From Bacteroidota bacterium (GTDB lineage: Bacteria; Bacteroidota; Bacteroidia; Chitinophagales; Saprospiraceae), in the NCBI GenBank assembly GCA_963169325.1, contig CAUJEY010000298.1, forward strand, positions 1-59,052: DNA of 59,052 bases. Reading direction: 5' to 3'. Shown piece by piece: positions 1-59,052 of this stretch. The notes below the pieces were generated by a model. It made no database searches, was not told the origin of the DNA, and worked only from the letters and a program-made list of their open reading frames with translations. Each line of letters starts with the position of its first letter. Positions within the stretch are counted from its first letter, which is position 1. The position numbers were made by a program, and so were the translations under genes.

Positions 1-266
1 GAATGCGCCATAGTCTTTGAGCAAAGTTGATAAGTCCATGATTGTAAATAGGTTTAGGATGGATAAACGGGCATCCACGGTAAAATATGTAAATTAGTTT
101 TGTTGGGTTTTGTGGGGTGGTCTCGACTATAATATTTAAAAATTACCCCCCCCCCCACCCCAAACAAAACTCATTTACATATTTTACCGTGGATGCCCGT
201 TTATCCATCCTAAACCTATTTACAATCATGGACTTATCAACTTTGCTCAAAGACTATGGCGCATTC
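1..266. repeat. Long inverted repeat (fold-back) at the window edge
   Basis: Bases 1-101 are the reverse complement of bases 166-266, with a single mismatch (95 versus 172). The roughly 64-nt centre holds an 11-C run at 146-156 and further, gapped, inverted similarity. The right arm contains the start codon and first 13 codons of the DinB-like gene, so the left arm carries a reverse copy of that gene start. This could be a real palindrome. Its position exactly at the sequence edge makes a fold-back assembly or amplification chimera at least as likely. Confidence 0.9.
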
Positions 267-743
267 AATTTTTGGGCAAACAGCCACTTAGTTGAGTGGC
301 TGCTGGAAAAACCTGCCGGTCTGCTGGAACAAGAGACACCCTCCAGTTTTCCAACGCTGAAAGGGACGTTATTACATATCTGGAGCGCGGAAGATATTTG
401 GCTGAACCGGCTCAAGGGCGTTTCGCCCACCCGTTTTCTTGCCGCCGATTTTACGGGCACTACGGCGGAACTGTTTGAAGGTTTGCTGCATCGCTCGGCT
501 GAATTTCGCGATTTTTTGTCCACGCAGGATGCCCGTTTTTTTGAAAACAAAACGGCATACACGCACACTTCCGGTGTAACCTACAGCCAAACCAACGCAG
601 AAATAATTCTACACTGCCTGCAACACAGCACTTTTCACCGGGGGCAAATCATAACCATGGCCCGCAGCCTGGGCCTCACAGATGTGCCGCACACCGATTA
701 CATCCTGTACGCCCGCCAACGTGCCCTTCCCCCACCCCTCTAA
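228..743 (+). CDS. DinB-superfamily protein, putative metal-dependent
   Basis: The product has 171 residues. The DinB/YfiT superfamily comprises four-helix-bundle proteins that bind a divalent metal through three histidines; many are thiol transferases or have unknown substrates. The pattern is visible here: a histidine in LLHIWSAEDIW and the typical C-terminal HSTFHRGQI, where the His-Arg-Gly-Gln signature gives the further ligands. I chose the ATG at 228 because MDLSTLLKDYGAF is a normal family start. An upstream start at 117 would translate the poly-C centre of the inverted repeat. The stop codon is the first part of a heptamer array. The role in the cell cannot be told from the sequence, and there is no obvious link with the nuclease genes downstream. 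Confidence 0.8.
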   Translation: MDLSTLLKDYGAFNFWANSHLVEWLLEKPAGLLEQETPSSFPTLKGTLLHIWSAEDIWLNRLKGVSPTRFLAADFTGTTAELFEGLLHRSAEFRDFLSTQDARFFENKTAYTHTSGVTYSQTNAEIILHCLQHSTFHRGQIITMARSLGLTDVPHTDYILYARQRALPPPL

Positions 744-783
744 CCGTCAACCGTCAACCGTCTACCGTCTACCGTCTACCGTT
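742..783. repeat. Heptamer tandem array (aaccgtc/taccgtc, 6 copies)
   Basis: Six consecutive 7-bp units, three aaccgtc and three taccgtc/taccgtt, begin inside the stop codon of the DinB-like gene and end 8 nt before the sbcD start. The same unit family returns at 16555-16603. Confidence 0.9.
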
Positions 784-791
784 CCATAAAC

Positions 792-1919
792 ATGCGCCTT
801 ATCCACTTTTCCGACACGCACCTCGGATTCCAGGCTTTCGACATTGTCAACAGCGAGGGAATAAACGCCCGCGAACAGGACGTGTACGATGCGTTCCGGT
901 ACACGGTCGACCGGATATTGGAGTACAAACCGGATGCGGTGATCCATTCCGGCGATTTTTTCCACCGCCCCAGCCCGTCCAACCGGGCGCTGACCTTCGG
1001 ACTGGAGCAGCTGCGCCGGTTATCGGATGCCGGCATTCCGTTTTACGTCATCGCCGGCAACCACGAAACGCCCAAAACCATTTACACCAGTCCCATTTTG
1101 CGCGCGTTCCGCAGCATGCCGGGGGTATTCCCTTTTTTTGGCGACTGCTGGGAAATGGCAGAAATGGATGGCCTGGTGATTCATGGCCTGCCGCATATCA
1201 ACGACCTGCGTTTGCAACAACAGGAATTGGAGCGTTTGCAGCCGGCGCCGGGGCGGTTTAACATCCTGATGCTGCACACCTCTTTAGGTAAACGGTTTTT
1301 GATGGAAGAATACGGCGAGCAGATTTTCCCGGAGGAATTTACCGAAAAATTAGCCGGTTTTCAGTACCTCGCCCTGGGGCACTGGCATAATTACCAACAA
1401 ATAAACCTCCACCCCAATGCCTGGTACTGCGGCTCCACCGAGCGATTGAGCGACACCGAAATTGGAGCCGAAAAAGGCTTTATCCGCCTGGAAATTGCCG
1501 CGGATGGCACCAGTACCGCCACTTTTGAAACCATCCCTACCCGGCCTTGGCTCAAATTGGAACTGAATAATTGCCAGGAGAAAACCTTGGTGGATATTAT
1601 GGCCGAACTGGAGCAATTCCGGGAGGCAAATCAAACTAAAGATGCCATTGTATCCCTGATCTTCAATGATATAAAAGTGGAGCAGTCGCTTGAATTGTCC
1701 AATTTACAGTTGCGCAACATGTTCCCCGACAGTTTTCAACTGTTGCCCAAGCGCCGGACCTTTGCTGACCGGAGTTTTATGCATAATCTCGACGCCCAAC
1801 AATTTGACCGCCTCGACCAGATTTTCATCGAATACATCCGTGAAAAATACGCGGAAAACCCGGCCCAGGCAGAACAAATCGCGCAAAAAGCCGCCCATTA
1901 TTTTCACCAACATCAATAA
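792..1919 (+). CDS. sbcD: Exonuclease SbcCD, nuclease subunit SbcD (Mre11-like)
   Basis: A 375-residue calcineurin-like metallophosphoesterase. With SbcC it forms the ATP-dependent nuclease that opens hairpins and trims protein-blocked DNA ends. All metal-binding motifs are seen in order: FSDTHLG near the N-terminus, GDFFHRP, the catalytic AGNHE, LHTSL and LGHWHNYQ. Length and order match bacterial SbcD/Mre11. The sbcC gene follows after 62 nt filled by a heptamer array, so the pair is probably one transcript. The presence of a hairpin nuclease is notable beside so many palindromic and tandem repeats, but that link is only suggestive. Confidence 0.95.
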   Translation: MRLIHFSDTHLGFQAFDIVNSEGINAREQDVYDAFRYTVDRILEYKPDAVIHSGDFFHRPSPSNRALTFGLEQLRRLSDAGIPFYVIAGNHETPKTIYTSPILRAFRSMPGVFPFFGDCWEMAEMDGLVIHGLPHINDLRLQQQELERLQPAPGRFNILMLHTSLGKRFLMEEYGEQIFPEEFTEKLAGFQYLALGHWHNYQQINLHPNAWYCGSTERLSDTEIGAEKGFIRLEIAADGTSTATFETIPTRPWLKLELNNCQEKTLVDIMAELEQFREANQTKDAIVSLIFNDIKVEQSLELSNLQLRNMFPDSFQLLPKRRTFADRSFMHNLDAQQFDRLDQIFIEYIREKYAENPAQAEQIAQKAAHYFHQHQ

Positions 1920-1926
1920 ACCACCC

Positions 1927-1975
1927 TCAAAACCCAAAACTCAAAACTCAAAACCCAAAACTCAAAACTCAAAAC
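1927..1975. repeat. Heptamer tandem array (tcaaaac/ccaaaac, 7 copies)
   Basis: Seven 7-bp units occupy nearly the whole sbcD-sbcC spacer and stop 6 nt before the sbcC start codon, where a ribosome binding site would be expected. Only gaag follows the array before ATG. Confidence 0.9.
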
Positions 1976-1981
1976 TGAAGA

Positions 1982-4387
1982 ATGACACTGCGGTCGCTGC
2001 ACCTGGAAAATTACAAACAGTACGGCGCCCTGGACCTCGAGTTCCGGGACGGGTTGATCGGTATCATCGGTCGTAATGGTGCGGGGAAATCCACCTTATT
2101 CGAAGCCATTTTGTATTGTCTGTTTGGAAAAGATGAAATCAACAAATCATATATCCGTTCTTCTTTTGCAGACCCCAAGGCTAACGTAACGCTTACGCTT
2201 CAATTTGCTATTGATACCGTTGAATATGCCGTAAAGCGGGAGTTTCGCGGAAAAGCCATGGCCGTGAGCGCCGAGTTGTTTAAAAATGAACAACTGATCG
2301 CAAAAGGTGTGGCGCCCGTCAACGACGAAATTAGCAAAGTGCTCAACATGGAACGAGATGCCTTCAAACGCTCCGTGTTTTCCGGACAGAAAGAACTCTC
2401 CGAACTCTCCCAGGCCAACGGCGAACAGCGCAAAAAAATGGTGCGAAAAATGCTGGGCCTCGACACGCTGGACGATATCCAAACCCGGGTCAACGGCGAC
2501 GCGCGCGACCTGAACAACCAGATAGCCGGTCAGCGACAGAATTTGCTCGACCCTGAAGTGGCGACCGGGATGGAAACGGATATTGCCGAAAAAACCGGAG
2601 TGCTGGAAGGCAACGCGCTTGCGTTAAAAGCGGAGCAGGAAAAACTGGCGCAATTACAGCAGGTGTACCAGGAAGCGCAAAAAAAATTCGAAGCGGAAGA
2701 ACAGAAACAAAAACGGCACCAAGCCTTGCAGGAAGAAATCGGCCGCTTGCAGGAACGCGCTGAAGGCTTGCAAAAACAACGGGTTGCACTGGCTCAAAAA
2801 ATCGGTGACTTGCTGGCGCAGGAGGAGAAACTAAACGGGCAAAAAACCGGCTTCACGGCCTTTGAACAGGATAAAAAACGCCTGCAACAATTAGAATTGG
2901 AGCATAAACGCCACCTAAACCGCATCGCCCGGCAAACGCAATTGGACGAACTGCATCCCGCTCTGGAGCAAACCAAACGCCGTATTGCAGAACTTGTCGA
3001 CATTCTGACCGGCAAAGAAACCACAGATAAGGCCCTGCTCGAAAAAAAGACCTTGCTGGACTCCATCAAACGGGATATCGAACTAAAACGCGAAGCATTT
3101 AACGCCATCAAAAGCCGGATGGACGACCTGGCTGCCCGGATCGATGAACGCCGCTCTAAACTGCAAAACCTGCAAACGATCGGCCGGGACGGCGCTTGCC
3201 CCACCTGTTTCCAACCGGTGTTGGATGCTTACGACCAGGTTTTAACACAACTGAACGCGGAAATTGAAACCATGCAAAAGGGCGATTTGGCCCTTATGGA
3301 ACAACAAAAACTGGCCATAACCCAGGCCGGACAGGAACTGAAAACCCAGCAGGAAACCACCCGGCAAGCACTGGAAAAATTGCAAGCCGAACAAGCGCAT
3401 TTACAAGACATTTCCAGACAAAAAACACACGAAGAATCCACCCTGAAAAACTACCAGGATCAGGCTGCCAGTATTCAGGTCATTTTGCGGCAGATTGGCG
3501 AGGTAAATTTTGACGAACCGGCATTTAACACCTTAAAAACCAATGTAGAAGCAACCGAGCCGCGTTATCTGCAATTTACAAATGAAAGCGCTTATTTGGC
3601 CCGCGAATTGCCCACGGCCCGAGCGGCACTGCAACAAACGGAAGCAGCCCTGGCGGAAACGGCACAACTAACCGAAGTACGAAGTACCGAACGCAAACAA
3701 ACGGAATACGACCCCGGGCAATATGAAACCGTGAAACAGGCGGTTACCCGCTATGGCGACGCCTTTGCCGCACAATCCGGCCAAGTGAACACCCTCGAAA
3801 AAACCGGCCTGGAACTGCAAAACACCATCGGGCAACTCCGCGAAAAACTTCGCGCCAATGCGCGTATTCACGAACAAATCAGCGCCAAACTGGCGGAAGT
3901 GGAACTGCTCAAAAAATTAGGCGAGATGCTCTTGCAGTTCAAAACCGAAATTCTGGAAAAAATAAGTCCTGGCATCTCCCGGGAAGCCAGCGCCTTATTC
4001 AGCCGCATCACCAAAGGCAAATACGAGCGTATCCACGTCGACGAAAATTTCGATTTCTCCATCGCCGACGGCGGACTGCTCTACCCCATCGAACGGTTCT
4101 CCGGCGGAGAAATCGACCTGGCCAATTTTTGCCTGCGTATCGCCATCACCAAAGCCATCATGAACCTCAGCGGCAACGGCCAAAGCGTCGAATTTCTGGC
4201 TTTCGATGAAATTTTTGGCAGCCAAGACGAAGAACGCCGCGATGAAATCATGCTGGCACTCAACTACTTAAAAGAACAATTCCGCCAGATTTATATCATC
4301 TCCCATATAGAGAGCCAGAGGGACAATTTCCCCAATCTGCTGGAAGTGACACTGATGCCGGAAGGGAGCGTGGTGAAGTGGGTGTGA
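1982..4387 (+). CDS. sbcC: Exonuclease SbcCD, ATPase subunit SbcC (Rad50-like)
   Basis: An 801-residue SMC/Rad50-type ATPase, partner of SbcD. The Walker A motif GRNGAGKS is at residues 30-37. It is followed by a long Gln/Glu/Lys-rich coiled coil, the zinc hook CPTC at residues 406-409 in the middle of the coil, the second coil, the ABC signature FSGGE at 706-710 and Walker B around 737-743 (AFDE). The protein is shorter than the roughly 1050-residue E. coli SbcC, mainly through shorter coils, as in many Bacteroidota. ATP binding dimerises the heads and the hook bridges two complexes. It is very probably cotranscribed with sbcD. Confidence 0.95.
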   Translation: MTLRSLHLENYKQYGALDLEFRDGLIGIIGRNGAGKSTLFEAILYCLFGKDEINKSYIRSSFADPKANVTLTLQFAIDTVEYAVKREFRGKAMAVSAELFKNEQLIAKGVAPVNDEISKVLNMERDAFKRSVFSGQKELSELSQANGEQRKKMVRKMLGLDTLDDIQTRVNGDARDLNNQIAGQRQNLLDPEVATGMETDIAEKTGVLEGNALALKAEQEKLAQLQQVYQEAQKKFEAEEQKQKRHQALQEEIGRLQERAEGLQKQRVALAQKIGDLLAQEEKLNGQKTGFTAFEQDKKRLQQLELEHKRHLNRIARQTQLDELHPALEQTKRRIAELVDILTGKETTDKALLEKKTLLDSIKRDIELKREAFNAIKSRMDDLAARIDERRSKLQNLQTIGRDGACPTCFQPVLDAYDQVLTQLNAEIETMQKGDLALMEQQKLAITQAGQELKTQQETTRQALEKLQAEQAHLQDISRQKTHEESTLKNYQDQAASIQVILRQIGEVNFDEPAFNTLKTNVEATEPRYLQFTNESAYLARELPTARAALQQTEAALAETAQLTEVRSTERKQTEYDPGQYETVKQAVTRYGDAFAAQSGQVNTLEKTGLELQNTIGQLREKLRANARIHEQISAKLAEVELLKKLGEMLLQFKTEILEKISPGISREASALFSRITKGKYERIHVDENFDFSIADGGLLYPIERFSGGEIDLANFCLRIAITKAIMNLSGNGQSVEFLAFDEIFGSQDEERRDEIMLALNYLKEQFRQIYIISHIESQRDNFPNLLEVTLMPEGSVVKWV

Positions 4388-4391
4388 TGTC

Positions 4392-4483
4392 AGTTATGAG
4401 TTATGAGTTTTGAGTTATGCCGAGTAAGATAACTCATAACTCATAACTCATAACTCATAACTCATAACTCATAACTCATAACT
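4392..4483. repeat. Inverted heptamer arrays between convergent genes, terminator-like
   Basis: About three and a half copies of gttatga/gttttga (4392-4418) face seven and a half copies of ataactc (4429-4483), the complementary unit. The transcript from either strand can fold into a long AT-rich stem of about 25 bp. It separates the convergent sbcC and SGNH-protein genes, so a bidirectional terminator role is plausible. The unequal copy number suggests slippage of a tandem array. Confidence 0.85.
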
Positions 4484-4487
4484 GACC

Positions 4488-5633
4488 TCACTCCTTTAAT
4501 TTTTCTTTCACAATCCGCGCCAGCGCCCGCGTAAATGGCGGCGAATGTTCCGCGCGCAAATGCGACCACTCGGGCAACTCAAACCCCTGGAGTTCGGGAT
4601 AATCTTCAAAATGCACCCCTGGCACGCCGGTTCGTTCCAGCAAAACATCCCAGGTTTCGGCACGCGGAAAAGCAACTTTTTCCAGTTCGAGGAGCATGCC
4701 GGATGACGGTGGGCGAATAAAGATCATTTGCCCACCCCGTTTCCGGAACGTATCGGCCCAGGTTCGGATTTGCATAAAGAATGAATCCTTTTCTCCCTGC
4801 GTCATGAGTACATGCGGTGGCGGGGGCTTAAATTTCCCGGACATAGTTTCATCGGTACTGGCGGCATATGCATCGGCGCGCATGAGGGGGCCGTTTCGGG
4901 AAGCAAAGCCCAGCCAAATCCGGCGTGCCCGCAGGGCATAAGCGGAGTCGGTTGCTACTTTGTTCCACATTTTTGCCTGCCGTTCGCGGGTGCCGTTCGA
5001 TAATTTTGGAACGCCATCCGCCTCAAAAAGTACATCTGGGCGGTTGGGCAATGGAAGACGCGGCAGGAGGTAGGCCAAATTGAGTTCGCCTTTTTCGGCA
5101 AAAGCAAAAACCGGTTCCACCAGCAGGTTAGCCTGATGTTCCATCTTTTGAGCCGGCGACCATTTATGGTAGTATTTAACCAGTGTTTCCGCCCATTCGT
5201 CGTGCAGTCTGCCCTTAGCGAAAAACAAACCGGGTGTGACCGACACGACCAGCGTGCCGGAAAAATCCGTCTTTTCGATGATATCGCGCAATACAGGTAA
5301 AGCCCCAGTCCCTTCTTTGGACAATTGAATCAAATGCTCGTTTCCCATCTCCTGGCGCCAGGTGGGCATATCAACGTCGAACAACGCGCGCGAAGAACCG
5401 ACCATGATCGTATATTCAGGACCGGCATGCTGCGCCTTTGCCCGGAATTCCGCCCAGGAACTCTCCGTGCCATCATACGAGGGCTCGTAACCCTGGCCGC
5501 GCCAGTACATTTCCCAGCCGGCCACGCCCAGACAAACTACCACGAGCACAAACAAGCCGATACGGCCCCAGGGCTGGTTCGGAATACCCCGTTCAAACTG
5601 TTCGGTCTTAGAATTGAAAGTATATGAATGCAT
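4488..5633 (-). CDS. Membrane-anchored SGNH-hydrolase-like protein, MBOAT partner
   Basis: A 381-residue protein with a short cytoplasmic tail, one transmembrane segment at about residues 25-40 and a large external domain. GSSRALFD (about 79-86) resembles the nucleophile block of AlgX/AlgJ/DltD-type acyl esterases. EWSHL near residue 358 resembles their final D-x-x-H block, with Glu at 355 where Asp is usual. The gene overlaps the MBOAT gene by 26 nt on the same strand. In known systems the MBOAT protein moves an acetyl group across the membrane and an SGNH protein transfers it to an exported polymer, and I infer the same division here. The acceptor is unknown, since no glycan cluster is adjacent. 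Family assignment is moderate and activity is inference. Confidence 0.6.
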   Translation of the reverse strand: MHSYTFNSKTEQFERGIPNQPWGRIGLFVLVVVCLGVAGWEMYWRGQGYEPSYDGTESSWAEFRAKAQHAGPEYTIMVGSSRALFDVDMPTWRQEMGNEHLIQLSKEGTGALPVLRDIIEKTDFSGTLVVSVTPGLFFAKGRLHDEWAETLVKYYHKWSPAQKMEHQANLLVEPVFAFAEKGELNLAYLLPRLPLPNRPDVLFEADGVPKLSNGTRERQAKMWNKVATDSAYALRARRIWLGFASRNGPLMRADAYAASTDETMSGKFKPPPPHVLMTQGEKDSFFMQIRTWADTFRKRGGQMIFIRPPSSGMLLELEKVAFPRAETWDVLLERTGVPGVHFEDYPELQGFELPEWSHLRAEHSPPFTRALARIVKEKLKE

Positions 5634-7029
5634 TGCCGCCTCCTTGATTGATAATTAATAGAAAAAGAATCACCGACCAGGTGCCGGCCACCAGCCACGA
5701 GGGGCTTCTTTGTACGACGGCTTCCAGGGTCGTTGTACGCATGGCCCAATGAACAGACACCATGATCGTCATCGTGGCCGCTACCAGTACCATTTGGTAA
5801 GTGGGCAGAATCTTGATACCGTCCGGATGCCAGCCGTGCATAGAAGCCAGCAGTCGTCCGGCCTGCGGAAACGTCTGCGCCCGGAAGAATACCCAGGTGA
5901 GCGTAACTAAGTAAAAGGTGCCCGCGCCGAGCAGCATTTGGATAACCGGGTTGGCAATCCAGCGCTTATCTCCCCACCATCCGCGAATAACCCGTTCGGC
6001 GCTCAGGTATATGCCATGCAGCGCGCCCCAGGCTACAAAAGTCCAGTTGGCGCCATGCCACAGGCCGCCGAGCACCATGGTGATCATCAGGTTGATATAC
6101 GTCCGCATGTTGCCCTTTCGATTGCCGCCCAGCGGAACATATAGATAATCGCGCAACCAGGAAGATAGCGTAATATGCCAGCGGCGCCAAAAATCGGAGA
6201 AGCCGACGGCGCCGTAGGGGCAGTGAAAATTTTCGGGCAAGGCAAATCCCAAACACAAGGCGATTCCAATGGCCGCCATGGAATACCCGGCAAAGTCGCA
6301 GAATATTTGTCCCGTAAAAGCCAATACGCCCAACCAGGCGTCCAACCCGTAGAGGGCTTGCTCTGCACCAAAGACCATCTCGGATGTTTTGGATAACAAC
6401 GTGTCGGCGACAACCATTTTTTGGAAAAGCCCCAGCGTCAGCAAGCCCAGTCCCCACATCAGTTGTTGCCGGTTGGCCTGTTTGGGTTGATCGAATTGTG
6501 GCACCAACTCGGTCGGGCGCACGATCGGCCCGGCGACCAATTGCGGAAAAAATGTAACGAACAAGGCGAAATTGAGGAAGGAATCGGCCGGTTTGGCGCG
6601 GCGCAGGTACACATCCAGCGTATACGCCATCGTCTGAAAGGTATAAAACGAAATACCGACCGGTAGAATAATATCAGGCGCTGCCGGCTGATAATCGATG
6701 CCGGCGTTGTGCATCAGCATGGTGAAATTGTCCAGCAGAAATTTACCGTATTTGAAATAGCCGAGCAAACCGAGATTGGCCACCACACTCACCAGCAGGA
6801 AAAGCCGGCGGCGCCCTTTCTCCTCTGTTTGGGCGATTTTTTTTGCCATAAACCAGTCAATTGCGGTAGACAGCCACAGCAGGGCAACAAACGGCGGATT
6901 CCAGGCCGCATAAAAGAAATAACTGGCCAGCAGCAGGTTAATCTTTTTTACACGCCAGGGTAAAGGCGCGTAATGCAGAGCCAGTACCACGGCAAAAAAG
7001 AAAAAGAAAGACAGAGAGTTAAAAAGCAT
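5608..7029 (-). CDS. MBOAT-family O-acyltransferase (AlgI/DltB type)
   Basis: A 473-residue polytopic membrane protein. Members of the membrane-bound O-acyltransferase family pass acyl groups, often acetyl, to extracellular glycans or teichoic acids. The family core is clear: WRRWHITLSSWLRDY with His285, then GGLWHGANWTF with the catalytic-type His325. FYTFQTMAYTLDVYLRR and FPQLVAGPIVRP are the usual AlgI signature blocks. It is first in a two-gene unit with the overlapping SGNH-like gene, and it is divergent from the P-type ATPase gene across a 162-nt AT-rich spacer that should hold both promoters. Confidence 0.9.
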   Translation of the reverse strand: MLFNSLSFFFFFAVVLALHYAPLPWRVKKINLLLASYFFYAAWNPPFVALLWLSTAIDWFMAKKIAQTEEKGRRRLFLLVSVVANLGLLGYFKYGKFLLDNFTMLMHNAGIDYQPAAPDIILPVGISFYTFQTMAYTLDVYLRRAKPADSFLNFALFVTFFPQLVAGPIVRPTELVPQFDQPKQANRQQLMWGLGLLTLGLFQKMVVADTLLSKTSEMVFGAEQALYGLDAWLGVLAFTGQIFCDFAGYSMAAIGIALCLGFALPENFHCPYGAVGFSDFWRRWHITLSSWLRDYLYVPLGGNRKGNMRTYINLMITMVLGGLWHGANWTFVAWGALHGIYLSAERVIRGWWGDKRWIANPVIQMLLGAGTFYLVTLTWVFFRAQTFPQAGRLLASMHGWHPDGIKILPTYQMVLVAATMTIMVSVHWAMRTTTLEAVVQRSPSWLVAGTWSVILFLLIINQGGGNAFIYFQF

Positions 7030-7191
7030 GTTTTTTCATTCAGTTGAACAGGCGGGCAAGGTATTGAATGTTTTTACTTGTACATTTGATTTTTTTGAAA
7101 AACAGTTATCTTGTAATCCTTCCGTCAAAATCCAATAATATTTTTTGACCGGTTTTAATCACACGCTCCAAATCTGTTTCCTTCCCCATCC

Positions 7192-9642
7192 ATGAACACA
7201 CTACACGGACTCACCGATACTGAAGTCACCGCCAGTCGTACCCGGCACGGCGCCAATACACTTTATCTCCGCCCCAAACGGCAGTTTTGGAAAATGCTCC
7301 TGGAAGTAGTCAAAGAGCCCATGTTTCTCCTGCTTGTTCTGGCTTGCGTATTATATTTCGCGCTCGGCGATACCATGGAAGCCTGGCTCATGGCAGGATC
7401 GATCCTGTTCGTGGTTGCCATCGAGATCGTACAAGAATACCGGAGTGAAAAGGCTTTGGCAGCATTACAACTGTACGCCCAACCCAAAGTGCGGGTACGA
7501 CGAAACGGGAAAGAGTTGACGATCCCCGCCGAGGAGGTGGTGGTAGACGACCTGATCATTTTTGCCGAAGGCGAGCGAGTGTCCGCCGATGGCCTCATAG
7601 TGCAACAAAACGATTTGACCATCGACGAAGCCGTGCTTACCGGCGAATCATTGCCCGCTGACAAAACCATCGACGAGGGCCGAAACAAGGTATTTCAGGG
7701 CACTGTGGTTGCCTCCGGTCTGGGAATTGCTCGTGTACAGGCGGTGGGCGTTCAAACGGAATTTGGCAAACTGGGCAAGTCAATCGAGTCTATCGAATCC
7801 GAACCGACACCCCTGCAACGGCAGATTAATCGTTTCGTCCGGCAAATGATGTTGTTCGGTTTGCTGGCGTTTCTGATTGTTTTTGGCGTAAACTATTACT
7901 ACGAAAAAACCGTCATCGCCGCCCTGTTGTTTTCGCTGGCTTTTGCCCTGGCGCTCATCCCCGAGGAAATTCCGGTAGCTTTTACTTCTTTTATGGCGCT
8001 GGGCGCCTACCGGATGACAAAACAAAAGATTTTGGTCAAACAACCTAAAACCGTGGAAAGCCTCGGTTCGGCCACCGTGATTTGTCTCGATAAAACTGGT
8101 ACCATTACCGAAAACCGGATGTCGGTGGCTGAAGTCGTCGATTTTAGCGGACAAAACCGCTGCCTCGAATACGGCATGTGGGCCAGCGAACCGCAACCTT
8201 TCGACGCGATGGAAAAAGCCATTCATGCGAAATATGCCGAAGCGGCCAAACCGGACCGGCGACCCAATTTTCATATAATCCACGAATATCCGCTCGGCGG
8301 GGCGCCCCCCATGATGACCCACGTGTTTGAAAACAAGGCCGGCGAGCGGATCATTGCCTGCAAGGGCGCTGTGGAACGCTTGCTGATGGTTTGCAATGGA
8401 ATGACCGATAAAATGCGGACGGACGTCCTGAAAAAAACGCACGAACTGGCCTCCATGGGCTACCGCGTGTTGGGCATAGCCGGCGCCGAATGGCCGGGAG
8501 ATGATTTCCCTGCCGACCAGGACCGGTTCTCCTGGCAATTCGAGGGTTTGATCGCATTGTTCGACCCGCCCAAGAAAAATATTCAACGCGTTTTTCAACA
8601 CTTCTACGATGCCGGCATCCGGGTGAAAATGATCACCGGCGACTACCCGGAAACAGCCTTGAACATTGCCCGCCAAAGCGGATTAAAATACGATGGAAAA
8701 GTGCTAAGCGGAGATGCCGTTATGGCTATGAATGAAGCGGAATTACGGGAAGCCGCGGGAACAACCGAAATCTTTGCCCGAATGTTTCCGGATGCAAAAC
8801 TCCGGGTCGTGGAAGCCTTGAAAGCCAATGGAGAAGTGGTGGCCATGACCGGCGACGGCGTCAACGACGGCCCGGCCCTCAAAGCCGCGCAAATCGGCGT
8901 GGCCATGGGCCGGCGCGGCACCGAGATTGCCAAAGGCGCCGCCTCCATGGTGCTGCTCGACGACGACCTCAAACGTATGGTGACCGCCGTGAAAATGGGC
9001 CGTAAAATTTACAATAACCTGCGCAAAGCCATCCGCTACATTATCAGTATACACCTACCCATTATATTGGTGGTGTTATTGCCTTTGGTGTTTGGTTGGA
9101 CCTACCTGCACATGCTGGCGCCCATCCACGTAGTTTTCCTCGAACTGATTATGGGCCCCACCTGCGCCGTGGCTTTTGAAAACGAGCCATCCGAACCCAA
9201 CCTGTTGCGCAAGCCGCCCCGGGCCGCCAATGCCCCGTTGTTTTCCGGCAAAGAATTGGCAATGAGTATTTCACAGGGACTGATGATCACGGCGGGTGTT
9301 CTCGCCATGTACCATTACGCTATCGCAAACGGCGCCACCGAGACCAAAACCCGCGCTTTTGTTTTCCTGACCCTAATGGCCGCCAACATTCTATTGACCC
9401 TGGCAACACGTTCCTTCGAATATACCATCGTCCGCACCATTTTTTATAAAAACCGCCTGATGCCGATCATATTGGTCCTTTCCACAGCAATGATGGTCGC
9501 TATTCTTTTTATGCCCGGCTTGAGCCGCTTGTTTCAAATGGAACAGTTGACCTTTGGGGAAATCGGGTTGTGTTTAGGTACGGCGCTGGTGAGTGTAGGG
9601 TGGTTTGAGGTATGGAAGGGCATCAAAAGTTTTTCAAAATAA
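7192..9642 (+). CDS. P2-type cation-transporting ATPase
   Basis: An 816-residue P-type ATPase with the Ca2+-ATPase-like layout. It has a short cytoplasmic N-terminus (cation_ATPase_N-like, LTDTEV..R...GAN), an actuator domain with TGES at 150-153, the M4 ion-site motif PEEIP at 257-261, the phosphorylated Asp300 in DKTGT, the hinge TGDGVND (Asp555) and C-terminal membrane helices. No heavy-metal-binding domain and no CPC motif is present, so copper or zinc export is unlikely. PEEIP in place of PEGLP is common among bacterial P2 pumps. Ca2+ is the usual guess, but Mg2+ or Mn2+ cannot be excluded. The gene is convergent with the subtilase gene, with only 16 nt between the stops. Confidence 0.9.
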   Translation: MNTLHGLTDTEVTASRTRHGANTLYLRPKRQFWKMLLEVVKEPMFLLLVLACVLYFALGDTMEAWLMAGSILFVVAIEIVQEYRSEKALAALQLYAQPKVRVRRNGKELTIPAEEVVVDDLIIFAEGERVSADGLIVQQNDLTIDEAVLTGESLPADKTIDEGRNKVFQGTVVASGLGIARVQAVGVQTEFGKLGKSIESIESEPTPLQRQINRFVRQMMLFGLLAFLIVFGVNYYYEKTVIAALLFSLAFALALIPEEIPVAFTSFMALGAYRMTKQKILVKQPKTVESLGSATVICLDKTGTITENRMSVAEVVDFSGQNRCLEYGMWASEPQPFDAMEKAIHAKYAEAAKPDRRPNFHIIHEYPLGGAPPMMTHVFENKAGERIIACKGAVERLLMVCNGMTDKMRTDVLKKTHELASMGYRVLGIAGAEWPGDDFPADQDRFSWQFEGLIALFDPPKKNIQRVFQHFYDAGIRVKMITGDYPETALNIARQSGLKYDGKVLSGDAVMAMNEAELREAAGTTEIFARMFPDAKLRVVEALKANGEVVAMTGDGVNDGPALKAAQIGVAMGRRGTEIAKGAASMVLLDDDLKRMVTAVKMGRKIYNNLRKAIRYIISIHLPIILVVLLPLVFGWTYLHMLAPIHVVFLELIMGPTCAVAFENEPSEPNLLRKPPRAANAPLFSGKELAMSISQGLMITAGVLAMYHYAIANGATETKTRAFVFLTLMAANILLTLATRSFEYTIVRTIFYKNRLMPIILVLSTAMMVAILFMPGLSRLFQMEQLTFGEIGLCLGTALVSVGWFEVWKGIKSFSK

Positions 9643-9658
9643 ACAGATTAAAAAACGC

Positions 9659-11350
9659 CTACCTCCACGCCAGCCACACCAGCCGTATAACCCCTTCCCG
9701 CGTATGTACCAGCACCTGATACGCCCCCGGTGTCAGATCGTGGAGCCCACTTATCGTCAGCGTCGGAACACGCGCCGGGGAAGATACAGCAGTAAAGGCG
9801 TCAATAGGTCGTCCCGCATAATCGCGCAGTTCAACTTCGACGATCGGTTCCATCTCATTGGAAAAAAGCAAAAACGACAATACCCCGGCCTCCCGGTCGA
9901 ACGAGAAAAATCCTTCGCGGGCGTTATTCGGCGCGTTATTGTCGAGCCAATAGCCGGCCAGTCGCATCCAGGCATGGGTCATATCCGGCAGGCCGTAGCC
10001 GCGTTCGTTGTCCGGTTCACCGGCCTGGTCGGCCGTTAAAAAAACGACGTCCAGGATTTCTGCAGCGGTTTTCTCCGGAAAAGCGCTCCAGAGTCCGGCA
10101 AGCGCCCCGGCCAGCATGGGCGAAGCCAGAGAGGTGCCGCTGGACAGCCCGAGTTCCGTACCGAAATTTCCGGCCACCACCACCATATCGCCCGGCGCAA
10201 CCAGTTCGGGTTTTAATCGCCCATCGGAAGTGGGCCCCACCGAACTGAAACCGGCGAGCGCCCCGTCGTGTTGGACGGCGCCCACGGCAATCACGCCCGG
10301 CGCATCGGCCGGCACGCCGATATGGCGCCAGGGCTCGTCGCCTGCATTGCCGGCACTGTTGCAGACGATCATACCCTTGGTAGCGGCAATCGTAGCGCCC
10401 CGCGCGCCTATCGTAGCGCGGCCATCCAGTTGGCTGTATGTGTGATTCAGGGTAGTATCGTTAAAGGTTGTGTAGCCGAGTGAGGCATTAATAATATCGA
10501 CGCCGATACTGTCGGCCCATTCGGCGCCCGCGATCCAGTTGGCTTCTTCCACCGGAAATTCGCCGCCGGTGTCCTCGGTTTTTAACAAAAAATAGGACGC
10601 TTCGGGCGCAGTCCCGACAAAATAACCGGGCAGATCGGCCGCCATAACCGACAGCACCGAAGTGCCGTGAGATGCACTTTCGTACACGCCCCCATCGCGC
10701 TCCACAAAATCCCAGCCTTGAAAAATGCGGCCGTTCAGTGCCACACTATCAAAAAATGGCAGCGTATCCACGTTGGAAAAACCGCCGTCCATCACGGCTA
10801 CCCAAATCCCTTCGCCCCGGTGTCCGGCAGCGTGCAACAATGGAATGCCGAGCATACTGTTCTGAAGTGAGGCATAACCGAATGTGCTGCGGCTACCCTC
10901 GGCCTGCGGAATGGTGTCCAACGGCACGCGGGTTTTAGGTGAACGGTTCGGCGGATTTTTGACCCGGATATCCGGCCCTAAATAAGTCACCCGGCGAACG
11001 AAAGGCAATTGCTCCAGCGAGCGCGCAGCGGCAGAGTCAGCAATCACAGCGGCCGCATTCAGCCAACGCGAGGCGTTGTGTACGGTTACCCCATTGGTTG
11101 TCAAGCCTTTGAGGTATTCAGGATTTACCGGCAGGTCGTTTTCCACCAATCCGATCCCGGCGCGGGACCGGCGTTCGAGCGACCTGGCGGATAAAAATTC
11201 TGCCGGCCGGCAAAGACAGTAAGGGGAGTTATTTTTGTCGGTGAATTCTACCCACCATTTACTCAAAACAGGGGTGTTTTGAGTAAAAACCGGTTGGAAC
11301 GATGCGAAAAAAAGGAAAATCAGGCTTGTATTTTTAATAAATGGAAACAT
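9659..11350 (-). CDS. Secreted subtilisin-like serine protease (S8) with type IX-like C-terminus
   Basis: A 563-residue exported protease. The signal peptide lies within MFPFIKNTSLIFLFFASF. I preferred this ATG because ggag precedes it by a few bases; a start nine codons upstream is possible. The catalytic triad is visible: Asp188 in VAVMDGG, His228 in SHGTSV and Ser407 in GTSLASP. An inhibitor-like propeptide probably fills the region before residue 130. The last 80-90 residues form a beta-rich module ending with GAYQVLVHTREGVIRLVW, which resembles type A C-terminal signals of the type IX secretion system. Its role is likely nutrient or surface-protein processing. Confidence 0.9.
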   Translation of the reverse strand: MFPFIKNTSLIFLFFASFQPVFTQNTPVLSKWWVEFTDKNNSPYCLCRPAEFLSARSLERRSRAGIGLVENDLPVNPEYLKGLTTNGVTVHNASRWLNAAAVIADSAAARSLEQLPFVRRVTYLGPDIRVKNPPNRSPKTRVPLDTIPQAEGSRSTFGYASLQNSMLGIPLLHAAGHRGEGIWVAVMDGGFSNVDTLPFFDSVALNGRIFQGWDFVERDGGVYESASHGTSVLSVMAADLPGYFVGTAPEASYFLLKTEDTGGEFPVEEANWIAGAEWADSIGVDIINASLGYTTFNDTTLNHTYSQLDGRATIGARGATIAATKGMIVCNSAGNAGDEPWRHIGVPADAPGVIAVGAVQHDGALAGFSSVGPTSDGRLKPELVAPGDMVVVAGNFGTELGLSSGTSLASPMLAGALAGLWSAFPEKTAAEILDVVFLTADQAGEPDNERGYGLPDMTHAWMRLAGYWLDNNAPNNAREGFFSFDREAGVLSFLLFSNEMEPIVEVELRDYAGRPIDAFTAVSSPARVPTLTISGLHDLTPGAYQVLVHTREGVIRLVWLAWR

Positions 11351-11503
11351 ACTCCAGTTTAAAAGTGAATATAGCAACGCTTAACAGCAAAGGTCGGGTC
11401 TGCGTTTACGAAACTTTTTAAGTTTCCGGAACACAACCCGGTTAGCATACAATTAAAGTAATAATCTCCCCCTTTCAGTGGGGTTAATAATCGGTAATCT
11501 TCG

Positions 11504-11511
11504 TATCTTCG
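11504..11511 (+). promoter_or_regulatory. Candidate -7 element upstream of gyrA
   Basis: TATCTTCG matches the Bacteroidota -7 consensus TAnnTTTG at seven of eight positions, about 100 nt before the gyrA start. No good -33 TTTG was found at the right spacing, so this is only a candidate. Confidence 0.3.
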
Positions 11512-11571
11512 CGCACCAATTTACGACCGGGTGTAATTTTAACAAATCCTGCCTCTTCGCACTGCCCGACA

Positions 11572-11608
11572 ATCGTAAATCGTAAATCGCTAAATCGTAA
11601 ATCGCAAG
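11572..11608. repeat. Heptamer tandem array (atcgtaa) directly before gyrA
   Basis: Units atcgtaa, atcgtaa, atcgctaa and atcgtaa plus a partial copy run up to the base before the gyrA ATG at 11610. They replace any recognisable ribosome binding site. Confidence 0.85.
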
Positions 11609-11609
11609 A

Positions 11610-14078
11610 ATGGAGTCGAGGATTGTTTCCATCAACATTGAAGATGAACTAAAAACCGCCTACATCGACTATTCGATGTCGGTAATCGTCAGTCGTGCCC
11701 TGCCCGATGTGCGCGACGGACTGAAGCCGGTGCATCGCCGGGTACTTTACGGAATGCTCGATCTGGGCGTTGCGTACAACAAACCTTACAAAAAATCGGC
11801 CCGTATCGTCGGGGAAGTGTTGGGTAAATATCACCCGCACGGCGACAGTTCGGTGTACGATACCATGGTGCGTATGGCCCAGGAATGGAGCCTTCGCTAC
11901 CCACTCGTAGACGGCCAGGGTAACTTCGGCAGCATGGACGGCGACAGCCCCGCGGCCATGCGATACACAGAAGCCCGTCTGCGCCGCGTGGCGGATGAAA
12001 TGTTGAATGATATCGACAAGGACACCGTCGATTTTCAGTTGAACTTCGACGACTCGCTCCAGGAACCGACCGTACTACCCACCAAGTTTCCCAATTTGCT
12101 AGTAAACGGCTCCAGCGGTATCGCGGTCGGTATGGCTACCAATATGATGCCGCACCACCTCGGTGAAGTATGCGCCGCCATCATGGCCGCCATCGACAAA
12201 CCGGAAATAGACGTAGAGGAGCTTATGCAATACGTGCTGGCGCCCGATTTCCCTACGGGTGGCATTATTCACGGCATGACAGGCGTGCGCGAGGGATTCC
12301 GCACCGGCCGCGGCCGTGTTGTCGTGCGGGCAAAAACCGATATCGAAACAGATGATCGGGGTCGCGAAGCCATTATCGTGCATGAGATTCCCTACCAGGT
12401 CAATAAGGCGATGCTGATTACAAAAATCGCCGATCTCGTCAATGAGAAAAAAATACTCGGTATCTCCGATGTGCGCGACGAATCGAACCGCGAAGGCGTT
12501 CGGATCGTCATCGAGATCAAACGCGATGCCGCGGCCAATGTGGTGCTCAGTACCTTGTTCAAAATGACGCCCCTGCAAACCAGTTACGGCATCAACAACA
12601 TCGCACTGGTAAACGGCCGCCCCCGTACGTTGAACCTCAAGGACATGATCGACGAGTTCATCAAGTTCCGGCTGGAGGTAATCGTACGGCGTACAAAATT
12701 TGAGTTGCGCAAAGCGGAAGAACGGGCGCATATCCTGGAAGGCCTGCTCATTGCGCTCGACCATCTCGACGAAGTCATCTCCCTAATCCGGTCTTCCAAA
12801 GACGTGGATACGGCCCGCGAGGGCCTGATGCAACGTTTCGGCCTGAGTGAAATCCAGTCGAAGGCCATTCTGGCCATGCGCCTGCAACAATTGACCGGCC
12901 TGGAACGCGACAAAGTGCGCGCAGAATACGATGACCTGCAACGGAAAATCGCAGAATTGAAAGCCATTCTGGCCGATGAAATGCTGCAACGCGGTATCAT
13001 CAAAGCCGAGCTGACCGATATCGTCGACCGTTACAACGATCCGCGCCGCACGGCCATCGAAATGAACGAAGCCGATATCAGCATCGAAGATCTGATCGAA
13101 GACGAAGAAGTGGTCATCACGATCAGCCATGCCGGCTACATCAAACGGACCCCGGCAACCGAATACCGCGCGCAAGGCCGCGGCGGCCGCGGCGCGCAGG
13201 GCGTGCGCACCCGCGACACGGATTTTGTGGAACACATGTTTATTGCCACCAACCACCAATCGCTGCTCCTCTTTACCGAAAGCGGGCGCTGTTTCTGGTT
13301 GAAGGTGTACGAAGTCCCGGAAGGGGCCAAAACGACCGCCGGGCGGGTGATCCAAAACCTGCTGAACATTCCGAAAGAAGATAAAGTCCGCGCCTTTATT
13401 ATTGTAAAAAGCCTGAGCGACGAGGAGTTTATCAACAATAACTACATCATGTTCTGCACCAAACGCGGTCAGATCAAAAAGACCCTGCTGGAGGCCTACT
13501 CGCGTCCGCGGCAGGGTGGTATAAACGCTATCGAAATCAATGAGGGCGATGCCCTGATCGAAGCCAAACTCACCAATGGCAAAAATGAAATCATTTTGGC
13601 CGTGCGTTCGGGTCGCGCTATCCGTTTCAATGAAAAAGATGTTCGCCCGATGGGCCGCGGCGCCGCCGGTGTGCGTGGCATTCAGGTTTCCCAAAGCGGC
13701 GACGACGCCCTGGTCGGCATGGTTTGTGTCGATCCAAGCGATTCGGCGGCCACTGTTCTGGTGATTTCTGAAAAAGGTATGGGCAAACGTTCCGCCCTGG
13801 AAGACTATCCCACACAGGGCCGGGGCGGTAAAGGCGTAAAAACGATGCAGGTCACCGCTAAAACCGGTCACCTGGTCGCGATCAAATCGGTCACCGATGA
13901 CGATGACCTGATGGTAACGACCACTAACGGCGTTACCATTCGCACCGCGGCGAGCGAACTCCGTGTAATGGGTCGCGCCACTCAGGGCGTTAAAGTCATT
14001 CGCCTCGACGGCAACAACGAGATCGCCGACGTTACCGTAGTGGCCTCGGCTATCGAGGAAGACGAAGCGGTAGAATAA
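11610..14078 (+). CDS. gyrA: DNA gyrase subunit A
   Basis: An 822-residue type IIA topoisomerase subunit that cuts and rejoins DNA during negative supercoiling. The catalytic Tyr119 is in [10 protein letters not shown]. The quinolone-determining region reads [11 protein letters not shown], with Ser80 and Asp84 at the positions of E. coli Ser83 and Asp87, so the common resistance changes are absent. The C-terminal beta-pinwheel contains the GyrA box QGRGGKG at 736-742, needed for DNA wrapping, and an earlier related QGRGGRG. The acidic tail IEEDEAVE is typical. The GyrA box and tail favour gyrA over parC. The gene stands alone between repeat arrays. Confidence 0.97.
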
Positions 14079-14079
14079 G

Positions 14080-14324
14080 GGGTTTGAGGGTTTGAAAGTT
14101 TGAAGGTTTGAAGGTTACGCCAAACCCTAAACCTCCAAACCCTAAACCTCCAAACCCTAAACCTCCAAACCCTAAACCTCCAAACCCTCAAACCTCCAAA
14201 CCCTAAACCTCCAAACCCTCAAACCTCCAAACCCTAAACCTCCAAACCCTAAACCTCCAAACCCTAAACCTCCAAACCCTAAACCTCCAAACCCTAAACC
14301 TCCAAACCCTAAACCTCCAAACCC
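14080..14324. repeat. Large minisatellite of 15-bp units downstream of gyrA
   Basis: From 14120 to 14324 about fourteen tandem units of ccaaaccctaaacct (15 or 16 bp) run without interruption. The unit is itself two related 7-8 bp halves (aaaccct and aaacctcc). Bases 14080-14115 hold a few inverted-sense copies (gggtttga/aggtttga), so the array can fold back on itself behind gyrA. Together with 14325-14407 this is the whole gyrA-TPR spacer, and no gene is seen in it. Confidence 0.95.
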
Positions 14325-14407
14325 AATTAACGTTTTATTAGAAACACTTTTATCCATACCGCGTCTGAAAGGCGCTATTAAAAAAACAATTTAAATTGTT
14401 GAAAACA

Positions 14408-15733
14408 ATGAAAAAATCGCTCGTTTTTCTGTTGGGCTTTCTGTTTTTGGCTACTTACACCCAAGCGCAGGAAGAGGGCGCCAAGCTGGCAAAACAAGCC
14501 GGAAAAGCGCTAACCAGTTATAACATCGACCCCACAAACAACGCCGCCAAGTTGGAAGAAGCCAAAACCAAAATCAACCAGGCGTTGCAATTTCCAGATG
14601 CTCAGGCATTGTCCTCTGCGTGGATTACCAAAGGCGAAATTTACAATACCACCCTGCAACGCGACATGGTGAAGCGTCAATTTACCCCTGATGCTCCGCT
14701 GACCGGCGACAATGATGCCCTGGAAGCGGTGACAGCCTATATGAAGGGTTATGAACTCGCTACCAAAAAATACGAAAAAAGCGACGCCATCAAAGGTATT
14801 ACCGATGGACAGGGCCACCTGATCAATATCGGCGTGACCAAGTATGAGGCAGGCGAATTTGAAAAAGCGTTTCTTTCTTTCAAAGCCGCTCTACAAAGCC
14901 ATGAAGTGCTGAAAGCCAACAGCCAAAAAAGCCTGCTTGATGAAAAAGAGCAATACGACAACCAGGTGTACATCACCGGTTTGGCTGCCCTTTTGGCCAA
15001 ACGAACCGACGATGCGGTGAAGTATTACGAAATGCTGTACAACGCCGGCACCGATAAAGCGGCCATCTACGAAGGACTTTACAACATAAAATCGGAAAAA
15101 GGCGATGAAGCCGGCGCCGATAAAATCCTGGTGGAGGGTCGTAAAAAATTCCCGGATGATGCCGGGTTGTTGTTTGCCGAAATCAATTCCTACCTGAAAA
15201 AGGGCAAATTGGAAGACCTGACCGACCGGCTCAAACAAGCCATAGCACAGGAACCAAATAACGTTCAGTTGTATGTTACCCTGGGCAATGTGTACGACAA
15301 CCTGTATCAGCGCGAGCAACAAGCCAAAAACGTTGCGAAGGCCGAGGAATATTTCACCCTGGCCAAAAAACAATATTCCGATGCCCAGGCTAAAGACCCG
15401 AAAAACGTTGACGCCGTATACTCGCTTGGCGCACTGTACTATAACAAGGCCGCGTTCCGTACCCAGGAGTTGAACGCGCTACCGGAGGACTTTTCATCCG
15501 CAGGCATGAAACGTTATGAAACGATGAAAAATGAATTGATGGCCTTGTTTGACGAGTCGCTGCCATACTTTCAAAAAGCGGAAATCCTGAATCCGAACGA
15601 CATGAACACGCTCGTGGCTTTATCAGAGATTTATGCCCGCAAAGACGAGTATGAACTGGCCGGCGAGTTCAAAAAACGAATTGAGGTGGTAAAAGGAGGT
15701 GGTAAAAACGAGAAGTCGTATTTTGATAAGTAA
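14408..15733 (+). CDS. Exported TPR-repeat protein
   Basis: A 441-residue protein with a signal peptide (MKKSLVFLLGFLFLATYTQAQ) and otherwise helical, Ala/Lys-rich sequence with tetratricopeptide patterns. Clear TPR-like stretches are KYEAGEFEKAFLSFKAAL, AAIYEGLYNIKSEKGDEAGADKIL and VDAVYSLGALYYNKAAF. Such periplasmic TPR proteins are common scaffolds in Bacteroidota, and no catalytic motif is visible. I moved the start to the ATG at 14408; a TTG four codons upstream is less likely because the signal peptide begins at MKK. The gene is single and ends at a very strong hairpin. Confidence 0.8.
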   Translation: MKKSLVFLLGFLFLATYTQAQEEGAKLAKQAGKALTSYNIDPTNNAAKLEEAKTKINQALQFPDAQALSSAWITKGEIYNTTLQRDMVKRQFTPDAPLTGDNDALEAVTAYMKGYELATKKYEKSDAIKGITDGQGHLINIGVTKYEAGEFEKAFLSFKAALQSHEVLKANSQKSLLDEKEQYDNQVYITGLAALLAKRTDDAVKYYEMLYNAGTDKAAIYEGLYNIKSEKGDEAGADKILVEGRKKFPDDAGLLFAEINSYLKKGKLEDLTDRLKQAIAQEPNNVQLYVTLGNVYDNLYQREQQAKNVAKAEEYFTLAKKQYSDAQAKDPKNVDAVYSLGALYYNKAAFRTQELNALPEDFSSAGMKRYETMKNELMALFDESLPYFQKAEILNPNDMNTLVALSEIYARKDEYELAGEFKKRIEVVKGGGKNEKSYFDK

Positions 15734-15741
15734 GCTAATAC

Positions 15742-15814
15742 AAAAAGGGAAGGCTTGGGATTCGTTTTTGTAAAGCATAACTGAATAAAAACGAATCCCA
15801 AGCCTTCCCTTTTT
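15742..15814. terminator. Perfect 28-bp bidirectional terminator
   Basis: Bases 15742-15769 are the exact reverse complement of 15787-15814. The 17-nt loop lies between, with A and T tracts at the two ends of the stem. It sits between the convergent TPR and LysE genes and can terminate both. Confidence 0.93.
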
Positions 15815-15841
15815 ATTTTAGATTTAAAAGTGTTTTTGTTG

Positions 15842-16453
15842 TTACCAAGCCAAATCTACCACCAGTTTTAGCGCCAGCCCCAAAAATATCAGCGCCACAA
15901 AGCGATTCACCACTTTTGCTACAAGATCCGACCGTTTGGTCATTTCCGTAGCCAACCAGGCATACAAAATCAGGGCGCCCATCGTACCAATTGTAACGCC
16001 ACCGGCAAAAGACAAGGTTTGGCTGAGGCCGCCCTGCAACCAGCCGTTCAGTCGCAACCAACCCGCATACGCCACCCAATAAGGGATCGCTAATAAATTG
16101 AACACACTGATCACTATTCCGCGTACAAACTGCCGCAGCGGCGCTACGGGCAGTTCCACCTCCGGCGCCCTGGGCGCGCGGGCAAAAAACCAGAGATATA
16201 CCGCCAGCCCTAAAAAAACGGGAATAGCCGCTATTTGAAAACCCTTTGCTGCCACCGGATTAGCCATAAACCAATCGGCAAAAACAACGGCAGCCCAAGC
16301 CTGAAAAAATTCGGCAAATGCCGCACCCGATGCCACAATTATCGCCGACCAAAAACCCCGGAAAATAGCCGTTTGCGCCACGGATAAACTGATCAAACCC
16401 GGCGGTAAAGACCCCGCCAAACTCAGCGCAATGCCGGCAAAAAATAATATCAT
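15842..16453 (-). CDS. LysE/RhtB-family amino-acid exporter
   Basis: A 203-residue, strongly hydrophobic protein with about six membrane spans. The N-terminal SLPPGLISLSVAQTAIFRG is the typical LysE family block (the conserved PPG-type motif followed by a G/A-rich helix). The family exports basic or neutral amino acids and related small molecules; the substrate here is not predictable. Length matches the family (about 200-210). It is monocistronic, convergent with the TPR gene and divergent from the glycosyltransferase gene. Confidence 0.8.
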   Translation of the reverse strand: MILFFAGIALSLAGSLPPGLISLSVAQTAIFRGFWSAIIVASGAAFAEFFQAWAAVVFADWFMANPVAAKGFQIAAIPVFLGLAVYLWFFARAPRAPEVELPVAPLRQFVRGIVISVFNLLAIPYWVAYAGWLRLNGWLQGGLSQTLSFAGGVTIGTMGALILYAWLATEMTKRSDLVAKVVNRFVALIFLGLALKLVVDLAW

Positions 16454-16551
16454 CGCTTTTTAAGGCGCAAATTACTGTAAGCATAGTGAACACACTAGCG
16501 CATCCTTCGTAATTTACAGGGCAATTAGCCCTACTTGATTTTACACCTTAT

Positions 16552-17367
16552 ATGCCGTCCACCGTCAACCGCCAACCGTCAACCGTCCACCGTCCACCGT
16601 CTACCGTTTTTTCCATCATCACCGTCGTCTACAATGGTTCCGCACTTTTACCTGGCACCATCGAAAGCGTACGCCGTCAAACATACCCCCATATCGAGTA
16701 CCTGGTCATCGACGGCGGCTCTTCGGACGGCACTGTGGAAATTATCCGGAAATATGCTGCCGAAATGCCCAATCTGCATTGGATTTCTGAAAAAGACCGC
16801 GGCTTGTACGATGCTATGAACAAAGGTTTACATCGTGCTACCGGCGATTTTGTGTGGTTTCTCAACTGCGGCGACCACCTGCATGCCTCCGATACCGTGG
16901 AAAAAATAGCCGGCCTTGTTTCCCCCGAAACAGATGTTCTCTACGGCGAAACTCAACTGGTGGATGATGCCCGGCAGCCCATTGGAACGATGAGCGAACT
17001 CAGTACCCGCGCCCTCCCCCTCCGGTTGCATTGGCGCGACTACCTGGGGGGCATGCTCGTCGTACACCAGTCGTTCGTGCCGCGTCGCACCCTGGCTCCA
17101 CTTTATATGGAAGGAAACCTCTGTGCCGATTACGACTGGTGCCTCCGCATTTTGAAAAAAAGCCGGCAAAATGTCAACACCGGTGAAATTCTCTGTGATT
17201 ATTTAATGGGCGGTATATCGAAACAACGACACCGGCAAAGTCTGCACGACCGTTTTTTAGTCATGAAAAAACACTTCGGGTTAGCCGCCGCATTACTGGC
17301 GCATACCTGGATTTTCATACGGGCCGGTTTGCACTGGGTCAGCCGGCGAAATCAAGTCCGGTATTAG
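16552..17367 (+). CDS. Family 2 glycosyltransferase (WcaE-like)
   Basis: A 271-residue GT-A fold glycosyltransferase. FSIITVVYNG, the nucleotide-sugar block VIDGGSSDGT and EKDRGLYDAMNKGL..ATGDFVWFLNCGD are the hallmark sequence of WcaE-like family 2 enzymes that extend exported polysaccharides. Lys- and aromatic-rich sequence near the C-terminus suggests membrane association. The odd part is the N-terminus: residues 2-18 (a PSTV..RQPSTV..RPPSTV pattern) are encoded by a heptamer tandem array. The true domain starts at about residue 19, with no other ATG in between. The start could therefore be a non-ATG codon, or the array is translated. It is not in a visible glycan cluster. Confidence 0.88.
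   Translation: MPSTVNRQPSTVHRPPSTVFSIITVVYNGSALLPGTIESVRRQTYPHIEYLVIDGGSSDGTVEIIRKYAAEMPNLHWISEKDRGLYDAMNKGLHRATGDFVWFLNCGDHLHASDTVEKIAGLVSPETDVLYGETQLVDDARQPIGTMSELSTRALPLRLHWRDYLGGMLVVHQSFVPRRTLAPLYMEGNLCADYDWCLRILKKSRQNVNTGEILCDYLMGGISKQRHRQSLHDRFLVMKKHFGLAAALLAHTWIFIRAGLHWVSRRNQVRY
16555..16603. repeat. Heptamer tandem array (ccgtcaa/ccgtcca) inside a gene start
   Basis: Seven 7-bp units follow directly after the ATG of the glycosyltransferase gene. The unit family is the same as at 742-783. Seven units of 7 bp equal 49 nt, so a change in copy number would shift the frame between the ATG and the catalytic domain. Confidence 0.9.
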
Positions 17368-17380
17368 AGTTTTAAAATGA

Positions 17381-17415
17381 GATGCCACCCGCGCAAACTG
17401 GGCGCGGGTGGCATC
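17381..17415. terminator. GC-rich hairpin terminator between convergent genes
   Basis: A 14-bp perfect stem (17381-17394 with 17402-17415) and a 7-nt loop are followed by an AT-rich tract. It lies between the glycosyltransferase and susD-like stops. Confidence 0.9.
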
Positions 17416-17436
17416 ATTATTATACTAAGCCTCTGA

Positions 17437-18957
17437 TCAGGGTTTTATAAACCAGGGCTCATACGTATGGTAGTCCGGATTGTTTCCGCCAAATACATCC
17501 AGCGATTCGCGATTCCATACATATTCGGAGTTGTATCGCGGGCGAACGCGATAAGCCAGTTTGCCTCCATTATCAAGATAAAGGGTGGCCGGTAAGGTAA
17601 AGCCGGTATACACCTGGCTGTCGTAGTGGTACCGCCGCATATCCACCCAGGTTTCCAGTGCCCCATGCACCCATAAGGAAATGTATTTCTGGAGCATAAT
17701 ATCGCTCAGTTTCAGGTCGCCATCTGCCTGCGGCACTGCCGCGCTGGCCATGTAGGTATCCTGATCTGCAACCGCCACGCCGGCAAAGTCCATGTGCGCG
17801 CGAATCCCCTTTTTGAAGGCATCAAAAGCCATCGGTTTGTCTCCTTTGATAAAGGCGGCTTCCGCTTTGACGAACTGCATTTCGGAATAGGTGATCATCG
17901 GATGCCCCGCTTTGTCGGTGAAGATATATTTACCCGGAATCAGTTTTGCATCGGTGACCGACGGCGAAACACCCCAAACCAGTGGAATCCGAGTCGGGTC
18001 GTTGTTTACGTTGGTAGGATCGCCAAGCGTAGGTGTCACGCCGCGGTATACACCATCGGGCGAGGCGGACAACATGATCGGCAAACGCGGATCCGTCACG
18101 CCATTAAAGACCGTTCCGTTAAGAAGGTTGAGAATATAGGTGGTCTGACGGTATGTCCGAAGGTTGTTTCGTGTCGCCCCGAAGAAATTGCCATCGGCCG
18201 AGCCTGTTCCGGCGTGCGGTACGTTGAAATTATCCGCATTGGAAGTGAAGGACTTGTCGACGTACTCAATGACCTTATCCGGGTTGTACGTTCCCTTATT
18301 AGTCAAGTGGTGTGCATTGCGGGCTAAGTTCGCATACACAAACCGGATCCATTTATCCCGGTTGCCATTGTACACCAGGTCGCCGCGCCCCAAACTGGCT
18401 TCACTCACCCCGCCATCGGTCCGGCTCAAATCGGTGAGGGCATCCATACAAAGCCGTTCCACTTCCTGGTAAATCAAATCCTGCGTATCAAAATCAAACA
18501 CGTAGCGGTTGGGCTCCCAAGCTTGTTTCAGGATCATTTCCCCATTCACGTCCGTGGTGGTTTGCCAGCTCCAGGCACGGATTGCCTTGGCTACGCCCAC
18601 ATAATCCCATTGTTGTTTGGCGGTAGCCTGTTCAATCATCAGGTCGATATTTTTTCCGATCGACCAGTAGTGCTGGCGCCATTTTTCACCGGCAGCGTCG
18701 CTGCCAGGAGCATAACCATGCTGGTCCCACACGTTGTTTTTGGCCGTAGAGGCCCAGTTTTGGACATATTGGCCGATGTAGCGATCGTCGAAACTTTCGC
18801 CCCGAACCATTTGGGCTAACATGGGCGGCAGGATGGCGAAACCTTCCGCTACCTGCGGGTTGCTGGGGTCGAAATTGACATCGAGGTATTTGTCGCAGCC
18901 GGTCGGAATAAATAACGCGGTCGCCAACAATCCGGATATGATGAGTTTGAATTTCAT
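17437..18957 (-). CDS. SusD/RagB-family nutrient-binding lipoprotein (SusD-like 2)
   Basis: A 506-residue outer-membrane lipoprotein with signal peptide and lipobox IPTGC (Cys21). The mature start CDKYLDVNFDPSNPQ is typical of the SusD_2 subgroup, as is the C-terminal LWVHGALETWVDMRRYHYD block. SusD proteins cap a SusC transporter and help bind the oligomer to be imported. The susC-like gene lies 19 nt upstream on the same strand, so the two form one operon. No glycoside hydrolase, peptidase or regulator is attached, so the imported substrate is unknown; SusD_2 pairs often serve peptides or other non-glycan ligands. Confidence 0.92.
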   Translation of the reverse strand: MKFKLIISGLLATALFIPTGCDKYLDVNFDPSNPQVAEGFAILPPMLAQMVRGESFDDRYIGQYVQNWASTAKNNVWDQHGYAPGSDAAGEKWRQHYWSIGKNIDLMIEQATAKQQWDYVGVAKAIRAWSWQTTTDVNGEMILKQAWEPNRYVFDFDTQDLIYQEVERLCMDALTDLSRTDGGVSEASLGRGDLVYNGNRDKWIRFVYANLARNAHHLTNKGTYNPDKVIEYVDKSFTSNADNFNVPHAGTGSADGNFFGATRNNLRTYRQTTYILNLLNGTVFNGVTDPRLPIMLSASPDGVYRGVTPTLGDPTNVNNDPTRIPLVWGVSPSVTDAKLIPGKYIFTDKAGHPMITYSEMQFVKAEAAFIKGDKPMAFDAFKKGIRAHMDFAGVAVADQDTYMASAAVPQADGDLKLSDIMLQKYISLWVHGALETWVDMRRYHYDSQVYTGFTLPATLYLDNGGKLAYRVRPRYNSEYVWNRESLDVFGGNNPDYHTYEPWFIKP

Positions 18958-18976
18958 AATCGTGGTTGTTTAATGT

Positions 18977-21900
18977 TTAGAAAGTGGCCGAAAGCCCTGC
19001 AGAGAACGTACGTGGGAGCGAAATTTTGCCGAAGTCCATACCAAAACCGCCGGCGCCGCCCGTGGCGGGAGTGGTCGAACTCACGTAGGGGTCAGCACCG
19101 GTATAGTTGGTGATAAGAAACAGATCGGTTCCGTTCACAAAAATGCTCAAATTCTTAACAGCCCTTTGGGCGCCGAACCAGGTCATAGGCAAATTATACG
19201 TCAGCGTTACATCGCGCAGCCGGAGCCAGTTGATGTCGCGTTCTACAAAATCTTCCGGTTGCAAGGCGACGGAATAGAATTGATCATTTGCACTGGGAAT
19301 AATCTCTTTGGCGTTTACCGTCGGGGTGTCGGTTTCTTCCTTTCCGTCTTTCACCACGCCTTTGAAAACGTAAGGCTCATCCCGATTTATCGTACTGGTA
19401 CTCAGACCGGTACGGGTAAGATACATTTCGTTGCCATTGAATATATCGCCGCCTTTACGAATATCGAGCAGGAAGGAAAGTGAGAGATTTTTGAATACCG
19501 TGAACTCATTCACCAAGCCTACGACAAAGTCCGGATTGCGGTCGCCGATGGGCAGGAAGTTGGCGTTGCGCAACGGGAAGCCCGTATTCGGATCTACCAG
19601 GATGTCGCCTTTGCTGTTGCGCAGGTAACTCCAGCCACCGATAGCGGTAGCCGAGCCGGCGCCGCGACTATTCAGGTCGGGATAAAAACGGTTGGTCGGC
19701 GAGTTAAAACGCGCCGCCAGCAAATCGGCCGGGGAGAACGCACTGGCCCGAACATTATCGTACACCCAGGTATCGGAATCATAGTATTCGCTCACTTCCG
19801 CCGGAAGGTTCAGCACAGTTGTTTCGTATTTGGTAAAGTTCGCATAAAGACTCCACGTAAAATTGGGCGCTTTAACCGGCTTCACCCCCAACTGGATTTC
19901 GATCCCCTTGGTATTCAGTTCGCCACCGTTCAGCAGACCAAAAATAAAACCGGTGCCGTAGCTGAGGCGTTGGGTCACGATCTGATCGCTGATGGTTTTG
20001 GAGAACCAGGCAAAGTCTACCGACAAACGTCCCTTAAAGAAACTGAGGTCAGTGCCAAACTCAAAACTTTGCACCTTTTCCGGTTTCAGCGCGGGATTGT
20101 CGCCAAAGAAGTCGTACAGAAATCCGCCGCCGGTGCTGGTTTGTGGCACCAAACGGGCACGAATTTTATACGGCGGCGCCGGATTACCCACCTGTGCATA
20201 CGAAGCGCGGAGTTTGCCAAAATCCAACGCGGCAATTTTGCCTTTCAGCCCCGGCATGTCGGAGAACACAAAGGTCAGACCTGCCGATGGATAGAAATAG
20301 GAACGGTTGGCCACCGGAAGTGTAGAAGACCAGTCGTTCCGGCCGGTGAGGTTGAGAATCAGCCAGTTCTCTAGATTTGCTTCTGCTTTTGCAAATGCGC
20401 CAACCAGCCGTGTCCGCGTCAGAAAAGTTCTGTTTCGCTGGGTGGCAGGGTCGGTATTATTGATACTGTTGAAATCAGGCAGGTACACTTTTTCCCCATA
20501 AACAGAGGTGACGGTATTGCGGCGGTCGTCGATGGAGGTACCCACGATCAGCGATCCGGTTACGCGACCGGCATTCTTTTTTACCGTCGTGAAAATATTG
20601 GAGTTCAACAAGCGGCCGAGATCGGTGTAGTTTTCCGTCCAACCCAGTTTTGGATAACCGATCCTGGATTCCGGGTGAAAATACCGGTTGGCGTCGGTGG
20701 TAAAGATATCGGCGCCAAAGCGACCGGTAACGGTCCACCACGGGCGAATTTGGGCATCCAGCGTGATATTGCCGATAGTGCGGTCGTTCAATTCCTGCCG
20801 GGCATTTTTATTGACGTTGAAATACGGATTGTCATTATCCGCACCCGGATCGGTGTTCGGCAAGGTAAGGCGTCGTCTTCCCTCGCGGGTCAGGTATTCC
20901 CGCATATCCTGGTCAGCCGGATACCGCAGCGCTGCGGTCAGGTAACCTTGCGCACCACCCGGGGGGAGCACATTATCCGTACGGGCGTAACTAAAGCGGG
21001 TGGAAGCTTTTAGCCAGGGCAGTAATTTCGCTTCACTACTCAGGGAAGTGTTGATCTGTTCGTAAGTATTGGTCGGAATAACGCCTTCCGTTTTGAGGTA
21101 ACTGCCCGATAAACGATAGGTAAGCCGTTCGGTTCCGCCTTCAAATGCCATGTCGTGGCGCATACTGTTGCCGCGCTGAAAAAAATTGTCCGTATTGTCG
21201 TAAAAAACAGCGTTTGACTCGTATTTAGGACCAAAATAATCCGGATCGTTGGTTGCAGCCGCGCCGTTTGTTCCGCGTCCGTACACCTTTTGGATCTCCG
21301 GAAACAGGTAAATCTCCGAGGTAGAAAACCTGTTTCGGTAAGTCAACTGACCCGTGCCGGCCTTCCCTTTGCTGGTCGTGATCAGGATTACGCCGTTGGC
21401 GCCTTCATTGCCATACAGCGCCGCCGCTTCCGGCCCTTTCAGTACCGTGATACTTTCGATGTCGTTTGGATTTAACTCGGCCAAACGGCTACCCGCTTCG
21501 TCACGGTTGTTGTTCACATCGCCGTTAATCCCGGCGCCGTCTGAATACAGGTTGTGCTGGTTGAGCGTTCCGCTGTTGATCGGCAGGCCGTCCATCACGA
21601 TTAGCGGCTGATTACTACTCCCGATGGAGTTTACCCCCCGCAAATTAATGTTGACCGTGGCGCCCGCCACCCCACTGGTTGGCACCAGGGAAAGTCCCGC
21701 AATCCGCCCCTGTAAAGCAACAAACGCGTTGTCCCGCTGAGTACCTTGCAAGTCTTCGCCTTTCACGGATTGTGTGGAGTAGCTGAGTTTGCGCCGGTCT
21801 TCTTTAATCCCCAGGGCAGTGACGACCATTTCGCCCAATTGAAAGTCCGCATCGGCCATTACAACGTTGATCACGGCGGATTCGCCGACGCGCAGGCTTT

Positions 21901-22165
21901 GCGATTCCATACCAGTCATGGAAAACTGGAGTTCTTCTCCCTGTTGAGCCTCGATGACGTAACCGCCAGAGCCATCTGTCATGGCGCCCCGGGTAGTGCC
22001 TTTGACGGTAACCGTGACACCCGGAAGTAGTGCGCCGTCGCGGTCAGTAACAGTGCCGGTGATGCGTTTTTGTGCAAAACCGGTGGCCAGGCAAGTGGCC
22101 AATAGCAGCACGACGCTTAACCAGCGCCGGCGCCTGAGCAGCAATTCTAATAGAAATAGGTTCAT
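18977..22165 (-). CDS. SusC/RagA-family TonB-linked outer-membrane transporter
   Basis: A 1062-residue protein. A signal peptide ending near ATGFAQ is followed by a carboxypeptidase-regulatory-like domain (ITGTVTDRDGALLPGVTVTVKG), then the plug with NINLRGVNSIGSSNQPLIVMDG, a classic SusC plug signature. A long beta-barrel ends with an aromatic residue (FSAGLSATF). It imports oligomers with its SusD partner, powered by TonB. Length and order are normal for SusC. Its 5' end is divergent from the PUFA synthase genes over a 359-nt spacer, so the two operons could share control, though no functional link is known. Confidence 0.95.
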   Translation of the reverse strand: MNLFLLELLLRRRRWLSVVLLLATCLATGFAQKRITGTVTDRDGALLPGVTVTVKGTTRGAMTDGSGGYVIEAQQGEELQFSMTGMESQSLRVGESAVINVVMADADFQLGEMVVTALGIKEDRRKLSYSTQSVKGEDLQGTQRDNAFVALQGRIAGLSLVPTSGVAGATVNINLRGVNSIGSSNQPLIVMDGLPINSGTLNQHNLYSDGAGINGDVNNNRDEAGSRLAELNPNDIESITVLKGPEAAALYGNEGANGVILITTSKGKAGTGQLTYRNRFSTSEIYLFPEIQKVYGRGTNGAAATNDPDYFGPKYESNAVFYDNTDNFFQRGNSMRHDMAFEGGTERLTYRLSGSYLKTEGVIPTNTYEQINTSLSSEAKLLPWLKASTRFSYARTDNVLPPGGAQGYLTAALRYPADQDMREYLTREGRRRLTLPNTDPGADNDNPYFNVNKNARQELNDRTIGNITLDAQIRPWWTVTGRFGADIFTTDANRYFHPESRIGYPKLGWTENYTDLGRLLNSNIFTTVKKNAGRVTGSLIVGTSIDDRRNTVTSVYGEKVYLPDFNSINNTDPATQRNRTFLTRTRLVGAFAKAEANLENWLILNLTGRNDWSSTLPVANRSYFYPSAGLTFVFSDMPGLKGKIAALDFGKLRASYAQVGNPAPPYKIRARLVPQTSTGGGFLYDFFGDNPALKPEKVQSFEFGTDLSFFKGRLSVDFAWFSKTISDQIVTQRLSYGTGFIFGLLNGGELNTKGIEIQLGVKPVKAPNFTWSLYANFTKYETTVLNLPAEVSEYYDSDTWVYDNVRASAFSPADLLAARFNSPTNRFYPDLNSRGAGSATAIGGWSYLRNSKGDILVDPNTGFPLRNANFLPIGDRNPDFVVGLVNEFTVFKNLSLSFLLDIRKGGDIFNGNEMYLTRTGLSTSTINRDEPYVFKGVVKDGKEETDTPTVNAKEIIPSANDQFYSVALQPEDFVERDINWLRLRDVTLTYNLPMTWFGAQRAVKNLSIFVNGTDLFLITNYTGADPYVSSTTPATGGAGGFGMDFGKISLPRTFSAGLSATF

Positions 22166-22307
22166 AAAATTTGATTATAGTTAGGAAATAAAGTGGAACA
22201 CGATTATAAAAAAAATCTCCTGTGAGATTAAAGCCTGCAGGTTAGCATAAATCGCCTTAGCCGAATTTGCAGGCAACAATGTACCGCGAATTTTAATTTA
22301 CAAAAAA

Positions 22308-22329
22308 TTGTCTATGGAAAATTAGACAA
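22308..22329. promoter_or_regulatory. Candidate operator dyad TTGTCTA-N8-TAGACAA
   Basis: Perfect 7-bp arms are separated by 8 bp in the middle of the divergent spacer. The centre-to-centre distance of about 15 bp and the lack of a following T tract suit a protein-binding site more than a terminator. The regulator is unknown. Confidence 0.45.
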
Positions 22330-22344
22330 AGACGGGCCATCAGT

Positions 22345-22352
22345 TTACTTTG
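22345..22352 (+). promoter_or_regulatory. Possible -7 element of the PUFA synthase operon
   Basis: TTACTTTG followed by CA matches the Bacteroidota TAnnTTTG element at seven of eight positions. It lies 15 bp after the dyad and about 170 nt before the first start codon. No clear -33 partner was seen. Confidence 0.3.
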
Positions 22353-22524
22353 CAGACGGTATTGCCCGTGCCGGTCGAAATTATTGCCCCTCAAAAGGTA
22401 TTGAATTAGCTTCAACTTAGTTGGTTATTTAACTGTTCTTTTAAGGTAATCTCCCGTCCTTTGCGGCGCCAAAAAACGTTACCCGCCCCGCACCCTCTCT
22501 TTTTGTGACTGGAAACAATTATCT

Positions 22525-25500
22525 ATGACTGACATCAATCCTTTCCTCCGACAAAATCCTGTTGCTATTGTCGGCATGGCCTCCATCTTTGCGGACTCGG
22601 AAAACCTGGAAAAATATTGGGAAAACATCGTTCAGGGAATCGACTGTATCCGGGAGGTGCCACCCACACGGTGGAACGCCGACGACTACTACGATCCGGA
22701 TCCTTTTGCACCGGATAAAACCTACTGCAAAGTCGGGGGCTTCCTGCCGGAAATCGATTTTAATCCGATGGAGTTCGGGCTGCCACCCAATTTACTTGAA
22801 TCTACCGATGCATCCCAACTCCTGGGGTTGGCCGTCGCGCGCGATGCACTGCTCGATGCCGGGTATGCACCCGGCTCGGAGCGGTTCAATGCAACGATCC
22901 GCGAGCGGACAGGGGTCATCCTCGGCGTAGGCGGCGGTCAAAAAATGATCATCCCGCTCACGGCCCGGCTTCAATACCCTATCTGGCGCAAAGCACTGGA
23001 AGCGCAGGGTCTCCCGGAAGCACAAATTGAACAGATCATCGAACAAATCAAAGCGGCGTACATCCCCTGGACGGAGAACACCTTCCCCGGCCTGTTGGGC
23101 AACGTGATCGCCGGCCGAATCGCCAACCGGTTCGACCTGGGCGGCCTCAACAGCGTGGTGGACGCCGCCTGTGCAGCCTCGCTCAGCGCCACCAAAATGG
23201 CGATCAGCGAACTGATAGAAGGTAATTGTGACATGATGATCACCGGCGGCGTCGACACCGACAACTCGCCGTTTATGTATATGAGCTTTAGCAAAACCCC
23301 GGCATTCTCACGCAAAGGCAGCATCCGCCCCTTCGACCAGGATTCGGACGGTATGCTGATCGGCGAGGGCGTGGGGATGGTCGTCTGCAAACGGCTCGAC
23401 GACGCCCTGCGCGATGGCGACCGGATTTACGCCGTGATAAAAGGTATAGGCGGCTCCAGCGACGGCCGGTATAAAAGTATTTACGCCCCGCGTCCGCACG
23501 GACAAGCGCTGGCTATGCAACGCGCCTACGACGAGGCCGGGTTTGACCCCTCCACCGTCGGACTCGTGGAAGCGCACGGCACCGGTACCGGCGCAGGTGA
23601 TCCTTCAGAGGCCGAATCCATGAAAGGCGTTTTCGGCCGCAACAATCCTGCCTTGCACCATATCGCCCTCGGCAGCGTAAAATCACAAATCGGCCATACC
23701 AAAGCAGCAGCAGGTGTTGCCGGTTTGATAAAAACCGCTTTGGCACTGCACCATAAAATACTACCGGGAACCATCAACGTGACGCGTCCCAACGATGCGC
23801 TGCATATAGAAGACTCGCCGCTGTACATCAACGCCGAAACCCGCCCCTGGTTCCGGAAAGCCGCAAACACGCCACGCCGTGCCGGGGTCAGCGCTTTCGG
23901 ATTCGGAGGCGTCAACCTGCACATCGCCATGGAAGAGCAGGAGGACGAACACCTGATTGCCTATCGCCGGCACAACCTGCATCAACTGATTTTATTACAC
24001 GATGCCTCGGCGGAATCACTGTCGCAACGGTGCCAGGAACATTTGGCCCGATTGCAGGAGGATTCGGCCGCTACCTCGTATCATACCATGGCCAGGCAGT
24101 CGGCTAAAAACCCTATCCCGCCCATGCACCCACGCCTGGGTTTCGTCGCCTCCTCGGTGGCGGAGGCCCGGCAAAAACTGGAGATGTGTATCAAATTGCT
24201 GGCGGAAAAATCCGGGCAACAAGAGTGGGAACACCCCATCGCCGGAATTTGGTACCGGCATGCCGCCATGAACAACGATCAAAAAATCGTCGCGCTTTTT
24301 GCCGGCCAGGGTTCTCAATATGTCAATATGGGTCGGGAATTGGCCTGCAATTACCCATCCATCCGCGAGTCGTTCCGGCAAGTCAATCAGCTCTACGAAG
24401 CCGGTGGGCAGCCCCCCCTGACCGATGTGGTATATCCCATCCCGGTATTCAATGACGAAGACCGGAAAACACAACAACTGCGGTTAACCGAGACCCATTT
24501 CGCCCAACCGGCCATCGGCGCACTGAGCGCCGGCATGTACCGGTTGCTGGCAGAAGCGGGTTTTGCCGCCGATTTTTATGCCGGCCACAGCTATGGTGAA
24601 CTGACAGCGCTCTGGGCCGCCGGCGTACTCGACGACGCCACTTTTTATACCCTTTCCAAAGCCAGGGGAGAAGCCATGGCGACGCCGGGTGAAGGCGATA
24701 CCGGGACCATGTTGGCGGTAAAAGCCGACTTCGAAACCGTCCGGGCCAAAGTGGCGGTTCTTCCGGATATTCAGGTAGCCAATGTCAACTCGGGCACTCA
24801 GGTTATTCTGGGCGGCGCTACGGAAAGTCTTGCGCGATTGCAGGAGCAGTTGCAGGCAGAAGGTTTTATTGCTTCGCTTTTGCCGGTTTCGGCCGCCTTT
24901 CATACGCCGTTTGTCGCGCATGCACACCAGCCGTTTGCTGACGCTATCCAGTCCGCCAATTTCAATTTGGCCTCGAAAATGGTTTTTTCCAATACGACCG
25001 GTAACGCCTACCCGGCCGGCATTCGGGAAATGAAAGAAACCCTCACCGGTCACATGCTGAAGCCGGTGTTGTTTAAAGAGAAAATTGAAAACATCTACGC
25101 GGCCGGCGGCCGGATTTTTGTCGAATTCGGTTCGCGCAACATACTGACAAACCTCGTCCGGGAAATCCTGCACGGCAAACCGCATATCGCGATCGCCCTC
25201 AACCCGAATCCGCAAAAAGACAGCGATAAACAACTCCGGGAATCCGTGGCACAACTGACGGTTTTGGGTATTCAAATCCAGGATTTCGATCATTTCGCCC
25301 TTCCGGAACAAGAAAAACCGGTGACCAAAGGTATGAATGTGCGCATAAGCGGCTATAATTTCGTCTCTGATGCCACCAATAAGAAATATGAACAAGCCCT
25401 GAAACAAAACAGCGTCGCACTTTCCGTACCCGGTGAAATACGGGCCCAAACCGGAAATACTCAAACTGGAAACATGTTATCTGAAACCGCTTCCATATCC

Positions 25501-26874
25501 GGCGGAATACAGCCGGAACCGGAAGTAAACGATCCACAAATGTCTCATCAGGAAATAGAAATTTTACACAAAATCCAGGCGGAACTATCTCGCCTGAACG
25601 AACAGCAAAGTCAGGTAGTGGCCTTGTTGGAAAAATTATCTCAACCGGTCGCCCAGACGCTTCAACCCGTCGTACAGCCTGTAGCAGCGCCTGCGCCCCA
25701 AGCCATTCCGATGCCCGTCAGCAACGGCAGTGCCGGAAACGGCGCCCATTATCCCATGGCGCCCGCTGTCACTGCGCCGGCGCCGGCAGCACCGTCCATA
25801 ACAACAGCAGTAGTCGCCCAGGCGTCAGCACCCGCAGGTGTCGACTCTTCCAAAATCGAAAGCACGCTGCTGGCGGTCATTGCCGAAAAAACGGGCTACC
25901 CCGCCGAAATGCTGGAACTGGGCATGGATATGGAAGCCGACCTGGGCATCGACTCGATCAAACGGGTCGAAATCTTCGGCGCCATGACGGCTGCTCATCC
26001 GGAAATACAAGGTATCAACCCACAGGAACTCGCCGAATTGCGTACGCTGCAACAAATCGTGCAATACATCGCCGGAAAAGCCGGCGGAACGGCCCTTGCT
26101 GCCCCGCCGGCAGCTGCAATGGCCCCGGTTGCTCCGCCAACTCCAATGCCGCAGACTAATGGCGCCCCACACCCCGCGCCAATCACCCCTTTAGTTGCCC
26201 CGGCTGCTCCCACCCCGACCGGTGTGGATAAATCAAAAATTGAAAGTACCCTGCTGGCCGTTATTGCCGAAAAAACAGGCTACCCGGCCGAAATGCTGGA
26301 ACTGGGCATGGACATGGAAGCCGACCTGGGTATCGATTCGATCAAACGGGTCGAAATCTTCGGCGCCATGACAGCCGCACACCCGGAAATACAAGGCATC
26401 AACCCGCAAGAACTCGCTGAGTTGCGCACTTTGCAACAAATCGTGCAATACATCGCCGGAAAAGCCGGTGGAACTGCTCCCGCCGCCATGCCTGTTGCAG
26501 CTGCGCCAACGGCAGCGCCCCCACAGGCCAATGGCGCGCACGCCCCCACTCCACCCGCTCCGCCGGTTGCTACGGCCACCCCGGCGTCAAACGGTATCGA
26601 TCAATCGAAAATTGAACATACCCTCCTGACCGTCATTGCCGAAAAAACAGGCTACCCCGCTGAAATGCTGGAATTAGGCATGGATATGGAAGCCGACCTG
26701 GGCATCGACTCGATCAAACGGGTTGAAATCTTCGGCGCCATGACGGCCGCACATCCGCAAATACAGTGCATCAACCCGCAGGAACTCGCCGAATTGCGGA
26801 CGTTGCAGCAAATCGTGTTCTATATCCTGGGCAAGGCCGGGGCAGCGCCGGAGGTTGCTGTTGGAAAAAAGTAA
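22525..26874 (+). CDS. pfaA: PUFA synthase subunit PfaA-like: KS-AT-ACPx3
   Basis: A 1449-residue iterative synthase subunit of the Pfa (PUFA/secondary lipid) type. The N-terminal ketosynthase has Cys216 in VDAACAASLS, the His motif EAHGTGTGAGDP and GSVKSQIGHTKAAAG. A malonyl-type acyltransferase follows, with AGQGSQY and Ser689 in GHSYGE. After an Ala/Pro-rich linker come three almost identical acyl carrier domains with phosphopantetheine serines 1144, 1272 and 1396 in DLGIDSIKRVEI, the signature of PUFA synthase carriers. Family PfaA proteins continue into a KR (and often DH) domain. Here the frame stops after the third ACP, and those domains lie in the -1 frame right behind it (see the frameshift site). 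The reaction is chain start and elongation from malonyl-CoA in the cytoplasm. Confidence 0.93.
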   Translation: MTDINPFLRQNPVAIVGMASIFADSENLEKYWENIVQGIDCIREVPPTRWNADDYYDPDPFAPDKTYCKVGGFLPEIDFNPMEFGLPPNLLESTDASQLLGLAVARDALLDAGYAPGSERFNATIRERTGVILGVGGGQKMIIPLTARLQYPIWRKALEAQGLPEAQIEQIIEQIKAAYIPWTENTFPGLLGNVIAGRIANRFDLGGLNSVVDAACAASLSATKMAISELIEGNCDMMITGGVDTDNSPFMYMSFSKTPAFSRKGSIRPFDQDSDGMLIGEGVGMVVCKRLDDALRDGDRIYAVIKGIGGSSDGRYKSIYAPRPHGQALAMQRAYDEAGFDPSTVGLVEAHGTGTGAGDPSEAESMKGVFGRNNPALHHIALGSVKSQIGHTKAAAGVAGLIKTALALHHKILPGTINVTRPNDALHIEDSPLYINAETRPWFRKAANTPRRAGVSAFGFGGVNLHIAMEEQEDEHLIAYRRHNLHQLILLHDASAESLSQRCQEHLARLQEDSAATSYHTMARQSAKNPIPPMHPRLGFVASSVAEARQKLEMCIKLLAEKSGQQEWEHPIAGIWYRHAAMNNDQKIVALFAGQGSQYVNMGRELACNYPSIRESFRQVNQLYEAGGQPPLTDVVYPIPVFNDEDRKTQQLRLTETHFAQPAIGALSAGMYRLLAEAGFAADFYAGHSYGELTALWAAGVLDDATFYTLSKARGEAMATPGEGDTGTMLAVKADFETVRAKVAVLPDIQVANVNSGTQVILGGATESLARLQEQLQAEGFIASLLPVSAAFHTPFVAHAHQPFADAIQSANFNLASKMVFSNTTGNAYPAGIREMKETLTGHMLKPVLFKEKIENIYAAGGRIFVEFGSRNILTNLVREILHGKPHIAIALNPNPQKDSDKQLRESVAQLTVLGIQIQDFDHFALPEQEKPVTKGMNVRISGYNFVSDATNKKYEQALKQNSVALSVPGEIRAQTGNTQTGNMLSETASISGGIQPEPEVNDPQMSHQEIEILHKIQAELSRLNEQQSQVVALLEKLSQPVAQTLQPVVQPVAAPAPQAIPMPVSNGSAGNGAHYPMAPAVTAPAPAAPSITTAVVAQASAPAGVDSSKIESTLLAVIAEKTGYPAEMLELGMDMEADLGIDSIKRVEIFGAMTAAHPEIQGINPQELAELRTLQQIVQYIAGKAGGTALAAPPAAAMAPVAPPTPMPQTNGAPHPAPITPLVAPAAPTPTGVDKSKIESTLLAVIAEKTGYPAEMLELGMDMEADLGIDSIKRVEIFGAMTAAHPEIQGINPQELAELRTLQQIVQYIAGKAGGTAPAAMPVAAAPTAAPPQANGAHAPTPPAPPVATATPASNGIDQSKIEHTLLTVIAEKTGYPAEMLELGMDMEADLGIDSIKRVEIFGAMTAAHPQIQCINPQELAELRTLQQIVFYILGKAGAAPEVAVGKK

Positions 26875-26929
26875 CCGGCGGAACAATTGCGGTGCAGCCC
26901 GATGCCGGTTTTACAACATACCCAACCGG
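26850..26929 (+). promoter_or_regulatory. Candidate programmed -1 ribosomal frameshift site
   Basis: The zero frame reads GGA AAA AAG TAA, so A AAA AAG (26865-26871) has exactly the X XXY YYZ phasing of a -1 slippery heptamer, the same heptamer as in E. coli dnaX. A GGAGG at 26850-26854 lies 10 nt upstream, again as in dnaX. Downstream, AACCGGC (26873-26879) can pair with GCCGGTT (26904-26910), and CCGGTT can alternatively pair with AACCGG at 26924-26929. The first stem begins only 1 nt after the heptamer, closer than usual. A slip gives KVTGGT and continues into the KR-DH frame, producing a 2289-residue fusion. Alternatives are a missing A in the assembly, transcriptional slippage on the A6 run, or simple reinitiation. 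Confidence 0.65.
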
Positions 26930-29393
26930 GTCATACCCAAATGTTCCCCGTTCCACGGTCTCGCTTCGATACCTTCCGGAACCCGATCAAATAGAAACTG
27001 TAACAGATCCGTCGGCCGTCACGCTGATCACCAACGACGGTACAGCCCTGACAACGGCGCTGGCGCTGGCGCTGCAACAACGCGGCCACCAGGTGGTGGT
27101 GCTGTCCTTCGGCGAAGACCTCGTCCGAAAGGGCGCCCAGGTGTTGCCGGCAGGCGTTGTGGATATTTTGTTGCCGGATACGCAGGATGAAACGCTGGGG
27201 CAAACAATCCGCCAATTGCCTGGCCCGGTGGCCCAATTTATTTATCTGCATCCGCATTTGCGTTTTCCCTTAGGGCAACTCGGCATGCATTTTAACCGGG
27301 AAAAATCCCTGTTAAAGGCGGTGTTTTTGTTAGCCAAACACCTCAAAACGCCGCTGAATACGCCATCAGGCAAATACCGCCCGGCTTTTCTCACAGTATC
27401 CCGGCTCGATGGCGCCCTGGGCGTTCAAAACCCCGGCAATGTAGCCCCGTTGGGCGGCGGTCTGCCCGGCCTGACCAAATCGCTCCGCCTGGAATGGCCC
27501 GGCGTATTTTGCCGGGCCGTCGATATTGCCCCGGAATTACCGGTGGAGCGCGCTTCCCATCACATTGTGAGCGAACTTTTCGATGCGGACCAATGCCTCA
27601 CCGAAGCGGCCTGGAATGCAACCGGCCAGCGGCACACCCTCGTTGCCGAACCGTTTGAAACGGATGAAACACAGGTTTTACAATCAAAAATTAACCAGAA
27701 CAGCGTTTTTCTAGTCACCGGCGGCGCCCGCGGCGTTACGGCCGAATGCACGCGCCTGCTGGCCGCCCGGTTTAAATGTACCTTCGTTTTGCTGGGTCGC
27801 TCGGGTTTACCCACTGCGGAACCCGCATGGGCGCAAGGCGTCGACGATGCCGGCGAATTAAAACGCAAGGCCATGGAAGCCCTTCAGGCACAGGGCGAAA
27901 AACCGCTGCCCAAAACGGTGCAGCAGATGGCCGGCGCCGTTTTGGCGCAGCGTGAAATAGGGGCAAACCTGCAATATATGCGGGACCAGGGCGCTTCAGT
28001 GTATTATGAAGCGGCCGATGTGTCGGATGCCGCTGCGCTCAAAACCGTACTTGACCGGGTAACCTTAAAAACCGGAAAAATTACCGGCATCATCCATGGC
28101 GCCGGCGTTTTAGCCGACAAACGGATTGAAAACAAAACCGGGGCCGATTTCGACGCCGTTTTTGACGTAAAAATCAAAGGCCTGCTGGCCGTAACCCAGG
28201 CTGTTGACATTGAAGCAATCAAACATGTGGTGTTGTTTTCCTCCGTGGCCGGGTTTTATGGAAACGTTGGACAAACGGACTATGCGATCGCGAATGAAGC
28301 GTTGAACCGCATCGCGCACCTCTTCCGGAAAAATCACCCGTCCGTACATGTCGTGTCCATCAACTGGGGCGCCTGGGATGCCGGGATGGTGAGTCCGGAA
28401 TTAAAAAAGGTATTTGAAATGCACGGGGTATCGCTGGTGCCTTCGGCGGAAGGCCCCATTGCCCTGGCCGACCAACTGAGTACGGCCTTAGAACACCAGA
28501 CTCAAGTTATCCTCGGCGGCACACTGCCTATGGCCCACGCCGTAACCGATGGACCAATGACGACTTACCGGATACGCCGCCGGCTGCTGGAAACCGCCAA
28601 CCCTTTTCTGGCACACCACGTGATACAGGGCCATGCCGTTTTACCGATCATTAATGCGTCTACCTGGATGGTGCAGTCTGCGGCCGCGTTATACCCGGGA
28701 TTTTATGTTCAAAAGGCAGAAAAAGTAAAACTCTTCAAGGGTATCGTTTTCGATGGCAAACAGCCGGACGAATACCTGTTGACGGTAAAAGAACTGGAAA
28801 AAACGGAAAACCTGATTCGTATGCAGGTCAATATTACCAGCGATGCCGGGTTAAAACTTCCGGTGCAGCACTACCAGTCGGTACTCACCCTGGGGGCGCA
28901 ACCAAACGCCGGACCGCTGGAGCCGTTGCCGGATGTGCAGGATATTAAGCCGGTTTTGGCCGATGCTTCGGTGGTGTACACCGACGGCACACTTTTTCAC
29001 GGAACCGATTTTCAGGGCGTACGGCAAGTGCTGGAATTGAATGAATCCGGCACCCTGTTGCTTTGCGAACACCCCGGCATACCGCCGGAGCGTCAGGGCC
29101 AGTTTCCGGTGAAACAGGTCAATGCGTTTTTGACCGACGTGATGTACCAGGGTTTGCTGATCTGGGTACGCCGTTTTAAAGGCTGCGCTTGTCTGCCCTT
29201 GCGCACGGAATGGGTGGATATCTACGCGCCCCTGCCGTTCGGCCGGCCTTTTTATGTTTCTCTAAAAGTGGTGCAGTCGGATGATTTTGCCATGGAAGCG
29301 GATATAACGGCTTTCGATGCGGAAACCGGAATTGTTTATATGAAAAGTCATCGGGCCGGCGTCACGATCAGCCGCGATTTGAAATGGGATTAG
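26892..29393 (+). CDS. PUFA synthase KR-DH portion (C-terminal half of PfaA), in the -1 frame
   Basis: About 833 residues if it starts at GTG 26892, the only plausible in-frame start after the pfaA stop; any earlier start would translate an ACP out of frame. It is better read as the -1 frameshift continuation from 26871. It contains a structural pseudo-KR, then an NADPH-binding ketoreductase (VTGGARGVTAE; catalytic-type LFSSVAG and DYAIANEALN) that reduces the 3-keto group. A C-terminal hot-dog dehydratase-like module carries the PKS-type motif HVIQGHAVLP (HxxxGxxxxP, His near residue 576). KS-MAT-ACP-KR-DH is the layout of myxobacterial Pfa2. The next gene begins 2 nt after the stop. Confidence 0.88.
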   Translation: MQPDAGFTTYPTGSYPNVPRSTVSLRYLPEPDQIETVTDPSAVTLITNDGTALTTALALALQQRGHQVVVLSFGEDLVRKGAQVLPAGVVDILLPDTQDETLGQTIRQLPGPVAQFIYLHPHLRFPLGQLGMHFNREKSLLKAVFLLAKHLKTPLNTPSGKYRPAFLTVSRLDGALGVQNPGNVAPLGGGLPGLTKSLRLEWPGVFCRAVDIAPELPVERASHHIVSELFDADQCLTEAAWNATGQRHTLVAEPFETDETQVLQSKINQNSVFLVTGGARGVTAECTRLLAARFKCTFVLLGRSGLPTAEPAWAQGVDDAGELKRKAMEALQAQGEKPLPKTVQQMAGAVLAQREIGANLQYMRDQGASVYYEAADVSDAAALKTVLDRVTLKTGKITGIIHGAGVLADKRIENKTGADFDAVFDVKIKGLLAVTQAVDIEAIKHVVLFSSVAGFYGNVGQTDYAIANEALNRIAHLFRKNHPSVHVVSINWGAWDAGMVSPELKKVFEMHGVSLVPSAEGPIALADQLSTALEHQTQVILGGTLPMAHAVTDGPMTTYRIRRRLLETANPFLAHHVIQGHAVLPIINASTWMVQSAAALYPGFYVQKAEKVKLFKGIVFDGKQPDEYLLTVKELEKTENLIRMQVNITSDAGLKLPVQHYQSVLTLGAQPNAGPLEPLPDVQDIKPVLADASVVYTDGTLFHGTDFQGVRQVLELNESGTLLLCEHPGIPPERQGQFPVKQVNAFLTDVMYQGLLIWVRRFKGCACLPLRTEWVDIYAPLPFGRPFYVSLKVVQSDDFAMEADITAFDAETGIVYMKSHRAGVTISRDLKWD

Positions 29394-29395
29394 CC

Positions 29396-32300
29396 ATGAA
29401 TAAAAAAGAAAAAATAGCGGTGATCGGCATGGGCGGGCTTTTCCCGGGCTCCGAAACAGTGGAACAGTTCTGGGAAAACCTCACCGGCAATAAAGACCTG
29501 GTCACGAACGCCCGCTTCGAAGATTTCGGGGCGGACCCAGCGCTGTATTACCACGAAGAAAAAGGCAAATTAGACCACTGCTACGCCCTTCGGGGCGGTT
29601 TTATCCGCGATTTCAAGTTCGACGCCACGGGTTACCGGTTGGATGCCGGCCTCCTGAATTGTCAGGATAACCAGTTTAAATGGTCGCTCTACGTGGCCAA
29701 AGCAGCGCTTCAGGCCAGCGGGTATTACCAGCACCCAAGCCTCGACAAATGTGGCGTAATCATGGGTAACCTGTCTTTTCCCACGCGCTATTCCCGCCAG
29801 ATTTTATCCCCGATTTATGCCGGAATGGCCGGCGAAGTGTTGGGAAAACTCAGCGGACAAGAAGTGCCGGTACCGGCCGCCAACACCCATTATCCTGCCG
29901 ATATCCAAAATACGCTGCTGACCAATGCCCCGGCTGCGCTCATTGCCCAGGCGTTGGGACTCCGGGCCACGCATTATTCGCTCGATGCAGCCTGCGCTTC
30001 CAGCCTGTACGCCGTCAAATTAGCCTGCGACGAATTGCAATCCGGAAAAGCCGACCTCATGATGGCCGGCGCCGTGAGCGGCGCCGATCCGCTGTTTATC
30101 CACATGGGCTTTTCCTATTTTCATGCCTATGCGCGCCAAAACGAGGCGTCGTCGCCGATGGATATGCACTCCGGCGGACTTACCTCTGCCGAAGGCGCCG
30201 GCATGGTTGTTTTAAAACGACTTTCCGATGCCCGGCGCGACGGCGACCGTGTTCTGGCCGTCATTGAAGGCGTTGGATTGTCGAACGACGGCAAGGGAAA
30301 ATTTCTGCTCAGCCCCAATCCTAAAGGGCAGAAATTGGCTTTTGAACGCGCGTACAGCCAAACCGAATTGCGCCCGGAAGCGATGGATTACCTCGAATGC
30401 CACGCTACCGGCACCCCATTGGGCGACAAAACGGAGTTCAACAGCATCAGCGATTTTTTTGCCCGTGAAGGCGCGACGCCACCTTTGGTCGGTTCGGTCA
30501 AATCAAATATGGGGCACCTGCTGACGGCTGCCGGAATGGCCGGCATGATCAAAGTCATCCTGTCGATGCAACACCGGTTAATTCCGGCTACCATCAAAGT
30601 AACGGCGCCCCTGTATTCGGATAACGGCAAAATCGGCGCCGATCAGATCGTTTTGAAAAACCGGCCCTGGAAAAGCAAAGGGCCCATACCACACGCCGGG
30701 ATCAATGCTTTCGGGTTTGGCGGCACCAATGCCCACCTGATCCTGTCGGCCTTCGACGAGCAGGAAATGCCTGCGCCAATACCCCCAATTCCTGCCGCTC
30801 CGGAAAAAGTCGCGATCGTGGGTATGGATGTGCATTTCGGCGACTGCCAGGATATGGAGTCTTTTTACCTTTCCCTATTTACCGGTCGCCAACATTTCAA
30901 GGCATTGCCGGCAGAGCGCTGGAAGGGTTTGGAAAACCTGAACAACACACCCGATGGTCTTACTTTGCCCGATACGCAACAGTTACAGGGCGCCTGGCTG
31001 GAAGAATATGATCTGGATTTGCTGCGCTTTAAAATACAACCCCGCGAAGCGGAACGCCTGACGCGCCAACAAACCCTGATGTTGAAAGTAGCCTTCCGGG
31101 CCTTGCAGGATGCCGGAATGGAAACGGAACAGGGCGAGGCCGCCAATGTGGCCGTGATCACCGCCATGGAGTCCGAATTGGAAATCCACCACCGGATGGG
31201 ACGCTGGGATATGGCGTGGCAGGTAAATCAAGCCCTCACTCAAGCCGGCTTACACCTGTCGGATGCCAGCGAAGCCACCCTTGGCGGGGCCCTGAAGGAC
31301 GCTATTTTTCAGGCTTACGAAGATCATTCGCCCAGCGAACATACCGGATTTATCGGCAATATCATCTCCAGCCGGATTGCCGCGCTGATGAATTTTACGG
31401 GGCCGGCGTTTACCGTATCCTCCAATGAAAACGCCGTTTACAAGGCGCTTGAAATAGCCCGAAACCTGCTGGCCACACAAGAAGTGGATGCCGTGGTATT
31501 GGGCGCCATCGACCTGAGCGGAAGTTTGGAAAGCGTGTTGAGCAGGCAGGCATTGGCACCTGTTCAGGAAGGCCCGGCCTCCTTGAGCTGGAATGCATCG
31601 ACAACCGGCTGGCTGATCGGCGAAGGCGCCGGGGCTATTGTTTTGAAACGCTCTGCGGATGTAAAACACGACCGCGTGTATGCGTATATCGACGACCTGG
31701 CAATCGTACAATCCGAGTACACGGATTTGCGGGGCAAAGCCGGCGCCGGCGCCGTGGAAAATGCCGCGCGCACCGTACTGGCGCGCCGTCAATTAAATCC
31801 CTCGGATATCGGCTTGCTGGAGGCATCCGCCAGCGGTATCCCAACGGAAGACCGTGCCGAAACAGAAGGACTCCACCGGGCGTATCAGTCAGATAAAGCA
31901 CCGATGACCTGCGCAGTTGGCAGCGCCAAAGCCCATGTCGGGCACTGTTTTTCGGCTTCTGGCATCGTTTCCATCGTCAAAACGGCTTTATCGCTTTATC
32001 ATCGGTTTATTCCCGGCGTTCCCGCCTGGGAAAAATCGCGTTGGCCGGAATTACTGGAAAAAACGCCTTTTTATATACCCGAAGATTCCCGCCCCTGGAT
32101 TCCGGAAAAAGGACAATCGGTACTCCGGGCAGCCATCAGCGGTCTGGCTTCCGATGGAACCGCCGCACACCTTTTACTGTCGGAAGGGCGCCACCCCGAT
32201 CCTGCAAAGGCGGGGTCGTATTTGTTAAAAGGCGGAGAACGTCTTTTCCCGCTTCGGGCAGTTACTGCCGGAGCGTTGACTGAACAATTGCTGGCCATAC

Positions 32301-35300
32301 AGGAGCAATTGACGGCAAAATCATTCCGGCGGATTTCCGATGAATGTTGTGAACGGTTTGCCGAAAATACGATTGCCGGCGCGCGTACGGTCGTGCTGGT
32401 AGCCGCTTCAGAGCCGGCTTTGCGCCGGGAAATTCAATTTTTCCGGGATCGGCTGGCAGATGCCTGGGCCGGCAATCAAACGGTACAAACTCCGTCAGGT
32501 AGCCCCGTAACTTCAAACTTCAAACTTCAAACTTCGAACGCCTTACAAACCCCGTCGGGCAGTTATTTTGCCGCCGATCCGTTGGGGCCAAAAGGCAAAA
32601 TCGCGCTGGTTTACCCCGGTTCCGGAACGGCGTACACGGGTATGGGCGCTGCCCTGTTCCAGGCTTTTCCGGGTTTGTACGATGCGGTGCAAAGCCGGGT
32701 AAACGACCTGGCTACTGCCTTTTTTAGCGCCGATTTGTACCCACGCACCCGGCAGGCAACCGGCGCGGCAGGCGCGAAAGCGGCCGAACTGGCGCTTCAG
32801 ATCAACGCCTTGCCCATGATGGCAATCGGCTGCACCTTCGCCGCGGTTTTTACGACGATGGTGCAGGATTATCTGGGCCTGAAAGCCGACTCGGTGATCG
32901 GGTTCAGTATGGGCGAAACCAGCGCTATGTGGTACGGGCAAGGCATTTGGGATGCCCATCTGGCAGAGGAAAAATTTATCCAGGCGCCCCTCTTCCGGGA
33001 AAAAGTAGGCGGCGACATGAGCCTGCTGGCCGAGGTGTGGAACCTGCCGCCTGAAACAGCCAAGTCCCGCTGGGCAGCCCGGTTGATTACCGCGCCGGCC
33101 GGCGTTTCCGGTTATGCCTCCCTGGCCGATTGGTTCCGGCAGGCCGTGGCGCCCGGCGCCGACAAGATTTTCCTGACGTTTATTCATACCGATAAAGAAA
33201 TAGTAGTGTCCGGCGATGCAACGGAAATCGAACGGCTATTGCAACAGCATCCGTTCCAGAATATCCCGCTGGCGCTGAATAATGTCGTACACCATACCTT
33301 TTGCCGGCAACTGGAAGCGGAGTTTATGGCCATGCATCGCTTGCCTATCGAACAACAGCCGGACAAACAATTTTATTCCAGCATTTCCCTGGCTCCATTG
33401 CCGGTCGATTCGGAACACCTCGCCCAAAATGCCACCGAAGTATGCTGCCGCGAAGTCGATTTCCCCTGTCTGGTGCGAAAAATGGCGGACGAGGGACACC
33501 GGATATTCGTTGAACTGGGCGCCAATGCCACCTGTTCCCGATGGATAACGGATATTCTGGCGGCCCAGGAACACTTAGCCATCCCCACCGACCGGAAGGG
33601 CGCCGGCGCCTTGCGCAACATAACCGGCCTCGTGGCCATGCTCCTGGCGCATGAAGTACCACTCGATCTCCGGCAATTTTACGAGCCCGAAGCCGGCCGC
33701 CTGAACAAACCGAAAGAACTGAATAAAACACTACGAACCGGCGGACCGCGATTTGAAACCGTAGCCCTCGGGGAAGAGCAACGAAATCTTTTTGCCGCAT
33801 TCCCCCGGGAAAAATCAGTACACACCCGAGTTGCAGAACCTGCTTTTGCCCTGTCTGGAAATGACGATATCTGGCCCGGATTCATTCCGCAGGAACCGCC
33901 GGTTCGCCCGCAAACTCAAACAGAACGAACAAACATGGACATTATAGTAGCAGACAAAAGAAGCCTGAAGCAAGCCGAAAACGGCCTGGATTTACAGGAT
34001 TTCAACGATCCCGATTATCTCCGGGACAAAACAGTGATTTGGGACGAAAACGACTTGCTGACCTTCGCAACGGGTAAAATCAGCGATGTCTTCGGGTCGG
34101 AATACGCCATCATCGATACCTACCGGCGTCGCGTGATGCTGCCCATGCCGCCATACCTGCTGGTTAGCCGGGTAACCCGCCTCGAAGCACAAATAAATGA
34201 ATACAAACCCTCCCTGGTCACCACGGAATACGATATACCCTACGGCTCGGCTTTCGCCACCGATGGGCAAATTCCCTGGGCAGTGGCGGTGGAATCGGGT
34301 CAGTGCGACCTCCTGCTCATCAGCTACCTGGGTATTGATTTTCAAAACAAAGGAGAGTACGTGTACCGCCTGCTGGACTGCACCCTCACCTTCCTCGACG
34401 ATCTGCCTTTTGAAGGCCAGACGCTGCGGTACGACATTCGGATAAACAGCTTTGTACGCAGCGGCGGCAACCTGCTGTTTTTCTTTAGCTACGAATGTTT
34501 TGTACAAGACCGGATGGTGTTGAAAATGGACGGCGGTTGTGCCGGATTTTTCAGCAATGAAGAACTCGCCGTTGGTCAGGGGGTTGTGTACAAACCACAG
34601 GAATTGGTAGAGTGGAAAAACCGGCCAAAGCAATATTTTGCGCCGCTGCTGTTTTGTGAAAAAACCGCCTTTTCCCGGGAAGACCTGCTGGCGCTCACGC
34701 AGGGTGACCTGGTGCGTTGTTTTGGCGAAGCCTATCACCCGGCCGGCGGCAACCCGGCACTGCGTTTGCCACCCGAACAAATTTTGATGCTCCACCGGAT
34801 TACCAAAGTGGAACGCCAGGGCGGCACATCGGGGCTGGGCTGGATCGAAGCCGAACAAGACCTTTTGCCAGAAGACTGGTATTTCCCCTGCCATTTCCGC
34901 GACGATGAAGTGCTGGCCGGCTCTTTGCAGGCCGAGGGCGGCGGACAATTGCTCCGCTTCTTTATGCTTTACCTGGGTATGCAGCGCCTGACCAAAGATG
35001 CCCGCTTTCAGCCGGTGCTCGACGTACCGCAGAAGGTGCGTTGCCGCAAGGAAGTACCGGCGAAAAAAGGCGTTCTGATCTATCGTATGGATGTGAAATC
35101 CATCGGTCTGGCGCCCGAACCGTATGTGATTGCCGATCTGGAAATCCTGTACGATGGCTACGTGGCCGTATTTTTTGAAAACCTCGGCCTCCGCCTGCAG
35201 GAAAAAGACAACCCGACCTATCTGAAAAACCCGGCGCACTGCCAGGAGGGAATTTACGTAAAACCCGTTTCCTACCCGGTGTTGCTCAACGAGTACCACG

Positions 35301-36415
35301 TGACGCAGTTTGCCCTCGGCCCGGTGTATAAATGTTTTGGAGACGAATATAAAGTATACGAAGGCCGGGAATTGTCGCGGCAGCCCAATACCGATCTCCA
35401 GTTTATTTCACGGATACGGGAAGTAAATGGCCAGCGCCATGTATTTAACAACAAACCCGTTATCGTCGCAGAATACGACGTGCCGGCCGACGCCTGGTAT
35501 TACAAACAAAATGCCGCCCCGGAAATGCCGTATTCCGTGTTGATGGAAGTGGCCTTACAGCCCTGCGGGTTCCTGGGCGCCTACCTCGGCAGCACCCTGG
35601 CAGCTTCCGAAAAAGACCTGTTTTTCCGCAACCTCGACGGCGACGGCGAAATGCTGCGGCAGGTAGATTTGCGCGGCAAAACCGTTACTAATCACGCCTG
35701 CTTAGTCAGCCATACGAGTTTGGGGGGAACGGTTTTGCAGCGGTATACTTTTGAACTATCGGTCGACGGCGCACCGTTTTACAAAGGCAACTCATCGTTC
35801 GGGTTTTTCACAAAAGACGACTTGTCCAGCCAGGCCGGGTTGGATCAGGGCCAGCACAAGGCGCCCTGGATACGGGAAAATGAATTGCCGGCCGGCAGTA
35901 GCCTGACCGTTAAACTGGATTCGCTTTTTGGAAAAATGAAAATGTTCCGGTCGACGAATCCGGCTTCACCGCACCTGCACCTGGCCGGGGGGCAACTCCA
36001 CTTTCTCGATACCGCCACCATCGTTCGCGACGGCGGTAAATACGGCAAGGGATATGTTTTTGCCAGTAAACAGGTAAGGCCACACGACTGGTATTTCACC
36101 TGCCATTTTTACCAGGACCCGGTGATGCCCGGCTCTTTGGGCGTGGAAGCCATAGTAGAGGCCGTCCAGTTGTTTGCCCTGCAACAGGGTTTGGGCGATG
36201 GACTCCAAAACGCAAGATTCCGGCAGCCGGCCCCCCACCGAACCGTGTGGAAATACCGCGGACAAATTCTGCGACACGACCCGGAAATGCACCTGGAAGC
36301 ACATATCAAGGAAATCAAACGGGAAAACAACCGGGTGCTGATTACGGCCGACGCCAGTTTGTGGAAAGGGCAGTTGCGGATTTATGAGGTAAGTGATTTG
36401 AGTTTAGAGTTTTGA
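29396..36415 (+). CDS. pfaC: PUFA synthase subunit PfaC-like: KS-CLF-AT-DH-DH
   Basis: A 2339-residue protein. KS: Cys200 in DAACASSLY, ECHATGTPLGD and GSVKSNMGH. A second KS-like domain from about residue 465 is a chain-length factor: the Cys site reads VSSNENA and the His site EASASGIPTED. An AT domain follows, with YPGSGTAYTGMG and Ser1171 in GFSMGE, corresponding to PfaB. The C-terminal half holds two FabA-type double hot-dog dehydratases with CHFRDDEVLAGSL (His1833) and CHFYQDPVMPGSL (His2237), which make cis double bonds. The layout equals thraustochytrid OrfB plus DH, or myxobacterial Pfa3 without its acyltransferase tail. I chose the ATG at 29396 (MNKKEKIAVIG); an overlapping ATG at 29384 is possible. 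Confidence 0.93.
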   Translation: MNKKEKIAVIGMGGLFPGSETVEQFWENLTGNKDLVTNARFEDFGADPALYYHEEKGKLDHCYALRGGFIRDFKFDATGYRLDAGLLNCQDNQFKWSLYVAKAALQASGYYQHPSLDKCGVIMGNLSFPTRYSRQILSPIYAGMAGEVLGKLSGQEVPVPAANTHYPADIQNTLLTNAPAALIAQALGLRATHYSLDAACASSLYAVKLACDELQSGKADLMMAGAVSGADPLFIHMGFSYFHAYARQNEASSPMDMHSGGLTSAEGAGMVVLKRLSDARRDGDRVLAVIEGVGLSNDGKGKFLLSPNPKGQKLAFERAYSQTELRPEAMDYLECHATGTPLGDKTEFNSISDFFAREGATPPLVGSVKSNMGHLLTAAGMAGMIKVILSMQHRLIPATIKVTAPLYSDNGKIGADQIVLKNRPWKSKGPIPHAGINAFGFGGTNAHLILSAFDEQEMPAPIPPIPAAPEKVAIVGMDVHFGDCQDMESFYLSLFTGRQHFKALPAERWKGLENLNNTPDGLTLPDTQQLQGAWLEEYDLDLLRFKIQPREAERLTRQQTLMLKVAFRALQDAGMETEQGEAANVAVITAMESELEIHHRMGRWDMAWQVNQALTQAGLHLSDASEATLGGALKDAIFQAYEDHSPSEHTGFIGNIISSRIAALMNFTGPAFTVSSNENAVYKALEIARNLLATQEVDAVVLGAIDLSGSLESVLSRQALAPVQEGPASLSWNASTTGWLIGEGAGAIVLKRSADVKHDRVYAYIDDLAIVQSEYTDLRGKAGAGAVENAARTVLARRQLNPSDIGLLEASASGIPTEDRAETEGLHRAYQSDKAPMTCAVGSAKAHVGHCFSASGIVSIVKTALSLYHRFIPGVPAWEKSRWPELLEKTPFYIPEDSRPWIPEKGQSVLRAAISGLASDGTAAHLLLSEGRHPDPAKAGSYLLKGGERLFPLRAVTAGALTEQLLAIQEQLTAKSFRRISDECCERFAENTIAGARTVVLVAASEPALRREIQFFRDRLADAWAGNQTVQTPSGSPVTSNFKLQTSNALQTPSGSYFAADPLGPKGKIALVYPGSGTAYTGMGAALFQAFPGLYDAVQSRVNDLATAFFSADLYPRTRQATGAAGAKAAELALQINALPMMAIGCTFAAVFTTMVQDYLGLKADSVIGFSMGETSAMWYGQGIWDAHLAEEKFIQAPLFREKVGGDMSLLAEVWNLPPETAKSRWAARLITAPAGVSGYASLADWFRQAVAPGADKIFLTFIHTDKEIVVSGDATEIERLLQQHPFQNIPLALNNVVHHTFCRQLEAEFMAMHRLPIEQQPDKQFYSSISLAPLPVDSEHLAQNATEVCCREVDFPCLVRKMADEGHRIFVELGANATCSRWITDILAAQEHLAIPTDRKGAGALRNITGLVAMLLAHEVPLDLRQFYEPEAGRLNKPKELNKTLRTGGPRFETVALGEEQRNLFAAFPREKSVHTRVAEPAFALSGNDDIWPGFIPQEPPVRPQTQTERTNMDIIVADKRSLKQAENGLDLQDFNDPDYLRDKTVIWDENDLLTFATGKISDVFGSEYAIIDTYRRRVMLPMPPYLLVSRVTRLEAQINEYKPSLVTTEYDIPYGSAFATDGQIPWAVAVESGQCDLLLISYLGIDFQNKGEYVYRLLDCTLTFLDDLPFEGQTLRYDIRINSFVRSGGNLLFFFSYECFVQDRMVLKMDGGCAGFFSNEELAVGQGVVYKPQELVEWKNRPKQYFAPLLFCEKTAFSREDLLALTQGDLVRCFGEAYHPAGGNPALRLPPEQILMLHRITKVERQGGTSGLGWIEAEQDLLPEDWYFPCHFRDDEVLAGSLQAEGGGQLLRFFMLYLGMQRLTKDARFQPVLDVPQKVRCRKEVPAKKGVLIYRMDVKSIGLAPEPYVIADLEILYDGYVAVFFENLGLRLQEKDNPTYLKNPAHCQEGIYVKPVSYPVLLNEYHVTQFALGPVYKCFGDEYKVYEGRELSRQPNTDLQFISRIREVNGQRHVFNNKPVIVAEYDVPADAWYYKQNAAPEMPYSVLMEVALQPCGFLGAYLGSTLAASEKDLFFRNLDGDGEMLRQVDLRGKTVTNHACLVSHTSLGGTVLQRYTFELSVDGAPFYKGNSSFGFFTKDDLSSQAGLDQGQHKAPWIRENELPAGSSLTVKLDSLFGKMKMFRSTNPASPHLHLAGGQLHFLDTATIVRDGGKYGKGYVFASKQVRPHDWYFTCHFYQDPVMPGSLGVEAIVEAVQLFALQQGLGDGLQNARFRQPAPHRTVWKYRGQILRHDPEMHLEAHIKEIKRENNRVLITADASLWKGQLRIYEVSDLSLEF
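32509..32536. repeat. Heptamer array (aacttca, 4 copies) inside the PfaC reading frame
   Basis: Four 7-bp units lie in the linker between the chain-length-factor and AT domains. They are flanked by two copies of a QTPSGS-coding segment and keep the frame open, encoding a SNFKLQTSN-type linker. Confidence 0.85.
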
Positions 36416-36434
36416 GTATTGAGTTTTGAGTTTT
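36400..36434. repeat. Heptamer array (gagtttt, 5 copies) across the PfaC stop codon
   Basis: Five 7-bp units begin within the last codons of the PfaC gene, supply its final residues and its TGA, and continue into the spacer. Confidence 0.88.
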
Positions 36435-36461
36435 GAGTTGCTCCAATGACCTGATGACCTG

Positions 36462-36703
36462 GGTGTTTCAAAGGTGGGGGTAAATGTGCCTCCATTTTGA
36501 TCGGAATCTTTCTTAACCCGGGTGTCATGCTGTAAGCATCTGGCCAAGCGATTACCACCATTTTGCGTTGAAACGGGATATATTTGTCCGCTTTTAATGG
36601 AAAATCGAGTTTCAATTTTAAGCAGATGCTTACAGCATGACACCCGGGTTAAGAAAGATTCCGATCAAAATGGCGACATATCACACCCGGCGTTTGAAAC
36701 ACC
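36462..36703. repeat. 242-bp palindromic element, MITE- or REP-like
   Basis: This fills most of the 328-nt spacer between the pfaC- and pfaD-like genes. Perfect 51-bp arms (36492-36542 and 36623-36673) flank an 80-bp, itself weakly symmetric, centre. Outer ends GGTGTTTCAAA (36462-36472) and TTTGAAACACC (36693-36703) are also exact inverses. The arms contain GGGTGTCATGCTG, a core shared in reduced form with the element at 46531-46682. No transposase or open frame is inside. It may be a non-autonomous mobile repeat and would form a strong hairpin in the operon mRNA. Confidence 0.85.
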
Positions 36704-36743
36704 CTACCTAATAACCAATGTTGTACAGTAAAAAAACAATCCA

Positions 36744-38390
36744 ATGACGGCCACCGCTACCTTGCCTGCAGAATCCAATAGCCTTATCTACCCGCACCCG
36801 CCGGGCGCCGCCAAGTGGTTTGGGCACCCCAAATCGCTGGCATTCAGCCCTGAGGGCATTCGCCGTGTCCTGGAAGACTTGGGCTCCCGGTGTTTTATTG
36901 TTCGGGATGAAAAGGGCGCCGTTGGTGTTGCCGCCGGCATGGGTACCGATAATCCGGCCGAACTGACACAAATGGAACTAATCGCCGCCCTCCCGGCTTT
37001 TCTGCCGGAGCAATTGGGCGACCCCGCGTTCCGGCAAACCTATAATTTGAAATACAATTATATGGCCGGCGCCATGGCCAACGGTATAGCCTCCGCCGAA
37101 TTAGTTATTGCGCTGGGCAAGGCCGGCATGCTGGCGTCTTTTGGCGCCGGCGGTTTGGTACCGGCCCGGATTGAGGCGGCTATCGACGCGATTCAGGCTG
37201 CTTTGCCGGACGGGCCTTATGCGGTCAACCTCATCCACAGCCCCAGCGAGGAAGCCTTGGAGCGGCATGGCGTGGAGTTGTTTTTGAAAAAAGGCGTGCG
37301 GGTGATCGAGGCATCGGCATTTCTGGCACTGACACCCCACGTGGTGCGGTACCGGGTGGCCGGGTTGCGGCAAAATGCCGATGGTTCGATTCATATCGGG
37401 CACCGGATCATCGCCAAAGTATCCCGGCTGGAAGTGGCGGCACATTTCATGCAGCCCGCTCCGGAGTCCTTCCTAAAACAATTGCTTGAAGCTGGCATGA
37501 TCACCGCCGAACAAGCGCGGCTGGCTGCCCAAGTACCCATGGCCGACGATATTACCGTGGAGGCAGATTCGGGCGGACACACCGACAACCGCTCGCTGGT
37601 TTGTTTGTTGCCGGCCGTGGCGGCCCTGCGCGATCAGTTTCAGCAACAATACAACTACCCCCAACCAGTGCGGGTGGGCGCTGCGGGCGGCATCGGCACC
37701 CCGGAAGCCACGTTGGGTGCATTCGCGATGGGCGCCGCGTTTGTGGTTACGGGCTCCATCAACCAGTCCTGCCGCGAATCGGGCTCCTCCGATCATGTCC
37801 GTAAAGTGCTGGCCCAGGCAGACATGACCGACACGATCATGGCGCCGGCTGCCGATATGTTCGAAATGGGGGTGAAATTGCAGGTATTGAAAAAAGGTAC
37901 CTTGTTTGGGTTGCGGGCCCAAAAGTTGCTCGACCTGTATTTAGCCCACGACAGCTGGGCGGAAATCCCGGAAAAAGACCGGCAAAACCTCGAGAAAAAC
38001 CTCTTCCGGGGGCCCTTCGATCAAATTTGGCAACACTGCGTGGCATTTTTTCAGGAGCGCGATCCGGAGCAGATTATCCGGGCAGAAAACAATCCCAAAC
38101 GCAAGATGGCCCTGGTGTTCCGCTGGTATCTGGGGCTGTCGTCGGCCTGGGCAAACCGCGGCGAACCCGGCCGCGAACTGGACTACCAGATTTGGTGCGG
38201 CCCGGCCATGGGCGCATTCAACCAATGGGTAAAAGGCTCCCACCTGGAAAACTGGGAAAACCGCCGGGTGGCCGACGTGGCATTGCAATTGCTGCATGGC
38301 GCAGCCTATTTGAGTCGCTTGCAGTATTTGGTGTTGCATGGCGTACAGGCAGATGCGACGTTGAAACGGGTTAAAGCGAGTAGTTTGTAA
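36744..38390 (+). CDS. pfaD: PUFA synthase enoyl reductase, PfaD-like
   Basis: A 548-residue FMN-dependent enoyl reductase of the PfaD / nitropropane-dioxygenase-like TIM-barrel family. It reduces the trans-2-enoyl intermediate in rounds where no double bond is kept. Typical segments are YNYMAGAMANGIASAELVIALGKAGMLASFGAGG in two blocks, YAVNLIHSPSEEALE and the phosphate-binding stretch GAAGGIGTPEATLGAFAMGA. Length matches the family (530-560). It follows the pfaC gene, with the palindromic element between. The same strand suggests one operon, although the element could attenuate or process the mRNA. Its stop is 5 nt from the convergent PPTase stop. Confidence 0.93.
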   Translation: MTATATLPAESNSLIYPHPPGAAKWFGHPKSLAFSPEGIRRVLEDLGSRCFIVRDEKGAVGVAAGMGTDNPAELTQMELIAALPAFLPEQLGDPAFRQTYNLKYNYMAGAMANGIASAELVIALGKAGMLASFGAGGLVPARIEAAIDAIQAALPDGPYAVNLIHSPSEEALERHGVELFLKKGVRVIEASAFLALTPHVVRYRVAGLRQNADGSIHIGHRIIAKVSRLEVAAHFMQPAPESFLKQLLEAGMITAEQARLAAQVPMADDITVEADSGGHTDNRSLVCLLPAVAALRDQFQQQYNYPQPVRVGAAGGIGTPEATLGAFAMGAAFVVTGSINQSCRESGSSDHVRKVLAQADMTDTIMAPAADMFEMGVKLQVLKKGTLFGLRAQKLLDLYLAHDSWAEIPEKDRQNLEKNLFRGPFDQIWQHCVAFFQERDPEQIIRAENNPKRKMALVFRWYLGLSSAWANRGEPGRELDYQIWCGPAMGAFNQWVKGSHLENWENRRVADVALQLLHGAAYLSRLQYLVLHGVQADATLKRVKASSL

Positions 38391-38395
38391 GACCT

Positions 38396-39160
38396 TTACG
38401 CGGTTACGCAAGTGCTACCCAATTGATAAAAGACAAAGCGCCAATGCTCTTTTTTTATCGCCACGGCTGCCGCATATCCCGGACAAGCCGTAAAATCCCA
38501 AACATTCCAATCCGTTTGCTCAAACTGCGCCCCTGGAGATTCTGCCTGCCACACCCGGCCGGCCGGTAAGCGGCTCACATCGATCCCGTTCAGCGGAAGC
38601 GAAAAACCGCCACCTACCGCCTTGATATAGGCTTCCTTACGCGTCCAGAATTGAAAAAAGCGCGCGCGCCGGCGTTCCGGCGGAAGTGCGCGCAACACCT
38701 CCATTTCATCGGTCGAAAATACCACGGCGCCGGCCTGCAACAGGTCGGTAACGGCATCCGTATGTTGCACGTCGATGCCAATATCCACACCGCGTACAAA
38801 GGCAAACAAAGCAACCCCATGGGAATGCGATATATTGAACTGCAAGGCATCTTGCCCGGCAGAAGCCAGGAGTGCCGGTTTGCCAAACGAATTATAGGAA
38901 AAACGAATCGCTTCCGGCAGGCAATTCTGGTACCGGCTCAGAATTTCACGCAGTAAGCCGCGCCCCGCGATGTAGTGTTCCCGGTGCTGAGGAAAATGAA
39001 ACCGCGTTGCCCGGGCCATTTCATCGGCAGATAACATTTGGGTAAAACGCTCCTGTTGACGTGCTGTAACCTGCAACGACGCCTGCCAGATATGCACGTC
39101 GGTTGACGGCAAATACCATTCGGAAGGCGGCGCAGACCAGGTGGGATGAAGTTCGAACAT
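38396..39160 (-). CDS. Sfp-type 4'-phosphopantetheinyl transferase (PfaE-like)
   Basis: A 254-residue enzyme that converts apo-ACP to holo-ACP by transferring phosphopantetheine from CoA, which is essential for the three ACP domains of the synthase. The metal/CoA motif is VDIGIDVQ (Asp126, Asp130), where Gln132 stands at the place of the usual second acidic residue. The second core motif is WTRKEAYIKAVGGG at about 172-185, with Glu176. The gene is convergent with the pfaD gene and divergent from the catalase-related gene. Placement next to pfaD matches PfaE in other PUFA clusters, but the reversed strand implies separate transcription. Confidence 0.9.
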   Translation of the reverse strand: MFELHPTWSAPPSEWYLPSTDVHIWQASLQVTARQQERFTQMLSADEMARATRFHFPQHREHYIAGRGLLREILSRYQNCLPEAIRFSYNSFGKPALLASAGQDALQFNISHSHGVALFAFVRGVDIGIDVQHTDAVTDLLQAGAVVFSTDEMEVLRALPPERRRARFFQFWTRKEAYIKAVGGGFSLPLNGIDVSRLPAGRVWQAESPGAQFEQTDWNVWDFTACPGYAAAVAIKKEHWRFVFYQLGSTCVTA

Positions 39161-39209
39161 GACAGGCTAAAAGTAGCGAAATTGCCAAAACCATGGTTTA
39201 AAGTATTTA

Positions 39210-39238
39210 TTGGCAAGCCGGTGTTTAAAATATATTTG
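39210..39238 (+). promoter_or_regulatory. Bacteroidota-type promoter of the catalase-related gene
   Basis: TTG at 39210-39212 and a perfect TATATTTG (TAnnTTTG) at 39231-39238 are 18 nt apart, the spacing expected of the Bacteroidota primary sigma factor. Transcription would start near 39245, leaving a leader of about 100 nt before the ATG at 39345. Confidence 0.6.
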
Positions 39239-39344
39239 CACGTTATTTTTTTAATATGTGATCCCAGATTCGATACATTTTTGACTCCCACCTGCTTTTT
39301 TCCTTGTCATATCTGTCTATTAAATTTTAAAAAAATCCTCATTT

Positions 39345-40349
39345 ATGGAAAAACTTGAGCAAAACGAGCCTGAATTATATCGTAAAATGGAACGACTGTT
39401 CCGTGAAAAAGCGGAAAAGGAAGGGCAGCCGCCCCGCAGGTGTGCACACACCGTCAGTATGGGGCTTTTGAAGGGTGAATTTACTATCGAGCCTGACTTG
39501 CCCGACACTTTGAAAGTCGGCCTGTTTAAACATCCCGGAACGTTTCAGGCTTTGATACGCACGTCACATTCCCGAATAGAAGGCGAGGTTAATAAAATAA
39601 AAGACGGACGTGGTTTTGCGATTAAACTGCTCGATGTTCCGGGTAAAAAATGTACGCAGGACGCGCGATTCCAATCGACACAGGATTTTTTGTTGTTGAG
39701 TTTTCCAACGATTGCTATCGGAACGATTAAAGAGTTTTTTATTTTCCGGTATTACCAGCTCAAATGGCCCCCCGCTTTATTTTTACTTAAATCGCTGCTC
39801 GACGGGCGGATTGCAAAACTCGTCCGTATGCTCCGGGCTATACACCACGATTCCAGTCCGCTCGATATCCGGTACTGGAGTGTGACGCCATACCGGTACG
39901 GCGAGCGGGCGGTAAAGTTTGGGCTCGTTCCAACTTCCGAATACAAAAGCACCTTGCCGGACGTGCTGACGGATCAATATCTGGTTGATAATATGGCGCA
40001 GCATCTGGCAAGCCATGATGCGAGTTTTGACTTTATGGTTCAATTTTTTAAAGATCAGAAAACCACCCCGATCGAGAACATGGGTCGTGAATGGAAAGAA
40101 GAGGACGCCCCGTTTGTCAAAGTTGCCACGCTCCGCATTCCGAAACAGGACTTTCAACAGCCGGAAAGGTATTCGCTGGCAGAAGAATTATCCTATTCCC
40201 CGGCGCATGCGCTGGAAGAGCACCGGCCGCTCGGCGGGATTAACCGTACCCGGATTTTTGTGTATGAACAACTGTGGAAATTCCGGATGGGCGCCCGGAA
40301 GAAAGAACGGTATGAAGCGGATATGGAATTATTCCGGACGCTGGCGTAG
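39345..40349 (+). CDS. Catalase-related haem protein, allene-oxide-synthase/y4iL-like family
   Basis: A 334-residue protein, far shorter than catalase (about 480 or more) but close to the catalase-related group that includes coral allene oxide synthase and y4iL/SrpA-like proteins. The distal-site sequence is RRCAHTVSMGLLKGEF with His35. The region GRGFAIKLLDVPG matches the catalase core. The C-terminal NRTRIFVY places Arg303 and Tyr307 as the R-x-x-x-Y proximal haem ligand. The distal Asn of catalases seems to be replaced (LLLSFPTIA). Coral relatives turn lipoxygenase-made fatty-acid hydroperoxides into allene oxides. With lipoxygenases and a PUFA synthase next door I infer a hydroperoxide-converting role. 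A plain peroxide-scavenging function is the alternative. No signal peptide was seen. Confidence 0.75.
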   Translation: MEKLEQNEPELYRKMERLFREKAEKEGQPPRRCAHTVSMGLLKGEFTIEPDLPDTLKVGLFKHPGTFQALIRTSHSRIEGEVNKIKDGRGFAIKLLDVPGKKCTQDARFQSTQDFLLLSFPTIAIGTIKEFFIFRYYQLKWPPALFLLKSLLDGRIAKLVRMLRAIHHDSSPLDIRYWSVTPYRYGERAVKFGLVPTSEYKSTLPDVLTDQYLVDNMAQHLASHDASFDFMVQFFKDQKTTPIENMGREWKEEDAPFVKVATLRIPKQDFQQPERYSLAEELSYSPAHALEEHRPLGGINRTRIFVYEQLWKFRMGARKKERYEADMELFRTLA

Positions 40350-40447
40350 GTAATAAATATCAGTTATACGTGTCACAAAAAGGGAATTGATGAAATAAAC
40401 CTTTGAAATCAAAGAAGGGTCTTGTCGTGTAACTTGAACAGCGCAAA

Positions 40448-42328
40448 ATGGAATCAAAATCGAGTCAACTATTCGGTGCCGGAGAAAAACAGGATAGCAG
40501 TTTCGCTTCTGTAGTCGGTATGATCCGGCCGTTATTGTCCCAGTTATTCGGCCAGCTTAGTCAGGCGGACTGGGAAAAACTGGATACTTACCTGGAAGAG
40601 GTGGATCTGCCGGGCGGGTATTATTTATTTCGCAAGGGCGACCGGGGTGACGCTATGTACATTGTCATCAACGGGCGCCTGCAAGTTCGGCTGGAGAACG
40701 ATCAGCATATCGAGGTAATCAACGAGATCGGGCACGGGGAAACGGTAGGCGAAATGGCGCTGATTACCGGGGAGAACCGCTCCGCCAGTATCTACGCCAT
40801 CCGGGATTGCCATTTAGTACGCATCTCCAAGGACGCGTTTCACAAATTTTTCACCCTTTTCCCTGCCGTTGGGCTCAATTTGGCCAAACTGATCATTCAA
40901 CGATTTACGCAAAAACAAGCCAACCGGCGGCTTCGGGCTATCTCCAACATTGCCATTGTTCCCTTGCACCGAAGCATTGACATGGATGGGTTTGTCCGTC
41001 AATTGCAGGAAGTTTTTATAAAAAAAGGTAAAAACGTAGCGCTGCTTTCCAGTGCGTCCGTCGATGCAGTTTTGGGTAAAGGGGCGGCACAGGCATCCTT
41101 GACACAAGTGGACGAAAATAAAAAACTATCCTTGCTGCTGGACAAGGCGGAGACGGCACACGATCTTGTTTTTTATCTGCCCGACCAGGGCGCTACCGAA
41201 TGGACCAATCGTTGCATCCGGCAGGCCGATGAAATCCTGCTTGTCGCCGACGCCACCTCCTCACCGGCGCTCACCCAGTTGGAACAAACCGTTTTAACGG
41301 GTGAAAGCAAACTGTCGACAGCCCGGCAGACCCTGGTTTTATTGCAACCCGGCGGCGATGTACTGCCCACCGGTACTGCCCGCTGGCTCAATACCCGCAA
41401 AGTCGGTTTTCATGTGCATATCCGGGCGGATAAAGCGGAACACGATTTTACCCGCCTGACCCGGTATTTGACGGATAGCCTGACCGGATTGGTGCTCGCC
41501 GGCGGCGGCGCTAAAGGGTTTGCGCATATCGGCGTGTTGCGCGCGCTGCAGGAAGCCGATATTCAGGTCGACTTTGTCGGCGGCACCAGTATGGGCGCCA
41601 TGATGGGCGGTATCATCGCTTTCGACTGGGACTACGAACGCGTGAACGACATTACCCGGGAGATAGCTTTTAGCCCGCTGAAAAGTGATTTTAACTTCCT
41701 GCCGGTAGTTTCGCTGTTCAAAGGCAAGATACTGGATCGCGTACTTCAAAAATATTACCTGGCGCACGATATTGAAGACTGCATACTGCCTTTCTATTGT
41801 GTGTCCAGCAACATGACCAATGCCCGCCCCGTGGTTCATCGCAGGGGCAATATGTTCCGCGCCATCCGCGCCAGCGGCGCCATTCCCGCAGTTGTTCCTC
41901 CGGTGGTGGAAAACAATTGCCTGCTAATCGACGGCGGAATTTTTAACAACTTCCCTACCGACGTCATGGTCGAACAGGGCGCCAGGTTCATCATCGGAGT
42001 CGATTTTTCGATGGAGCAAGACCGGGAAATTAAGTACCGCGAGATTCCATCCAACTGGCAGGTACTGCGGACACAGTGGTTAGGCGGCGAACACAAACAG
42101 GACCTGCCTACCCTGCTGGGCACTATAATCCAGTCCACCACGCTCTACAGCGATTACATGCAAAAACAAAACAGCGACAAAACGGATATTTATATCAACC
42201 CGGATGTCGGCCAGTTTAGCATGCTGGACTGGACGGCTTATGAAAAAATTGTCCAGAAAGGCTACGAAACAGCCAAACGGGTACTACAGGAGTCGGAAGA
42301 CAAAATAGAGGGGTATAATAATTTATAG
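40448..42328 (+). CDS. Cyclic-nucleotide-binding patatin-like phospholipase (NTE family)
   Basis: A 626-residue protein. Residues about 40-150 form a cNMP-binding domain (GGYYLFRKGDRGDAMYIV, GETVGEMALITGENRSASI). A middle segment of about 170-335 is typical of bacterial NTE relatives. From about 340 a patatin domain follows with the oxyanion motif LAGGGAKGFAH, nucleophile Ser381 in GTSMG and catalytic Asp495 in DGG. Family members hydrolyse phospholipids or lysophospholipids, and NTE proteins are fed by regulatory nucleotide-type domains. It lies between the catalase-related and lipoxygenase genes on the same strand, so I infer it releases PUFA from membrane lipid for oxygenation. Direct cAMP binding is not shown. 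Confidence 0.88.
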   Translation: MESKSSQLFGAGEKQDSSFASVVGMIRPLLSQLFGQLSQADWEKLDTYLEEVDLPGGYYLFRKGDRGDAMYIVINGRLQVRLENDQHIEVINEIGHGETVGEMALITGENRSASIYAIRDCHLVRISKDAFHKFFTLFPAVGLNLAKLIIQRFTQKQANRRLRAISNIAIVPLHRSIDMDGFVRQLQEVFIKKGKNVALLSSASVDAVLGKGAAQASLTQVDENKKLSLLLDKAETAHDLVFYLPDQGATEWTNRCIRQADEILLVADATSSPALTQLEQTVLTGESKLSTARQTLVLLQPGGDVLPTGTARWLNTRKVGFHVHIRADKAEHDFTRLTRYLTDSLTGLVLAGGGAKGFAHIGVLRALQEADIQVDFVGGTSMGAMMGGIIAFDWDYERVNDITREIAFSPLKSDFNFLPVVSLFKGKILDRVLQKYYLAHDIEDCILPFYCVSSNMTNARPVVHRRGNMFRAIRASGAIPAVVPPVVENNCLLIDGGIFNNFPTDVMVEQGARFIIGVDFSMEQDREIKYREIPSNWQVLRTQWLGGEHKQDLPTLLGTIIQSTTLYSDYMQKQNSDKTDIYINPDVGQFSMLDWTAYEKIVQKGYETAKRVLQESEDKIEGYNNL

Positions 42329-42394
42329 TTTTTTCCCAAAGGGCATGAATTGAATAATAAAAAAATTGAATAACCAACCACACCGCAATTACAA

Positions 42395-43918
42395 ATGAAC
42401 CTGCATACCTCCATTTTTTTTCGAATGCTTAAATTGGGTATCGAGTCGTATAAACCCACGGCGCCGCACGAGATACCCATGCCCTCCGCGTCGCACGGGC
42501 AAGACCATAAGACCATCCGTATTCCATACCTGGGGCCGGATGGGAAAGTACTGGCGAAAGATGAAGACGAAGCGGTCCGCCCAAAAATTCTCAAAATGAT
42601 TATCCGGCTCAATAACCGGCTCAATCCGGTTGTAGACGCCGACAAGCCCTGGGCGTCCGTAGAAAGTGGCAAGCAAAACATCCATTCTATTTTCGGCAAC
42701 TATTTTCCGAAAAGCCGGGTCGACTGGCAAGGTTGCGATCCGACAAGCGACCAGGTACTTCGCTGGTGGGTATTCAGTGGTTTCGGCGCCCTGGAACTGC
42801 ATCGACTGGACGAGCAAACGGCTCAATCGGAACAGGTCAACGGCCAAACGCCTACTTTTGTATCGTCGTATGAGTTTCTGAAAGACCTGCCGGTACGCCC
42901 GGGATTAGCCGGCTACGGTGGCGCCGTTTATCTGGACCGACAAGGCAATATCCTCAAAATGAAACTTCGCGGGAAAGATGTTTTCCCCACCGACGGGAAA
43001 GCCTGGGAAGCGGCCAAATTTGCTTACCGGTCCACCAGTATGGTTTGGGTTACGTTATATGACCACCTGTTTTTTTCGCATTACTCGGTCTCCAATTCAG
43101 GCGTATTAGCCACGATCAACAACCTTCCGATCGACAATCCATTGCGGCTGTTGCTCAAACCTTTTCTTTTTCGAACCGCTGCAATCAACAACGGCGGAGC
43201 CGATTCGCTCCTGCCCAAAGGCTCGTCCTTCTTCCGGGCTTCCGGTTTTACCTGGGAGGGCATGGAAGAGGCGTACAGCCTGATGCTCAACAGGGTAGCT
43301 TTGAAACCGCTGCCCGATCTGCTTCGGGAACGGGGTATTGACCGAGCAAGCCTGAGCGCGCTCCCGGAAGACATTTTCCCGTTTGGGCGCGACGGAGAAC
43401 TGTACTGGAATTCTCTAAACGGCTTTAGCGCTGATATTCTGCACCACGCGCCTGCTTTCCGAAATATCGAAAAAAACGACGCGGTGAAAGCCTGGTGGGA
43501 ACAAATGAACGGCACACTTCGCTTTTCACCCAGCGACCTCTCTACCGATCGTATGGCGACCTTTTTAACGCAGTTCTTTTATACCGTATCTGCTTTTCAC
43601 AGCTGGGTCGGCCACGTGACGCCTTACGTGAAAGACCCTTCCATAGCCGCCGGAAAACTGTTTCCGGATGCCGTTATGGCCAATCAGCAAAACAGTGCAG
43701 AGTTGGGCGTCATTGCCTCCATTACCGGCTTGCCCACCCCCTCTCTGCTGGGCGACTTTTCGCACCTGATGCCCGACGATTATTCCCGGGGAAGTTTGAA
43801 CCGTTTGCACGAAAACCTGCTTCAGGTCGGCCAGGAAATTCAACAACGGAATGCCCGGCGGGATATAGCGCTGCGCGCTTTTTTGCCGGAAGAACTGAAT
43901 TTGAGCGTGGCGATTTGA
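42395..43918 (+). CDS. Lipoxygenase-family protein 1
   Basis: A 507-residue protein that I assign to the lipoxygenases, non-haem iron dioxygenases which add O2 to 1,4-pentadiene fatty acids. The central helix reads DHLFFSHYSV with His224 and His229 (H-x4-H). It is followed by ATINNLPIDNPLRLLLKPFLFRT, split here as ATINNLPIDNP and LRLLLKPFLFRT, aligning with the family HP..KLL.PH.R block. The third ligand is His402 in SAFHSWVGH, and the chain ends in Ile507, whose carboxylate is the classic last ligand. The usual Asn four residues after the third His is Gly406, with His407 next. No PLAT domain and no signal peptide were seen, as in bacterial mini-lipoxygenases. It faces a second lipoxygenase gene tail to tail, 5 nt apart. 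Confidence 0.8.
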   Translation: MNLHTSIFFRMLKLGIESYKPTAPHEIPMPSASHGQDHKTIRIPYLGPDGKVLAKDEDEAVRPKILKMIIRLNNRLNPVVDADKPWASVESGKQNIHSIFGNYFPKSRVDWQGCDPTSDQVLRWWVFSGFGALELHRLDEQTAQSEQVNGQTPTFVSSYEFLKDLPVRPGLAGYGGAVYLDRQGNILKMKLRGKDVFPTDGKAWEAAKFAYRSTSMVWVTLYDHLFFSHYSVSNSGVLATINNLPIDNPLRLLLKPFLFRTAAINNGGADSLLPKGSSFFRASGFTWEGMEEAYSLMLNRVALKPLPDLLRERGIDRASLSALPEDIFPFGRDGELYWNSLNGFSADILHHAPAFRNIEKNDAVKAWWEQMNGTLRFSPSDLSTDRMATFLTQFFYTVSAFHSWVGHVTPYVKDPSIAAGKLFPDAVMANQQNSAELGVIASITGLPTPSLLGDFSHLMPDDYSRGSLNRLHENLLQVGQEIQQRNARRDIALRAFLPEELNLSVAI

Positions 43919-43923
43919 GCACG

Positions 43924-45597
43924 TTAGGCACTAACCGAATTTGCCACCCTTCCCGGCCGGGAAATCCCGTAAGGTTTCGGCCGCTCCCGGTCTCTTGATT
44001 CGATCAATGCCTCCAGTTGTTTCAGTCTCTGCTGAAAGTCCCGGACAACCGCTAACGCCTCCGGATCGCGGTGATAATCTTCCAGATGACGCCCGAGGGT
44101 GGTGTATTGCATCGAAAAAGCATAAGTGGCCTTCATGATCGTATAAATATCATCCAGCGTGGGCATGGCCCGAAGCAGGTCGACTTCCTGTACTTCTTCC
44201 TGTGCTGCAGGTACCGGTATATACAGTACAGGAGGCATGGCCGGCGGATAAGCGATATATTCGTACTGCACTGCACCGACAAACGTATGCTGAATTACGC
44301 TGAACAGGATGGCTGTTAAAACGGCTTGAAGATTTTCCGTGTTATCAACCGGCAGAATTTTTCCCGGGCCAAAATAGTTGCTCAGTTCTGCCACCCAGGC
44401 CGCCAACTCGTGGTCGGCCCGCAGGTCGTCCGGCTGCCGGTAATACAGGTTCAGGTAATTCCGGACATAGCTTTCCAGTGCCTGCCAAAGTAATAACCCG
44501 TCGTCGCGGTATAGGTAGCCCGGAAGTTCGGCGGTGCCGTTTCGCTCGAGTAAGGCGGGCAGGGCAGTTCGGTTGAGGGTCCAGAGGACTTCCCCTTTTT
44601 CTAACAGGCGAAGCGTTCCTGCCCGGCCGGCCGAGAACAATTTAGCAAAAATCCCGTCTTCGCCCAGCAGTATCTGGTTGGAGTTGTGGTTCGCATTCAG
44701 GCAGAAATGGAAATGCGGCGCCAGGAGTTTCCGTACCGGGTGGCGATCCGACAGGTTTCGCGCGGCAGCAATCCAAAAGTTTTCGAGGAATAAATGCGTC
44801 CACAACAGATGGGTTACAGATTCGTGCACGAACAAATCCGCACTGTTAAAAAACATCTTGGCAAGCGTCCAGCCCGGGCTGCCGTCGGGGTAAAACCACT
44901 TTGGGCCCTGTTCCCGGCTATACAATTGAATACCTAAGGGATGCAGCACCTCTTGCCGGCACTCAAAAAAAGCAATCGCCGGCGCCAGATAACGGCCTTC
45001 CACGGTGGGTATATCTTGCAGCAATTCGTGGTAATTGACAACGTATAAGGGGTATTCCGGGCGGCGCGCCAGCATCATACTGTCGTACACGGCCTGGTCC
45101 AAACCCTGGTTTAACAGCGCAGCAGGGTCTTCGCAACGGCTAATCCAAACGGGGTTAATCCCTTGCAGGCGCTGACGCGCAAACTCCAGGTCATCTTTCC
45201 AGAAGCGCATAATCCGCGGCGCCCCCAAAATCCGGTACAGTCGCTCCAGTTGCCGGAAGGATTTGAGCGGCCCGGTCTTGCGCCCGTTCATTTTTAGCGC
45301 AGCAATTATTAATAATTTGGGAATCCGGATACCCGCAGGGTAACGTTCTTTTGCCGGCAATTCCCGGACGGTCCTTAAGCACAAGGGGCTGTCGAGTCGG
45401 AGTTTTTCGACCAGGCGGGCAGGTTCATACAATGCCCGGTCCTGGTTTATGCCCCGGAGTCGTTCCGGATCGGTATCGTGTTGCGGCAACGCGGTGGCGA
45501 CAAACGTCGGTTTATGAAACAAGCGGCTGTGCCGGAACAACCAAACCCAGATGCCGGCTATTTTTAATAAAAGGGAAGAAAACAAGAATGCCGCCAT
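43924..45597 (-). CDS. Lipoxygenase-family protein 2, membrane-anchored
   Basis: A 557-residue protein from the ATG at 45597; a TTG 17 codons upstream is the other option. The N-terminus MAAFLFSSLLLKIAGIWVWLF is a membrane anchor or signal. The lipoxygenase core is clearer than in its neighbour: GWTLAKMFFNSADLFVHE, split as GWTLAKMFF and NSADLFVHE, then THLLWTHL with His263 and His268 (H-x4-H). HPVRKLLAPHF and the third ligand His437 in QHTFVGAVQYEY follow. The position four after that His, normally Asn or His, is Gly441. The C-terminus RVANSVSA resembles the family ending PNSxSI but closes with Ala rather than Ile; a C-terminal carboxylate is still available. It is convergent with lipoxygenase 1 and divergent from a lipoprotein gene. 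Confidence 0.87.
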   Translation of the reverse strand: MAAFLFSSLLLKIAGIWVWLFRHSRLFHKPTFVATALPQHDTDPERLRGINQDRALYEPARLVEKLRLDSPLCLRTVRELPAKERYPAGIRIPKLLIIAALKMNGRKTGPLKSFRQLERLYRILGAPRIMRFWKDDLEFARQRLQGINPVWISRCEDPAALLNQGLDQAVYDSMMLARRPEYPLYVVNYHELLQDIPTVEGRYLAPAIAFFECRQEVLHPLGIQLYSREQGPKWFYPDGSPGWTLAKMFFNSADLFVHESVTHLLWTHLFLENFWIAAARNLSDRHPVRKLLAPHFHFCLNANHNSNQILLGEDGIFAKLFSAGRAGTLRLLEKGEVLWTLNRTALPALLERNGTAELPGYLYRDDGLLLWQALESYVRNYLNLYYRQPDDLRADHELAAWVAELSNYFGPGKILPVDNTENLQAVLTAILFSVIQHTFVGAVQYEYIAYPPAMPPVLYIPVPAAQEEVQEVDLLRAMPTLDDIYTIMKATYAFSMQYTTLGRHLEDYHRDPEALAVVRDFQQRLKQLEALIESRDRERPKPYGISRPGRVANSVSA

Positions 45598-45766
45598 GTA
45601 AAAAAACAGATCGTTACCTTCGTTCCTCGCCGGACATGCCGGCAACAAGGAAACGCGTCAAAGATCAAAAAAACATTGTACCTGAAAGCAGAAAATTATA
45701 GGCCCCTACCCAACCTTTGCCGTTCAAATCCCGTATCTGCTTATATCGGTTTAAAACCTGTTTTAT

Positions 45767-46330
45767 ATGTTTCGTTTTATTTTACCTGTAAAGTGCCCGC
45801 AAAAAACATTCGCGCTCCTGCTTTTTTTGCTGTGTTGCATCACCTGGAGCAGTTGTGTAAAAGAAGAAACCGAAACCTTTAGCGGCCTGGGCAAACGGCC
45901 GGTTTATATTCCGGTTTCGGAGTTGGGAGATATCGCCAATCTGCCGCCCCAGACCATCCGGCAATCGGGGACTATTTTTCTACAGGACACGCTGTTTTTT
46001 ATGCTGGAGCAGAAAAAGGGCATTCACGTCTTCAACGTTAAAGACTCGCTGCATGTCGCCAGCCTCACCTTTTTCCAAATCCCCGCCATCAGTGATTTTA
46101 CGATTTCCGGTAACCGGCTTTACGCCGACAGCTGGAAAGACCTGCTGACCATCGACATTAGCGACCTCTACAATATCCGCTTGCTCAACCGGCAAATCGG
46201 CGTTTTCGCCCCCCTACTCTATCCACCGCTGTACGATGGTATATTCGAATGTGTGGATGAATCCAAAGGTGCGGTAGTCGATTGGGAAACGGTTTTTCTG
46301 GAGGATGCGCGCTGCCGAACCGTGAATTGA
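45767..46330 (+). CDS. Putative lipoprotein with LVIVD/beta-propeller-like repeats
   Basis: A 187-residue protein with a hydrophobic signal sequence and a likely lipobox ending WSSC. Blocks such as GIHVFNVKDSLHVASLTFFQIP and LTIDISDLYNIRLLNRQ have the LVIVD-like pattern of surface beta-propeller lipoproteins. It resembles the longer lipoprotein at 46724 in organisation and may be a shorter paralogue. Function is unknown. It is transcribed away from lipoxygenase 2, and its stop is followed directly by a repeat array. Confidence 0.65.
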   Translation: MFRFILPVKCPQKTFALLLFLLCCITWSSCVKEETETFSGLGKRPVYIPVSELGDIANLPPQTIRQSGTIFLQDTLFFMLEQKKGIHVFNVKDSLHVASLTFFQIPAISDFTISGNRLYADSWKDLLTIDISDLYNIRLLNRQIGVFAPLLYPPLYDGIFECVDESKGAVVDWETVFLEDARCRTVN

Positions 46331-46475
46331 GTGGTTTGGGGGTTTGGAGGTTTGGGGGTTTGGAGGTTTGGGGGTTGGGAGGTTTGGAGGTTTGGAGGTT
46401 TGGAGGTTTGGGGTTGGGAGGTTTGGAGGTTTGGAGGTTTGGAGGTTTGGAGGTTTGGAGGTTTGGAGATTTGGA
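46331..46475. repeat. Octamer minisatellite (ggtttgga/ggtttggg)
   Basis: About eighteen 7-8 bp units of the tttggagg/tttggggg type start one base after the lipoprotein stop. Purines are strictly on one strand. The unit is related to the complementary strand of the array at 14080-14324. It occurs in the 393-nt spacer 46331-46723, which holds this array and the palindromic element but no gene. Confidence 0.92.
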
Positions 46476-46530
46476 TAGAAACATAGGACACATAGACCTT
46501 TGATTATCAAAACTATGTGCTCTATGTGCA

Positions 46531-46682
46531 CAGCAATTTAATGTGGCGCCGGCGAAGAGGTGTCATCAGCCGAAGCATGAGGCTGGTGACATCTCGGAGC
46601 AACTCCACAGCCCTGTTTGGTGGGAGATGTCACCGCGCATGCGTCGCAATGACACCTCCCACCAACCCACATTAAATTGCTG
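46531..46682. repeat. 152-bp nested palindromic element, REP/MITE-like
   Basis: The outer 16-bp arms (46531-46546 and 46667-46682) are perfect inverses. Inside, GAGGTGTCAT (46557-46566) pairs with ATGACACCTC (46649-46658), and GGTGACATCT pairs with AGATGTCACC. The GGTGTCAT core and the nested layout resemble the element at 36462-36703. No coding capacity is visible. Confidence 0.8.
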
Positions 46683-46723
46683 CTATGTGTTTAATATCAA
46701 ATAAATATGTTCAGTCACTTAAC

Positions 46724-47485
46724 ATGAAACAACTCAAACTAATTTTCGCCATGTCGCTCCTCTTTGCTGCCGCTTGCAGCAAAGATTCCACCTCCCTGGA
46801 AGCCACCGGAAAATCGGGTTCCATCACACGTTTTGCCGTGCATAACGGCTACATGTACGCGCTCAACCCCAACGAGGTGCTGACCTACAGCCTGCAGGAT
46901 GCCGACCAGCCGGTCCTGGTAAGCCGCATTACCACCGATTACGGCCTGGAAACGATCATTATCTACGACAATACCATCTATCTGGGCTCCAGTAGCGCCC
47001 TGTATATTTTGGATATCACGAATCCGGCAACGCCGGTTATTTTGTCTAAAACCAACCGGGAGGCCTTGTTTATCGGCGGCTGCGACCCCGTGGTGGTAAA
47101 AGGCAACTACGCCTATTCCACCATAAAAATTATTGAAAATATCTGCGGCAACGTATCCAGCCAGAGCGCCCTGCTCGTATACGACGTGAGCAACAAAACC
47201 GCGCCGGTGAGCAAAGGCACTTATACACTCGGTATCCCCAACGGCCTGGGTTACCAGGGCAATTATCTTTTTGTGTGCGACGAAGGGACCGACCGGCTAG
47301 AGGTTTTCGATATTTCTAATCCGCTGTCGCTCCAGCAATTGACGGACAACGCCCTCGATATTACCGACCCTTACGACCTGATTGTTGACGGGCAGAAAAT
47401 GATCGTTTCGACAAAAACCGATTTTCAAATATATGACCTCAGTTCGCTTCCAACCATTACCAAAATAGGCTTTATCGCTAAATAA
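46724..47485 (+). CDS. LVIVD-repeat surface lipoprotein
   Basis: A 253-residue lipoprotein: signal MKQLKLIFAMSLLFAAAC with lipobox ending AAAC. Repeated blades follow: ITRFAVHNGYMYAL, LYILDITNPATPVIL, LLVYDVSNKTAPV, LEVFDISNPLSLQQL and FQIYDLSSL. The recurring D-I/V-S/T-N-P motif is the LVIVD repeat of outer-surface beta-propellers in Bacteroidota. Function is unknown; such proteins are likely ligand or cell-surface binders. I start at the ATG at 46724, where the signal peptide begins. The stop abuts the next start, so this gene and the barrel gene are translationally coupled. Confidence 0.8.
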   Translation: MKQLKLIFAMSLLFAAACSKDSTSLEATGKSGSITRFAVHNGYMYALNPNEVLTYSLQDADQPVLVSRITTDYGLETIIIYDNTIYLGSSSALYILDITNPATPVILSKTNREALFIGGCDPVVVKGNYAYSTIKIIENICGNVSSQSALLVYDVSNKTAPVSKGTYTLGIPNGLGYQGNYLFVCDEGTDRLEVFDISNPLSLQQLTDNALDITDPYDLIVDGQKMIVSTKTDFQIYDLSSLPTITKIGFIAK

Positions 47486-48130
47486 ATGCGCACCATCGTT
47501 TTTTTAATTTTGTTCCTGCCGGTATGCCTGAGGGCCCAAACGGAGCCCGGCATACCGCTCCTTACCCTCAAGACGAACGTCAGCGCGTTGCTCAATCCGA
47601 TCAAGCAGGCCTACGCCTTTGCAGCCGACTTTCGCCTGAGTTCCAGGATCAGCGCCGACGCCGGTGCCGGCGCTTTCTTGGGTTCGCCGCTACAGTTTGC
47701 CCAACGCAAAGGGGAATCCTATACAGGGCTTCGTTTGCGGGCCGGCCTCAAATATTATTTGATGCAACGGAACCGCTACGCCTTTCACGTAGGCCTGGAA
47801 GGCAAGTACCACGATATCAAACACATCACGATCAGGCAGGTGTTACGACAAGGGCAGCAATATCTGGAGATCCTGCCGGTGGAGCGTACCCTCCAAACCT
47901 ATGGTGTGGCGGGACGTACCGGCTGGCAATTTTATTTAGGCACTAACAAGCGCTTGCTGCTGGAGCCCTATTGCGGGTTTGGTCTCGCCTGGCATGAAGC
48001 TCGCCGGAATCTTCCACCCGACGCCGAATTGATTGAAGAAGGGGGATTCTTAACGTTTGAGTATGAACAAGGTAAAAGCATTATGCCGGATATCCTGTTG
48101 GGGGTGTATTTGGGTGTGGCGTTGTGGTAG
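47486..48130 (+). CDS. Small outer-membrane beta-barrel protein
   Basis: A 214-residue protein with a signal peptide (MRTIVFLILFLPVCLRAQ) and alternating amphipathic strands such as RNRYAFHVGLEGKYHD and RLLLEPYCGFGLAWHE. It ends in an aromatic residue (VALW), which suits an outer-membrane barrel of about eight strands, OmpA-barrel or DUF3575-like. It starts immediately after the lipoprotein stop, with no spacer, so the two products probably act together at the cell surface. The specific role is not recognisable. Confidence 0.7.
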   Translation: MRTIVFLILFLPVCLRAQTEPGIPLLTLKTNVSALLNPIKQAYAFAADFRLSSRISADAGAGAFLGSPLQFAQRKGESYTGLRLRAGLKYYLMQRNRYAFHVGLEGKYHDIKHITIRQVLRQGQQYLEILPVERTLQTYGVAGRTGWQFYLGTNKRLLLEPYCGFGLAWHEARRNLPPDAELIEEGGFLTFEYEQGKSIMPDILLGVYLGVALW

Positions 48131-48276
48131 GGACACTGCTATTTAAATATACAGGTTATTGGTAATTTTACATTACCATGAGAATCGGCCGATGCGGCGG
48201 CCGTAGGTTTGCATTTTCTATTATACAAATGCAAAACAGCGTTATTTTCTCACCTGTCATTCATAATTTTACCGCA

Positions 48277-48903
48277 ATGATTATCTCAAAAATGACCAGA
48301 ACCTCCTGGATTTTTGCCCTGGTCGCCCTTTCCGTATCCGTATTCTTCGGCGCTTGTAAAGATAAAGACCCCGTCGTGACCAAGGTTTACGGCACTATTA
48401 CCATTGAAAATACAGACACTTGGGCCGGCTGGGTAGACAGCGGCGACGTAGAACTGACTATTTTCCCAAAATTCAGCCTTGATCCGCTTGCCGGCTGGGG
48501 CGCTGTGCCCGATAACTTTTTCGGCCCCAACGTACTGGGCGGTACCTTCGCCGTGGGCGCGCCGTACAACTCTCAGAACCCGCTCATTTTCACCTACAAG
48601 GCGGGCACCACCACTTTCCCCTACGAAATTGAAGTAGAGCCCGGCACTTATTCGGCCCTGGCCCTTGGTTTCCGGCATAAAAACATCACTGATCCTTCCC
48701 TGAAGTCCGCTACACTCGGCGTGCATTGGGACAATCCGAACCAGGTCAGCCATGGTGTAGTGATCCGTATCAAGACTGGTGGTGGAATGATCATTCCTAT
48801 TTTTGACTACCCGGCGCCGACGAGCTTCGACATCGCCGAGGGCGAGCAGAAGGAAATTAACTTCAAAGCAGACTTCAACTTTGTAAAACAGTGGTACCGG
48901 TAA
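48277..48903 (+). CDS. Lipoprotein upstream of a TonB-dependent receptor
   Basis: A 208-residue predicted lipoprotein. The signal sequence TSWIFALVALSVSVFFGACK gives a lipobox ending FGAC, followed by a charged linker and a beta-rich domain with WAGWVDSGDVELTIFP and VEPGTYSALALGFRH. It has no family I can name with confidence. The start is at ATG 48277, with the ATG at 48292 as alternative; the longer frame to 48178 would put about 40 non-signal residues in front. It directly precedes and slightly overlaps the receptor frame, so it is probably an accessory ligand-binding protein for that receptor. Confidence 0.65.
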   Translation: MIISKMTRTSWIFALVALSVSVFFGACKDKDPVVTKVYGTITIENTDTWAGWVDSGDVELTIFPKFSLDPLAGWGAVPDNFFGPNVLGGTFAVGAPYNSQNPLIFTYKAGTTTFPYEIEVEPGTYSALALGFRHKNITDPSLKSATLGVHWDNPNQVSHGVVIRIKTGGGMIIPIFDYPAPTSFDIAEGEQKEINFKADFNFVKQWYR

Positions 48904-51275
48904 AAAGGCCTGCCTTCATCAGACTTGTTGCGGTGAAGGCCTTTGATGGTAATCGAACCTGTCGCCGCAACAAGTCTGTTATTTTCTTCTTTGCACCATT
49001 CTCCTTGTGGATATGGCTCGGCTGTTTGCTGCCCTTGTTTGCACAGGCGAAACAAGTGCAACCGCTTGCGGCTGTTGAAAAAAATAATACCCCGGGCAGT
49101 ATAGAAGGAATCGTTCGGGATGCAGAAAACGGGGATTTGCTTCCTTCAGCCACCATTCGCCTACTCAACAGCGCGTTGGGAACCGTTTCAGGCCTGAACG
49201 GCAGTTTCCGGGTTGCGGATGTTCCGGCCGGTCACTATACCCTGTCGGCAAATTTCCTGGGCTATCAGGATGTAGTGATAAACAACGTGGAGGTGTCACC
49301 CGGACAATGCGCCCGGGTGACATTTTTATTACAACCCGCCGCCCTGGCTGTCGGTGAAATCGTGGTAACGGCCGGCCTGCGGTCGCAGGCGATCAAGCTG
49401 GCGCCTGCCAGTATCGGTGTAGTGACCGGCAAACAAATCCGGGAAAAAAGCATCAGAACCTTCGACCAGGCTTTCGATGAGATGCCGGGCGTAGTGGTCA
49501 CACGGTCCGGAGGCGCCAACGTGCAAGCCTTTTCCATTCGGGGCGCTTCCGAGGTGGCCGGGGGTGGAATCGGCAACCGGGTGTTGCTGCTTATCGACGG
49601 GCGGCCGGCACTTAGCCCCGAGTCGGGCGGCGCGCTTTGGAACCTGGTGCCGCTCGGCTCCATCGAGCGCATCGAAGTGCTACGCGGCGCTTATTCCTCG
49701 CTTTATGGCTCCAGTGCCATGGGCGGAGTCGTCAATGTAATCACGCGGAACCCGACCCCGGCGCCGGAAACCCGGGTACAACTCTATTATGGCGCGTACG
49801 AACGGGCGCCCCAATCCACCGGCTACCAACGTTTCAACGACTTTAAAACCCTGGCACTCAGCCACAGCCGCCGCATCGGGAAGTTCTCCTACCTGCTGGA
49901 CGGCAGCTGGAAGACTGACGACGGACACAAGGAAAAATCCGGTTTTGATCTGTCGAATTTTTACGCTAAAACCTCCTGGGATTTTAACGATAAACACCAC
50001 GTGCAGTTTTCTGCAAATGCCAACCGGATTTTCAACGACACCCCCGCCTCCTGGCTCAGCCGGCGTCAGGCCTACCAGGTGGCGGCATTCCGGCTCGACG
50101 ATTTTCAGGATCGGCGGGAGTTTAACGCCGACTTGTATTACTACGCCACCCCCACCGACCGGCTCAAATACTCCACCAGGCTGTACCATTACTCCAATGC
50201 GTCTAAGTTCTCTTTCGACGACGATCCCGGCAACGACAGCACGAATGTCAATATCGGTAAACAAGTCATCGCTGAATCCAGCGTGCGCACGTACCGCTTA
50301 GGCAATATCACGCAGGTAGACCTTTTTACCCAATCCGGGCACTGCCTGATCGCCGGACTGGATGTGCGGTGGGATTATGTGCTTGGAACGCCCGATACGG
50401 TGCTATACGGCGAACATCGCGCGCTCGGTGTGGGCGTATATGTGCAGGATGAAGTCGCCTTAAGCAAAAAGTTGACCGCTACTGCGGGCGTTCGATTCGA
50501 CTCGTACCGCATATTGGGTCAGGTGCAATCGGCTAATGTCAGTCCTAAAATATCCATGTTGTACCAGGCCAGGCCGAACGTATCGGTGCGCATGTTGCTT
50601 GCGCAGGCCTTTCGCGACCCGCCGGTTGCAGAGCGATTTATCAAGTTTGAACAAGGTGGCGGGCTTCGTTTTTTGCCCAATCCCGACCTTCGCTCGGAGC
50701 GGTTGACCCTTTCGGCGGAGCTGGGGGCTAAAATCAACCCCGTTCCCGGGGGCACGCTCGATATGGCGTTGTTTTACAACCATTACAACAACCTGATTTC
50801 CTTCCAGCAACTGTCCAATCCGTTTGAACCGCTCGTGTATCAGGTGGTCAACCTCAAGGCGGCGCGCATGCAAGGCGTGGAGATTTCCTACCGGCAACAG
50901 TGGAAAAACGTCCTGACTATCAACCTGGGTTATACTTTTTTAGATGCCCGGGACGTATCGGCGGAGCGCGTCAACGATGCGCTGGCTTACAAGGTTCGGC
51001 ATTCGATCGGCGTATCAGCCACCACTTACTACCGCGGATTTGCGTTCAATACCAATTGCCGGTACAGAAGCCGGATTGAAGAAGTGTTTATTTATCCGGG
51101 CAGCGAACCCGGCGCCGTGTTTACGGCAAATGCCAAACTCAGCTATATCCCCTCCAGCGGGCGCTTCACCGCCTGTTTTGCTGTCAATAATCTCAACAAC
51201 GCCCAATATGAAGAATTGGAGCGCTATCGTATGCCGGGCCGTAGTTATATGGTTGGTATGGAAATGAGTTTTTGA
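48891..51275 (+). CDS. TonB-dependent outer-membrane receptor
   Basis: Up to 794 residues from GTG 48891. A GTG at 48933 gives a more normal signal peptide before FAQAK, so the start is uncertain. After the signal come a CarboxypepD-regulatory-like domain (GSIEGIVRDAENGDLLPSA), a plug (VVTRSGGANVQAFSIRGAS, LLLIDGRPALSPESGG, RIEVLRGAYSSLYGSSAMGGVVNVIT) and a 22-strand-type barrel ending in Phe. The plug is of the BtuB/FhuA type rather than SusC type, and no SusD is present. Substrates of such receptors include siderophores, haem and cobalamin; none can be selected here. A hairpin pair lies across its 5' end. Confidence 0.9.
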   Translation: MVPVKRPAFIRLVAVKAFDGNRTCRRNKSVIFFFAPFSLWIWLGCLLPLFAQAKQVQPLAAVEKNNTPGSIEGIVRDAENGDLLPSATIRLLNSALGTVSGLNGSFRVADVPAGHYTLSANFLGYQDVVINNVEVSPGQCARVTFLLQPAALAVGEIVVTAGLRSQAIKLAPASIGVVTGKQIREKSIRTFDQAFDEMPGVVVTRSGGANVQAFSIRGASEVAGGGIGNRVLLLIDGRPALSPESGGALWNLVPLGSIERIEVLRGAYSSLYGSSAMGGVVNVITRNPTPAPETRVQLYYGAYERAPQSTGYQRFNDFKTLALSHSRRIGKFSYLLDGSWKTDDGHKEKSGFDLSNFYAKTSWDFNDKHHVQFSANANRIFNDTPASWLSRRQAYQVAAFRLDDFQDRREFNADLYYYATPTDRLKYSTRLYHYSNASKFSFDDDPGNDSTNVNIGKQVIAESSVRTYRLGNITQVDLFTQSGHCLIAGLDVRWDYVLGTPDTVLYGEHRALGVGVYVQDEVALSKKLTATAGVRFDSYRILGQVQSANVSPKISMLYQARPNVSVRMLLAQAFRDPPVAERFIKFEQGGGLRFLPNPDLRSERLTLSAELGAKINPVPGGTLDMALFYNHYNNLISFQQLSNPFEPLVYQVVNLKAARMQGVEISYRQQWKNVLTINLGYTFLDARDVSAERVNDALAYKVRHSIGVSATTYYRGFAFNTNCRYRSRIEEVFIYPGSEPGAVFTANAKLSYIPSSGRFTACFAVNNLNNAQYEELERYRMPGRSYMVGMEMSF
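48904..48992 (+). terminator. Overlapping hairpins at the lipoprotein/receptor junction, attenuator-like
   Basis: CAGACTTGTTGCGG (48920-48933) pairs perfectly with CCGCAACAAGTCTG (48965-48978), and a T-rich tract (TTATTTTCTTCTTT) follows, as in an intrinsic terminator. The first arm also sits in the loop of an earlier possible hairpin, in which AAAGGCC...TTCA at about 48905-48919 pairs with TGAAGGCCTTT at about 48934-48944. The two structures exclude each other. Confidence 0.6.
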
Positions 51276-51480
51276 GGTTTTCTGCTCACTGCCCGATTGT
51301 TCCATCCCCCGTATTGAAACATACGGGCAGGATTTGTTGCTGAGAAAACGGGAAGAATCCGATGCCTCCCCGGCACGTATCCGGCAGTGTATTTTACACA
51401 TTTCACACATTTGAATTCACCCGGTCATTTTTCAAACGGCGGCCTTTAGCGCTATGCCGATGGCAATAGGCAACCGCTCC
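51276..51480. other. Spacer after the TonB receptor gene
   Basis: No gene was seen. A short hairpin (CCCGTAT at 51308-51314 with ATACGGG at 51321-51327) may end the receptor transcript, but no T run follows. The rest is unremarkable up to the promoter block that begins at 51481. Confidence 0.4.
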
Positions 51481-51595
51481 GGGAACGTTCCCGATAACGA
51501 TTGCGTAGATAAATATGTCGTTTTGTTTGCCTGTCGCCGCTGCACAAAACTATCTTTCCATTGATAAATCGGTTTTGTATAAAATTTTATTCGCC
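51481..51595 (+). promoter_or_regulatory. LacI-type operator and promoter, copy A (before the HisKA-AraC gene)
   Basis: The perfect palindrome GGGAACGTTCCC (51481-51492) is followed by an invariant extension to 51509, a TTTG at 51526-51529 and TATCTTTC at 51551-51558 (spacer 21 nt), a Bacteroidota -33/-7 pair. The whole 115-bp block aligns without gaps to 53471-53585, with 23 mismatches (80% identity). The gene starts at 51636. Confidence 0.75.
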
Positions 51596-51635
51596 TAATA
51601 CCATAATACTAAACTGTAAAATTTTTCACACAGAT

Positions 51636-52337
51636 ATGGTGGTCAATAACGCTCGCACAGACATCACAAAACACCCTGAAGCCGTCGCAGGTGCGCATCT
51701 GAACTTCCTGACCAATATTTCGCACGAACTGCGCACTCCGCTGGCGCAGATTTCAGGCCCGTTGGAACAGTTGCAAAACTCGGATGTGGTTTTGTCGGAA
51801 AGTGAACGAAAACGCCTGTATTGGATTATCGGCCTGCATACCTCCAGGATGATTGATCTGGTCGATCAGTTGCTCGGTTCCCAACAGGCAGGACATCCTG
51901 CGCCGGCCGCCCCCCTATCCGCGGCCGATGAGTGCGACGAAAGCGCTCATCCGCGCGAATCTGAAAGTAATAGCGGCCATACCGCTATGTTACCTCCCGT
52001 TCGCAGGCGTTGTTCGTCTTATGATGACGAGTTGCTGAACAAATTGCACGGGATTATGGAAGAAAACCTGGAAGAGACCGATTTTAATGTCCATAAAATG
52101 TGCAACATGATGCATCTAAGCCACATGCACTTCATTCGTAAGGTAAAACAACTGACGGGTAAAAAACCGATTGATCTGCTTAAGTCATACCGTTTGAAAC
52201 GAGCCAAAGACTTGTTGCGTCAGAACAGCCTGACCGTATCCGAAATCGCGTATAAAGTAGGTTACGATATGCCGAACTCTTTTAGCAGGGCCTTTAAGAA
52301 GGAATTTGGCATAAGCCCCAGCGAATATCTGGGTTGA
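51636..52337 (+). CDS. Compact regulator: HisKA phosphoacceptor segment fused to an AraC-type DNA-binding domain
   Basis: A 233-residue protein. The N-terminus has a histidine-kinase dimerisation H-box, FLTNISHELRTPL with His30, and the rest of the helical hairpin (residues about 20-85). A 45-residue polar linker follows. The C-terminal 105 residues form an AraC/XylS double helix-turn-helix (FNVHKMCNMMHLSHMHFIRKV, cut here as FNVHKMCNMMHL and SHMHFIRKV; then VSEIAYKVGYDMPNSFSRAF). No sensor domain, HATPase or receiver is present. It looks like a hybrid two-component regulator reduced to its two ends. Start ATG 51636. It shares its promoter block with the kduD operon and is convergent with lacI, so I infer control of pectin genes. 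Confidence 0.82.
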   Translation: MVVNNARTDITKHPEAVAGAHLNFLTNISHELRTPLAQISGPLEQLQNSDVVLSESERKRLYWIIGLHTSRMIDLVDQLLGSQQAGHPAPAAPLSAADECDESAHPRESESNSGHTAMLPPVRRRCSSYDDELLNKLHGIMEENLEETDFNVHKMCNMMHLSHMHFIRKVKQLTGKKPIDLLKSYRLKRAKDLLRQNSLTVSEIAYKVGYDMPNSFSRAFKKEFGISPSEYLG

Positions 52338-52340
52338 GGC

Positions 52341-52375
52341 AACCCAATGACCTAATGACGCAATGACCTAATAAC
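52341..52375. repeat. Octamer array (aatgacct) between convergent regulators
   Basis: Four to five imperfect 7-8 bp units (aatgacct, aatgacgc, aatgacct, aataacct) fill the gap between the AraC-type and LacI-type gene ends. Confidence 0.8.
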
Positions 52376-52376
52376 C

Positions 52377-53399
52377 TTACCCCTCCTTCGGCAGCGAAGA
52401 CTCCCGTACATACAATTCCGTGGCCAATTTTACCGTGCGGAAAACCGGGTGCTTCGGCTTTTTTTCGATCAGATCAAGAAGTAATCCTGCTGCCGTGTGC
52501 CCCATTTGAAAAGCCGGTTGTACGACGACGCTCATGGGTGGGTTCAGCAATTCAGCTACCGTTAAATTGGAAAAACCAACAAATGCAACGTCTTCCGGAA
52601 TTCGGATATGTCGTTTTTTCAACCCGGCATAATACCCCAACGCCAGGCGGTCGGCAGCCGTCATAAAGGCATCGGGAGGGGACGGCAGTGCAAATAAAGC
52701 ATCTAAATTGGCGTCAACTTCGTCCAAAGTATAACTACAGTATTTCACCAGATTTTCATCAAAGGGCACACCGTATTGTTCGAGGGCGGACAGATACCCG
52801 CTGAGGCGTTCTTTAGTGATGGAGAGGCCGGGCTGACTGGTAATGTGCGCAATGCGGCGTCGGCCTGTTGCCAGCAGGTGCGCCGTTGCCTGGAATGCGC
52901 CGCCGGAGTTGTCGGCAACCACTTTGTGGGTGTCAATTTCTGCCGGTATCCGGTCGAAGAATACCAACGGAAGCCCCCGCTCCTGCAAGGATTTCAAATG
53001 TTCCATATCGACCGTCTGACTGGAAAGCGACATCAGCAATCCATCTACCCGGCGGGCGGCGAGGTGTTCTATTTTTTCCAGTTCCCGTTCGTATGATTCC
53101 TGACTTTGAAATATGACCACATGGTAACCGCGATCATACGCAGCGGCCTCGATCCCGTTGATCGCCTGCGAAAAATAATTATTGGCAATTTCCGGCACGA
53201 TCACGCCGATAGAAAGGCTGCGGTTTTCCTTCAAACTCAGTGCGATCGGGTTGGGCCGGTAATGCATTTTCTCTGCATATTCCTGTACTAACCGCTTGGT
53301 CTCCGGATTGATTTCATAGCTGTCGCGCAGTGCCCGCGACACCGTGGAGGTAGAAATGCCAAGCGCTTTTGCGATGTCTTTTATGGTAATGTTGTCCAC
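52377..53399 (-). CDS. LacI-family transcriptional regulator
   Basis: A 340-residue LacI/GalR protein. The N-terminal helix-turn-helix and hinge read TIKDIAKALGISTSTVSRAL and YRPNPIALSLK. The periplasmic-binding-protein-like sensor follows (IGVIVPEIANNYFSQAINGIE, cut as IGVIVPEIANNY and FSQAINGIE; RRRIAHITSQPG; AFVGFSNLTVAELLNPP). Its own start is 72 nt from the palindrome GGGAACGTTCCC, which has the symmetric central CG typical of LacI operators, and the same palindrome precedes the AraC-type gene. I infer it represses kduD-kduI-GH genes and the AraC-type regulator until a pectin-derived sugar acid binds. A perfect -7 TATCTTTG lies at 53434-53427 on its strand. Confidence 0.92.
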   Translation of the reverse strand: MDNITIKDIAKALGISTSTVSRALRDSYEINPETKRLVQEYAEKMHYRPNPIALSLKENRSLSIGVIVPEIANNYFSQAINGIEAAAYDRGYHVVIFQSQESYERELEKIEHLAARRVDGLLMSLSSQTVDMEHLKSLQERGLPLVFFDRIPAEIDTHKVVADNSGGAFQATAHLLATGRRRIAHITSQPGLSITKERLSGYLSALEQYGVPFDENLVKYCSYTLDEVDANLDALFALPSPPDAFMTAADRLALGYYAGLKKRHIRIPEDVAFVGFSNLTVAELLNPPMSVVVQPAFQMGHTAAGLLLDLIEKKPKHPVFRTVKLATELYVRESSLPKEG

Positions 53400-53470
53400 G
53401 AATACGATCCCTCAAACTTTATCCATCAAAGATAAGGTTTTCTGCGCAACCCCGGTATAGCCAAAATACC

Positions 53471-53585
53471 GGGAACGTTCCCGATAACGATTGCGTAGAA
53501 AAATTTACCGTTTTGTTTGCCGGATGGCCGGTAGCAAAACTACCTTTCCATTGAAAACATGGTTCATTGTAAAATTTTATTCGCC
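53471..53585 (+). promoter_or_regulatory. LacI-type operator and promoter, copy B (before kduD)
   Basis: GGGAACGTTCCC at 53471-53482 is followed by the conserved extension to 53499, TTTG at 53516-53519 and TACCTTTC at 53541-53548, 21 nt apart. The -33, the -7 and the palindrome are all conserved with copy A, while the bases between them have drifted. Predicted transcription start is near 53556, about 64 nt before kduD. The same palindrome may serve the divergent lacI gene. Confidence 0.78.
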
Positions 53586-53619
53586 GTCATCAGCCAATAT
53601 AGTTTTTAAAATTCTTTTT

Positions 53620-54387
53620 ATGGCACTGCCTGCTCTTTTTGATCTTCATGGAAAAACGGCCCTGGTAACCGGCTGCAACAAGGGTATCGGGCGCAGTATG
53701 GCAACCGGTTTGGCCGAAGCGGGCGCCGATATAATCGGCGTATCCGGGAGCTTGCAGGCGGGTAGTACAGTAGAGCAGGATATCCGGGCGCTGGGCAGAA
53801 ACTTTTATCCGTATCAGGCCGATTTTTCCGACCGGGAAAGTTTGTACCAGTTTATACATGCCGTAAAAGCCCAATTTTCTGTTGTCGATATTTTGGTCAA
53901 TAATGCTGGTACCATCCTGCGGGCGCCCGCTGCCGAACACCCCGACGAACACTGGGACAATGTCATGGCCATCAATCTCGACGCGCCTTTTATCCTGGCC
54001 CGGGAGTTCGGGCGGGATATGTTGACCCGTGGACAAGGAAAAATCATTTTCACCGCCTCGCTACTCACTTTCCAGGGCGGTATCCTGGTGCCGGGTTATG
54101 CGGCCAGTAAAGGCGCCATCGGAAGCTTAGTCAAGGCCTTGGCCAACGAATGGGCTTCAAAAGGAATAAATGTGAATGCCATCGCTCCCGGCTACATCGC
54201 CACTGCCAATACTGAGGCACTACGCAACGATCCCGCGCGCAGCCGCGCAATTCTCGACCGGATTCCCGCAAACCGTTGGGGCGAACCCGACGATTTCAAA
54301 GGGCCGGTAGTCTTTCTGGCCTCCGATGCCTCCAACTATATACATGGCGCCATCCTCACCGTAGACGGCGGCTGGATGGGAAGATGA
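53620..54387 (+). CDS. kduD: 2-dehydro-3-deoxy-D-gluconate 5-dehydrogenase KduD (SDR)
   Basis: A 255-residue short-chain dehydrogenase. TGCNKGIG at 17-24 binds NAD(P), and the catalytic Ser147, Tyr160 and Lys164 (YAASK) are present. The family-specific stretch HPDEHWDNVMAINL...REFGRDML and SLLTFQGGI.VPGYAASKG is characteristic of KduD. It reduces 2,5-diketo-3-deoxygluconate to KDG, the step after KduI in breakdown of unsaturated uronates from pectin. The start ATG 53620 gives the usual length. The frame extending to 53491 would translate the promoter. Its stop overlaps a possible ATG for the next gene, and kduI follows after a short array. Confidence 0.93.
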   Translation: MALPALFDLHGKTALVTGCNKGIGRSMATGLAEAGADIIGVSGSLQAGSTVEQDIRALGRNFYPYQADFSDRESLYQFIHAVKAQFSVVDILVNNAGTILRAPAAEHPDEHWDNVMAINLDAPFILAREFGRDMLTRGQGKIIFTASLLTFQGGILVPGYAASKGAIGSLVKALANEWASKGINVNAIAPGYIATANTEALRNDPARSRAILDRIPANRWGEPDDFKGPVVFLASDASNYIHGAILTVDGGWMGR

Positions 54388-54392
54388 GTAAA

Positions 54393-54416
54393 AATCACTC
54401 AATCACTCAATCACTC
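54393..54416. repeat. Octamer array (aatcactc, 3 copies) between kduD and kduI
   Basis: Three exact 8-bp units lie 5 nt after the kduD stop and 10 nt before the kduI start. Confidence 0.85.
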
Positions 54417-54425
54417 AATGATATA

Positions 54426-55256
54426 ATGCATATCCTCCACACATCCAGCCCTGGCGAAACCGCCTCGATGAATACCGAAGCCCTCCGCAAACAATTTCTG
54501 TTGGAGCGGCTTTTCGAACCGGAGCAAATACACCTGACCTATAGTCACTACGATCGAATGATCGCAGGCGGCGTCATGCCTGTGGGCGATTTGCTGACCC
54601 TGGAGGCCCCCGCAGCATTGCGCGCCGGTTATTTTCTCGAACGCCGCGAACTCGGGATCATCAATATTGGCGGCAGTGGAAAAGTCATCGCCGATTCGTC
54701 GGAACACGTTCTGAGCAAATTAGACTGTCTTTATCTCGGCAAAGGAACCGCCAACGTGCAATTTGCCAGCCTGTCTGCCGAAAATCCTGCCCGGTTTTTC
54801 CTGCTCAGCGCACCGGCGCACCGTGTTTGTCCCAACCGGTTTATGACTGCCGCCGACGCCAACCCCAACCAACTCGGCGCAGGCCCAACCGCCAACGCCC
54901 GCACCATTTACAAATATATCCACCCCGACGGTATCGAAAGCTGCCAGTTGGCCATGGGACTCACCATACTCGAAACCGGCAGCGTTTGGAACACCATGCC
55001 GCCGCATACGCACGACCGCCGCATGGAAGTGTATTGTTATTTCAATGTATCCGAAGGCCAACGAGTGTTGCATCTGATGGGGCAACCCGAAGAAACCCGG
55101 CATTTGTGGGTCGCCAATCATCAGGCAGTTATTTCACCGCCCTGGAGCATCCACGCAGGCTGCGGCACTATGGCATATTCGTTTATCTGGGGAATGGCTG
55201 GCGAAAACCAGTCGTTTGCAGATATGGATCAAATCGCAATCAGCGCATTGCTATAA
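54426..55256 (+). CDS. kduI: 4-deoxy-L-threo-5-hexosulose-uronate ketol-isomerase KduI
   Basis: A 276-residue cupin-type isomerase that converts 5-keto-4-deoxyuronate to 2,5-diketo-3-deoxygluconate. The four zinc ligands are present, two residues earlier than in the E. coli enzyme: His194, His196 and Glu201 in MPPHTHDRRMEVY, and His243 in WSIHAGCG. The start at MHILHTSSPGETASMNTEALR fits the family start. An ATG at 54384 overlapping the kduD stop would add 14 residues encoded by the octamer array. It is in one operon with kduD upstream and the CE12-GH28 gene 10 nt downstream. Confidence 0.95.
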   Translation: MHILHTSSPGETASMNTEALRKQFLLERLFEPEQIHLTYSHYDRMIAGGVMPVGDLLTLEAPAALRAGYFLERRELGIINIGGSGKVIADSSEHVLSKLDCLYLGKGTANVQFASLSAENPARFFLLSAPAHRVCPNRFMTAADANPNQLGAGPTANARTIYKYIHPDGIESCQLAMGLTILETGSVWNTMPPHTHDRRMEVYCYFNVSEGQRVLHLMGQPEETRHLWVANHQAVISPPWSIHAGCGTMAYSFIWGMAGENQSFADMDQIAISALL

Positions 55257-55266
55257 AATATACAAA

Positions 55267-57588
55267 GTGAAAAAATTCTTGTATCTCTTTATGGCGTCCA
55301 TCGCCCTCGCTTTCAGCAACAATGAAACGCCAACCGTGTTTCTGGCCGGCGATTCCACGATGGCGCCGAAACTACCCGAAGCCGCCCCGGAAACGGGCTG
55401 GGGCATGGTTTTTCCCGATTTTTTTGACACTACGTCCGTCAAATTTGAAAATCATGCGGTCAACGGCCGTTCCACCAAAAGTTTTCGCAGCCTTGGACAT
55501 TGGGACAAAATGATTGCCCGTGTCAAGCCCGGCGACTTTGTTTTTTTGCAATTCGGCCACAACGATTCGAAGACAGACGACAGCATCCGCTACGCGCCGG
55601 CACAAACGGCCTACCGGGAAAATCTCACCCGTTTTATCACTGAAATCCGCGCCAAAGGCGCCCAACCCGTGCTGCTCACCCCGGTGGTGCGACGCAACTT
55701 TGACGCTGCGGGCCGCTTCGTGGACAAACACGGCGACTACCCCGGCGTCGTGCGCGAAATAGCCGCCGCGCAAAGAGTGCCCCTCATTGATTTGTGGGCA
55801 AAAAGTAAAGCCCTGCTCGAAAAACTCGGCCCGGCAGATTCAAAACCGCTTTTTCTGAACCTCCCCGGCGGTATTTATCCCAAATTTCCGGATGGCAAAG
55901 AAGATAACACCCATTTTACTCCCCATGGCGCCGGTTTAATGGCGGCCCTGGTAGCAGAAGGCGTAAACGAATCGACCCTGGAATTGCGCCATTTTTTGAA
56001 AAAGACCGTTTTTTTTGAAAAATACGCCTACGAATTACCCCAAATCAACCTGCCTGTTTTCCGGAAAGACACCTTTAATATTCGGGATTTTGGCGCAAAA
56101 GCCGGCGGCATTGCACTCAATACACAAGCCATCAATACCGCCATCGACACATGCAGCCGGCGCGGCGGCGGCGTGGTATTGATCCCCGCCGGACTTTGGC
56201 TGAGCGGCCCCATCCGTTTGCGCAGCCACGTAAACCTGTACCTCGAACGGGGCGCCTTGTTGCAGTTCACCGACGATCACGACCAATACCCGCTGGTGCG
56301 CACCAATTGGGAAGGCATGGATGCTATCCGAAACCATTCCCCCATTTATGGCGTGGATTTGGAGAACATAGCCATCACTGGAGCGGGCATTTTCGACGGG
56401 GCCGGCATGGCCTGGCGTCCGTTGAAAAAGAATAAAGTTACCGGGAGCGAATGGTCTAAAATCGTTGCGTCCGGCGGCGTACTCAACGAAGCAAAAGATA
56501 CCTGGTACCCTACGGAGCGCGCCCTTCGTGGATCCAAAATAAACCGTGCCGGTGTTATTGCCGAGGGATACGACGAAGCCAAAGCCCTGGATGTCAAGGA
56601 GTTTTTACGGCCCAACATGGTCAGCCTGGTTCGTTGTACCCGGATTTTGATCGACGGCCCGACCTTCCAGAATTCCCCGGCCTGGACGCTGCACCCGCTG
56701 CTTTGCACCCATTTTACCTTAAAAAATGTAACGGTAAAAAACCCTTCGTTCGCCCAAAACGGCGATGGCGTAGATGTGGAAAGCACCCGCTTTTTCCGTA
56801 TTGAAAATTGCGTGTTCGATACGGGCGACGACGGCGTCTGCCTCAAATCGGGTCGCAACGAAGAAGGCCGCAAACGCGGGGCGCCTACCTCCGACGGTAT
56901 CGTACAAGGCTGCACGGTGTACAAAGCCCACGGCGGATTCGTAATCGGCTCCGAAATGTCAGGCGGCGTGCGCAACATTTTCGTGTCCGGCTGCACCTTC
57001 ATGGGGTCAGACATCGGCCTCCGGTTCAAAACAACGCGGGGCCGCGGCGGCGTGGTGGAAGACATTTACATTTCCGATATCAATATGACCGACATACCCG
57101 CCGAGGCGATACTGTTCGATATGTATTACAACGGTAAAGAAGCCGCCGAAGCGTTGAAAAATCCGGAAATGAACAAACTGCCCGTCACCGAAGAAACACC
57201 CGTATTTCGCAAAATATATATCCAAAACGTTGCCTGCCGGGGTGCAGCCCATGCCATCTACGCGCAAGGCTTGCCTGAAATGAACGTACAGGATGTACAT
57301 ATCGAGAACAGTGTTTTTCACACCCAACGTGGCTTCACCTGCGTGGAAGGCGATGGCATTCAACTGAAAAACATCACACTCCAAACCGATTCCGCCGAGC
57401 CGGCCATCCATGTCCTGAATAGCCGGAACCTGGTATTCGACGACGTGGAAGTGAGCGGAAAATCCGAAAAAGCCCTGAAAATTGAAGGAAAACAAACCGG
57501 CGCGATTCGTTTGCTGGGTACCAATTTCGATGCCCGGGGTATTGAATTTGGATTAGGCGTGCCGCCAACGGTGTTGATTAAAAAATGA
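55267..57588 (+). CDS. Bifunctional pectinase: CE12 acetylesterase fused to GH28 polygalacturonase-like domain
   Basis: About 773 residues from GTG 55267, chosen because VKKFLYLFMASIALAFS is a signal peptide; no ATG precedes it in a sensible place. Residues about 24-260 are an SGNH rhamnogalacturonan acetylesterase: GDS (Asp29-Ser30), GHND (97-100) and D213-x-x-H216. From about 280 to the end a right-handed beta-helix of GH28 follows, with FNIRDFGAKAGG, NGDGVD (Asp500, Asp503), TGDDGV (Asp521, Asp522), HGGFVIGSEMSGG and RFKTTRGRGG. It should deacetylate and hydrolyse pectic chains, probably in the periplasm. It sits between kduI and the GH105 gene in the same operon. Confidence 0.9.
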   Translation: MKKFLYLFMASIALAFSNNETPTVFLAGDSTMAPKLPEAAPETGWGMVFPDFFDTTSVKFENHAVNGRSTKSFRSLGHWDKMIARVKPGDFVFLQFGHNDSKTDDSIRYAPAQTAYRENLTRFITEIRAKGAQPVLLTPVVRRNFDAAGRFVDKHGDYPGVVREIAAAQRVPLIDLWAKSKALLEKLGPADSKPLFLNLPGGIYPKFPDGKEDNTHFTPHGAGLMAALVAEGVNESTLELRHFLKKTVFFEKYAYELPQINLPVFRKDTFNIRDFGAKAGGIALNTQAINTAIDTCSRRGGGVVLIPAGLWLSGPIRLRSHVNLYLERGALLQFTDDHDQYPLVRTNWEGMDAIRNHSPIYGVDLENIAITGAGIFDGAGMAWRPLKKNKVTGSEWSKIVASGGVLNEAKDTWYPTERALRGSKINRAGVIAEGYDEAKALDVKEFLRPNMVSLVRCTRILIDGPTFQNSPAWTLHPLLCTHFTLKNVTVKNPSFAQNGDGVDVESTRFFRIENCVFDTGDDGVCLKSGRNEEGRKRGAPTSDGIVQGCTVYKAHGGFVIGSEMSGGVRNIFVSGCTFMGSDIGLRFKTTRGRGGVVEDIYISDINMTDIPAEAILFDMYYNGKEAAEALKNPEMNKLPVTEETPVFRKIYIQNVACRGAAHAIYAQGLPEMNVQDVHIENSVFHTQRGFTCVEGDGIQLKNITLQTDSAEPAIHVLNSRNLVFDDVEVSGKSEKALKIEGKQTGAIRLLGTNFDARGIEFGLGVPPTVLIKK

Positions 57589-57592
57589 AATT

Positions 57593-59052
57593 ATGAAGAA
57601 GGCCCTCCTGCTCTTTTACCTTACAACTGCCGCCACCCTCTCCGCTCAAACCCAACAGGAACCCTGGTCGGCGCGTATGGCTGCCACCCTGATGGCTGCC
57701 CACCCGGACTCCTTTTGTTACGACAAAACCAAACCGGCACGTTGGGACTACGAACTCGGTTTGTACATGAAGAGCCTCGAACAGGTGTGGCGCCAAACAG
57801 GCGACGGCGCCTACTTTCGTTACATCCGCAAACAAATGGATTTTTACGTCCAAAACGACGGAAGTATCCGGACGTACAACCGCGAAGTGTATAACATCGA
57901 TCACATTACCCCGGGACGCCCCCTGCTGATGCTGTGGCAACAAACCGGGCAGGAGAAATACCATACATCCGTGCAACATCTGCGCCGCCAACTGGCCGAA
58001 CACCCCCGCACGAAAGAAGGTGGTTTTTGGCATAAAAAACGCTACCCCTGGCAAATGTGGCTCGACGGCCTGTACATGGGCGAACCGTTTTATGCCGAGT
58101 ACAGCCTGTTGTTCAACGAACCGCAAAACTTCGACGATATCGCCAACCAGTTTATCTGGATGGAAAAAAATGCCCGCGATGCCAAAACCGGCCTGCTGTA
58201 CCACGCCTGGGATGAAAGCCGCGAACAACGCTGGGCCGATAAATCCACCGGCCAATCACCGCATTTTTGGGGCCGCGCAATGGGCTGGTACGCCATGGCA
58301 TTAGTGGATGTGCTCGATTATTTTCCAAAAGAACACCCGAAACACGGAGAAATCGTCTCCATTTTGAAACGCCTCGCCGTTGCCGTGACCAAAGTGCAGG
58401 ATGCCCAAAGCGGCGTTTGGTACCAGGTGCTCGACCGGGCAGCCGAACCGGGCAACTACCGCGAAGCGTCGGCCTCCTGCATGTTTACCTATGCCCTGCT
58501 GAAAGGCGCCCGGCTCGGATACCTGGACGCCCAATACCAGGAAGCCGGTAAAAAAGCATACGCCGGCATTTTGAAAGAATTTATGGTGCAGGATGCCGAC
58601 GGTTCCTGGCATTTGGACAAAGTATGTATGGTGGCCGGGCTGGGTGGCGAGCCGTACCGCGACGGCAGTTTTCAGTACTATGTTTCCGAGCCCATCCGCC
58701 GCGACGACCTGAAAGGCGCCGCCCCGTTTATGTTGGCCAGCCTGGAAATGGAGCGGATGCCGGCGGCAAAAATTGGCAAAGGAAAAACAGTGGTACTGGA
58801 TCGATATTTTAACAATGAATACAAAAACGATGCGCGTTTTCACTACATCTGGGAAGATATAAAAGACTCGGGCTACTCCTGGTGGGGTCAAATTTTTCGC
58901 GACCTCGGCGCCAAAACGGCCAACCTCGACGCAGCGCCCACTACCGCTAATTTGAAAAACGCCGGTGTATACATCATCGTAGATCCGGACACGAAGAAAG
59001 AAACGGCTAACCCAAATTTTATTGAAAAAGAACACATTAAAGTCCTGAAAAA
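57593..59052 (+). CDS. GH105 unsaturated rhamnogalacturonyl hydrolase, C-terminally incomplete
   Basis: The frame is open from ATG 57593 to the window end (486 codons), so the 3' end is missing. Signal peptide MKKALLLFYLTTAATLSAQ. The (alpha/alpha)6-barrel of GH105/GH88 shows ARWDYELGLYMKSLEQVW, WHKKRYPWQMWLDGLYMG with the catalytic-type Asp in MWLDGLYMG, GLLYHAWDESREQRWAD and SPHFWGRAMGWYAMALVDVL. After about residue 375 a second, DUF4350-like region starts (GKTVVLDRYFNNEYKN), as in many Bacteroidota GH105 proteins. The enzyme removes the terminal unsaturated galacturonate from rhamnogalacturonan fragments, feeding KduI. The ATG lies 4 nt after the upstream stop. Confidence 0.92.
   Translation, partial: MKKALLLFYLTTAATLSAQTQQEPWSARMAATLMAAHPDSFCYDKTKPARWDYELGLYMKSLEQVWRQTGDGAYFRYIRKQMDFYVQNDGSIRTYNREVYNIDHITPGRPLLMLWQQTGQEKYHTSVQHLRRQLAEHPRTKEGGFWHKKRYPWQMWLDGLYMGEPFYAEYSLLFNEPQNFDDIANQFIWMEKNARDAKTGLLYHAWDESREQRWADKSTGQSPHFWGRAMGWYAMALVDVLDYFPKEHPKHGEIVSILKRLAVAVTKVQDAQSGVWYQVLDRAAEPGNYREASASCMFTYALLKGARLGYLDAQYQEAGKKAYAGILKEFMVQDADGSWHLDKVCMVAGLGGEPYRDGSFQYYVSEPIRRDDLKGAAPFMLASLEMERMPAAKIGKGKTVVLDRYFNNEYKNDARFHYIWEDIKDSGYSWWGQIFRDLGAKTANLDAAPTTANLKNAGVYIIVDPDTKKETANPNFIEKEHIKVLK

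Follow-up and report, generated by a model that had tools for sequence, protein, structure and literature searches.

A Type D PUFA synthase adjoined by catalase-related, patatin and lipoxygenase-fold genes in a Saprospiraceae genome: a possible PUFA release-and-peroxidation module

In a stretch of 59,052 nt from a Saprospiraceae genome (in the following called the window), a complete polyunsaturated fatty acid (PUFA) synthase lies next to genes for a catalase-related haem protein (CAT), a patatin (PAT) and two lipoxygenase-fold proteins (LOX1 and LOX2). The best reading of this locus, to which we assign a probability of roughly 0.4, is a module for PUFA release and peroxidation. PUFA synthases and the coupling of lipoxygenases (LOX) with catalase-related proteins were each known before. 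To our knowledge, the native substrate of bacterial lipoxygenases is seldom known, and a locus with both PUFA synthesis and an oxygenase would make the purpose of bacterial LOX directly testable.

Domain searches of the open reading frames in the window delineated the following gene order, with the synthase spanning positions 22525-38390:

22525..26874, plus strand: PfaA, KS-AT-3xACP (Pfam domains; LGIDSI in each of the three ACPs; GHSYG and EAHGTGT motifs)
26766..29393, plus strand: KR-DH subunit, separate from PfaA (KR 123.8 bits; PKS_DH_N weak)
29384..36415, plus strand: PfaC, KS-CLF-AT-DH-DH (two KS and two FabA stretches; DAACAS; GFSMG)
36744..38390, plus strand: PfaD enoyl reductase (TIGR02814, 685 bits)
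38396..39160, minus strand: PPTase (HetI-like), convergent with PfaD (PF01648 58.9 bits; HetI model 202 bits, below its cut-off)
39345..40349, plus strand: CAT, catalase-related haem protein (Pfam catalase; own family profile; fold match)
40448..42328, plus strand: PAT, with cNMP-binding domain, NTE P-loop-like domain and patatin domain (GGGAKG, GTSMG, DGG; GEMALITGENRSA)
42395..43918, plus strand: LOX1, LOX-fold protein (Pfam lipoxygenase 25.3 bits, cut-off 23.6)
43924..45597, minus strand: LOX2, lipoxygenase with hydrophobic N-terminus (Pfam lipoxygenase 164.8 bits)

All genes named in a previous sequence-only reading, which had described a complete Pfa-type synthase followed by a haem protein, a patatin and two LOX-family genes, are present, with no unrelated gene between the synthase and LOX2. 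The PPTase and LOX2 genes are directed opposite to the others listed, a point that this reading did not make. The gap from the PPTase to CAT is 184 bp; the gaps from CAT to PAT and from PAT to LOX1 measure 98 and 66 bp, and CAT-PAT-LOX1 is the only stretch that looks like one operon. Promoter-like matches in the window (7, compared with 7.4 in shuffles) and terminator-like matches (19, compared with 12.7 in shuffles, sd 3.6) were left unused, and an Rfam scan of the window yielded zero matches at the gathering score. On the 5′ side of the locus, the contig carries gyrA, an SbcC-like ATPase and a subtilase, and homologues of the S8, gyrA, TPR, LysE and GT2 genes are likewise found close to the PUFA locus in a congener (G031), but on its other side. 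Based on these neighbors and shared homologues, the contig looks chromosomal.

Judged by its domains, the synthase is complete, and its layout, with the KR split off and the AT on PfaC, is the "Type D" known from Aureispira marina: a KS-AT-tandem ACP subunit, a separate KR, KS-CLF-AT-DH-DH and PfaD are all found. The A. marina pfa cluster is described as an arachidonate synthase (PMC4882568, PMC5067506). In both clusters the KR is apart from PfaA, the AT is fused to PfaC, and PfaD and a PPTase are present, and both hosts, to judge by record titles, belong to the same Bacteroidota family; the cluster described here differs in having three ACPs rather than four. Because the layout matches that of a proven arachidonate maker, PUFA is the likely product. 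Two domains scored low: the DH of the KR-DH subunit reached 19.7 bits with PKS_DH_N, below the cut-off, and the AT of PfaC 21.6 bits (Pfam cut-off 32.7), with its GFSMG motif present. For the KR-DH subunit, a GTG start at 26892, 17 nt past the PfaA end, is likelier than 26766. The PPTase occupies the same position in two congeners, whose PfaD proteins are 84-87% identical to the one in the window.

CAT matched Pfam catalase with an E-value of 8.6e-5, a match that falls short of the cut-off; the assignment draws further support from a profile of the protein's own family and from a match in fold. The protein retains H35, R32, R72, R303, Y307 and R314, and the haem-binding residues of the allene oxide synthase (AOS) are matched, with R32, R72, R314, H35 (distal) and Y307 (proximal) corresponding to AOS Arg64, Arg102, Arg360, His67 and Tyr353. 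The positions of AOS Thr66 and Asn137 are taken by Ala34 and Leu118, so that the distal Thr and Asn are missing; the distal Asn of AOS is described as non-essential for the chemistry (PMC5617202). The CAT family profile scored 51 bits to the mini-catalase 3e4w, 30 bits to catalase and 17 bits to coral AOS. The likeness to coral AOS previously suggested for CAT was not borne out, and a coral-type AOS was rejected, since CAT groups with the mini-catalases and lacks both distal residues. The nearest solved relative of its clade in sequence and fold is the 33-kDa catalase-related protein of M. avium (3e4w/3e4y; 22% identity), for which we know of no LOX context. Near relatives of CAT adjoin genes for oxidases other than LOX; relatives of CAT are found next to DyP-like and RoxA-like genes or fused to LodA.

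Catalase-related haem proteins are fused to LOX in coral AOS-LOX and cyanobacterial catalase-LOX (PMC5617202, PMC11719350). The window resembles these in coupling a catalase-related haem protein to a lipoxygenase; unlike them, it has separate genes, and its CAT, without Thr66 and Asn137, falls outside that subfamily. The portions available of these descriptions do not mention a PUFA synthase (PMC5617202, PMC11719350), and the corresponding portions on A. marina do not mention linkage to LOX, CAT or patatin genes (PMC4882568, PMC5067506). In the open-licence literature we found no account of a bacterial LOX clustered with a PUFA synthase or of such an oxylipin route, and nothing on LOX/catalase-like operons of bacterial genomes or on LOX iron-ligand pseudoenzymes; such reports may exist in other literature.

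The previous assignment of PAT as a patatin phospholipase is supported by its motifs: GGGxxG, GxSxG and DGG are all intact and accompanied by a cyclic-nucleotide cassette. Homologues of PAT occur in the genus, distant from any CAT or LOX.

Only one of the two LOX-family proteins of the previous reading keeps the three fixed iron-binding histidines. LOX2 has H275, H280 and H454 (numbering of the 574-aa reading), with Gly458 at the fourth ligand position and a C-terminal Ala, so that a carboxylate is present but on an unusual residue. In described LOX, the fourth position is His, Asn or Ser, and the C-terminal carboxylate usually comes from Ile, occasionally from Val (PMC13059375). The protein aligns with Cyanothece CspLOX2, its closest solved structure (E 1.8e-49), and with animal LOX across 400-520 residues; its Gly and Ala set it apart from CspLOX2 and other stand-alone bacterial LOX. 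The first in-frame ATG is at 45597 (557 aa), the end given in the previous reading, and a TTG at 45648 is also open; the N-terminus is hydrophobic, and LOX2 is probably membrane-anchored. In LOX1, the first His is replaced by Val, the fourth position is Gly and the C-terminal residue is Ile. The loss of one fixed iron His rules it out as a canonical LOX, and its lipoxygenase fold is supported by sequence matches from E 4.4e-10 and a best Foldseek E-value of 1e-15 (model pLDDT 73). From these residues, the active sites of the oxidizing genes are eroded. A recent tandem duplication giving LOX1 and LOX2 was rejected, as the two lie apart on the tree, although both branches are long, the LOX1 join was flagged as possibly false and the LOX2 group has support of 86/61.

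To place the locus in context, we surveyed other genomes. PfaD was found in 32 of 199 genomes of the family, and a Pfam lipoxygenase above the cut-off in seven of 395 genomes of the phylum, the genome studied here being included in both counts. Searching the side downstream of pfaD, we detected a CAT or LOX match in none of the family's 33 other PUFA loci, 20 of which show at least 8 kb downstream. The adjacency is thus known from one genome so far; adjacency in a single genome had been named in the sequence-only reading as grounds for refutation. Among 24 LOX loci pooled from four different searches, and hence not a random sample, LOX adjoins a catalase-related gene in 12, the window being among the 24 and not the 12; these counts omit an unrelated ORF (L129:879-2231) that had entered the LOX seed and that a profile built without it does not detect in L129, and L086/L126 and L087/L130, which are the same contigs, were each counted once. 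Several Bacteroidota lineages pair a LOX-fold gene with a catalase-related one; there, the loss of one iron ligand goes with that of the haem-ligand Tyr, which raises the question of what role such variant pairs play. For the LOX-linked catalase-related proteins, the alignment columns for Thr66 and His67 were displaced by two positions and were left out of the comparison. A Myxococcales genome carries a better preserved pair, a LOX with H,H,H,N adjoining an AOS-like catalase-related gene with Asn137 and R-x-x-x-Y (L127), with PfaD and KS-AT-ACP-KR-DH on another contig (L143).

We infer the catalytic steps, their order and the link between the synthase and oxidation halves as follows. The Type D synthase would make a PUFA of the C20 type, similar to arachidonate if Aureispira is a guide, that would be placed into membrane lipid. 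A cyclic nucleotide may gate PAT, which would free the PUFA or an oxidized chain, and LOX2 would add O2 to give a hydroperoxide. CAT could convert this at its Tyr-ligated haem through chemistry of the peroxidase, epoxyalcohol or lyase kind, allene oxide synthesis being less assured, with LOX1 as a non-canonical LOX-fold partner. This reading is favored by the complete synthase with all its main motifs in the Aureispira layout, the LOX alignment and three histidines of LOX2, the intact PAT motifs and the haem residues of CAT, as well as by the abutment of two uncommon halves, the recurrence of LOX/catalase-related pairs and the presence of pfaD above the cut-off in four of eight genomes with LOX2-like genes. 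The absence of the adjacency elsewhere, the Gly and Ala of LOX2 and its opposite strand, the missing His of LOX1, the placement and neighborhoods of CAT and its relatives, and the PAT homologues without CAT or LOX nearby argue against it. The oxylipin locus proposed earlier is partly supported, by the Aureispira-type synthase, the patatin motifs, one three-His LOX and the recurrent pairing, and not by the LOX1 site, the subfamily of CAT or the survey of the other PUFA loci.

The same genes could instead protect a PUFA-rich membrane, with PAT stripping oxidized acyl chains, CAT destroying peroxides and the LOX-fold proteins binding or sensing oxidized lipid, or acting weakly, rather than making oxylipins. 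The eroded metal sites of LOX1 and LOX2, the grouping of CAT with mini-catalases and the association of its relatives with DyP-like, RoxA-like and LodA proteins are in line with this, but LOX2 retains three histidines and the overall LOX domain and other PUFA loci manage without such genes nearby, and we consider it rather unlikely. Somewhat doubtful, too, is that two unrelated modules adjoin by chance or recent insertion, the synthase serving membrane lipid and CAT-PAT-LOX acting on outside or other substrates. Adjacency in one genome fits this, as do the two congeners among the 33 loci, which both keep the convergent PPTase without the CAT-PAT-LOX module, the LOX and catalase-related pairs of Bacteroidota genomes without detected pfaD (e.g., G236 and G458), and the PAT homologues without LOX. 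Against it, two rare gene sets abut, and 20 kb amount to 0.25% of 8.07 Mb, although oddity was the ground on which the window had been chosen. A misassembly joining two organisms or loci is very improbable: the assembly counts 349 contigs, its contamination is put at 1.88%, and the GC content is slightly higher in the synthase (0.54-0.58) than from CAT to LOX2 (0.51-0.52), but the flanking homologues shared with congener G031 and the PfaD and PPTase shared with congeners led us to reject a chimeric contig.

Under the release-and-peroxidation reading, the locus may be a bacterial parallel to eicosanoid synthesis in animals. It is unlikely, in our estimate, that it forms a self-contained eicosanoid-like signaling locus, in which a de novo arachidonate-type fat, a cyclic-nucleotide-gated phospholipase, a membrane-anchored LOX and a catalase-related haem enzyme would act together. 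As context for such a role, the remaining LOX-fold proteins of the genus are coupled to giant kinase-AAA-GAF proteins with a C-terminal nucleotide cyclase or histidine kinase.

Domain matches and motifs bear out the gene content claimed by the sequence-only reading, with a complete PUFA synthase abutting a catalase-related haem protein (CAT), a patatin (PAT) and two lipoxygenase-fold proteins (LOX1, LOX2):

22525..26874, plus strand: PfaA
36744..38390, plus strand: PfaD
38396..39160, minus strand: PPTase
39345..40349, plus strand: CAT
40448..42328, plus strand: PAT, cNMP domain-patatin
42395..43918, plus strand: LOX1
43924..45597, minus strand: LOX2

The window is one (contig 298) of the 349 contigs into which this genome of 8.07 Mb, 96.7% complete, is assembled. 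Two Pfam matches within the synthase, the DH in the KR subunit and the AT in PfaC, are weak and below the cut-off. The AT is fused to PfaC and the KR lies apart from PfaA, a Type D layout shared with Aureispira marina. According to the available parts of PMC4882568 and PMC5067506, E. coli carrying the A. marina genes makes arachidonate; A. marina has four ACPs, whereas the window has three. By analogy alone, a C20 PUFA is the likeliest product. Counting the window's own genome, pfaD was above the cut-off in 32 of 199 genomes of the family and in 3/42 of the genus.

Conserved linkage in other genomes, which the sequence-only reading had raised, did not emerge. We compared 33 other pfaD loci. 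Two are from congeners, with PfaD 84 and 87% identical to the window's; the remaining 31 come from every other genome of the family above the cut-off (55–66%). None had a CAT or LOX match downstream of PfaD, with at least 8 kb visible downstream in 20 and at least 2 kb in 27 of the 33. In the genome with the nearest non-congeneric PfaD (G631; 66%), the contig stops 303 bp downstream, and the family-wide searches listed no LOX or CAT match for this genome, which is 77% complete. Both congeners with pfaD keep the convergent PPTase, and the CAT-PAT-LOX module is absent beside their pfaD. Four congeners carry PAT homologues (41–44% identity), on stretches with no CAT or LOX match. We therefore assign the adjacency to the window's genome alone, as far as seen.

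The plus-strand run CAT-PAT-LOX1 has gaps of 98 and 66 bp, and LOX1 and LOX2 converge 5 bp apart. In PAT, the catalytic and cyclic-nucleotide motifs both read as intact. CspLOX2 and animal LOX align with LOX2 in sequence searches. Scored by alignment against the metal-ligand set in the available part of PMC13059375, both LOX proteins show Gly at the fourth position. LOX2 retains all three fixed His and ends in Ala; LOX1 retains two of them and ends in Ile. Of the 25 LOX-like rows spanning the region (a 26th is partial), 8 carry the full set of three fixed His. The best Foldseek matches of LOX1 were lipoxygenases (E about 1e-15; model pLDDT 73, first 80 residues poor), and on this model the LOX fold is still present.

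In structure searches the CAT model (pLDDT 83) resembled catalases, as well as a 33-kDa protein of M. avium (3e4w). With a mixed profile of 21 sequences the top match was coral allene oxide synthase (AOS; 283 bits), while a profile of CAT and its five nearest relatives gave 3e4w 51 bits, catalase 30 and coral AOS 17; we therefore take the 283-bit score as due to the LOX-linked rows. Of the coral AOS reference residues in the available part of PMC5617202, all three Arg, the His and the Tyr are conserved in CAT, but Ala34 replaces Thr66 and Leu118 replaces Asn137. Neighbours were scanned for all of the five nearest relatives but L111: three (L112, L113, L114) adjoin DyP-like genes and one (L110) a RoxA-like cytochrome gene. 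Among distant CAT relatives, LodA-type lysine-oxidase domains are fused to the catalase-related domain (L115:7258-10542, L116:7527-10685). An unusual synthetase lies at L118:5730-17722, where one fusion protein combines a catalase-related domain with a flavin amine-oxidase-like one and also matches a carrier protein weakly; its neighbour, of 2195 aa, has AMP-binding, P450, cytochrome b5 and condensation parts.

Coupling of the PUFA and oxidation halves is plausible because both are uncommon and directly abut; it is known from one genome, and both LOX proteins have altered metal sites. To the reading that PUFA is made, released by PAT and peroxidised by LOX2, and the hydroperoxide converted by CAT, we give a probability of roughly 0.4. 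Protection against lipid peroxides would be a less likely role; the altered metal sites fit it, and the three His of LOX2 and its alignment with CspLOX2 and animal LOX count against it. The occurrence of the adjacency in one genome, together with two congeners that keep the PPTase and lack the module, would fit a chance neighbourhood; direct abutment of two uncommon halves argues against it, and we consider it as likely as the protective role. An assembly artefact is highly improbable.

Catalase-related domain-LOX fusions are known from corals and Acaryochloris (available parts of PMC11719350 and PMC5617202). We compared 24 distinct LOX loci, among them the window. Twelve have a catalase-related gene within 1 kb of the LOX gene; the window falls outside these twelve, PAT intervening between CAT and LOX1. 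Nine of the twelve pairs, from the window's phylum, are:

L093, L094, L120, L121, L122, L136, L138, L139, L140: LOX-like gene adjoining a catalase-related gene

In all nine, the first iron His is missing from the LOX-like protein (721–778 aa) and the proximal Tyr from its partner. In the Aureispira pair (L130), the catalase-like protein lacks its N-terminal half and the LOX its first His. The gene row there (L130:8882-14060, Aureispira sp. Cli_1) reads truncated catalase-like protein, LOX, alpha/beta hydrolase and D-arabinono-lactone-oxidase-like flavoprotein; pfaD is present in this genome, away from the row. In a Myxococcales MAG (L127:9941-12852), immediately downstream of the gene for an H,H,H,N LOX lies an AOS-like catalase-related gene whose product keeps Asn137 and R-x-x-x-Y, and another contig (L143) carries PfaD and a KS-AT-ACP-KR-DH protein. 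As a possible bacterial route from PUFA to oxylipin, this genome offers a cleaner candidate. In the twelfth pair (L129) the partner is 797 bp off on the opposite strand, and pfaD was not found in that genome. Half of the eight genomes carrying LOX2-like genes had pfaD above the cut-off; one of these four matches, from Nostoc, has internal stops and could be a heterocyst-glycolipid gene.

A further LOX-fold family was also seen:

L174:9275-10801: member in the window's own genome (contig C317)
L175:9063-10628: member
L176:8898-10463: member
L177:8953-10605: member
L178:657-2183: member
L179:8741-10354: member
L137:11715-13130: member

The proteins are 472–551 aa long, the first iron His is missing where read, and the single member scanned had no Pfam match. 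In 6/7 loci a Ser/Thr kinase-AAA_16-GAF protein of 1707–1793 aa directly follows, its C-terminal domain being a nucleotide cyclase in L174 and L137 and a histidine kinase in L175, L176, L177 and L179; the contig of L178 stops 216 aa into the ORF that follows. Possibly, LOX-fold sensing is coupled to signalling here. The same architecture as beside this LOX-fold family also occurs after a CAT relative, as a 1709-aa kinase-AAA-GAF-guanylate cyclase protein (L112:4113-9239).
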